This document shows, one piece after another, positions 1 through 64,000 of a stretch of DNA of 64,000 nucleotides. Both the position numbers and the translations under genes were made by a program. Position 1 is the stretch's first letter. The number at the start of each line of letters is the position of its first letter. The notes beneath the pieces were generated by a model, which was not told the DNA's origin, did not search any database, and saw only the letters and a program-made list of their open reading frames with translations. Source of the stretch: Polytrichum commune (Eukaryota; Streptophyta; Polytrichopsida; Polytrichales; Polytrichaceae); contig OX485804.1 of the NCBI GenBank assembly GCA_950295325.1, forward strand, positions 66,874,033 through 66,938,032, written 5' to 3'.

Positions 1-278
1 TCGTCTCCGCCCAGGTCGAGAGTGTCCATGCGGACATCCTCCATCTCCGCGGATGGATGTCATCCCAGGTCAGGGCTCTCAACGTCCATTCCTTGGACAG
101 CTGCCGCGTCATTGGGGCTCCCCTGCGTTTCCTCCACAATGACCATGTTAGTGTGTTGCGCAGATTCATCGCCCTGCCTATCCACTACCCTCGGGTCGAC
201 TGTCAAAGAGGCGGTGTCAGTGACTGAGGCCAGTCCTACCCTTGGAGGGGGGGGAGTTAGGACTGCCGGACCTGAGGA

Positions 279-300
279 TTCACGAACGCGCGTTCGTAAA
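279..300. repeat. P1 palindrome inside a coding exon
   Basis: Arms TTTACGAACG/CGTTCGTAAA around CG, one mismatch. It lies in the last exon of the type A gene and is read in frame as LRTRVRES. Confidence 0.85.
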
Positions 301-1312
301 TCTTCGTCCTCGTGTATGGCAGCCCTTATCGCATCGTGGGAGTTGGCGGGGGTGGCAGTCAATTCAGGGGGCGGAGGACTCCCAGCTGGCGTTGGGTGTG
401 GTGCTGGTGGGTGCGAAGGTCCTCCGGGGAACAGGCCTGGAGGGGGGGAATGGGAGGGGTATCCTCCGGGGAAGGGGTAAGGCTGTTGTGCTGGCGCCGA
501 GAAGCTCTGCATATTTCTGAGCATCTCAAATATGGCGTCCGTCTTTGCTGCGGACTCCCGCAGCGCCTCCTGCATGCGGGCCATATTTCTTGCACTCTCC
601 TCTGCTGCAGCCGCCATTTCCTCCTTCATTTTTTGCTCTAGCTTGGCATTCAGCTCGGCAACGGTCAGCGCCTCCTCCTTCACCCGCTTGTTCTTGTCGT
701 AATCGACCCCCAGCTCCGTCATGATGTCCATGTCCCCCTCGTCTTCGTCCGACACCTCGATGATTGCTCCCTCAGGCAACTCCACGTACGGCGTCTTCTT
801 CATCCTCCTCCTTGTGTTCCGGAAGAGGTCCAAGGATGGACGCGAGCGTTGGTCGAGGAGGTCGAGGGTCTCCATCCTCGGAACGACGACGGGCCTTGGA
901 GACACTGACGTCGAACAGCCGCCAGGCGTGCCTAAGGCTTCCGCACCCGACACTCTAGCGGGGAGGACATCCTGGGTTGTCCCAGCCGAGGATCCTGTAT
1001 AGCCCCCCGGTGTCCCTTGGGGGTCAGAAGGGTGACCCGCTGGCGCCAACATCCGTAAAGGAGTGATGTTGAACGACTGCAAGATGGCGTCCACGTCCAC
1101 GGAGGGGGCGGGCTCGTCATCGTCTGTCTCCATGCCCGGCATGCCCTCGTCGACGGGCATGCTGAAGTCCTCCCTGGGGACACACATGTCATCGAGGTCC
1201 ATTGTGGACGCTTTCACCCTGTGGACCTGGTATTCATCCTCGTCTTGGGCATCAACGTAGTTATTGACGACCAATCCCAACATCTGTACCAACGATTCCA
1301 AACATGTCAGCA

Positions 1313-1334
1313 TATACGAACGTGCGTTCATAAA
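1313..1334. repeat. P1 palindrome, degenerate, intronic
   Basis: Arms with two mismatches around TG, in the 1284-1451 intron of the type A gene. Confidence 0.75.
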
Positions 1335-1410
1335 CATCAACATTGAGACAAGGCCAGATCAACGCAAAGGGGAAAATGCCACAACTATTATAACATTTGA
1401 ATCAATGAAA

Positions 1411-1432
1411 TTTACGAACGCGCGTTCGTAAA
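1411..1432. repeat. P1 palindrome, perfect, intronic
   Basis: Perfect 22-bp palindrome, centre CG, 20 bp from the splice donor of the 1284-1451 intron. Confidence 0.9.
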
Positions 1433-2808
1433 TCTAAGAATGATAGCTTACCATGGCCGTGTACATGAACTTGCTGCCTCCAAAGACGTTGTATACCGTC
1501 TCTCCAGCGATTGCCAAGCTCTGCAACACTGACACGTAGAACTCCAACCTGAGCTCCAGCGCGGGGAAAACCGTGTACAGTGTCTCCTGCAGCAGTTCCT
1601 TGGGAGGGGGTGAGGGATGTTGTATATCTTCTTGAAAGTACTGTTCGCCTTCACAGGCGCTCTCCCATTTCTGAGAGCATTGTACGTTAAGAAGATCAAG
1701 CTGACAGCTCCCACCTGCTTGTTGCCCCTGGCCTCGTTGATGGCCACGATCCCTTCCGTTTTTGCGGGCACGTAGGTGCTGTGGTAGATGCTGTATTCAA
1801 ATTTGATGGTATTTTCGTACAGCTCCGTCACAATGGATAGCTTCTCCTGTTCCACTATCCAAAGTCATACGTGAGGCTCCCTCATGTCAAGCGATCTGTA
1901 GTCTTGAAACTTTGCCATGAAAGGGTTGTAGAAGGGAAAATCCTTTGCCCCTTGCCTCGTACCTCCTGGGATCCCCCTGAAATCAATGAGGGCAAATGGG
2001 CAACCCCTGCGGTCCTCCCTCACCTCGGCCTTACTGATGGTGCCGTCCCACTTAGAAAAAGTGGTCCTCTCCAGCCCGGTGGTTACCAAACAAAATCTGG
2101 CCACTCCCTCGAATGTGGCCCTCCGCTTCCTCTCCAAAAAAATTATATACAACTCCACCTCCTGGGGATCTGTCTCTGCTTTCTTGGTCCGCTTGTTCCC
2201 CTTCAGCTTCAAGACGGAGGCGTGTTCCTTAACTAGCCTACGCATGGAAGAGCCGTTGATGTTGTACCCGACCTTGAACTCCTTCCATCCAGCCCAGTTG
2301 ATGTCCCTGTCGGCCTGGAAGAGTTTGTACTCCGGGACGAGTGCGCCCAACTCCCTCATTGCATTGGTCTTCAACTTGCGATGTTCGCACCACTTCTTGA
2401 TGGAGTACGTTCCGGGCCTGTGCTTTGGCCTCTTCAAAAATATCTTCGGGTAGGGGATTGTTCTCCCGACGGTGTTCCCAAGAGCATGCACTGCACATCT
2501 TTGCAATTCCGACTCCGTCAACCCCTGAAGCGGTCTAAAAAATTCCCTCAGCAACGGAGGGGCTTCCCCAGTCTTCTCCTTGCTATATTTTTCTTCAGTG
2601 TCGGGGTTGACGAGATCCCCCGCACTGTGAGCATCAAAAAATTGGGTCCACAAATCCCAGGTGTCTCTGTTGCAACAAATAAGACGGAGCTCACCCTTCA
2701 GCTCGAGCACCGACTTCGTTGAAGTGGACTTCATGTCGATGGAAGAGAATTTGTCAACCATCGCATCGCAAAACGCCTGCATTAGAAAGGAATGTCAGCG
2801 GGCAATCA

Positions 2809-2830
2809 AATACGAACGCACGTTCGTAAA
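2809..2830. repeat. P1 palindrome, intronic
   Basis: Centre CA, near-perfect arms, in the 116-bp intron 2777-2892. Confidence 0.85.
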
Positions 2831-2865
2831 TAAAATGATCAGGAATGTTGTAAAGGAACCTGAGA

Positions 2866-2887
2866 ATTACGAACGCTCGTTCGTAAA
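2866..2887. repeat. P1 palindrome next to a 5' splice site
   Basis: Centre CT. Five bases separate it from the exon end at 2893, so the site begins directly after the GTAAG of the donor on the minus strand. Confidence 0.85.
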
Positions 2888-3960
2888 CTTACCTTCCATT
2901 GTGGAGACTGGTTTTTCGCATTCTCCCTCTCCTTTGGTGGGCACTTGTGTGCCACCCACACGTCTCTCGCAGCCACTATGTTTGCTGCCCATGATGCCTC
3001 AAACGCCTTGATCTTATTCCCGGAATTTAAAAATGTTGAAATTTTCCGGAGTTTGTCCCAGTCGTCTGACCACACCAGGAACGCCTTCCAGTAGCGCAGG
3101 TCCCCCTTTAGCTCATGCTGGAAGTTATCATCCTTGAGGATGATCTGCGATGCCTCCAAGCTGTGCTGTCCATCAATAATCCAGAACTCCCCGTTCTGGA
3201 TTCTTGCCTAATCTTTCTCCGTGGGACGGGAAGTGAAACCCTTTGGCATAACGCACACAGTTTGCCTATCCCACTTCACGTTATTCATCAGGTTGTTGAT
3301 TTGCCACTTCACACCTCCGCTTTCACGTGACCTCACCACCCACTTGTTGGGGGATTTCTCGCATTTGAAGTAGTCCACGTTGAAGGTAAAGTGCCGTCCC
3401 ATGGGCCAGCAATCCTTCGAGTAATTGTTGAAGTCGCGAAGGATACGAGTCGCCTTTGCCGCATCAGGGTTTTCCCCCTTCTTCAAAGGAGTCTGCATGA
3501 CAGGCGGCGAGTTGACCTCAGTTGTCTCCGTGACACCAGACTTCTCCATATCGTCCCGAGTTCTTTTGGATGGCGTGGAGTGTCTGCTTGGCCCTTCTGA
3601 CAATCTGCTAGCTGAAGGCACTGGCCGCGGCGCACTTCTAGAACCTCCTGCTCCGGATGCAGTAGGTTTTTTAGGACTCTTCTTCTTGTTGTTGGCCTCC
3701 ACGACGGCACTGTTATACTTGGACATATTAAGGGCCAGTGCTGTCAGCTTCCTGGCTGTCCAATGCTGGCTGAGGCTGTACTTCGTGAAAAGGTTCACGA
3801 GGTCGAAATGCTTGGCATCCTCTACAACATTATTCTGTGCGTATGTATGGGAGAAAGGGTGCCTCCTGAAGTCCAGCAGGAGGTTGATGTGGTCTTTTTT
3901 GTTTTTCAAGTCCAAGATAACAAAATCACCCTGTGCCTCTATGGACTCTATCTCCGGGAA

Positions 3961-4000
3961 AAGCTATTTTGCGAGTGGTGAGCGGTGAGCGGTAAGTTTT
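3961..4000 (+). mobile_element. Left terminal inverted repeat of giant element M1
   Basis: AAGCTATTTTGCGA followed by the heptamer GGTGAGC repeated and GGTAA. The same sequence occurs inverted at 33037-33076, and a related copy at 52697-52745. It interrupts the type A gene: coding sequence resumes on the far side of the inverted copy. No target-site duplication is evident, and about 25 codons of the host gene appear lost at the insertion. Confidence 0.75.
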
Positions 4001-5091
4001 CTAGAATATTGAAATTTTGTGTGGTGGAACATGCCCTATGACCGCGGTGTAGAGCTAACTTTTGAAATATTTATTGACAAATTTATTGACAAAAAGAACC
4101 TATAACCGTGGTTGAGGAACCTATACTGTATTTGCTTGCACCTTCTCTTATAAGGTTTGTAGGTTGGGAATGGGTCTCGGATGGTTACAGGTTGTCATTT
4201 GAGGTGGATTAGGTCCCACTGGGAGAAGGCCTCGGACCCGAGGCCTCATGGCTTGAGCCCCTAAATTCTGATTGTGTTTAAAGTTGGTGGTTTCAGGGTG
4301 GGTCTCGGCATTTCAAGTGGAGGGGCTACTTTGCAGAAGGCTTCGGATCCGAGGTCTGTTGGCCTTGGGGTATGCTGTTTGATTTGAGGTCAAATTTATG
4401 GTTTCAGATTGAATGTAGGCATGCCATGTTTGGGTTTCATGTTTAGCTACATTCAACCTGACTCCATAAATTTGACATCAAATCATTGGTTTAAGGTTGA
4501 GTCTCGGCATGCCAAGTGGTTCAGATTTCATGTGGGAGTGGCCACTTTGGATATGGCCTCGGATTTCTTGGGGTTTGATGTTTGATTTGAACATTAAACA
4601 TAGGATGATGTCCATATTTTATGCACAAGCATTTTTTGGGTTATTGCATTCTTCTTCCATTCTATCTTCTCATTTTTTTATTCTTCCATTCTTCTTCCAG
4701 TCTATCTTCTCATTTTTTGTAATTCTAAAAAACGTATTGATATTCTATACTTATCATCTTTAATTTTTTGATTTAGTTTTTCGGTTTAGTTTTCCTTAGT
4801 CTTTGTTTCATGTTTTGATCTATATTTTTACAACTACATTTCTTTATCTTGTTTGGGTTTTGTTTTGAATTTTGTTACATGGATGATGCTATGGTGGATA
4901 ATGAGGTAGTTTACCTCTATGTCTTATTGAATAATAGAGTGCAAGGAGGGTTTAGGGTAAGAGTGTAAGAAGGCATTACAAAACATAATTCACTGTCTAA
5001 GGAAAACCATGAAGATTACCGCACTAAACGGACAATTAACAATCAAATGCAAAAATATATTATTATGCAAGCAATAAGACACAAAATTCTA
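4001..5091. other. M1 left subterminal region, no gene
   Basis: No coding sequence is seen. It holds the M subterminal motif CCTATRACCGYGG at 4035-4047 and 4099-4111, and several sites related to the M palindromes, the best being a perfect inverted repeat AGGCCTCGG/CCGAGGCCT around AC at 4227-4246 and another at about 4341-4354. The region 4600-4870 is AT-rich. Confidence 0.6.
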
Positions 5092-5637
5092 CTAAGACAT
5101 ATAATCGAAATCACAATTATCAGATAATGCTATAGAGACTTTAGAATCTATACTATCTGCATCTGAAGATCCTTCATCCTCAGACTCAACAACTTCTAAA
5201 TCAACATACTCTATACCGCTTAGCATCAACTCCTTAGGTCTAAATGTACGATATGAACCTTCCGCTAATTCATTGGCAACGTCATTTGCGTATGAAGGGA
5301 GCCGCCATGACTTTGGAGGGCTTGGATAGAACTTAGGGTCACAAAAAAAAGGGCGGTGACTAGGGTATCTCAAATTACCGCTTCTGCAAATGCAAATGGC
5401 AACATGGTCATAAAACCGCCTCATATGAAAGCAAATAAGAAAATATATCACTAGTAGTAGAAATAGTAGCTATACTCACTTACTAAACCTTGATTTCTTC
5501 ACGATCTTCTGAACAACAATGATTTCGCTATCTGGATCCTCTGACATGACAACGTCTCTTGATTTCACTTCTATGGCCGAAGCATATCGAATTAGAGGAG
5601 CGATCAAGGCTTCAAAAATTGCCTTGTCAGCCTCTAA

Positions 5638-5667
5638 TGCCGCAATGTGACGGTTCACATTGCGGCA
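5638..5667. repeat. Exonic inverted repeat, 13-bp arms
   Basis: TGCCGCAATGTGA and its exact reverse complement, separated by CGGT, inside the type B exon 5489-5684. Confidence 0.8.
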
Positions 5668-6837
5668 CGCATGAATAGAAACTCCTGCAAAATAAGAAAA
5701 CAATGAAGTTCAGTTCTCAAACAACATAAAAATTAATTAACATGAAATGGGCAACGGTTATTTACTTAAACATGAAGAGATGTACAACGTACCCGTAGCT
5801 GTAGAGCAGTCTAGAACAATATCCCCGGGTGAAGAACATGCCTGAATGAGCATCTGTATAAGGGCGAGGGATTTTTCGCGAGGACCACACCAAGGGGTAG
5901 ATCCATCCATTAACTGATCCTCCCTTGACACCAAGTTCTGGAGGATGTCATCCCGTGCCACATCAACCCCGTGACGGTCTAGTGCAGGGATGTGTTGAAA
6001 GCAAAATCTTGAAGCACGCACCTCCGGAATGCTCCTCACAACTAAAGTTATTCCAAACCTCATGGTCTGCAGATTACAAAAACAGTTAATAACTTTACTT
6101 ACGAAATAAGATAAAAATCATTAAGCACATTCTAGCAAATGAAATGGAAGATTAATTCCACAAGATTTATAACATAAGATACAGCTATCAATCAAATTGG
6201 CAATAAGTCATATCATAAAATAGACTCATAGTCAAGACTGGATTAATTGGGGACGTCAGGTGAAGCTTGTTCATCCCCCACCACTCCTTGCGAACAACAA
6301 ATCCATACGTGGAACAGTACCCAAGAATGATTGACTTTGTAGACATTCGAAAAGGATGGAACAAAATTATCGCCCCATCGTCTTGGAGGTGATGATCTGC
6401 GAAATCAAAGATTGTTTGAAACCAATCCTCAGGTTCTATGTTCCAGGCGGGAATAGACGAAGGTGGATTCGAAATTCCTGGAACAGGAAGGCCCTCTGGA
6501 AGATCTGCAAGAATCAAGTCCACACAGGGTACTTCCGCAGCAGATCCCTTGTAGCGTCGGCCTTTGTCACTTGAGTGCTGGGCATGAAAATAAATTTATC
6601 AAAACTCTGACAAGAAAATCAAAGAATGCACACATTCTAACTTGACACCGTTCTGAATTAATGTGAATCAATTAATTGACTTTGAGATCAAATATTTGAG
6701 AAGGAGCTGTGTATGTAATGAAATCGCATATAACATACAAAAACATATAGAAGTCAACGACTTAAGCAAGTGCTGAAGTTTTCATACAATGAAAATTAAC
6801 AAAGAAATGCGTTGGATGTCATTGTAATTTCCAAATG

Positions 6838-9829
6838 GCAATGACATTAGTGGATGTCAATTTCAGATTCCATTCAACCAACTATTAAACTCAGCCTAAA
6901 CATACTAACCTCATTTCAGAATACATTCAACCCACTGATTCACTCAACCTAAGCATAACTAACCTCATTCAGATCATATTCAACCCACTAATACACTCAA
7001 CCTAAGCATAACTAACCTCATTTCAGATAATATTCAACCCTCTAATACAGTCAACCTACACCTAACTAGCCTCATTTCAGAAAACAATCAATTTCAGATT
7101 TGACTCAACCTACTTAACTATCTGCCCCAATATGGTTGTCTCGGTCCCGAGACACCTATTTGCATGACTAGAACTCAATTTCAGATTCCATTCAACCAAC
7201 TATTAAACTCACCCTAAACATGCTAACTTCATTTCAGAATACGTTCAAGCCACTACTACACTCAACCTAAGCATAACTAACCTCATTTCAGATCATATTC
7301 AACCCACAAGTACACTCAGCCTACACCCTAACTAGCCTCATTTCAGAAAACATTCAAGTTCAGATTTGACTCAACCTACTTAACTATCTGCCCCAATATG
7401 GTTGTCTCGGTCCCGAGACACCTATTTGCATGACTAGAACTCAATTTCAGATTCCATTCAACCAACTATTAAATTTCAGACTTCACATACTAACCTCATT
7501 TCAGAATATATTCAACCCATTAATTCACTCAACCTAAACAATACTAACCTCATTTCATAATAAATTCAACCCAATAATGAACTCAACCTAAGCATAACTA
7601 ACCTCATTTCAGATCATATTCAACCCACTAATACACTCAGCCTACACCTAACTAGCCTCATTTCAGATAATATTCAACCCTCTAATACAGTCAGCCTACA
7701 CCTAACTAGCCTCATTTCAGAAAATAGTCAATTTCAGATTTGACTCAACCTACTTAACCATCTGCCCCAAAATGGGTGTCTCGGTTCCGAGACACCCTTC
7801 TCCATGCTAGATTTCAATTTCAGATTCCATTCAACCAACTATTAAATTTCAGACTTAACATACTAACCTCATTTCATAATATATTCAACCCATTAATTCA
7901 CTCAACCTAAACAATACTAACCTCATTCCAGAATAAATTCAACCCACTAATGACCTCAACCTAAGAATAACTAACCTCATTTCAGATCATATTCAACCCA
8001 CTAATACAGTCAACCTAAGCACAACTAACCTCATTTCAGATAATATTCAACCCGCTAATATAGTCAGCCTACACCTAATTAGCCTCATTTCAGAAAACAT
8101 TCAATTTCTGATTTGACTCAACCCACTCAACCATCTACCCAAAATGGTTGTCTCGGTCCCGAGACACCGTTTTCCATGTCTAGAATTCAATTTCAGATTA
8201 CATTCAACCCACTTTTGAAGTCAACCTGAACATAACTAACCTCATTTTAGAAGACATTCAACCCACGAATTCACTCAACCTAAACATATCTAAACTCATT
8301 TCAGAATACATTCAACCCACTAATGAACTCAACCTAAGCATAACTAACCTCATTTCAGAATGCATTCAACCCACTAATACACTCAACCTAAGCATAACTA
8401 ACCTCATTTCAGATAATATTCAACCCTCTAATACAGTCAGCCTACACCTAACTAGCCTCATTTCAGAAAACAGTCAATTTCAGATTTGACTCAACCTACT
8501 TAACAATCTGCCCCAAAATGGGTGTCTCGGTCCCGAGACACCCTTGTCCATGCTAGATCTCAATTTCAGATTCCATTCAACCAATAATAAAATTCCAGAC
8601 TTAACATACTAACCTCATTTCAGAATACATTCAACCCATTAATTCACTCAACCTAAACAATACTAACCTCATTTCAAAATAAATTCAACCCACTAATGAA
8701 CTCAACCTAAGCATAAATAACCTCATTTCAGATCATATTGAACCCAGTAATACACTCAACCTAAGCATAACTAACCTCATTTCAGATCATATTCAACCCT
8801 CTAATATAGTCAGCCTACACCCTAACTAGCCTCATTTCAGAAAACAGTCAATTTCAGATTTGACTCAACCTACTTAACAATCTGCCCCAAAATGGGTGTC
8901 TCGGTCCCGAGACATCCTTGTCCATGCTAGATCTCAATTTCAGATTCCATTCAACCAATAATAAAATTCCAGACTTAACATACTAACCTCATTTCAGAAT
9001 ACATTCAACCCATTAATTCACTCAACCTAAACAATACTAACCTCATTTCAAAATAAATTCAACCCGCTAATGAACTCAACCTAAGCATAAATAACCTCAT
9101 TTCAGATCATATTGAACCCAGTAATACACTCAACCTAAGCATAACTAACCTCATTTCAGATCATATTCAACCCTCTAATACAGTCAGCCTACACCTTAAC
9201 TAGCCTCATTTCAGAAAACATTCAATTTCATATTTGACTCAACCTACTGAACCATCTACCCCAAAATGGGTGTCTCGGTCCCGAGACACCCTTCCCCATG
9301 CTAGATTTCAATTTCAGATTCCATTCAACCAACTATTAAATTTCAGACTTAACAACCTAACCTCATTTCTAAATACATTCAACAAATTAATTCACTCAAC
9401 CTAAACAATACTAACCTCATTTCAGAATACATTCAACCCACTAATAAACTCAACCTCAGCATAACTAACCTCATGTCAGATCATATTGAACCTACTAATA
9501 CACTCAACCTAAGCAAAACTAACTTCAGTTCAAATCATATTCAACCCACTAATACAGATAGACTACACCCTAACTAGCCTTATTTAAGAAAACATTCAAT
9601 TTCAGATTTGGTTCAACCCACTGAACCATCTGCCCCAAAATGGGTCTCTCGGTCCCGAGACACCCTTCTCCATGCTAGATTTCAATTTCAGATTCCATTC
9701 AACCAACTATTAAATTTCAGACTTAACATACTAACCTCATTTCAGAATACATTCAACCCACTAATTCACTCAACTTAGGCATAACTAACCTCATTTCAGA
9801 TCATATTCAACCCACTAATAGTATGGTAC
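6838..9829. repeat. Intronic satellite array A with P2 inverted repeats
   Basis: Tandem copies of a monomer of about 53 bp (CTAACCTCATTTCAGA... ATTCAACCCACTAATACACT) grouped into higher-order units of about 267 or 372 bp. Each unit is closed by GTCTCGG-NN-CCGAGAC. Such sites begin at about 7138, 7404, 7778, 8150, 8524, 8896, 9270 and 9648; the centre is usually TC, with TT at 7778, and the 9648 copy has one mismatch. It fills one intron of the type B gene. Confidence 0.85.
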
Positions 9830-12659
9830 CTTAGAGATGAAGCTCTTTAACTCGTCATATAATGGACTCAAGCTGCCCGTGTCGCCACCAAGGACTTGCT
9901 CTAGTGAGAAGTTTTTAATCCACTCCCCAACTTGGCCATCATTCTCCTCAACCGATGTGAAAATAGGGATTCCTTGGCTTAACTGCTCATAGGAGGAATC
10001 GCGTTTGGTTCCTCTAGACTGAATTGGAGCATGAGAACCAGAGTCATATGTAGGACTAGGCGCAGGTGGGCTCTTACATTCTGGCTCTGGAGGGGGGTTC
10101 ATCTTTTTCTTCCCCCTCTTGTTAGTCTTCTCCAGAGAGTTGTGGAGTTTTGCCATCTCTTTCTGGGCCGCTTTCTCCTCAGCTTCCTTCACCTTAAGCG
10201 CTTTCTTCCTATCTTCTTCTAGACGTCGCAAGAGGGCCTTTGCCCTCTCGTGCTCGTCTTCAATGCCCTGTAAATCAACCATCTCAACACCAGACTCTCC
10301 AACTGCATCCCTGGACTTCCTAAGTTCAGTTTCAAAGGAGGGAGTGAAACTAGGAGCACAGTCGAGGTACCATCCACCTCCTGTGAGATGCGAAGTAGAC
10401 CACGTCCGCTGCTGATTTGCTGAGAACATGCACGTTGAGTTCAACCTGTCAAGCCATGTAGAGAGAAATATTGGGAGATCTTCTTTTGTTATTGCTCCTT
10501 TTGCAAGGAGCTCGTACTTGAAATACCTGCGGGTTAAAAAAAACCTCATCGTTATATACATTGCAATCAAAATACATGTCATGTGAACAACCAAATCAAT
10601 ATGACAATATAAGATTTCTAGTTGGAGAAGGATAAATCTTACCGAAAGAGTACTCTTCTCACAATCAAGTCAGTTCCGTTGAAGCCCTCAAATTCGTGAG
10701 TTTTGTTAAAAGCCTCCTGCCCTCGGAAGAAGGTGGGAAACGCATTGTCCCATAATTTCATTCTACAGTCCTCGATGTATGCAGCCAAGGTCAAGGGCTC
10801 GCTGGGTATATCAAAGTTGATAGCCAGTCTATCTTGGCGCAGAGTGTCTTCAAAGATAATGGTAGCCTGATCGGATATCTGTAGAAACATAGTGAGCAAG
10901 GCCGAGAACAAGAATCAGAACAAAACCGATTCATATATTGAAATAAGCGTGAGGCAGACCTAGAGAAAGGCCGAAGTAATGGAAGTGCTCAAATAAGGTC
11001 AAACGGAACTAAAGGGTAGACAAGGGGTTATGTACTCACTCCTTCCCAAAAACATGCCTTGGATAGGAATGCCTGCAATTTCTCCTCGTTGGTGGGCTTG
11101 GTTGGCAGTTTGCGGGCCTCACGGGTTGATGCAGAGGAATTGAAGTATTCCAACCATTTGATTTTACAAGCGGGTGATGCTTTTGCAGTAGCGATCAACT
11201 GCAATTTCTCTAAGTTGAGCTCCGGTGCAATTGAGTTAAGAGTATAGTGACGCGCAATCTGTGAACCATGGGGAAATATATTGGAATCATGGAGTTTAAT
11301 GAATTACTTGGACAATGAAAAATGGGCATTGAAGTAGTGGACATACCTCCCGAAGCCATGCATCTGTCAAATCTGGGTTTGCCACACAAACTAGTTTTGA
11401 CATTTTCTTATGAAGTGCCTCGGCTTTCTTTGAAGCAGCGACCTTCATGGCGGCTGCTTTTTCAGCAGCAGAAACCTCTCCATCCGTTTGCTCAACAAGT
11501 TGACGAACACCCTCATCTGCAGCTTGTGCCAGTTCGTGCTGCAAAGGGATTACCATAGGTAGTTTGTAGTCAAACAATAACATACTAATGTCAATTACAA
11601 TTACCAAATGTTGCAAAGGAAAAGATATAAGAGTAATCACATCATCAAGCATCAACATCAGATCATACCTGGAAGATGAAGCTTGTAAATACATGCAGAT
11701 TTAATGAATACCACGTCTTCTTCGAATGTTGAGATTTCTTGCACCTTTTAATGTCAGAGGGAGTCAAAATGTCTTGGTACTTTTCGAGCGGCATAAGTCC
11801 ATACTTCTGCACCCTAAATAGAGTGTGAACTGTGTTCGTCTTGACGTGAGAGTCTTCCGTATGTCTACAAGTAAGAATCATAGATTAAAGACAAGCACAA
11901 TATAATATATGTACATTACATAGATGAAAACCTTAGATAATGGACTTACAAAACTTACTTGTTGATATCATGCATAACTTGCATAACAACACCAATTTTT
12001 CCCTTCGTGTCAAGGAGGATGCTATCCACACAAGAATGCCAGGCCTCTTATGTTTTGTGAAGGCGTTCAATATGATTCAACCAAGCCTGCCGCCTATGGT
12101 TCCCGTCACAAACAAAGAACATCAAATTCTTAAAACTGGCTAACTCCGGAATGGACAGAAGAAAGGAGTTGAATTCTTCATTTTTTGCACTCCAAATGGG
12201 ACCCCAGGATGCCATATCTGCTTCTGTAACCTCATGTGTTTTGCCTTCTTCATCTGTTATTGTGACATAAAATACTGAGGCACCCTCTCTATACCCATGC
12301 ACAAACTCCCGCTCCAATTTAGCAAGGTCACTTGGGAGAGTTGGCCTCACCATAGGCATGGCCATCATTCTGCATAATGGAATATGGAACCTGGAGGAAC
12401 TCAGGGGTTGGACTCTCAGTCGAGAGATCGTGGCAACGGAATCAAGTTTCTGTCGGGTCCTGATATCATCTTCATCCCCTTCATATGGATCTCTATCTGG
12501 AAGCCCCTCTTCATCCTCATCCTGACCCTCTTCAGAATAGTCTAGAGAAAACAATGAAAGAGCATGAACATCCTCCATTGTGTTGTTCTCTACCTGCAAA
12601 ATACATGTATTAGTTAAGTGAGGAGACAGTAGCTTAGCCAACCACCCACCCTTTCATAA

Positions 12660-14786
12660 GTAAAATTCAATTTCAGATTACATTCAACCAACTACTACAG
12701 ACAATCAATACATAACTAACCTCATTTCATATTCAACCCACTAATACACTCGGCCTACACCCCAACTAGCCTCATTACAGAAAACATTCAATTTCAGATT
12801 TGACTCAACCCACTCAACCATCTACCCCAATATGGTTGTCTCGGTCCCGAGACACCTATTTCAATGACTAGAACTCAATTTCAGATTTCATTCAACCAAC
12901 CATTACAGTCAGCCTAGACCTACTAACCTCATTTCAGAATGCATTCAACCCACTAATACACTCAACCTAAGCATAACTAGCCTCATTTCAGATCATATTC
13001 AACCCACTAATACAGTCAGCCTACACCTAACTAGCCTCATTTCAGAAAACATTCAAGTTCAGATTTGATTCAACCCACTTAACCATCTGCCCCAATATGG
13101 TTGTCTCGGCCCCGAGACACCTATTTCAATGACTAGAACTCAATTTCAGATTTCATTCAACCAACTATTAAAGTCAGCCTAGACCTACTAACCTCATTTC
13201 AGAATGCATTCAACCCACTAATACACTCAAACTAAGGATAACTAGCCTCATTTCAGATCATATTCAACCCACTAATACACTCAGCCTACACCTAACTAGC
13301 CTCATTTAAGAAAACATTCAATTTCAGATTTGACTGATCCAACTCAACCATCTGCCCCAATATGGTTGTCTCGGCCCCGAGACACCTATTTCCATGACTA
13401 GAACTCAATTTCAGATTTCATTCAACCAACTATTACATTCAGCCTAGACCTACTAACTTCATTCCAGAATGCATTCAACCCACTAATACACTCAACCTAA
13501 GCATAACTAGCCTCATTTCAGATCATATTCAACCCATTAATACACTCAGCCTACACCCTAACTAGCCTCATTTCAGAAAACATTCAAGTTCAGATTTGAT
13601 TCAACCCACTTAACCATCTGCCCCAATATGGTTGTCTCGGTCCCGAGACACCTATTTCAATGACTAGAACTCAATTTCAGATTTCATTCAACCAACTATT
13701 ACATTCAGCCTAGACCTACTAACCTCATTTCAGAATGCATTCAACCCACTAATACACTCAACCTAAGCATAACTAGCCTCATTTCAAATCATATTCAACC
13801 CACTAATACAGTCAGCCTTCACCCCAACTAGCCTCATTTCATAAAACATTCAAGTTTAGATTTGATTTAACCCACTTAACCATCTGCCCCAATATGGTTG
13901 TCTCGGTCCCGAGACACCTATTTCAATGACTAGAACTCAATTTCAGATTTCATTCAACCAACTATTACATTCAGCCTAGACCTACTAACCTCATTTCAGA
14001 ACGCATTCAACCCACTAATACACTCAACCTAAGCATAACTAACCTCATTTCAGATCATATTCAACCCACTAATAAACATAACCTAAACCCAACTAGCCTC
14101 ATTTCAGATCATATTCAACCCACTAATACACTCAGCCTTCACCCCAACTAGCCTCATTTCAGAAAACATTCAAGTTTAGATTTGATTCAACCCACTTAAC
14201 CATCTGCCCCAATATGGTTGTCTCGGTCCCGAGACACCTATTTCAATGACTAGAACTCAATTTCAGATTTCATTCAACCAACTATTACATTCAGCCTAGA
14301 CCTACTAACCTCATTTCAGAACGCATTTAACCCACTAATACACTCAACCTAAGCATAACTAACCTCATTTCAGATCATATTCAACCCACTAATACAGTCA
14401 GCCTTCACCCCAACTAGCCTCATTTCAGAAAACATTCAAGTTTAGATTTGATTCAACCAACTCAACCATCTGCCCCAATATGGTTGTCTCGGCCCCGAGA
14501 CACCTATTTCCAAGCCTAGAACTCAATTTCAGATTTCATTCAACCAACTATTACATTCAGCCTAGACCTACTAACCTCATTTCAGAATGCATTCAACCCA
14601 CTAATGCACTCAACATAAGCATAACTAACCTCATTTCAGATCATATTCAACTCACTAATACACTCAGCCTACACCCTAACTAGCCTCATTTCAAAAAACA
14701 TTCAATTTCAGATTTGACTGATCCAACTTAACCATCTGCCCCAATATGGTTGTCTCGGCCCCGAGACACCTATTTCCAAGCCTAGA
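12660..14786. repeat. Intronic satellite array B with P2 inverted repeats (part 1)
   Basis: Same 53-bp monomer family, mostly 5-monomer units of 263-269 bp and one of about 319 bp. P2 sites begin at about 12838, 13105, 13372, 13635, 13899, 14218, 14485 and 14754, centre TC or CC. It lies in the intron 12594-16710 of the type B gene. Confidence 0.85.
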
Positions 14787-15760
14787 TGTCGCGCACCTCT
14801 CCATGGGGAGTGCCCGAAACACCATGGGCACAAGGGGGACCCCGGAGTGACACCCGGGACTTGTGGCACCGTTGGTGAGAGGGCCCAAGTGATCCTAGTG
14901 TGGGTGAGGGCCCCGGGCGTTGGGAACGCCTCCCACCCACGGAGACTAGGAGGCACAAGGGTAAGGCCATGAGCTATGCGTAGCTCATGGCGTGGTGATT
15001 CTAGAATGCTCAAGAACACCTCAATCGGAGGTGTGAGCTAGGAGTTATGGCCATTTGAGTGGGGCGTTGTCCCGGGACAGCGCCCTGGTACAGCAGTGCC
15101 TGGGAGTGATTCCCGGGACTGCCAAGGTTCAAACAGGCATAACTTCCTCACCACTTGCCCTAATGGGGCAAGTGAGGAGTCCATTTGCATCTACGTGAAG
15201 CGTAGATGAAGATGGAGTGGTCAAGTGCTAGCATCAGATATCACACAAGGAAGTTATGATGGTCTGAAGCTGTGGGGGCTTCTAGGCCCAGCGGCTAAGG
15301 GAAAATGTCCACTTGGCCCCAACTCTTGGTAGAGAGACAAGAGGTTGGTTGACGGTGGGGTGGGGCCCCCGCGTGAAGTCCTAGAGGCTTATATGGGTGA
15401 GGTGGTGTGGCCTCACCCACCCGAGGCCGAACGGCACGGCCTCCATGGGCTTTGGCCCATTGTGAGGCCATAGTTGCCTAGTATGGTCCGGGTTGTTGTA
15501 GTGTTGCTCCGGCAATGCGATGATCAACATAGGATTGGACTTCCATGGATGGAAGTCCACATCAAAGAAATGGGTTACCGATTAAGGGGTGAGTCCCGAA
15601 AGCAAAGTAGGAGGGTTGGTTCCCCTCCTTTGAATTATATGGTCCGGGGTAAGAGGAGCTAACCATTAGCATGGCGGTATGCGAAGGGTTAGCGCTCGTA
15701 ACCTTCGCTAGAATTGAAAATTGGCAAGATTGTCAACGGGGGCTAGCAAGGGTTGCGACA
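14787..15760. mobile_element. Solo LTR of a retrotransposon
   Basis: A 974-bp segment starting TGTCGC and ending GCGACA, flanked by the direct 5-bp duplication CTAGA (14782-14786 and 15761-15765). Its composition differs sharply from the satellite it interrupts. A TATA-like ATATGG lies near 15390. No internal retrotransposon genes are present, so it is a solo LTR left by recombination. Confidence 0.85.
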
Positions 15761-16600
15761 CTAGAACTCAATTTCAGATTTCATTCAACCAACTATTAAA
15801 GTCAGCCTAGACCTACTAACCTCATTTCAGAATGCATTCAACCCACTAATACACTCAAACTAAGCATAACTAGCCTCATTTTAGATCATATTCAACCCAC
15901 TAATACAGTCAGCCTTCACCCTAACTAGCCTCATTTCAGAAAACATTCAAGTTCAGATTTGACTCAACCCACTTAACCATCTGCCCCAATATGGTTGTCT
16001 CGGCCCCGAGACACCTATTGCCAAGCCTAGAACTCAATTTCAGATTTCATTCAACCAACTATTACATTCAGCCTAGACCTACTAACCTCATTTCAGAACG
16101 CATTCAACCCACTAATACACTCAACCTAAGCATAACTAACCTCGTTTCAGATCATATTCAACCCACTAATACAGTCAGCCTTCACCCTAACTAGCCTCAT
16201 TTCAGAAAACATTCAAGTTCAGATTTGACTCAACCCACTTAACCATCTGCCCCAATATGGTTGTCTCGGTCCCGAGACACCTATTTCCAAGCCTAGAACT
16301 CAATTTCAGATTTCATTCAACCAACTATTACATTCAGCCTAGACCTACTAACCTCATTTCAGAATACATTCAACCCACGAATTCACTCGACCTAAACATA
16401 TCTAAACTCATTTCAGAATACATTCAACCCACTAATACACTCAACCTAAACAGAACTAACCTCATTTCAGAATACATTCAACCCACACATACCTCTAACC
16501 CCAAAAAGAGTGTCTCGGTCCGGCACCTTTGTCTCGGTTTCGGTCTCGGCACCTTTTTTCATAACTAGAAATCAATTTCATATTTCATTAAAAATACACA
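15761..16600. repeat. Intronic satellite array B (part 2)
   Basis: Continuation of the array after the solo LTR. P2 sites begin at about 15998 and 16262, and a broken one lies near 16511. It grades into telomere-like CCCTAA-rich sequence at 16620-16670. Confidence 0.8.
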
Positions 16601-17149
16601 CCTCTAGCCTAATTTCAGATTACAGTCACCCTTAACCCTCACTCTCGCCCTCACCCTAAACCCCTAAGCAAAAAAATTACATTCAAGTATTTATGTGTGG
16701 GACAACCTACCTCTTCCCCGATGTGCTGCTCTTCATTATCCATGTTGGCTTCGCGAAGATCACCAATATCATCCCGGCGATCGAATTCGCCTAGTGTCTG
16801 TTAAGTGTATATGTCATGTGCTCGTTAGCTATGTAGTTGGCCTAAGACATTGTTAGCATTGGAAAGAACCCTTACCCTTAACCCAAACCCCTAAAATTCA
16901 CCAATTGATAACAATCTTTACAAACCTGCTCCTCACTATGATCTGATGTTGAGGCACTGGAGGTTGCCTGAGGTTGAACCTGTGTCTGCGTCACTCCCTG
17001 TTCCAGCTACTCCAACCAAACCCAATTCACAATCCCACACCAAACATAGAACACATTGCCCACACAACAAGGGAAGTTAATGGTTCTCAACTGTTCTAAC
17101 TATCCGTGATATAAATTAACATTATGATTGCACATAAAAGAATATCAAA

Positions 17150-17175
17150 CACTATATTCGTTAAATTGAGACTTT
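17150..17175 (+). mobile_element. X-type element terminus (left end of X3)
   Basis: CACTATATTCGTTAA followed by TTGAGACTTT. The same motif ends X1 (inverted, 42371-42396) and begins X2 (55335). It lies about 150 bp upstream of the last recognisable type B exon, whose gene is truncated here. Confidence 0.6.
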
Positions 17176-17600
17176 TTGGGCATTTTGAGACATTCACAAA
17201 AATAAGAACAAGGATAAATGGAACACATATTGGAGAAAGTTGTAAGATGCGAACACTTTGAAGCGGGTGTTTAGAACAAGAACCCCATTAATAACTCATA
17301 TTTGGGATTGTTTAGGGTGGGCAATCCAAACCTTAGGCCAAGTTGAAGGGGAAATCTTAAAACATTCATATTATTGCACAAAAACTTGTATGAATATGGT
17401 TTAGGTAGGGCAATCCAAACCATAGATCATATTGAAGGGGAAATATGTGAACCAATATAATATAACATACAAAATATTCCAAACTCATATTTGTGATGGT
17501 TTAGGTAGGGCAATCCAAACCTTAGACCATATGGAAGGGGAAATCATGTGACACTTATATTATTGCAAAAAAAACATACAAAGTGTGGCATGTAAAATGC
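17176..17600. repeat. Short tandem repeats inside the X3 left end
   Basis: Three imperfect copies of a unit of about 100 bp containing GGGCAATCCAAACC and GAAGGGGAAAT between 17300 and 17560. No gene is seen. Confidence 0.6.
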
Positions 17601-17699
17601 ATAGCATGCTAACACCACACATCCATTGGATAGTGCGACCCAAAATGTTCTTGCCTATGGCCCACAACCCTACGCCTACTATGGCCTATCTAGCCTTGG

Positions 17700-19080
17700 A
17701 GACTGCCTATTTTTCTTTTGCATCTTTTTCTTTTGTTGCGGCTTCTTTTGCTCGCATTGCTTCAACATTCTTGAAAATCTCCGCCCCGCGACTATAGCCA
17801 AGCTTGAGGTGACCGCCATCCATAACACATTTTGGATTCCGTCGGCCGCCCGAAGTATACGACGAAGAATTCGAATACAATGAAGTGGATTGTCTAGCAT
17901 TTCTGGTCATGGAGTAAAAACGCTCCAACTCGATGGACGCACTAGACCGCATAGGTTTACGGGCGGGAGCAACCTGCAACGTGTCAATGCAAGAACACAT
18001 GTGTTAGTTTAGGGAGGAAGACCCAAACGTGTCACAGGTTCATTTTTTTAGTGCAAAATGATTGTAATGCGCGGTTAACCATGATTGGGGGGGGGGGGGG
18101 GGTTCACCTTGTCACCGGGGGTGTTCCCGTCCGAGTTGGCGAGGAGGGGCAAGGCGTCCTGCAAAGGAATAGGAAGGGTGCCACTCTTCGTAGGCCGAGC
18201 GTCCATCCGCAGCCGCCGTTGAGGTGTAATACTCCCGCCAGGCCGAGAGGGGGACGCCCGGACGCATAGGGCAACCTTGCTTCATTTTCTTTTGCTTTTT
18301 TTTCTTTTGCCTCTTTTTCTTTTGCCTCTTTTTCTTTTGCTGCGGCTTATTTTGCTCGCATTGCTTCAACATTCCTGAAAATCTCCGCCCCGCGACTATA
18401 GCCATTCTTGGGGTGACAGCCAACAATAACACATTTTGGATTCCGTCGGCCGCCCGAATTATACGACGAAGAATTCGAATACGATGAAGTGGACTGTCTT
18501 GCATTTCTGGTCATGGAGTAGAAACGCTCCAACTCGACGGACGGATCATCCCGCATAGGTTTACGGGCGGGAGCAACCTGCAACGCGTGAATGCAAGAAC
18601 ACACGTGTTAGTTAAGGGAGGAAGACCCAAACGTGTCACACGTTCATTTTTTAAGTGCGGGATGATTGTAATGCGTGGTTAACCATGTTTTTTTGGAGGG
18701 GGGGGGGTTCACCTTGTCACCGGGGGCGTTCCCGTCGGAGTTGGCGAGGAGGGGCAAGGCGTCCCGCAAAGGGATAGGAAGGGTGCCACTCTTCGTGGGC
18801 CGAGCGTCCATCCGCAGCCGCCGTTGAGGTGTAATACTCCCGCCGGGCCGAGAGGGGGACGCCCGGACGCATTTGCGATCTATGCCCTTGAGCGGCGACG
18901 GGGACGGAGATGGCCGAAGATTTGCTTGGGTGGGGGGCTATCGACGACGCCGGCGTCGATAGGCTCCTTGGAGTAGTCGATGGTGGACGCGGCATCGTAG
19001 ACGGTCTCGTAGAAGAAGCTCCCCAAGTTTGATTCGCTGACGATCTCAATCGAGGGCTCCAAACGCTGGCGCAAAAAAGG
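17700..19080 (-). pseudogene. Tandemly duplicated exon-like segments of unknown gene
   Basis: Two coding-like modules alternate on the minus strand. One contains RPGVPLSARREYYTSTAAAD; the other contains ELERFYSMTRNARQSTS and a Lys/Glu-rich tail. Equivalent positions lie about 600 bp apart (17970 and 18571; 18102 and 18706), so this is a tandem duplication of about 600 bp. Possible donors and acceptors flank the modules, but an in-frame stop separates the segment at 18890-19075 from the next module. I do not recognise the product. Homopolymer runs (G12 near 18090) may hide errors. Confidence 0.45.
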
Positions 19081-19184
19081 AAACAAAACAAAACCCAAGG
19101 GGAGGGGGGGAGGGGGGAGCATGTGAAAATCGATATACAATTGAGGCATAATATATCACACACAATGGCACACCATGTAGTATC

Positions 19185-19949
19185 TCAAATGAATTTATTA
19201 TATTTCGCGTGAGCGTACAACTCTCTGTACATATAGTCCTTCGGATCCATGTATCTTTTGCCTATCGGATTACAACTAAAGAACCGGGGCACGGGTAGTC
19301 CGCTCCCCACGAGTGTTTGAATGTACTTAAGTAGGTCTAACAAAAAGCGGTCTCGGACCTTCTCGACCGTCCACGTGGGGCAAACTATGAAGTTCGAGGT
19401 CGGGTTCAAAATGTTTTTGGAAGCGCCGTCGTCCACCATCAACGTGTTGTCACGGGTGGGGCGAACGTCGTAGGGACAGCCGACCATGGTCGGACGCTGG
19501 TCCCATACGACTGGCTTCAAGACCTTAAGAAATTGGTTTACGGCGGGGTTGTTGGGCTTCTTCACAACCCTGCCCTTGGGGGTGTATAATGTTTTACAAG
19601 AATCCTGTCCTAGGACCAAGCACGGGGGTTGGAGTCCCTTGAAGATGAACTCCACGATGGCCTGGGTATTCTCGGACTTCATGGAGCTCCAAATGATCAC
19701 CCACCATTTGGATAGGGCGACCTGTAGGAAGCGCCGAAGCCACGGGCGGAGGTACACTAGCTTGCTTTTGATGTACGCGGGGGGTCCATCGTAGTTGGCG
19801 TCCTCGGGCTTGCAGAAAGGCACCGTGGGGACCCTCGGACAATGCACGCACTGGACAAGGACCCCGTTGAGGTCTAGCACCAGGAACCGGGTCTTGGGAG
19901 GCGAAGGTGGCGAGGGCAAAATCGGGGGGACCGCCGCGCTGTCCTCCAC
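19185..19949 (-). CDS. FCP1/NIF-like HAD-family phosphatase domain protein
   Basis: A single 254-residue open frame. Residues 22-31 read FLVLDLNGVL, the position of the DxDx(T/V) signature of CTD-type phosphatases, with Asn28 in place of the second Asp. Further FCP1-type blocks follow: VYLRPWLRRFL, VIIWSSMK and LMVDDGASKN, the last supplying the conserved DD. Plant proteins with a DLNG variant are known. Loss of the second Asp suggests weak or no phosphatase activity. It lies inside X3 between the left end and the type A gene, on the same strand as the latter, so it may be a captured passenger gene. No upstream exon was identified. Confidence 0.65.
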   Translation of the reverse strand: MEDSAAVPPILPSPPSPPKTRFLVLDLNGVLVQCVHCPRVPTVPFCKPEDANYDGPPAYIKSKLVYLRPWLRRFLQVALSKWWVIIWSSMKSENTQAIVEFIFKGLQPPCLVLGQDSCKTLYTPKGRVVKKPNNPAVNQFLKVLKPVVWDQRPTMVGCPYDVRPTRDNTLMVDDGASKNILNPTSNFIVCPTWTVEKVRDRFLLDLLKYIQTLVGSGLPVPRFFSCNPIGKRYMDPKDYMYRELYAHAKYNKFI

Positions 19950-20450
19950 ACTCCTCGGAGAGGATCGGTGGGGAGCCGCGACGCTATGCTCCGAACCCTG
20001 CGGCGACGAGCGAGAGAAGGCGGACGAGGACTATGTTATGCTATGTCCATCTCAAGCAGAACGGAAATTTTGTGCAAACACGAGAAGAATTGGACCATTG
20101 GTGGCAACAAAAACATACAAGGCGAACAACATACATTGGGACACGGATGCAAACATATGGGCGCCAAAAATAATAATTTTATTTTTACAAATCTCTATGT
20201 ACAATTTGATTGGGGGGGGGGGGACCGCGGTGAACGAGGGCATTCACACTATCCTAATTCTACATCTACAAAATTGGTTGCGCGCCGCCAAGGTCGAGCG
20301 TAGTCGAGTGCAAGTGAGACGAAGGGGATCGCGGGGGGGGGGCACGTTGGGGGGAGGGGGAGCAAGTGTAGAGCATGGGGGGGCAGGGGGTGTGCATTTC
20401 CTCCTAGCAAGGGGGACACGACCACGCCAACAAGACAATGACCCAGGAAG
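19950..20450. other. Spacer between phosphatase-like ORF and type A gene
   Basis: No gene found. It contains several G homopolymers (20212-20222, 20333-20342, 20349-20361). Confidence 0.4.
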
Positions 20451-20470
20451 TTTGGGTCGGTCGACCCAAA
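20451..20470. repeat. P3 palindrome-type site
   Basis: Arms TTTGGGTCG/CGACCCAAA around GT, just downstream of the type A stop codon. Confidence 0.85.
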
Positions 20471-20773
20471 CTGGGGAGGGCTCAGTGTATTACCTCGCCC
20501 TGGTCATGTCTCGACGATGTGGAAGCCTCCACCGTCCCCGCTGCCCCGCCTCTCTCGCCACCGCCTTCTCCGACGACGTCAGGAACCTTCTCCTGCAAAC
20601 GATCGGCATCAGGCCCTTGTCCTAAACCAATCTCCGCATGTGCATCATGCATGGGTTCATCGATTTGGTTAGGAGTAGAGGTATCACCAGGCCCTTGCAG
20701 GCCTTCAACATCTAGCATGGCCGTGTCTAGTTGACACCCATGTTGGTCAAGGGAGGACTGCGCTGCAACGGGG

Positions 20774-20793
20774 TTTGGGTCGGGCGACCCAAA
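20774..20793. repeat. P3 site inside coding exon
   Basis: Arms TTTGGGTCG/CGACCCAAA around GG; read in frame as FGSPDPN on the minus strand. Confidence 0.85.
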
Positions 20794-20842
20794 CTGTCCT
20801 GCATCTGGAGAGGGCCCTTCGGACACTCCAGTGGATGGTGGG

Positions 20843-20862
20843 TTTGGGTCGGTCGACCCAAA
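20843..20862. repeat. P3 site inside coding exon
   Basis: Arms perfect around GT; read in frame as FGSTDPN on the minus strand. Confidence 0.85.
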
Positions 20863-22049
20863 CATCCTGGGGTCGTCCGATTGGTGAGGGGGCGCCATGA
20901 CTATGGGGGGCCGAAGTGGTGGAGGGCCCAAAGGGGAGGAAGCTCCAGATACGCGCCAGATGTTGGGGTCATCCACTTGCTGGACCGGCGCGTACGGAAC
21001 TTGGTGGGGCCGCATCAAGTGCTGGAAGCTGAAAGACGATTGCGGCATAGGCTGCTGAGGGATGCTCTGCGCAGGGAAGCCGGGGGGCAAGTGCGGGAAG
21101 GAGCTGGAGGGAGCCACCACCAAACCTTGCGCCCACATTCCTTGTATCACTTGTGATATCAATTCGGCGTGGGACGGAGGTTGGGCCATCGCCCTCTGTC
21201 GCTCCTACTCCAACAGGAGAGCCCTTAGCTCTGCTACCTCGTTCCGCATTGAGGGTTCTTCCGCGGCAGCCTTTTGCAGGCGGACTCGCTGCTCCTCGTC
21301 CCTCCTCATCTTCTCGTTCGCCTCCTCCACAGTCAGGACCTCGGGCTTCACCCTAACCATGCCAGCGAACGCTGTCGGGGACGGGGGATCTGATCTTAGC
21401 CGTTTGGCGAGCTCAATGTCATCGTCGTCCTCGCTGCTTATGGCAATGGTCTCCTCCACGGAGTAGTCACCATACAACTTCTTCCCCTTCATCTTCCTCC
21501 TCTCCCTGAACGTGGCGGTCGCGTCCCTGGAATACATGTCCCGTGCATTGTCCACCGTCAGGACGGGCACGAGCTTACTCTGCTGGGTTGCCGCCCGCAT
21601 CGCCTTCTTCCGTTGAGGGGCTTCGGATTATTGCGTGAAGCCCGTTGCCCTTTCCTCCACGTCGCCTTCCTTCTCCGCCTCCTCGTGCTCCTCTTCTTCC
21701 TCCTCCTCCTCGACATCGCCACCTTCTGTGCGGGACGGATTGCCCGGATGCAACCCGACAAGAGGTTCGGGTACTTGGGTTATGGCCCTCATGGCCATTT
21801 CTTCCGGGTTGATCCGCCTCACCCTATCAAGAGGATTTTCGCCCCCCTGAACAACCTCGTCGACGTAGCTACCCGGGATCCAATCGAGGATGTCCATCTT
21901 CTTTGCCAGCGATCTCTACGTCCTGTAAAATGGCAGATCGCCATCCTCTATGTAGGAGTATATACTCAGCCCCGACATCTACACAATCCAAGTTATATAG
22001 ACATTAGAATTAGGCGAGGGACATAAACAAGACCAAGTACAATGTGTAG

Positions 22050-22213
22050 TTTGGGTCGATCGACCCAAACCAACAAAGAGCCTAGTTTGGGTCGATCGAC
22101 CCAAACCAACAAAGAGCCTAGTTTGGGTCGATCGACTCAAACCAACAAAGAGACTAGTTTGGGTCGATCGACCCAAACCAACACAGAGCCTAGTTTGGGT
22201 CGATCGACCCAAA
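22050..22213. repeat. Tandem array of five P3 palindromes in an intron
   Basis: Sites at 22050, 22086, 22122, 22158 and 22194, an exact 36-bp period. The centre is AT in all, with one arm mismatch in the third. They lie in the intron 21979-22242. Confidence 0.95.
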
Positions 22214-23665
22214 CTGCGCACGAGTTATAGAAAGTCGCTTACCATGGCAGCATAGATAGGTTTAGAGCCTCCGAAGACATTGAAGATGCAATCCCCTCTC
22301 CTCGTCAGCGTCCTCATCATTCTCACGTAAAATTCCATCCGCAGCTCATCTAAAGGATAGTTCGCGTATTTAGCCTCGTCGTAGAGGCACTTGTTGACAC
22401 CCAACCCTTCTGGAACTTGGAAGAGTTTGTCCATCCGGGATATAGGGTGGTTCGGCACCTTCAGCAACTCCGCTTTGTACACGAAGTACAAACACAAGAC
22501 GTTGACGAACTTGGTCTTCTTGTCCCTCAACGTCGTGTAAGCCCCCTCCGCCGGTGCGGCGATGTAGTGAGACTTGGAGACTGCATACTCCGGCTGCAGT
22601 TTCCGGACAAGCTCGTACACCTGCTCCGCCCTCCTATCCTCGACTATCCAAAGCCAGATATCTACCTCCCTGAACTTAGGGCTTGCATAATCGACGAACT
22701 TAGATAGGAAGGGGTCATAGAAGAGGGTGCTCATCGTGCCCTCAAATGAGCTTCCAGGAATATTCCTGAAATCAATCATCCCAAAAGGAAAGCGGTCCCT
22801 TGCTTTCGTCCTTATCGCCATTCTGGCGTCTTGACCTGGCCAGCCCTGAATTTTCAACGGGTCGGCGGTGACAAGGTTGAAGTACGCTTCCCCTTCAAAC
22901 TGGACAATCTTCTTCTCCTTGATGAAGTTCGAGAACGCACGCGCTGTGTGATCCGGAAGCACCCGGTTCTTCCCACCCTTCACCATCTTGGCCCGCAAGA
23001 AGTCGTCCCCCGCTTCCCTTATTAGAGCCGCCATGGAGGCACTGGTGAACTTATATTCAGCTTTGAATGCTCTCCAGTTAGCCTCATGGACCTCGCCGTC
23101 CACGACAATATTCCTCTCTGGCACTAGTTTATGCAGCTCCTGCACGATAGTCATCTTCTTTTTCCTGTTATCCGTCCATTCCTTCATGGTGTAGCATGAA
23201 GGAACGAAGGATTTGGGCTTTTGGAAGACAATCTTCGGGTGCACCCAACACCTCTTCGCCGTGGGTGCCACGTGCAGGATGTGAGATGCCGCCTTCTCCA
23301 CCTCCGTCTCTGACAGCCCTTGAAGAGTTCTAAAGAACTCTCTCACGAGAGGCTTCATTTGCTTGAAACGCGAGGTTTGGCTGAAGAAAATGCCAGTGTC
23401 GGGGTCGATCAAATCCCCCGTCTCGTACTTTTCAAACACGGTTTTCCACTTCCTCCAAACTGAGTCAGATGCTGTAATCAAGTAAATCTCCCCCTTGAGG
23501 TCGCTGTATTTCTTCTGCTTGTGGCTCGAATTATCAATGGAGGAGAATTTGTTGATCATTTGGTATTTGAAATCTTGCACGTCCACAAAACAGAACATTT
23601 GAATGCGTGTTAGATATGTACATGTGATTTCCAACCCATATCATGACCAACATCTGCAACAACAG

Positions 23666-23778
23666 TTTGGGTCGATCGACCCAAACTAAAAAAACACAAG
23701 ACTGCAACAATTGTTTGGGTCGATCGACCCAAACTAAATAAACTAGCTGCATCAGGAGTTTGGGTCGGTCGACCTAAA
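23666..23778. repeat. Three P3 sites in an intron
   Basis: Sites at 23666-23685 (AT), 23714-23733 (AT) and 23759-23778 (GT, one mismatch), in the intron 23574-23788. Confidence 0.9.
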
Positions 23779-25144
23779 CAATACTGACCTCCCATTTGGG
23801 ATTCTTGTCCTTCGCATTCTCCCTCTCCTTGGGAGGCCTACCATAGAACTCCCACACCTCCCGCGAGGCCATGATATTCCTTATCCAGGAAGCTTGGTAG
23901 GCCCTCTTCTTATTTCCCATATTGAAGTACCGGGAGATGTCGATCGCTGAGCTTGGTCTCGTCGTCAGACCACACCACCAGTGCCTTCCAAACCTTCAGC
24001 TTTTCCTTCTGATTGTTCGGATCATCCCACTCATTCATGAGTTGGATTTTCTTGGATGCCTCCACGCTGTGCTGGCCGTCTATGAGCCAAAAATCGCCCT
24101 TCTGAATTGTGGGCCACATTTCAGGTGTAGGCATTTTCTTGAGACCCTGTGGCATTACTACTATCGTTTGCCTGTCGTCTTTAAACTGCTCGCAAACGAT
24201 CTGCGCGATTATCCAGTCAACGTAGGCGTCCTCCTTTGCCCGGACACACTTCTCCGGTGGCGCTAAATGGCACTAGCTGATGTTCACGTCAAACTTAAAA
24301 TCCCTGCCCATGAAAAAACAGTGGGAGCATTTCGTCGTGAAATTGTTCACGATTTTTTGCAGCTCCCCTGCATCCACCTCTTCGCCGGGCTTCGGCATGC
24401 GCAACTCCGGTGAGACTGGCTCGTCAGCCATCACAGATGACTCTCTCCCCCTCTTGGATGGAGTTGTTTGACGGCTCCCAGAAGGTGTAGGCGTCTCGCT
24501 ATCCGCAGGTGTTTGGGAGGGAGTGGTCCTCCGCGAGTCAGCCGGTACTGGTCGCGGCTTCCTCACCGATTGAGGTCTTGACGACCCTGCTCCTTCCTCT
24601 GTGGTTGCTTTCCGCCTCACGGGTTGCTGAGACTTGGTTTTGCTCTGCAGGGCTTTGTTGAGCACGCTGATTGCATGCTTTAGTTTCGTGAATCTGCTCG
24701 ACACCTTTGTGTTCGATGTACTGTTATCGATGAATATGGACTCCGGTTTGATGACGCCTGGTTCTACACATGTTTCTTTTGCATAGATAGCGTCAAAGGG
24801 TTCGGAGAACTGGTGCATAAACATATGCACGTTCTGGACAGCGTTGTTCTCGAGGATGACATCCACGTAGTCTCCAAGAGACTGAACCGATGCCACCTCC
24901 CACCCCGTAAGAGTAGCCCATGTGTGCTTCTCCACGGTCCCAACCTTCACAACAAAAATCATTTTGTATTGCGAACCCTTAACCACTTGTATAGACCACG
25001 CGAGGACAAGCCCGTCCTTAGGGGAATAGGAGTCATCCTGCGGGGTTTCGTGCTCCTGCCACAACATGTCCGGCGCAGGCATGAACCACCTTTCGCCGGG
25101 TCTTTTCTTTAGAGCCATCTGTAAGAAAATAATGTGCAATGTTA

Positions 25145-25528
25145 GTTTCGGTCGTTCGACCCAAACATCTACGACATGAATAGGTTTAGGTGGATTGTAT
25201 ATTTATATATTTCAGCATCATTTGTATTGATAATAAGAATGTTTTGATTATTGGGTGGATTTGCATTTTATATTGTTTGTGACATGCAGGATTACTTGAT
25301 ACTTTTCCTTGATACATTCCTTGATTATTATTTTTTTGTGGATGTGAATTTTATATTGATGCAAAAATCATGGATTTCTTTATGTGTTTATAATTAGAAG
25401 ACGTTGTTTGGGTCGTTCGGCCCAAACATGATGCTTTGTTTTGTGTTTGGATCGGTCGACCCAAACAAGAGCCTGTGTTTGGGTCGACCGACCCAAACTT
25501 GTGGCCGTGTTTGGGTCGTCTCCCCAAA
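25145..25528. repeat. P3 sites upstream of the type A first exon
   Basis: Sites at 25145-25164 (TT), 25407-25426 (TT, one mismatch), 25446-25465 (GT, one mismatch) and 25478-25497 (AC), plus a broken one at 25510-25528. Probably a 5' intron, since an acceptor precedes the ATG of the exon ending at 25118. Confidence 0.85.
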
Positions 25529-25679
25529 CTTTCCTATTTTAATGTAATTTTTAAAAGTTGGCACGTAGCATATACAATGCTTATGCGTTGTGTATGCTAC
25601 AATACCTTCAATTGACAAACACTTATTGCATATAATAAAAGAAAATACCTTTGTTGTATGTAGCAGTTGTTGTAAACAG

Positions 25680-26160
25680 TTGCTTTAGAACAGGTGTTCT
25701 TCTTCCAATAACACAGAAACAGTTGAATGTAACCTCTCACACAAATCCACAATCTCTCATACAACTCCTAGATCTCTTTTGAATCTCTCAAACAACAATT
25801 CAATACTTCAAACAACCTCTGAATCTCTAAGAACAAGTGAATCTCTCAAAACAATAACTGACTCTCTCAAATGACTTAGATATCTCTCAAACAACAATTG
25901 AGTGTTTCAAACAACCTCTGAATCCCTAAGAACAAGTGAATCTCTCAAAACAATGACTGACTCTCTCAAATGACTTTTGTATCTCTCAAACAACAATTGA
26001 GTGTTTCAAACAACCTCTGAATCCCTAAGAACAAGTGAATCTCTCAAAACAATGACTGACTCTCTCAAATGACTTTTGTATCTCTCAAACACCTCCTGAT
26101 TATCTTATAGAACTCCTAAATCTCACAAACTCTCCAACTACAATACAGCCTCCAAAACCC
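25680..26160. repeat. CTCTCAAA-rich tandem repeat, period about 99 bp
   Basis: Three copies of a 99-100 bp unit (starts near 25782, 25881 and 25980) built from CTCTCAAACAAC-like blocks. A similar CTCTCAAG block array occupies the equivalent place in X1 at 34440-34700. Confidence 0.7.
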
Positions 26161-26279
26161 GCAAGCTTAGAATGTTGGAAAACCCTTCAACAATCTTCTA
26201 CTTACTTCACTCTACAACAATCACTCTACTAACTCTCACGCACTCTAAAACTCTCTCCTTAGGTTTATGTTCTATTGCA

Positions 26280-26620
26280 AACACTTCCTAACTTCTACAG
26301 CAAGAGAAGGGAGGGAAGGAGAAGAATCAGTAGGCGCCAAAGCAACAAGAAGAAGGGAGGGAAGAGAATAAAATCGCCACCCTGAATCGCCACGGCGCTT
26401 TGCGAAAGCGGCGCTTCAGGAGAGGCGGCGCTTCCACAAGAGGCGCGGAGCGAATGCTTGGCGCGGAGAGAGAGAGAAAGAGCGAAAAGTTGTGACGGCT
26501 GGGGTTTTGTATGCCTCGGGAATTGGCCCCCAACCGCACGAATAGGGTGCCAACGGGATTAGGGCACCAACGGAATTAGGGTTACGGGGAACCCTAAATC
26601 CTAAAGCCAAATTGTAAACC
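26280..26620 (-). promoter_or_regulatory. Putative promoter / 5' UTR of the X3 type A gene
   Basis: A GC-rich island in AT-rich surroundings, upstream of the type A gene beyond the CTCTCAAA array. X1 has the same order: exon, palindromes, CTCTCAAG array, GC-rich block at 34735-35035. Inferred from position and composition only. Confidence 0.35.
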
Positions 26621-26664
26621 CTTAGCGGGCATTAGTATTTTCAAGACACTTTGGAGTACCGTAA

Positions 26665-27196
26665 TGGGGCATTCCCACTTGACTTTAGTTAAGACCCTCA
26701 CTATTTTATAAAGACCGGGTAAAGCTCCCTCGGTTATAGCGGAGGCATCCAACTATCCCAATGCACCTACAAGAACTTGCTCCGGAGATTTTCAAGTAGG
26801 TTTTAGTTAAGTAGCTTTCACACATGTTCATGGTTTTATCTACCAAGCAATGAATGTTGGGTAGTTTTTGTCCCATCCCCAAATGCCTTACTACTCACCT
26901 ATCTTACCATCGGTTTTTGTTAATGAAGCTCCTCGTGCCCTCATAGCTAAGACTAAAAAGCAACCAATCACAAGGGTGGGAGGCGACACTTTTAAAATTC
27001 CTATATTCTTGCCTAATGTTTAGGTACCGATGGGAGCGTCGGTGGTTGAGGCTTAAAACCTCCACTTTTAAGCCATGCCACATCATTTGCCACCTAGGCT
27101 CGGCACTAAAAAGAGCCATATGTGTGAAACCTAGATAACTAAAACCGCATTTAGACTAATACTACTTCTAACTAATGTCAAGTGGGAATGCCCCAT
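26665..27196. mobile_element. MITE (PIF/Harbinger-like), 532 bp
   Basis: Terminal inverted repeats TGGGGCATTCCCACTTGAC, followed by TTAGTTA at both ends with one internal mismatch. Flanked by TAA target duplications at 26662-26664 and 27197-27199. No transposase coding. The 3-bp TAA duplication fits Tourist-like elements. Confidence 0.85.
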
Positions 27197-27639
27197 AAGG
27201 TGCACATCAAATGCGGTATTCTACAAAATGAAACCATTTATACAACTAATGCATTTTTACAACGCAACGTTATGCTAAAACTAAGACTTAACCCCTACTC
27301 ACATGACACCATAACCTAAATTTCCCAAACAAGTTGAAATCATTGGTTTCTCTTTTGTTTGAGCAAGTTAGAAAAATAATACAATTGCGTGACATTTAAC
27401 GATGTAATCGTTGACATTTAGACTTTACCAATGATGCCAAGAACTCACACAATATGCAATGAATAAAAAATATAACCCCCGTCCCCCAACATGAAATTCG
27501 GAAATTTAGGATATTTGAATGTGTTTGCTAAATGTATACCTTCCCCAAGAGCATTTTCTCAGGGTTTGGAATTGCATGATCCTTATGTCGAAATGCTAAC
27601 ATGCTCAAGTTTTTAGTAAATCCCTTACATACTCACTTG

Positions 27640-28460
27640 AATGAATCACATAGTCGCCAATAAACCATGGATCGTGATATATGTACTTCGAATGTGATAT
27701 AAAAGTAAATCGGAGAACCACAACATCAAATGAAGCCCTTTGACGCAATCATGTTGTTATTGAATGTTCCCTCCACATATATTACATAATGGCGCAAGAT
27801 AAAGTTCATGTTGTTTGTATGTGGAGGTAGCAGTGAACAACTACGAATTTTTGTATTTAGGGTTTAGGGTTTAGGAGTTAGGTTTATAACATATTAATCT
27901 ATCCAATATTAACATATAACATTGACTTACTAGTGAGAATAGGTTTTTACTGGAAGGTAATAGAAAAGACGATCTTGATTATGTTAATTTGTTATTACGG
28001 ATGTTTAAACGTGATATAGTGAATGGTCTTGTGTTTATTCAAATAACATGAAATGTTGTGGATGTTATTAGGGGTAAGGGGTTCAACTTTGGATGTTTTG
28101 CTCACTTTAGGGAATCACATAGTCGCCAATAAACCATGGTTCATGATGTATTTAATATATGGAATGTGATGCAAAAGTAAATAAGAGAAGCACAACATCA
28201 AATGAAGCCATTCACGCAATCATGTTCTTATTCATTGTTCCCTCCACATGTATTGGATAATGGAGAAAGATATAACAGATATTGTTTGCATAATATGAAG
28301 AAGAGTCTTATAGGAAGGTTATAGTAAATACAATCTTGATCATGTTAATATGTTATTTGGGACGTTTAAACATGATATACTAATTGGTTTTGTATTTTGT
28401 CAATACGTATTTCATGTTGTGGATGTTATAAGGGTTTAGGGTCCAACTTTGGATGTTTTG
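27640..28460. repeat. Imperfect tandem duplication, noncoding
   Basis: Segments near 27640-28070 and 28105-28460 share AATCACATAGTCGCCAATAA, GCAATCATGTT, TTGTTCCCTCCACAT and GTTTAAACRTGATATA blocks in the same order. Degenerate TTTAGGG motifs lie at 27857-27880. Confidence 0.7.
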
Positions 28461-28639
28461 GTCACACACATTAGTAAACTTGAAGTGAACTTGAGGATGG
28501 ATTGAAATAACATTAAAAGATTGAACCAAAAAGCGACATTGCTAGTTAGTATCCCCTTAACAACGTCCACATACGTTTATCATTGCCACACTTCCATGCG
28601 AGATAATAGAGCCGCAATGTTCTAGGGTTTAGGGTTTAG

Positions 28640-28770
28640 GGGAGACAAATAAATAATTTTATTCATCATGACAATGGCCTCAAGCCTTGGAAACTCTCTC
28701 ATAATTGCAACTTCCAAATGGCCCCAACCCCACCTAAATAGGTTTGCACTTGAAAGCATTGAATGGAGTT
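28640..28770 (-). mobile_element. Deleted relative of the MITE at 35475-36006
   Basis: Its reverse complement matches the MITE interior (GGTGGGGTTGGGGCCATTTG, GTTGCAATTATGAGAG, CAAGGCTTGAGGCCATTGTC) but lacks about 170 bp between blocks. A TTTAGGG run precedes it at 28623-28642. Confidence 0.65.
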
Positions 28771-28779
28771 GTGGTTGGG

Positions 28780-29699
28780 TATACATATTGGTTAAAATAT
28801 ACCGTTGTGACACTTGAAAAAATTAATGTGGCCGCCACCCTTCCTCCCAATGTCGTATGTCATATACACACAAAACCAAAAAAAGATTAAATATCATAGA
28901 CTAAGTCATATGACGGCTAGGGTATGAGAGGGGCATTGAAAGATGCGCATTTTCTACAATAAACAGAAAACAGGGAATTCTGTCAGGAGGTTTGAAATAA
29001 CAAGGCGGGAAAGGCATCCAATGAGGAAGTCGGGCAAGTGGAGGTGGATAGTATAAAGGGGCGCACCCCCCAAAAGTTGGTTCTTTTTTGCTCTTCTCCC
29101 ACTCCTGAATTCGTAGAGAGAACTCTTAGTCGGATTTATATATTTCACGTTTAACTTATTCCCTTCACCTGAGCATGTGTCTCATATTTATTAACAACAA
29201 AAGGTGTTACAAAAGGTTTTTAATTATTGTAATTACTAGTATAAGTAATTAATATAAAGAATGTATTTACTATAATTAATGTAATAACTAATTTAATTAA
29301 TTAATGTAAATACTGAAATTACCAATTTAAGTAAATACTGAAATTACCCTTTTGAGTAATACTGAAATTACCAATTTAACTAAATACTGAAATTTGTTAA
29401 TTTAAGTAAATACTGAAATTTTCTAATTTAAGTAAATATTGAAATTTGCTATTTTCAGTAAAATACTGAAATTATTGTAATTAATGTAGTTAAAATAATT
29501 ACAATAATTATTGTAATAATGTTTAGGAGTATTTTTGTAAATTGTTTTTAATACAAATACAATACATACTAATTAAAAACAGTAAATACATTAATTCTAT
29601 GCTTGTTTTTACTTTCACTAATTAAAAAATATATATACATAAGTTTATAAGTCTTATGGCTTCTTCATACAAAACTCTTACATACTTGGCCTATATCAT
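28780..29699. repeat. AT-rich intergenic DNA with 28-bp-type tandem repeats
   Basis: At 29300-29475 about six imperfect copies of AAGTAAATACTGAAATT-like units. A TATAAAGG motif lies at 29054 but no gene follows it. Otherwise nothing recognised. Confidence 0.55.
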
Positions 29700-29910
29700 G
29701 TAATGAGCAGTGGCTTAGTGGCTAAGGCCTCCACACTATAGCCAAGAGGTTCAAGGTTCGATTCCCTTGACCCCTCACCCTTGGCTTCGTCTAGGGTAGG
29801 TAGGTGGCTTTGTCCATTAGCCTAGGTTAGGTGAGGTGGCCCTTCTCCCTTAGACCTATGTGAGTAGGCCCCGAATGCGAGGGTGGATTACTAATTTAGG
29901 ATTTTTTACT
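29700..29910 (+). mobile_element. Candidate tRNA-derived SINE
   Basis: An A-box-like GTGGCTTAGTGGCTAAGG is followed about 35 bp later by a perfect B box, GGTTCGATTCC, and then an unrelated body. The acceptor stem does not pair, so this is not a functional tRNA gene. Target duplications were not resolved. Confidence 0.55.
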
Positions 29911-30134
29911 AGTATAACTTGGACATTAAACCACATCACCATGGGTAAATGACGAGGTAAAGAGAATCCAACATGGCAAGGGGGCCGGAGTAAATGGAAT
30001 CCTACGTGTATAATTGTCCCAGATGACAAAGAAATTGACAGAACTCTGTTAATTGTATGACCAAATCAAGGTGCCTTATATGACACCCAAATTAACAAAA
30101 TTTCGTCACATTTTTGTCAAATAGGTCATATAAA

Positions 30135-30145
30135 CTCTTGTAGTG
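30135..30145 (+). mobile_element. CACTA-like right terminus, possible right end of X3
   Basis: CTCTTGTAGTG, the inverse of CACTACAAGAG, directly abuts the truncated MULE coding sequence. The left X3 end (17150) follows AAA and this end precedes AAA, compatible with a 3-bp duplication, but the two terminal sequences share only CACTA, so the pairing is uncertain. Confidence 0.4.
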
Positions 30146-32623
30146 AAACTGCAAAGGAAGTCCTGGGCCCACTCCTCCTTGCTAAAGATGGTGAACCACA
30201 GAAGATCTTGGAGCTGGACGAGCTGCAAGTTATTTTCGATCGGTGTAAGCACCTCACCTCGCCCAACATTCGTAACGCAGTCACCACTTTCAGGACTATG
30301 CATCGCTTTGGAGTCATGGACAGTATTACCAAGTTACGCGGTGCTAGCAATTGGAGGTTCGTGTAGCAGAATAGGTTTCCAGGGCAAGGAGCGGACATGG
30401 ACAAGGTCTTTGTCTTCAAGATGTCCGAAGTTGGACCGGGCAGCAGAGTCGACCTGGTCAAACGAATGCAACCCGGTGGTGACTTGGAGAACTCCTGGAT
30501 AATGTTTGACCATGTCAAACGGGTCAGGTCGTGGACGACAATGGCTTGCCATGTGTACGATTCTACGTATTGCCGTGTCATGACCATCGCAGTATGCGAC
30601 ATGCAGTCTGAAGATGTTGCAGCCCAGTCAGTCGTATGGAAGAACCTGAACGCTCTCATGGCTCAACATGGAGTGGACAAAGTCAATTTTAAAGGTTTCA
30701 TGGCCGACAGTGCGCGCCCAAGCGAACTGGAATGTTGTTCGCATCATATACGGAAGTGGAGATGCGTCTGAGAAGATGGTGGACAGAGAGAGGACTTGTT
30801 TTTTCCATTGGACGCAGTCCTTGGAGAAACATACCAAGGCCGATATCCGTCAAGACCTGCAATATCAGCATCGAATACTATGCCAGCAATACAAGAATGC
30901 GAAATCGATGGCGGAGGCCGAAACAAAGTTTCTGGCAATTCGGGCATGGTGGATGTCATCCGGTGCAGCAACTGAACAAGCTCTACCTCGACTGGAGCTC
31001 TGGCTGGCCTTCTGGCATTTCCGTTACCGCCAATGGGGTGGATTTATGGAGTTGGTAAGTCTATACTTGCCAAACCCTTTCCTGTATAGTTCACTCTTTA
31101 TAGTTCAACTACACTGATTTCGCCATTGTTCTAATTCGGACTCTATGGGCATTGCAGGATCTAAGTGAAGCTAAACTAGCGGAAATGCCATCCTGTAACC
31201 TTGCTGAATCTATCCATAACAAGTGGAAGCAGCAATCCGGCGATCGAGGCAGCGACCTTTATGTGGCAACAGTCGATGATTTCGTGCGTGCTTTCATGCA
31301 GTGCTCAGCATATTCCCAATTCCTGAAGGGAGACAACCCTGGAACTGGACCGTCGAAGGAGGAATTGAAGCTGAGGCGTGCTCAAAGGTCTGCCGCAAAA
31401 ACAAGAATCTCGAAACCGCTGCATGAGGCCATCTTGAAGATGCCTGGCGGTGACGAGTGGTGCACCAGGACTCCCCACCTCGAAGGGGAAGAGGTATTTG
31501 TTTCTCTGAAGCGTAAACCAGACACTGCTTTCGGTGACGAATGTGAATCTCACAGGCCAGACAAGATCAGTATATCCCGACTTCGCGTCCAAACCAGATC
31601 TTCCCGAGTTGACGTTTCTCCACCTCCTGTGACAATTCCAGATTCTCCCACAACTCCACATTCTCCCACAACTGCAGATGAAGAGCAGCCGCAACTTCCA
31701 ACACACGACGCTCCGCAGCAGGTGGATCGACACCACGTCACCGCGATTGAGGAGACATTATGCAACCCTGCCCAGTGGCACATCGCACGGTTGCCTAAGA
31801 CATCTGCGAAGGCTTGCTTTGCTCTACAAGCAATCACCAAGAAGAAGTGCGTCGCTCGGATTGTACAAGACGGGAAGAGCACCGCTGCACCTACCTACTC
31901 AGGCCTCATGGATAGCTATCGGAAGAAAAGATTGGACCCTCAAGACTTCTTTTTCTGCAATGACGACATTGAGAGATGCGTTAAGGGGACAAAAAGGAGA
32001 TGGGTGGTCTCAGTCCCGAACGTTCCGGAGGTATGGCCGGTTAAGTTGGGGACCAACTTAACCTGCAAAGAGATCCTCTCTTTTGAAAACGCAGGCTTTA
32101 GACTGCCCCAGCGGAAAGAAATGACACCTTCCAGAATTTTTCAGGACCACCCCTTACCTTTGGACTTGGCAAGCTACACGACACCTGCATATCCCGATGA
32201 GTTTCCCACCCAGCGTTTAGGGAAGTTGATTAGGCGCAACAAGAAGGCCCCGTCAACAAAACACGCCAATAATTGTGCCTCAGCCCTATCACTGAAAGCC
32301 AAAGTGCACAAATTGTGCATGCTTCCAGCCCCTGCCTTAGGATGCATAGTCTCGTTGGATTCCGGCACGCCCCCAAAGGTTCAGCAATACTACTTGACGA
32401 TTTCGCAGTTGCCAGCATGCACTTGTCCTAACTTCAAGGAGATGGCGACTAAAGCAATTGGAAAAGGGGTCAATGGGCCAACTGTAAGCATTTGTACTAT
32501 TTGTTTACAGTAGTGTGTGGTTTGGACTCAGATTCAGACACGTTCATTCATGCAGCAAGTTTTAGCTTCAACGAAGTGAAGCGAGTTTTGGAGGCCGGTT
32601 TATTGAAGTACCTTGACTCTTAG
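30146..32623 (+). pseudogene. MULE transposase remnant of element M1
   Basis: Paralogue of the intact gene at 42948-46522, aligning from about its residue 403. Exons 30146-31054 and 31158-32623; the 103-bp intron matches the position of the one in the intact copy. The core FDHVKRVRSWTTMACHVYD and the ERTCFFHW block are present. The C-terminal SWIM zinc finger is CTCPNF followed by a CKH. Breaks: TAG at 30364-30366, a one-base frameshift at about 30715 just after FMADSA, a second near 32466 before the CKH, and loss of the first 400 residues including the GCM-like zinc finger. Its 3' end faces the right M1 terminal repeat 400 bp away. Confidence 0.8.
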
Positions 32624-33036
32624 ATTTTTCTGTTTCTTTAAACAAACATATGTATGCAAGATTTTTTATAATCATGATGTAGTGAGACTAAAAGGGCCAC
32701 TACAAGACATTTGACGCACCACATGTATTTTTCTTTTCCAAAGTTGCGTGACCCTTTTGGAGTACCACTAATTCTCATTATACTGAAACAGTACGTGTTT
32801 GACTTGACCTAAACCCATATTTATTACTGATATTAGTTCCAAATGTTCAATTTAACACCCTAACCCATATTTTTCACTGATACAATAACATTTTTTCCGG
32901 TATCAGAGCCCTTAATTGTCCACGGTCATAGGTCCCACTGTTCACTAAGTTTAGAAGAAAAAAATTACTAAAAATATATTTAGTCCAAATATACCCTAAA
33001 CTTACTGCTTAAAATAACATTTAATCAAAATATCGC
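32624..33036. other. M1 right subterminal region
   Basis: No gene. Holds the inverted subterminal motif CCACGGTCATAGG at 32920-32932. A CACTACAAGAC sequence at 32698 with an inverted TGTAGTG 13 bp before it may be a decayed CACTA end. Confidence 0.5.
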
Positions 33037-33076
33037 GGAAGTTACCGCTCACCGCTCACCGTTCGCAAAATAGCTT
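33037..33076 (-). mobile_element. Right terminal inverted repeat of giant element M1
   Basis: The reverse complement reads AAGCTATTTTGCGA, AC, then the GGTGAGC heptamers and GGTAACTT, matching 3961-4000 almost base for base. Type A coding sequence starts immediately outside it. The element between the two repeats is about 29.1 kb. Confidence 0.75.
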
Positions 33077-33240
33077 CGTCCCAATCCACCCTCGATTTTC
33101 TCCAGGAGCGCCGTCCACTCCCCCATGAAGTCATCTTTGGGGACGTAGTTATCGTTCCCATTGTTATCTGTCACTGACTCCAGAAGCCGATCCAACTGAA
33201 CCGCGAACATCTCGATTGCGCTCCTGACTGGTCTAGCCAT
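33077..33240 (-). pseudogene. First exon fragment of the X1 type A gene
   Basis: Starts MARPVRSAIEMF after an acceptor at 33241 and contains NYVPKDDFMGEW, matching YSPKDGLVLAW in the first exon of the X3 copy. It stops at the M1 terminal repeat. Together with 60-3960 it is one gene split by M1, minus about 25 codons. Confidence 0.7.
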
Positions 33241-33271
33241 CTGCAATGTAACAGACACCTTCAGAATTGCA

Positions 33272-33950
33272 TTTATGAACGCGCGTTCGTTACTGACATT
33301 TGCGGGTCGTCAATAAATCATTTATTATTGGCAAGACATCTGTTGGTTCTTGTTTACGAACGTTCGTTCGCAAATTTGGTTTGATTTCCAAGGTGTTATT
33401 CATTTTCTATAAATACGAACGCGCGTTCGTATTTGTGTGCTTTGATTTTCATATGGCGTTATCAAAAGGTGTGGGGTTCGTTTTTAGGTTCATTTTGGGC
33501 TCATTTTTATTAGTTTTTTGGTACACATATTTATGTCCATGCCTTTGTGTAGATTTACGAACGCGCGTTCGTAAATCTTGGGTGTTTTTGGATCCCTGGT
33601 TACGAACGATCGTTCGTAAATCTACGATATTGATGTGATTCAGTGTATGTTCACGAACGGACGTTCGCAAATACAAGATGTTCCTTATTTAATCAATTAC
33701 GAACGCACGTTCGTAAAGGTAGAAGGTGAGTGGGTATTTTACGAACGCACGTTCGTAAAAGTAGAGGGTGAGTGGGTATTTTACAAACGCACGTTCGTAA
33801 AATTAGAAGGTGAGTGGGTATTTTACGAACGCACGTTTGTAAAATTAGAAGGTGAGTGCGTATTTTACGAACGTGCGTTCGTAAAAGTAAAGGGCTTGGT
33901 ATATTAGATGTATAAACGCCACATTTACGAACGATCGTTCGTAAATGTGG
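33272..33950. repeat. P1 palindrome cluster upstream of the X1 type A first exon
   Basis: Twelve sites: 33272, 33353, 33412, 33554, 33599, 33650, 33696, 33738, 33780, 33822, 33864 and 33924, each 22 bp. Sites 33696 to 33864 form a 42-bp tandem array. Centres seen are CG, TT, AT, GA, CA and TG. The last extends to a perfect 32-bp palindrome (33919-33950). Confidence 0.95.
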
Positions 33951-34439
33951 TCGTCTGTGTATGATAATAAATGCTTTCCGTACATATACGAATATGTATA
34001 CATACATATACGTATGTATGGGTTTATGAATGTTGCTATCGACATTGCTTGGATTTCTGCCTGCAACTCTTGATCAGAATGATGAAACACAAAGTGAAAT
34101 ATGGAATGACAACAAAATTTAGATTCAGTGATTAAGAATTCATAATGAAGAGGAAAGTCCTAATTCATACAAAACATGACAAAGCTCATAATGCATAAAA
34201 CATAACACATGGAATTCAACAAAGAACAATTTCAGATTGGAAAGAAGTGTTTTGAAAAGGAAACCTGTACTCACATTGAATTGTTGCACACCCAAAACCT
34301 GCTGCCTGCTACTCAGAAATCCAGAAACCTCACAAATGCACTGAATTCGCTTTCAAATGCAATCTTCTACCCTTGCTCCTTTCTCACACTCTCAAGCCTT
34401 CAGAACTTATTTACAAATCCTATAAATATTCTGATGTAC

Positions 34440-34735
34440 ACACAACTCACAAGCTTTCTGAAACTCTCAAGCTCTCAAGCTTTTTGAAACACTCAACCTC
34501 TCAAGCTTTCTAAAACACTCAACCTCTCAAGCTTTCTAAAACTCTAAACCTCTCAAGCTTTCTAAAACTCTCAAGCTTTCTAAAACACTCAACCTCTCAA
34601 GCTTTCTAAAACTCTAAACCTCTCAAGCTTTCCAAAACTCTAAACCTCTCAAGCTTTCCAAAACTCTCAACCCTCTCAAGATTTCTAAAAATCTCAACCT
34701 CTCAAGCGATCCTACTCTCAAGCTTCTGAAAATGC
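34440..34735. repeat. CTCTCAAGCTTTCT tandem repeat
   Basis: About nine imperfect copies of a 26-30 bp unit in the region upstream of the type A first exon. Equivalent in place and character to 25680-26160. Confidence 0.75.
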
Positions 34736-35035
34736 GCGCCAAGAATAAACATAAAATGCGGCTATACAAATGGCAAGGGCTTCGCCGCACCTAAGCTCTC
34801 CCCTCCTCCTCTGCTCCAAATGACAAATGAGGAGGAGAGGAAGAGGCGCGGGGAGGTAGCCGGCACCGCTAGGGTTTCCTGGCGGCGGCCACGTGGCTGA
34901 CAGCCACTGGCCAGGGCTGGGATGGGGGAGGGGATGGGGATGGGGATGGGAGGGGATGGGGAGGGAATGGGGAGGGGAGGGATGGGGATGGGGATGGAGG
35001 GGAGGGGAATGGGGATAGGGAGGGATGAGGGTTTA
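34736..35035 (-). promoter_or_regulatory. GC-rich putative promoter of the X1 type A gene with G-rich tract
   Basis: GC-rich block 34736-34915, then a run of GGGGATGGGG/GGGAGGGG units at 34918-35030 able to form G-quadruplexes on the plus strand. Promoter role is inferred from position and from the X3 parallel. Confidence 0.35.
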
Positions 35036-35474
35036 CGAATTAAGATATACGAAATGGTGGGAGCTTAGTTCGGGGACATGAATTTTACATTCCGTATCCC
35101 CTTAATACCTCTACAGTTGGATTCCTTGTAAACATATTTTAGAAAAGTATGTTCAGTTAATTTGTACAACACAATGCATGTCATTTAGTAGGTTTTCGAT
35201 GAAGAATCCACCCCAATGTGTATATGGTGTTTTGCAAAATAGAGTTTCATGAACCACACATCCTTAAAGTTGTTCAATGGTTCCTCAAACAAATTTTACA
35301 TACATAAAGGACGCATTTTGAATTGTGGAGAGGGGCTATCAGATTCTCCTCAAGAGGTGGGGGAAAATTCATTTTTCAATACGATGTCATTAATTTCATG
35401 AGGTGTTAGCTTGACCCACCCTTAATATGATATTTAGTGTTAGATACTCTAAATACGAACGCATAGTACACTAA

Positions 35475-49198: not shown

Positions 49199-49424
49199 AA
49201 TCTGGGCACTTTCCGGTTCGCTCGCCGTTACTAGGGAAATCCAGGTTAGTTTCTTCTCCTCCACTTAGTGATATTCTTAAACTCAGCGGGTAGTCTTTCC
49301 TGATCTGAGGTCAGTCTCACGGCTCAGTCTCACGGCTTAGTTGTCTCAGATCCGAGACAACTAAATTTCAATCATCCATGGCCATATTTCATCCCAAGTT
49401 TTAGGGTTTCCATTTTGTCTCGGA
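49199..49424 (-). repeat. Second 25S 5'-end copy joined to a P5 site
   Basis: Repeats the first 110 bp of the 25S fragment, then CAGTCTCACGG repeats and a P5 palindrome with one mismatch (site 49342-49361). The whole block recurs at 50108-50320. Confidence 0.8.
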
Positions 49425-50107
49425 GATTCTGACCAGTTCATACGAAGTGACCAACATTTAATGTTGAGTGAGTCGAGGTTTAATATCTTTTTCAGTGCTA
49501 ACTCAACATTTAGCCAGTGATTCATTCCACATTGATTCAACTTATTGTTCATCCTTTTAGGTGATTCACAAAAACAAAAACTAAAATTGCAAGCCTGTCT
49601 TTGGTTTGTAGTTTAATGTGATTGAATGAAATCAGCGTTGATACATGAATTTAGAGATTTGTGATATTGTTAGCCAGTGAGATTCAAACTTCACTCTTTA
49701 GCTCCAATCTCCAATCTCCAAACTGCAATAGTAATCTGCAAAGCTAACCTGGAAAAACAAATCTGTCTGGAAACTACTCCTGCTCCACAGTACCTGAAAT
49801 ATTGAAAGAAAGAATGCATCAAACTGTACAATGCCGTATTTCGCATGTGGGGGGCTACTCAGGGTATGTCAGTTGAAGTGAAGACAATGATGAGATAGAT
49901 GAGGAAAGAAGAAAAAGGTGGAAAAGGTTGGGCTTGCCTGCCACCAGACTCCTCTCAAAATCCGCCATTTGTATACTCTCTACCAATATCATAATATTTC
50001 TATGCTGGAACTTGGAAGCATCTGAATCAACAGCCAGGAAAATTGAATATTCAGAACTGCTCATAGTCAATACATTATAGGTAAGAGGTAGACAACCCTT
50101 ACTCAGT
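49425..50107. other. Intron sequence between the two rDNA/P5 blocks
   Basis: No feature recognised. Confidence 0.3.
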
Positions 50108-50320
50108 TCCGGTTCGCTCGCCGTTACTAGGGAAATCCAGGTTAGTTTCTTCTCCTCCGCTTAGTGATATGCTTAAACTCAGCGGGTAGTCTTTCCTGAT
50201 CTGAGGTCAGTCTCACGGCTCAGTCTCACGGCTTAGTTGTCTCGGATCCGAGACAACTAAATTTCAATCATCCATGGCCATATTTCATCCCAAGTTTTAG
50301 GGTTTCCATTTTGTCTCGGA
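50108..50320 (-). repeat. Third 25S 5'-end copy joined to a P5 site
   Basis: Near-identical to 49211-49424. Its P5 site is a perfect 28-bp palindrome at 50233-50260. Confidence 0.85.
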
Positions 50321-50952
50321 TCTTGTTGTCTCTTAAAGGTTTTGATGTTCCTGTAAGGTTAGGATTGCAATACATGTATTTCAAAATCGAAGTTCTGGTG
50401 TATTGGAGTCTCGAATTAGAGTATCCAATGAATGTCAACAACTCCGATTAAGAACAGTAGCCACTTAAGACCCATCTACCTTATAGCAGACTTACCCAAA
50501 CACAGGAATATTACTGATGTTTTAAGCATCTGTAATACAGCAGAAAAAAAGAGATGTAGGGGAATTGCAGAAGAAATTGTTGACAGGTAGTGAGATCGAT
50601 TACAACCCTCATCGTTGTTATATCGAGCTTGAACTGGTCGTACCTTTACTTAATCTGATGCAGGTGAATTGGGGTTGTTTTTTTTTTGTTTTTTTTTTCA
50701 TCTTCTTCCTCATGAATATAATGGATCCTCTGCTATGATTACAGCTTGTTGACTTTCTGAAAATCCCAAGTTGTGTGATTTATATTGCAAATGTGGCATT
50801 GGCTTATACCAAAAGAGATGAGTGTTGAGTTATGTATCCCCCCACACAAAGCGCACGAGAGGTTGGATATATATGCCTCAACTCTCAAAACTCTTCCTAG
50901 TCTCCCTTTGTTACCGGGGGATCCCACCTGTCAGGTTCCTTGCGCCTCAATT

Positions 50953-50982
50953 AAGCCTTGTCTCGGATCCGAGACAAGGCTT
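50953..50982. repeat. P5 palindrome extended to 30 bp
   Basis: The core is flanked by AAGCC on the left and GGCTT on the right, giving a perfect 30-bp palindrome. Confidence 0.9.
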
Positions 50983-51679
50983 TCGGGTCCCAACAGGTAT
51001 GCTCACACTGTATATGGATCTGTTACACAACAGGTATACACAACAGGTATGGATCTGTTCATTTTTGTTTGAAGCTTTTGATTCCTGGTTGTGATTGATT
51101 CATTTCACCCTCAATTTGATTCCCCAATTGTGATTGATCATAATTGGGGAGACCTATATCACGACCACTTAATGAGCACAAGAATCTTCACTTTCGACAA
51201 CGAATAGGATGGTTCATACGTGCTCCAAAGTGTACGAGGAAAGTGGCTACGGCCTTGATTTGGATTTGCTAGCCGTCTTGTGCTAGTGGCGGGTTTCATA
51301 TCCTAGGAGACGTGGCGTAGACGGACAAAGTAACCATTCAAGGCGCACCTACCTTAGAGTTTGGATGAGCACAAGTGTAGTTACAAATCGGCATTGGGCA
51401 AGCAAAGCAGTGACCGCCACCCGGCTAATTCATAAATGCTGAGCTCATCACTGCTCGGGTGCAAATTCCATTGGTTGTGTTCCGGGACTTGAATGTGATG
51501 GTCGATGGAGAGCTTAAATCCAGGTACTGATGCAGCCAATTAGTGACGGACACACCACACTGGTTATGGGCAGGCAGGCGCAGGGATGGATTGATGACAT
51601 GTCGCGTGTAGGGGTTTAGGGGTATAGGGTATCAGATTGGTATACACCAGAGACGCTCCTGGAATCTAATACTCGCGTG

Positions 51680-52440
51680 TAGGAATGGTTGTCTCGGATC
51701 CGAGACAAGGGTAGAGGGGTGCTGTTTGTTTTGCTATTTTTGAAAATGCTCTTGGTGTCATTTCCGTGGGTTTTAAGGTAGTTAGAGCTTGTGTATATCT
51801 ATAAGAGAAATATGTTAGTTTGCCTTCCTGACTGTGCGTTAAATGGGTTGTCTCGGATCCGAGACAAGGGTGGACGGGTACTATTTCATGCGTTTTTTTA
51901 AAAAAAATGCTCTTGTCCTCATTGCTTGGTTGTAGTTTTGTTTTTCGAAAATGCTTTATTTCTCAATTCGTTAAGGGACTCACTCCAATTTTGTGCGTTA
52001 AATTTGTTGTCTCGGATCCGAAACAAGGGTGGACGGGTACTATTTGTTTTGTTTATTTTGAAAATGCGCTTGTTCTCATAGCCTTGGGTTCTAAGCGGCA
52101 GGGCTTCATGTACATCAGAGAAACCCGTCAGTTTTCCTCTAGGATTGTGCATTAAATGGGTTGTCTCGGATCCGAGACAAGGGTGGAGGGCTACTATTTC
52201 ATTTTCTTTTTTTTGAAAATGCTCTTGTCCTCATTGCTTGGTTGTAGTTTTTTTTTTCGAAAATGCTTTATTTCTCAATTCGTTAAGGGACTCACTCCAA
52301 TTTTGTGCGTTAAATTTGGTGTCTTGGATCCGAAACAAGGGTGGACGGGTACTATTTCATTTTCTTTTTTTCAAAATGATCTTGTTCTCATTGTTTGGTT
52401 TTAGTCTTTTTTTTTGAAAATGCTCTTATTTCTCAATTCT
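51680..52440. repeat. P5-bearing tandem repeats
   Basis: P5 sites near 51687, 51847, 52006, 52158 and 52319, about 150-160 bp apart. The last four are in repeats with ACAAGGGTGGACGGGTACTATT and AAAATGCTCTTG blocks. Two have arm mismatches (CCGAAAC). Confidence 0.85.
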
Positions 52441-52696
52441 CTTATCCATATGCGCAGATGACTCACGTTGAATGGAGGTTGAAGATGGTGGTTTAGCAGA
52501 GATTGAGGAGAAATTACGGAGAGCCGTGAGAGGCAATTCACATGAAGCAATTCAAAGTGCACTTGAATCTCCAAACTGTGAACTTGACGTGCCCTTGTGC
52601 AGGATGATTCCTATGAAGGATGTTAGAGAGCCCTTGAAGACTGACATTCAGAAGTTGAAGGCAGAGTTCTCTCGTGGGTATAGGCGGGCAGGGGAG

Positions 52697-52745
52697 TGCT
52701 ATCTTATGAGCGGTGAGCAATGAGTGGTGAGCGATGAGCGGTAAC
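52697..52745 (+). mobile_element. M-type terminal repeat (left end of M3)
   Basis: GCTATCTTATGAGCGGTGAGC followed by further GGTGAGCGATGAGCGGTAACTT units, matching the M1 ends. The subterminal CCTATAACCGTGG is at 52795-52807. It cuts into the type B exon of M2. Confidence 0.7.
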
Positions 52746-52887
52746 TTATGAGCAGTGAGGAAGATGAAAATTTTGGTAATAGGGCCACCAATATCCTATA
52801 ACCGTGGAATTGTGGCCTTAAAAATGATGATTTTAGGGTTTAGTAATAAGAGGGTTGAAAAGGATAAACAACATGAAGTCCAAAAAT

Positions 52888-55334
52888 TTATTGATCAGTA
52901 GTAGCACTAGACATGAAACTATCTTTTGCCTCGTCATCTATATATATTCGAGCACCTTTGCATTGCGAATTGATTTTGGAACTATAGCAAGATTCTTCAT
53001 TTGGATCCGAATCTTCGAGATTCAATATTGCAATTGCAACATTCTCGGCATATGATGGGAGACGCGGGCTACGGCTTGGACTTCGTAGGAATTGTCTATG
53101 TGCCCAAAACGGGAGACATGTCCTCTTTCCAATCGTATTCCTGAAATCAAATCGATGAAACATGTAAATAATGTGAAGAAATAAAAATGAACCAATGAAT
53201 TGAATGAAACGAATGAATTGAATAAAAATTTATTGTATTAAAACTTACTCACACTCAAATTCAAGCATCTCCTCATCCGAGAGGTCATCATCTTCTTTTG
53301 TGAGATCTTGTATATTCTCCTTAGATGACCCCTCTTTCAAAACGTTTTCCAAAAGCGGTTTCAATATGTGCTCAAACATGTCATTATCACCCTCAAATGC
53401 AAGAAGATGTCTGCCACATGCGCGTGTTGCTAGGATAGAAGCTCCAGTGGAACATGTCAAATCAACAACGCGTCCATTCGATGGTGTAAACAATTCAATA
53501 AGATCTTGAAAAAAAACGCGGCGATTTTTTATATGGCCCCCTCCAAGGTCTTCCCGATTTTTTAAGAAACATGTTTTTTTCATCCACAAAATTGAAAAGC
53601 AAGTTTATGCTTTTCAATCCAGTGCCAAAAAAAGTGGAGTTTGGTTGTCTCGTGGATTTTGTGGTAGTAAAATCCCTTACCAAGACATGAGCCATAAATG
53701 CCGGAGTCTACAAAAAAATGTAAATTGTGTTAAAACTATATACAATGCAAATAACACCAAAATAATTAAATATAAACAATTGTAATGTGTTATACTTACG
53801 GTGTAGGTTGGAGACTCTGGATCCTTGAACACCATGTACGAATTGAGGCAAATAAAAGTCCTAAGAACTTTCATGTTGCCGTTGTGTAAGGTTGAATTCA
53901 AAACCTTCTTGGTTTGCATATCGATAGCACAAAAAACTATGAGGACGCCATCATCAGACAAGATGGACTTGCACAAGGACATTGTTGCAACCATCCAGTT
54001 CTTGTCATATTTATTCCAAAGAGGAATTTCAGTAGGTCTATTGGAGAGGTTGAAGTCAAGACCGTCGGGAAATTGGAGAAAAACCAAGTCAACGGCAAAG
54101 GGAGTCGGACTTCCCATGACATGAAATTCGCGATTGTCATTGAACTGAAATACCACAACATATCACAATATAAGACACAAAATAAAACCCAAATGAAAGT
54201 AAGAACATTAGAGAAAATACCAAAACAATAATACTTACGTTTTCAATAAATTCCCGCCATTGGATCCACTCAGGAGGGCCTACATCCACCCCTTCAGACT
54301 TATTTTTGACAGCAGTAGATCGAGCAAACGAGAACGTGAGAAAGTTCTTCAGTATGAATAACTCTTTTATCAAAATATCCGTTGGCGCACGATGAATAGC
54401 GTCATAGGTGCTGAAGTAATGAAATTCCAATACATCGCACCTAGACTTTGAACTTTCGTTTCCAAGTGGATTCTTATCCAAATCATTGGAAAGAACAAGC
54501 AATTCTTCATGTTGTGAAATTTCCGATTGACCTTGTATTTTGGTTTCAGGAACATGTTTCCTCTTACGACGTTTTGTCTCTTTTGGTTCTAGCTCTCTAA
54601 GTTTAAGCTGCACAATTTGTGCTTGTAAAATTGCAGTATCACGAGGATCCACATTTTTAGCATCATTTATCTGACGGATTGTCTTCTCACTTGACGGACA
54701 TGCATCATTAGGACAATCAAGATACCAACCACAATCCTCATAGTGTGGGAGCGACCAATCCAAACAAATCTCAGTAGTGAACATGCATGAATCTCCTGCA
54801 CCAGTGTCACGCCAATTTGGGAAAAAACGAGGTTCCCCTATAATGCATTTATGTGGAATCAAAACATATCGAAAATACCTACACACAAAAATATTGTAAG
54901 TCAAATATTCCATGATAATTTGACAAATGAAATCAAAAAAATCAAACAAATAATAAGATTAGGTTGTACCTGTATAATACATGTTTTATGGCAAGATCAA
55001 TATTAGGTTGCTCATCCCAACCGTTGTGTTTTTTAACTTTTCTGCTTTGGAATTCACGATAGAATATTGAATTGAAAGCCGCAAACTTCCAGGTTTGGAT
55101 ATACTCGGAGAGAGTAGGCACATCTGCAGGCAACTGAAGAGGAGATGAAAGAATACTTTGAAGCTCTTCGATAGTTTTTTTTTCCAACTGTGCCCAATAT
55201 GTAGACTTTGATAACCAATCATCAAGTGCAGAATCAGAGAGGGGCGATTTCGGGAAATACAATGCATCTTTGTCAAATCTATTGCCATTCCAAAGCTTGA
55301 GCCATCCAACTTTGACTTCTGCATCCACATTAAA
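52888..55334 (-). pseudogene. Type B ParB-methyltransferase-like gene of M3, 3' half
   Basis: Exons 54970-55334 (truncated), 54239-54878, 53800-54144, 53249-53707 and 52888-53140. Homologous exon by exon with the M1 copy: GWYLDCP, then VDLVFLQFPDG at the DPPY position, GPYKKS, and GRVVDLTCSTGAS at the FxGxG position followed by GRHLLAFEGD. One intron present in M1 inside the SAM motif is absent here. Both catalytic motifs are degenerate. A run of eight A (53509-53516) shifts the frame by one base between GPYKKS and FFQDLIELF; seven would restore homology, so it may be a sequencing error. The 5' half, including the ParB-like domain, is cut off by the X2 end at 55335. The 3' end faces the M3 terminal repeat, as in M1. 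Confidence 0.7.
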
Positions 55335-55360
55335 CACTATATTCGTTAATTGGAGACTTT
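55335..55360 (+). mobile_element. X-type element terminus (left end of X2)
   Basis: CACTATATTCGTTAAT then TGGAGACTTT and the inverted AAAGTCTC. Matches the X1 right end over about 100 bp in inverted orientation. It interrupts the type B exon. Confidence 0.65.
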
Positions 55361-55555
55361 GGAAAGTCTCAAAATAAATTGGACCCGTAGTTTCGGATGC
55401 GAATATTGTGAACATGGGGAACATGGGGAACAATGGCAACATAATGTTTTAAAGATCCATATGTGATGAATATATATGTTTCTAAATATAGTAATTGTTC
55501 AGTTGATAATCAAAACTATGCCAACACAATATTCCAATGACACGAAATTGCAAAT

Positions 55556-55850
55556 TAGCATCTGCAATATAATTATATAGTTTAGGGTCCACATCCGTAA
55601 AAACACAGACATAAAAAACATTTGGATTCCACATCCGTAAATCAATGCATCCATGCAATATAATTATATAGTTTAGGGTCCACATCCGTAATAACACAAA
55701 CATAAAAAACATTTGGATTCCACATCCGTAAATCAACGCATCCATGCAATATAATTATATAGTTTAGGGTCCACATCCGTAAAAACATAAACATAAAAAA
55801 CATTTGGATTCCACATCCGTAAATCAATGCATCCATGCAATATAATTGTA
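55556..55850. repeat. Tandem repeat of about 91 bp carrying P6 half-sites
   Basis: Three copies, each with two CATCCGTAA half-sites (CACATCCGTAA context) and GGATTCCACATCCGTAAATC. It lies downstream of the X2 DUF7869-like gene. Confidence 0.8.
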
Positions 55851-55962
55851 ATCTATAAAATTGCTATAAAATGTGTCTAATATAGTATTCGACCCCAATG
55901 TCATATATTTTATGAAAAACCAATACACATTCAAATATCTTTGGTCCAAACCTACGTCAATA

Positions 55963-58900
55963 TCATTCACCATCTTCATCTTCTGCTTCATTTCCATTCT
56001 CGACATTGTTTTCTGCAGCAGCAATACGTGCCAAGTTGTCTTTGGCAAAATCTATATGTTTTTGGGAGATGGTCATTGTTTCAGTTTTGGAACCTTTGCG
56101 TGGTTTCCAAGCACAAAGTATGGTATCCGTGTTTATCCATATTGGTTCGTATGCTAAGTCCATTGTCCATTTGAAACCTTTTTTCGTGTCCCACCTTAAA
56201 TATGTGCGGAGCACATTTTGATCTTTGGTGCTTGGACGGCAATATTCCACCTCAATTTGACGAAAATTTGGGCTAGTTGGAACAAAATTTGGTGATGACA
56301 ATGCTTTCACCAACCAAATCGGTTTAGGATGTTCCTCATCTCCAGGACGTACGAGGACCATATAACCTTCGTAGCAATCAATAGCCACACGAAATGATGG
56401 AGCCGGGCGATTACGAGCAGGGCCAACATAATGGTCGTCCGCCGCGAACTCTTCACGGACGTCCCCATTGTTGAAGAACATGGCCTCAGATTCCACGATT
56501 GTCACTCGGCTTAGTGGCCAAAAACCTTGTGTCAAACATGATGGTCTATCGTCTTCGGGTGCTAGCAACGCTGAGTGGATGCGATCCCAATACGCAATCA
56601 ATGGTTCGTGGGTATCCCGAACACGTCTTGTGATGTCTTCCTCGCACAAATCTTTCCAGTACTCGATGAATCCATATATACCTTTGATGATTTCTGGTCC
56701 ATTCCTCATGGGGTTGGGTTTGCAAGGCTTCGGCTCCCCATCAGGTAGCATACATTTGCCATCTTCGTTTTGGCGCCATACGAGTATCCCTTCCTCTGGG
56801 CCCCAATTCGGGGAGGTACACAAAACTTTGAATTGCATGGCCGGCAGACCATCATCACGCATATAGAATCGGAATTGTTGAGCCTTGGTATGGCCCACTA
56901 AGCGGTCACCTCCTTTAAGAATGAATGGTTTGATAAACGATTTGAAATCGGGCACTTCTTCAATCAAATGCGGGATGACTGGCACATTATCCAAATCCAT
57001 GTACGATTTCATGAGAAGAGGAATTGTGGGAAAATCATCCTCGTGCAACTTCATACTCCAATGTCCGAATGAAGCGTCAATGTCATCGTGCGTGTGGCCA
57101 ACCATCAAAAAAGACACAAACACTTCTTTGAAAATGCCCTTGGCTACGAGCAATGACCAAAAACAAAATACGTATCGACATTTGTTGTCCTTGGCACAAT
57201 TATCAAGTTGCACGTGTAGAGTTGGAGGCAAAGGTTTAGCAAGAACGGGTTGTTCAGGCGGTTCTTGCAGTGAAGATAGGCAAACCTCCTTCCCCTCTAG
57301 CACAGCCTCATAAATCGGTGGTGTTCCACATCCAACAAAAAGAGCACGAGAGGATGATGTGGGCGGACTCTCAAGATCTCGTAGAAGTTTTGCAAAAGAC
57401 CCTACGGTATGATTGGCGTCGCCATGATAGAAATCCAAGCCATAATGTGCATATTTCACGTCCACATGACCATGTGCGATCATACCTGCATTTAGCCACA
57501 CAAATCGTATATATGAATGAAATTCAAAAATTTCCCCAAGCAAGCAAAAAAATGTACACTTACGGACGTACATCCGTAAATCTTAACAATGAGTATGTGG
57601 GCGCGCAAAAAATAAATGTGAAAACCAACAAACCTGTGACAAATATTGGAAGCTTGAAATATCCATCTGTAGCCTTTATTTTCCGCGCATAACAAGGGCA
57701 CGCCGTCTTTGCATGGTCCATTTTGTCATGAATGATTGTCAAAACCTCATTCGGCCTCATTATCGATAATGCGCGATTCTTGTAGTAGTCTTGACGGTGT
57801 GCCTCCTGGTTGTTGACATGCTCAATGTATTTCAGTTGATGTCGGTTGTGGGACTCAGTCCCAATGGGATGTGCATCTCGAAGGCCTTTATATTTCTCAC
57901 AAGCAGAACACCTGGCAAACTTATCCCCAGGTCTCTTCGTAATATATTCTGCGAATTGTTGATTCTTGATCACACTCAATTTTGACAATGAAATCGGCCC
58001 ACATCCAGCATTTTCGCCAACTTCATTAACATCCATAAGTATGTTCTTCCATTTTGTCCCTGTAGGCAAAACCATCTGAACAACCTTTTCCCCTGACGGC
58101 AAAGTCCGCGTCTTGTGTGGCATCGCATCTGCCAATGGCATAATGATGGTTGATAGTGTTGCAGCCGCTTGGAGTGTTGCCTCCCTAGGCTTCTTTGTGC
58201 CAGAGTTGCCATGGAACCGAGAACGGCGTCCTTGCATCGAGTAGTTCCGGAACCTATAAAAATCTGCCTTTGAAACTGCATGTATAATGTACCATGCCTT
58301 GCAACATATCTCTACATTTTCCAAGGTCACAACCTTACGACCTTCGACATCAAGGTGCATGTTGCGATGGACTTCAAGTTTCTTTGCAGATCGCATATGA
58401 AAGTCCGCGAGCCACATCTCTTGTCTCAAAGATTTGATCTTGTCACGGGGAAATAGTTGGCAACATCTCTTTGCACAACAATCCTTTGTTGCTACGGACC
58501 TAATAGATGCATCTCCCAATGTTTGATCTCGACGACGTTGCGTGGGTTCACGAGGTAAACGAACGGAATCATATTTACGCCGACCTATTCTAGGGCGCAT
58601 TGTGGAGAACAAAGCGGATTGCATTTGATCAAAACGGCGGGAATGATTCCACAAGCTGACACCATCATGAAGAACACTGCGCAACGGCCATCGACGAAGA
58701 GAGAATCTCCAACCAGAAGGCACTTCCAACGGATGTAAGGAATTCAAAATGCACACCCCCACATCTTCTTCCCCAAGGGGATTTGCATCAATACAATCCG
58801 TAGGATTCGAGTTCCGACAAACACCATCAGCCACGGGGACGCCACATCCATTGAGGAGGACGACATCAAGATCAATCCACTGCTCCCGCGAATAACCCTC

Positions 58901-59038
58901 ACATGGTGGGAGGAATTCATCCTCTACATTGGCGACACCAATTGTAGTATCTTGTTCCACGACAACTTCAAACTCGCTAGCATAGCTTGACGCTTCCGAC
59001 GAAAAATCAACCCCACTATCACCGACGTTGGAATCCAT
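55963..59038 (-). CDS. DUF7869-like transposase-type protein of X2 (intact, 975 aa)
   Basis: Exons 57634-59038 and 55963-57485 with a GT/AG intron of 148 bp that contains a P6 site (57559-57580). The start MDSNVGDSG at 59038 lies five bases after an acceptor-like CTTGTAG, as in the X1 copy. Same block order as that copy: KDCCAKRCCQLFPRDKIKSL, FARCSACEKYKGLRDAH, KMDHAKTACPCYA, LHVQLDNCAKDNK (Asp near 563) and VGHTHDDIDASFGHW. The two proteins are closely similar through the core and differ mainly at the acidic N-terminus. No breaks seen, so X2 may be recently active. The 3' end faces the X2 terminus 630 bp away. Confidence 0.7.
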
Positions 59039-59183
59039 GGCCACTACAAGAAAGCCAAATGAAGAGTATGTCAAAATATCCCATTCAATAAATGTCATGG
59101 ATAGCCCTAACGCTTATTATTGTCAATGAAACACAATGTGAACACTAGTGGCTTTCATGGCTTGGAAACAAAGCTAGCATTGG

Positions 59184-60031
59184 TATACGAACGTGCGTCC
59201 ATATACCTCCATGTAACAACATCAGCAGCGCAAGCACACGCGCATACGGATACATTTATGTGTTCATAGGAGCGGGAAGGTGGAGGCAACAAAAACATCA
59301 CTGGTTTATGGACGCGCATCCGTTAATCGGCTCGTGCACAGAGTTCAGTATCATGCTCAACCACAACATAGGTATACGGACGCGCGTCCATAAACATCCG
59401 TATGACAAACATCAATGTAGTCCTAGATACAAGTTCAAGGAAGCAAGACGTCCTCCAAAAACGGCCATGTGTACACAACCCTGACGACTCATGAAATTTG
59501 AGGAGGATTGAACACGGCCATACGCGCTTCCTAAAATGTTTAATCAATGTCAAAATATTTTACTATGACATAGGGTGATGTAGGCTAAGGGATGCGAGCT
59601 CCCAACCCTTCCTGACCGTACAGTCTCAGTGCAGTCTCAGTCTACATGGCACATGGTCAACATTATGGTAACAAAGGTTTACAGGTTTACGGACGCGCGT
59701 CCGTAAACCTCTGTGGACCTCATTTCTAGCATAAAGACAGTGCTCGACGGAATACACCTCTGTGGACATCATTACTAGCCTAAATACAATGTCCAACGCG
59801 CCAAGGGGTTTACGGTTTACGGACGCGCATCCGTAAACTTCCATGGTAATATATTGTCGTTGTGGTACTCTACACGACAGGTGGTGTAGGTGACCTACAG
59901 AACTATGGCACCAAAGGTATGCAGGTTTACGGACGCGCGTCCGTAAACATCCATGTACATGAGTATTGGCTCAAACAAATAAAGGTTCAATGAACCAATA
60001 TGTTTAAGGTTTACGGACGCGCGTCCGTAAA
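59184..60031. repeat. P6 palindrome cluster upstream of the X2 gene
   Basis: Seven sites: 59184 (hybrid of P1 and P6 arms), 59305, 59373, 59686, 59816, 59926 and 60010. Arms TTTACGGACG/CGTCCGTAAA; centre CG in all except TG in the first. The 59686 site extends to a perfect 28-bp palindrome (59683-59710). Confidence 0.92.
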
Positions 60032-61020
60032 TCTCCGTGATTTGCGGCGTTAAAATAGGATCATTGCACCAGAAAGGATAACTGTCCGAAATTTTAAAAA
60101 AATCAGCACACTACAAGGAGAGTGCAACCCAAATACAAATTGTCTACCCTAATGGGCTCAGGATTTGGGGTTTAGAGTATAACAGGATCTTAACCTGTAC
60201 AAAATCTGTAGCAGGAGCACACTACAAGAGCGCAACCCACAGCTGAGATGCAAAAAGAGTCCCGACGGTGGGGGGTGTCCCCTTAAGTACTGATCGCTTT
60301 CCCTTGGATCCGTTTTCCAACATAGGATACCAGCCACCAACTATGTCCTATAAATACAAACCTAGCATTACTACATTCCGTGTGCCAGCCTTACAATGGA
60401 ATGTGTATTCATGTGGACAACATGCATAGACCATGAGTCCACATAATGACAAAGAGAAAGGCATCTATGTATTTGTGGTATACAACAAAGTAAATTGGCT
60501 AATATTATATGAGCAATAAACATTGTTGAGGGGTGGTTTATAGGATTGGAGTACATAATATGAAGAGTACATTTTAAAAAACGTAGACAAAAAATTATAG
60601 AATCTTGTGAAAAATCAACCACCACAACAACAATAGTACATGGAGTATAAAAATACATGTAATCAAAATTAAATTAGCAACTATTTTATTATTTTGCATA
60701 CAATGTAATGGTATTGACCATAATATCATGCTATCTCCTCTCATCTTGCATTTAATATTATAATTACATTGGCCACCGCCTTACCATCCAACATGTTTAA
60801 TGTACCCAACTATACACACCTATACATAATTGTATTGATATCTGATACACAAACTTTGATTACCGTAAGGCCATGATAGTAGCACATCTATTGTCCTAGG
60901 TAACATGGGTTGCATTCAATTCAATATTGTCAATTTTCTCTCTAAACCTTAGGGGCCCCTTCCGTACATCAACATTTACTTCAAAATAAACTAATTATAC
61001 TAGCCTTCTTCATGTACTAT
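60032..61020. other. Intergenic DNA, two CACTACAAG-led copies
   Basis: CACTACAAGGAGAGTGCAACCC at 60109 and a related copy at 60220 form a partial duplication. A TATA-like CTATAAATA lies near 60348. No gene identified to 61020. Confidence 0.4.
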
Positions 61021-61029
61021 ACGTGAGGG

Positions 61030-61530
61030 AAAACATTTTTTAGTACCTCATGTACATTACCTACATTAATTAATACTCAAACAATACCAATTGTTGCTCC
61101 AAGTAACATTATTAGCCCAAAACAACATAATGGAGAGAAAGGAAGGGTAGGGTATCCACATAGTAATAAGGCAAGCAATATTAAGTTGGTGACGCAAGGG
61201 GGATACTCACATGCGTTCGTACGTGGTACCCTAAACCCTAAACCCTATAACCACCCAACCCTAAACAAGCATGTGGACATATAGGGGTGCAAGCATGGTT
61301 AACTGAACAACTCCCGATACATGTCAAGGCTTAAATGGAAAGTAATTCAAAACAAACAAGCAAACAATTATACCAATTGTTGTTCTACGTAACACTATTA
61401 ACCCATAAAATATAATGGACAGAAAGGGAGGGTAGGGTATCCAAATAGTAATAAGGCAAGCAATATTAAGTCGGTGACACAAGGGGGATACCCTAAACCC
61501 TAAACCCTAAACCCCATAAACGACTCCCCA
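61030..61530. repeat. Imperfect tandem duplication with telomere-like ends
   Basis: Two copies of about 250-300 bp sharing GTAATAAGGCAAGCAATATT and AAGGGGGATAC, each followed by (CCCTAAA)n at 61227-61247 and 61490-61517. Confidence 0.75.
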
Positions 61531-63400
61531 CTCATGTCAAGGCCCAAAATTATCTAAAATAAAACCATAAACATTTCAAAAGTCAAGCAAATTTATGTTC
61601 ACAAATTATACTTCAAGACAGTAAGTGGTGAAAAAGTAGGTGACATAGAACAAAGATTTATCAAATTGTCAATGGCAATCCTAATTACCCTATATGCGTA
61701 ACCTTACCTTTCATTTTTTTAATCTTTATTTGGCTGGGTAAAATATACCCCTTAGAGGCAAGTACAAGATTTAGCCGGGACTTGTTATCCTTTGATGTGA
61801 CCTCAAGTTTATAATGAAATGAAGGGATACAATATGAAAACAATTAAGCCTTCAAAACATTTAAGATCATCAAAGTGATGTTCTGAGTCATATTTATCCA
61901 TTTGCTTTAAACCTTTACTTTTGAAGATAGGTTTTGAACAGCATTAACACAACCATACATGTCACCATCATGGAAACAAAACTCCAATATAAACAACAAT
62001 TTGCTACTACTTATAGGCGATAATACAAGCTCTTGCCTAGGTTTGGAAGGATTGGATGAATCCTGAACGTTGTTTAATGTACAAGAGGGATGTAAATTCA
62101 ACACCTACCCATGCCTTTTGTTTTAATGCAAGCTTAGACCTATGTGCAGAGGGATTGAATTAACCCCTAACGTTGTTTAAGATTTTATAAGCATTTGATC
62201 TTAACCCATATTATCTCGATGTTTGGTTTTGTTAATTGTGTTTCAAATGTGCATAATTTAAATATCATTATTTATAATGATATTCGCATCAAAGCATCCC
62301 ACGTGTCGAACTTCAATAAAGTTTTCAAGTTGCTATTGATAGTATAATGTAGGGTTGAAAATCCCCTTACACAAATTATTGCGATAATTGAGGGATTCAT
62401 AAGGGTGTAGGGGCAACGTTTCATGAGAATTTGTGGCCAATGGGTAATGCAATTGTCCCAATTGCATTTGAATCCCACCTTTGTGAAAAAAAAATTATAC
62501 TTAACTTAATCAAGAAGACATCCTTTATATTCAATATTATTACTATTCTTAAAATATAAAGTCCCCTCCATACTTGCTACACTAGAAATGGTATAATTTA
62601 GTTTCACTCATTGTTTGGAGTTACAAAAGGCTTTATCTTTTTATTATTGATGTTATTTAATTGATGCCAATGACATATTAATATACAATGAATAGTTAAT
62701 ATAGCAATCCATAATTCTAAATATTAAGCAATACTACTTATAATAGTTAGTGTACTAGTAATTTAAAGCCCGCTTACCTTCATATTACAACAAGTCCACA
62801 AAGAAAATCTTACACTTGAGTTACTCAACCTCAACCTATACTTCAGAATTATGTTTACTATTGGGCCTAGATGGTTATTATACATTGAGCATTGAGATTC
62901 CTTTATTTTTGGTCAGCAATTGTTTTTGGTATACGTTCTTGGACTCAAACAACATACAATCCATCCTCTATAAATGTTAGGCTCTAGAATACAATGTTCC
63001 TAACATTTATTGTGAGTTGACATTGTAACAATTATAAAGGGAGCTTTTTGAATGCTTAACAAATTTCATTCATTACAATTATGAAGGGAGAGTTTTGCAA
63101 AATTATCAAACATAAAATATGTGTATCAATCACAATATAACCCATATTAATAATTTGATCACAAATTTGGTGGCTTTTGCCACTTTGGAAGGTTGTGACT
63201 CAATGTAATGGATGTCATCTCACAATATTGGATGTAGTTCGTAGGTTAACATTTATAAGTGGCAAATTAACAAAGAGGGGAATAAATTATTCTTAACATT
63301 TAACAAAGTTAACATTCTAGTTAGCAATATGAGAGGAGTACGAATTTGTTAACAAATACAATTATGAGTTAACATGTGGAAGTGTGACATTTATCGAGGG
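61531..63400. other. AT-rich intergenic DNA
   Basis: No coding region, palindrome or element end recognised. Confidence 0.4.
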
Positions 63401-63439
63401 TGGACTCTACCACTCTAATATAGACCAATAGACATATGC

Positions 63440-64000
63440 CACGTAAGGGGAACGCGTGGCCTTTGGGCGCGGGGTGATGGGACGTCTAGGTAGGGGCGTT
63501 TGGGAGGGAGTGGATGCAACGTTTTGGGTTTAGGGTTTCGTGCATTCGCCCTTGCCCTTTTTGCTTTCACCCTTTCACCCTTTCCTCCTTTCGCTCCTTT
63601 CCTCCTCCTGCATTCCTTTGTTGCTCGCCCTTGCTCCTCGCCTTTGCTCCTCGCCCTTGCTGCTCGCCCTTGCTGGTCCTCCTTCTCCTCCTTCTCCACC
63701 TCCTCATTCTCCTTCTCCTTCATTCTCATCCTCAATCTCCTTCTCCTTCATTCTCCTCCTCAATCTCCTTCTACTTGCTGTTTCTCCTCATTCTCCTCCT
63801 CCTTCTACTTGTTGTTTCTCATCCTTCTCCTTCTTGCTCTTGATTTGTTGCTTTGTGTCTTAGTTGCATAAGAGCGCCAGGAGCTCTAGACAGGTGCTTT
63901 TTTCTTTCCTTCACTCCAAGATGTGCTGTTCCAGGTGCTTATTAGGTGATTTCAGTGTATGTTTTGATGCACAAAAGGGGGATTGTAAGATTGTAAGATT
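63440..64000 (+). promoter_or_regulatory. GC-rich block and CTCCTT tract at window edge, possible gene start
   Basis: A GC-rich stretch (63440-63540) is followed by a long pyrimidine tract of CTCCTTCTCCTC units to 63840. By analogy with the GC-rich blocks upstream of the two type A genes, this could be the start of the X2 type A partner reading rightward. No coding exon is visible before the window ends. Confidence 0.25.

Follow-up and report, generated by a model that had tools for sequence, protein, structure and literature searches.

Several large transposons in the Polytrichum commune genome are dotted with short palindromic DNA sites whose arms are specific to each element lineage. These sites look like self-recognition tags for a DNA-binding protein that the element itself encodes, much as in the self-protecting transposons known from Arabidopsis, but with other parts. 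We examined a window of 64,000 nucleotides (contig OX485804.1 of assembly GCA_950295325.1, positions 66,874,033 to 66,938,032), for which it had been predicted from sequence alone that five families of inverted-repeat sites (X1, X2, X3, M1 and M2) share one design, with constant arms ending in CG or CGG around a variable central dinucleotide, and that each family stays inside one nested element. This observation is confirmed by our analysis. Exact sites occur in the window 7 times for X1 (centres CG twice, CA, TG three times and AT), 3 times for X2 (all CG), 10 times for X3 (AT six times, GT twice, GG and AC), 17 times for M1 (TC, CC and TT) and 6 times for M2 (all AT). The additional centres listed in the original prediction (TT, GA and CT for X1, and TT for X3) come from sites with imperfect arms.

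The sites are far more numerous than expected by chance. Palindromes with arms of 8 or more and a spacer of 0-8 (where one site can count at several spacers) number 225 in the window, compared to 10, 6 and 5 in three first-order Markov simulations, and at a spacer of 2 there are 63 compared to 0, 1 and 0. Genome-wide, exact sites number 2909 (X1), 1147 (X2), 9731 (X3) and 1383 (M1 and M2 together), whereas each backward control gave 0. A plant-type telomere repeat unit and an LSU rRNA piece fit a plant, and the look of that rRNA tentatively fits a bryophyte.

X1, X2 and X3 are lineages of one transposon type of ~17 kb, with a shared inverted repeat, a 4-bp target duplication, a DUF7869 gene (putative transposase) and a divergent accessory gene that we call P. 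M1 and M2 belong to another type, with a SWIM-like transposase and an accessory protein that is ParB-like plus methylase-like. The window is organized as follows, with strand given where one applies.

1-42398: X1 element, cut by the window start and split by the M1 insertion at ~3956-33083, with its right inverted-repeat end at 42383-42398 (terminal repeat match at 42383)
60-3963, minus strand: X1 accessory gene P, in exon pieces with a stop at 3210; ParB-like stretch at about 2881-3489
1411-1432: X1 site inside the P gene, between open reading frames; imperfect X1 sites lie near 282-300, 2811-2842 and 2867-2899
33353-33950: X1 site array on the 5' side of the P gene
37773-38422: X1 site array upstream of the DUF7869 gene
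38770-41993, plus strand: X1 DUF7869 gene (putative transposase) in two open reading frames; PF25273 match, E 3.3e-41, in 40359-41993
3956-33083: M1 element nested in X1, with inverted ends GGGAAAAGCTATTTTGCGA... / ...TCGCAAAATAGCTTCGTCCC and no intact target duplication seen at this junction
5521-6526, minus strand: M1 methylase-like exons of the accessory gene (LADLPEG and VLDCSTATGT; 17.4 bits, below cut-off)
7138-9287: M1 site array inside the accessory gene, followed by a half-site at 9655
12048-12653, minus strand: M1 ParB-like exon (PLCRMMAMPMVRP ... FFVCDGNHRRQAW), a motif seen by eye without a Pfam hit
12838-16278: M1 site array on the 5' side of the accessory gene, followed by half-sites to 16549
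30399-32513, plus strand: M1 SWIM-like transposase remnant, related to 42948-46579 (43-54% protein identity in pieces); SWIM-like by eye, no Pfam hit
17148-29134: X3 element nested in M1, with an intact left end (inverted repeat at 17148) and the DUF7869 end missing
20451-20862: X3 sites at the 3' part of P, of which the two at 20774 and 20843 lie in an open reading frame
22050-22213: X3 site array between P open reading frames, with a 36-bp period
23666-23779: X3 site array between P open reading frames
25407-25529: X3 sites on the 5' side of P, one exact and others imperfect
20482-25102, minus strand: X3 accessory gene P (broken copy)
42948-46579, minus strand: M2 SWIM-like transposase gene; SWIM-like by eye, no meaningful Pfam hit
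47912-52340: M2 sites, 6 exact (GTCTCGG AT CCGAGAC) plus imperfect ones
52484-52714, plus strand: M2 accessory gene with a ParB-like start, cut off near 52700 where M-type end-like sequence begins
53323-55133, minus strand: fragment of another M-type accessory gene with methylase-like motifs (15.2 bits, below cut-off)
55333-64000: X2 element, with its DUF7869 end at the inverted repeat at 55333, running out of the window
55963-59113, minus strand: X2 DUF7869 gene in two open reading frames; PF25273 match, E 6.2e-39, in 55963-57582
59686-60031: X2 site array upstream of the DUF7869 gene

Three details of the original prediction required correction. First, the two X1 blocks (1-~3955 and ~33084-42398) are one element split by a ~29-kb insertion, because alignment to the copy at C1:2266001-2284000 resumes across 3955/33089, with about 80 bp of X1 missing at the junction. 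Second, M1 and M2 share arms because they are the same element type. Third, centres are mixed in X1, X3 and a further family, F4, but are nearly fixed in X2 (CG in 28 of 32 contexts) and in families F5, F6 and M2 (AT). When seven exact patterns were counted, each stretch held one family only, except for locus L013, which carries three F4 sites plus one that is one base away per arm.

The design of the sites is well conserved compared to their surroundings. Anchored on one exact half-site in one orientation, the opposite half matches at 0.93-1.00 per family (0.78 for M2), while the flanks agree with their own majority at only 0.43-0.68. An unsupervised scan found further arm families, mostly with a CG core around two looser bases. 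There are departures from this core: locus L032 has three sites with TG-AT-CA in place of CG-AT-CG, and locus L071 has arms ending in CGT. Of 31 sampled DUF7869 loci, 21 carry at least one exact site of one of six families. In all 21, the best match to the DUF7869 N-terminal query starts at residue 71 or before, whereas 9 of the 10 loci without sites have no match or one that starts at 156 or later.

The original prediction had named, as tests, whether arms co-vary with an element protein and whether sites are concentrated at the elements. Arm families follow the DUF7869 tree, although locus L035, which falls in the X3 clade, has no site. Because transposase and accessory gene sit on the same element, this agreement cannot say which protein reads the arms. 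Listed sites lie within 20 kb of an X landmark in 76 of 86 cases for X1, 47 of 50 for X2 and 81 of 100 for X3, against 8-16% of the sequence, whereas M sites do so in 3 of 50 cases against 7%. Five of eight listed X3 clusters (19 of 100 sites) are not near an exact landmark. Within the elements, 45 of 56 sites in three long X elements (11-25 internal sites per element) lie between the two divergent genes, 11 lie in P and 0 in the DUF7869 gene, with gene bounds that we set from open reading frames.

The accessory proteins carry a ParB-like motif that was recognized by eye (DGNHR in M, DGQHS in X). In the M-type relative at locus L045, an N6_N4_Mtase domain scores 32.4 bits, above the 26.7 cut-off, and a DGNHR motif lies ahead of it. 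The same order is seen in M1, where the accessory gene lies on the strand opposite to the transposase, but where the methylase score is below cut-off. In X-type P, GQHS is kept in 4 of 4 rows, and subthreshold Pfam hits to GmrSD_N (E 0.044) and DUF6551 (E 0.047) span that motif, whereas the methylase resemblance is motif-like only. The ParB assignment is weak. No curated ParB model was listed at E up to 10 for five ParB-like pieces (although HMMER filters drop most weak hits), with the M-type ParB-like exons and the X3 piece hitting no Pfam model and the X1 and X2 pieces hitting only below cut-off. A hit to the DGQHR model (E 0.14) lies just after the motif, among other chance-level hits. Profile comparison of the X and M ParB-like stretches gave E 0.011 at 3.9% probability over 20 columns, and comparison of the methylase stretches gave E 0.27.

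Searches for more distant relatives gave little. PDB searches with the ParB-like query and its profile returned only unrelated chains, and the L045 methylase query hit methyltransferase chains at E 0.32 and 0.42. Fold prediction gave no usable model for the P region at 22225-23640 (one sequence, pLDDT 32) or for the ParB-like region (two window sequences, pLDDT 37). Scans of viral contigs with DUF7869 and with two P profiles found no relatives. A phage tblastn search with the L045 methylase found five weak hits (E 3-8), four of which lie under methylase or methyltransferase annotations, the fifth record being unannotated. L045 itself shows no recurrent palindrome in 7 kb, and neither do 5 of 9 further methylase-hit loci.

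Taken together, these observations are best explained, in our view, if the palindromes are double-stranded DNA sites each bound by a symmetric dimer, with one half-site per subunit, a CG-containing core that most families share, outer bases that carry lineage specificity, and two middle bases that matter less. The likeliest reader would be the element's own accessory protein, namely P in the DUF7869 elements and the ParB-methylase-like protein in the SWIM-like elements. By binding arrays between its two divergent genes and inside its own gene, this protein would mark copies of its own lineage and not of others, and would probably keep their promoters active against host silencing, as VANC does for VANDAL. 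We consider this hypothesis only slightly more likely than not. Our data establish the sites, their design, their restriction to element lineages, their placement, the conservation of their arms, and the occurrence of one design in two transposon types with unlike transposases. In contrast, it is inferred from sequence alone that the accessory protein binds, that it binds as a dimer, that the accessory proteins of the two types are kin, and that the outcome is anti-silencing.

The interpretation that accompanied the original prediction is partly supported. A symmetric-dimer site private to the element lineage, serving as a self tag, fits the conserved arms, looser centre and drifting flanks, the agreement of arms with the transposase tree, and the clustering at elements. 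The comparison with ParB-parS, which had been made on site design alone, gains a possible link through the ParB-like motif and the methylase domain that follows it in M-type elements, but the sites are not parS. The suggestion that a central dinucleotide might indicate a serine recombinase site is not supported. Such sites occur once per element end with a fixed central dinucleotide, whereas these sites are internal and present in many copies, their centre is mixed in X1 and X3, and the ends of the X elements are inverted repeats with 4-bp target duplications.

Among the alternatives, the one that survives best, though it seems unlikely, is that the sites are operators for plain auto-regulation, whereby the accessory protein switches the two divergent promoters on or off without any role in silencing. 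The location of most sites between the divergent genes is consistent with this possibility, and DndB, a ParB-superfamily protein, has been claimed to be a transcriptional regulator (PMC10853773). However, the many copies, which also lie between exons and in an open reading frame, are more than an operator needs, and simple feedback does not need lineage-private arms. Slightly less likely still, the sites might be bound by the transposase (DUF7869 or SWIM-like) to assemble the transposition complex, like the subterminal repeats of Spm or Ac. One array lies next to the transposase gene and arms track the DUF7869 tree, but the same design occurs with two transposases that show no similarity beyond a chance-level hit (E 0.44 over 12 residues). 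Furthermore, the sites are internal, several kb from the ends, and also lie in the accessory gene and in an open reading frame, and the inverted repeat is the same in X1, X2 and X3 while the arms differ.

It is very unlikely that a host protein reads the sites to silence the elements while the arms change to escape it. The turnover of arms between lineages would fit an arms race, but a target of silencing should be lost, and yet the opposite arm is kept in all families but M2 while flanks drift. Equally improbable are recombinase targets (given the many copies per element and mixed centre), RNA hairpins (palindromes can fold, but the arms are paired up to a 2-base centre, too short for a loop, and within a family stay the same rather than compensating) and functionless tandem-repeat drift (some sites lie in tandem repeats, but flanks are not kept as the arms are).

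Among the closest known systems are the VANDAL transposons of Arabidopsis and their VANC anti-silencing proteins (PMC5735166; PMC10398659). As in the X elements, short lineage-specific motif arrays lie in non-coding parts, upstream of the transposase gene and in introns of accessory genes (although two X3 sites also lie in an open reading frame), the motif differs between related families, and arrays are partly in tandem repeats. Likewise, the accessory protein is less alike between lineages than the transposase, which we observed for one pair only (X1/X2, 55% for the P stretch compared to about 71% for DUF7869). However, VANC motifs are short and arrayed in one orientation (YAGTATTAY; AGTTGTCC) rather than dyads. 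VANC carries DUF1985, which was not listed in Pfam scans of the P and M-type pieces, with the C-terminal tails only partly scanned. VANDAL is a Mutator-like group with 9-bp target duplications (PMC6446971), whereas X elements have DUF7869 and 4-bp duplications in 11 of 11 paired ends (10 of 10 fetched end pairs plus the X3 copy).

An accessory protein with a ParB-like part and an N4/N6 DNA methyltransferase has been described from giant transposons (Sola1-1_Ec32 of Ectocarpus, said there to be known also in green and red algae), and binding and modification of the element's own sequence was suggested (PMC12477816); this is the nearest prior report. In what we saw of that report no binding site is named. 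Here, private palindromic arrays are present, the motif-IV-like stretch is altered (D[IL]P. in place of the DPPY of active enzymes), and the X-type protein is far diverged or unrelated. The 4-bp AT-rich target duplications and short inverted repeats resemble those given for Sola2 (PMC3627910), although none of our results ties DUF7869 to Sola transposons. Bacterial ParB-parS and the Bacillus cereus ParB-methylase (PMC5512222) offer a dyad site of about 16-22 bp, a ParB-like motif (here by eye) and, in M-type elements, a ParB-like part ahead of a methylase domain, but our arms differ from parS, no curated ParB model was matched, and no helix-turn-helix, CTPase or ParA was shown.

Both the protein class and the VANC logic are in print, but the palindrome code that would join them was not found in our literature searches. 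Searches for DUF7869, for moss transposons with methyltransferase domains and for a Polytrichum genome returned no paper, and one for ParB with plant transposons returned a single unrelated paper.

A more speculative possibility, which we regard as improbable but not excluded, is that two unlike transposon types have taken up ParB-methylase-like proteins and turned them, many with an altered catalytic motif, into a modular self-recognition code with a CG core plus changeable outer arms, altered in matched one-base steps in both half-sites. In this view, the protein would load at these parS-like sites and spread, clamp-like, along kilobases of its own element to keep silencing off, which would explain how such systems clear whole elements from few sites.

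To our knowledge, how a selfish element turns on its own copies without turning on the rest of the genome is known mainly from one Arabidopsis group. Here the same anatomy appears in other transposons with other proteins, and the site families, which are closely related and have over a thousand exact copies each for the four counted, form a ready test set for how a DNA-binding protein and its sites change together. Moreover, because candidate sites are now named, the published suggestion that ParB-methylase transposon proteins bind their own element becomes directly testable.

The window lies in a genome of 407.8 Mb and 64 contigs and holds a series of nested DNA transposons, which we designate X1, X2 and X3 (one type) and M1 and M2 (another):

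From beyond the left edge to 42398: an X1 element.
About 3956-33083: an M1 element inserted in X1.
17148 to about 29134: an X3 element, truncated, inserted in M1.
To the right of these: an M2 element with further M-type debris.
From 55333: an X2 element.

The original prediction held that these elements carry inverted-repeat sites with arms particular to each element, and this observation is confirmed. Exact sites with the predicted arms occur in the window 7 times for X1, 3 times for X2, 10 times for X3 and 23 times for the M elements. Palindromes with arms of 8 or more and a spacer of 0-8 (one site can count at several spacers) number 225, compared to 10, 6 and 5 in three simulated sequences, and those with a spacer of 2 number 63, compared to 0, 1 and 0. 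Genome-wide exact counts are 2909 (X1), 1147 (X2), 9731 (X3) and 1383 (M), with 0 for each backward control.

X1, X2 and X3 share an end sequence, the first 16 bases of which match exactly at 17148, 42383 and 55333 of the window, and AACACTATATTCGTTAA has 1183 exact copies genome-wide. An X3 copy at 2112817-2129768 of contig C1 is about 17 kb long with a 28-bp perfect inverted repeat. We selected 10 further end pairs lying 16-18 kb apart, of undetermined arm family, and all 10, as well as the X3 copy, are flanked by 4-bp direct duplications. Copies of X1, X2 and X3 have a DUF7869 gene (PF25273 at E 3.3e-41 and 6.2e-39 in window X1 and X2, respectively; by DNA similarity in the X3 copy) and a divergent accessory gene, here called P. 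Of 56 exact sites in three long stretches, 45 lie between the two genes, 11 lie inside P and none lies in the DUF7869 gene, with gene bounds that we set from open reading frames. Two X3 sites lie inside an open reading frame of P. The X3 element also carries a NIF-type (CTD-phosphatase-like) domain beside P (window 19185-20030), where the X3 copy (L003) has an open frame of the same length, and a 565-bp direct duplication (92%) near its P end (window 17704-18872).

To search for additional families without naming arms in advance, we took the first 100 of 736 matches to a DUF7869 motif and retrieved 31 loci, all on C1 and chosen for different codon variants, and therefore not at random. A scan of these loci for recurrent palindromes recovered X1, X2 and X3 and yielded three more families, TTCCTCTCG (F4), ATCCACTCG (F5) and TTTCACTCG (F6). 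All six have CG-NN-CG at the core. In one F5 locus (L032, oriented positions 1128-1281), however, three further F5-like sites read TG-AT-CA in place of CG-AT-CG, changed alike in both halves, which could be CpG decay or a new arm type. By exact pattern, 21 of the 31 loci carry at least one site (19 carry two or more) and 10 carry none. In all 21, the best match to the N-terminal DUF7869 query starts at residue 71 or before. Of the 10 loci without sites, four have no match, five have one starting at residue 156 or later, and one (L035) is a real exception. None of these stretches mixes families except L013, which has three F4 sites and one site that is one base away per arm. X1 and X2 likewise differ by one base per arm, and so the arms seem to change by matched single steps in both halves.

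To assess constraint, we anchored on one exact half-site in a fixed orientation and counted distinct contexts only. The opposite half matches at the following means:

X1: 0.96 (59 contexts)
X2: 0.98 (32 contexts)
X3: 0.97 (84 contexts)
F4: 0.99 (15 contexts)
F5: 0.93 (9 contexts)
F6: 1.00 (11 contexts)
M1: 0.95 (28 contexts)
M2: 0.78 (9 contexts)

The lowest single arm position is 0.75 in X1, at its outer edge by an earlier two-strand count. In contrast, flanking positions agree with their own majority at only 0.43-0.68. The central dinucleotide is mixed in X1, X3 and F4, mostly CG in X2, and AT in F5, F6 and M2. This is the pattern of a protein-bound dyad rather than of repeat drift.

A tree of 25 DUF7869 N-terminal rows, comprising 20 of the 31 sampled loci, window X1, window X2 and three long elements, groups X1 (7 rows, 99/98), X2 (4, 100/99), X3 together with the site-less L035 (7, 100/99) and F5 with F6 (4, 99/99), and the F4 rows fall with F5 and F6 in one clade. 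Eleven loci were left out of this tree: L009, L011, L014, L020, L021, L027, L030, L033 and L036, which have no sites, and L023 and L039, whose matches were short. Among a subset of the distinct sites, 76 of 86 X1, 47 of 50 X2 and 81 of 100 X3 sites lie within 20 kb of a sampled exact X end or DUF7869 motif, which cover 8-16% of the sequence, whereas M sites do so in 3 of 50 cases, compared to 7%. By cluster, the values are 7 of 7 (X1), 8 of 9 (X2) and only 3 of 8 (X3), so the X3 figure rests on few large clusters. On the whole, the arms pass the test set beforehand, under which a random spread across elements with unrelated proteins, or equal density outside these elements, would have counted against them.

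M1 and M2 have a SWIM-like transposase gene (43-54% identity between the two in pieces; SWIM-like by eye, with no meaningful Pfam hit). On the other side of sites, they have an accessory gene with a ParB-like exon (PLCRM...VRP ... FFVCDGNHRRQAW in M1), followed in M1 by methylase-like exons, whereas the M2 accessory gene breaks off after its start. The relative at locus L045 matches N6_N4_Mtase over positions 1-216 of 221 at 32.4 bits, above the 26.7 cut-off, and window M1 reaches 17.4 bits. The motif-IV-like stretch reads DIPYG, DIPDG, DLPEG, DIPEG or DIPQG in most copies seen, where active enzymes have DPPY or the like, so many copies may be inactive. The ParB-methylase-like gene of L045 (1145-4457) has the fullest methylase match, yet no recurrent palindrome occurs in the 7 kb read. 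Of nine further loci chosen from the methylase hits (one of which, L072, gave no match to the L045 protein, and another, L074, is a near copy of L045), four show recurrent palindromes (GTGTCTCGG, AGGCCTCGG, GGGGTTTCGG, GGCCTCGT) and five show none. Three of these four have the core TCGG-NN-CCGA, whereas L071 departs from it. A single GGCCTCGG AC CCGAGGCC site in M1 (window 4228-4245) is of the arm type found repeated in one of the methylase-hit loci (L066). Strong N6/N4-methylase matches were also found on the low-numbered ends of contigs C10 and C12 (98.5 and 68 bits), perhaps reflecting bacterial contamination.

Other sequences reside among these elements. An antisense piece of eukaryotic large-subunit rRNA lies inside the M2 region (window 48263-49161; Rfam RF02543, 426 bits), with a duplicated 129-bp stretch at 49061-49311 and another copy at 50107-50320. 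A repeat of about 975 bp (window 14787-15760) is present once in the window, three times in the X1 copy (L005/L006) and once in the M1 copy (L007), at 94-95% identity, and is probably a separate small mobile element.

Which protein might read the sites? The same design accompanies two transposases that share no similarity beyond chance level, and so a transposase is the weaker candidate. What the two types may share is the accessory protein. In X-type P, an aligned stretch keeps GQHS in all four lineages compared, with subthreshold hits across it to GmrSD_N and DUF6551, and a hit to the DGQHR model lies just after it. GmrS is described as ParB-like (PMC5512222). The M-type ParB-like pieces hit no Pfam model at E up to 10, and thus there the assignment is by eye. 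A direct profile comparison of the X and M ParB-like stretches aligned the motif, but at E 0.011 and 3.9% probability, and a comparison of the methylase stretches gave E 0.27. Fold predictions did not yield a usable model. Common descent of the X and M accessory proteins is therefore possible but not shown.

VANC proteins of Arabidopsis VANDAL elements bind short motif arrays upstream of the transposase gene and in introns of accessory genes, with motifs that differ between related families, and cause loss of methylation (PMC5735166; PMC10398659). A ParB-like plus N4/N6 DNA methyltransferase accessory protein of giant transposons (Ectocarpus Sola1-1_Ec32) has been suggested to bind and modify the element's own sequence (PMC12477816). 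We found no report of private palindromic arrays with such proteins in literature searches that covered open-licence papers only. The interpretation in the original prediction, that a symmetric-dimer site serves as a self tag for the element's own protein, is supported in part. Our analyses establish the sites, the constraint on their arms and their association with element lineages, whereas binding by an accessory protein and any resulting function are inferred. Taken together, these observations reveal a real, strongly constrained and lineage-private dyad code, for which a function inferred by analogy with VANC is the best reading on present evidence.
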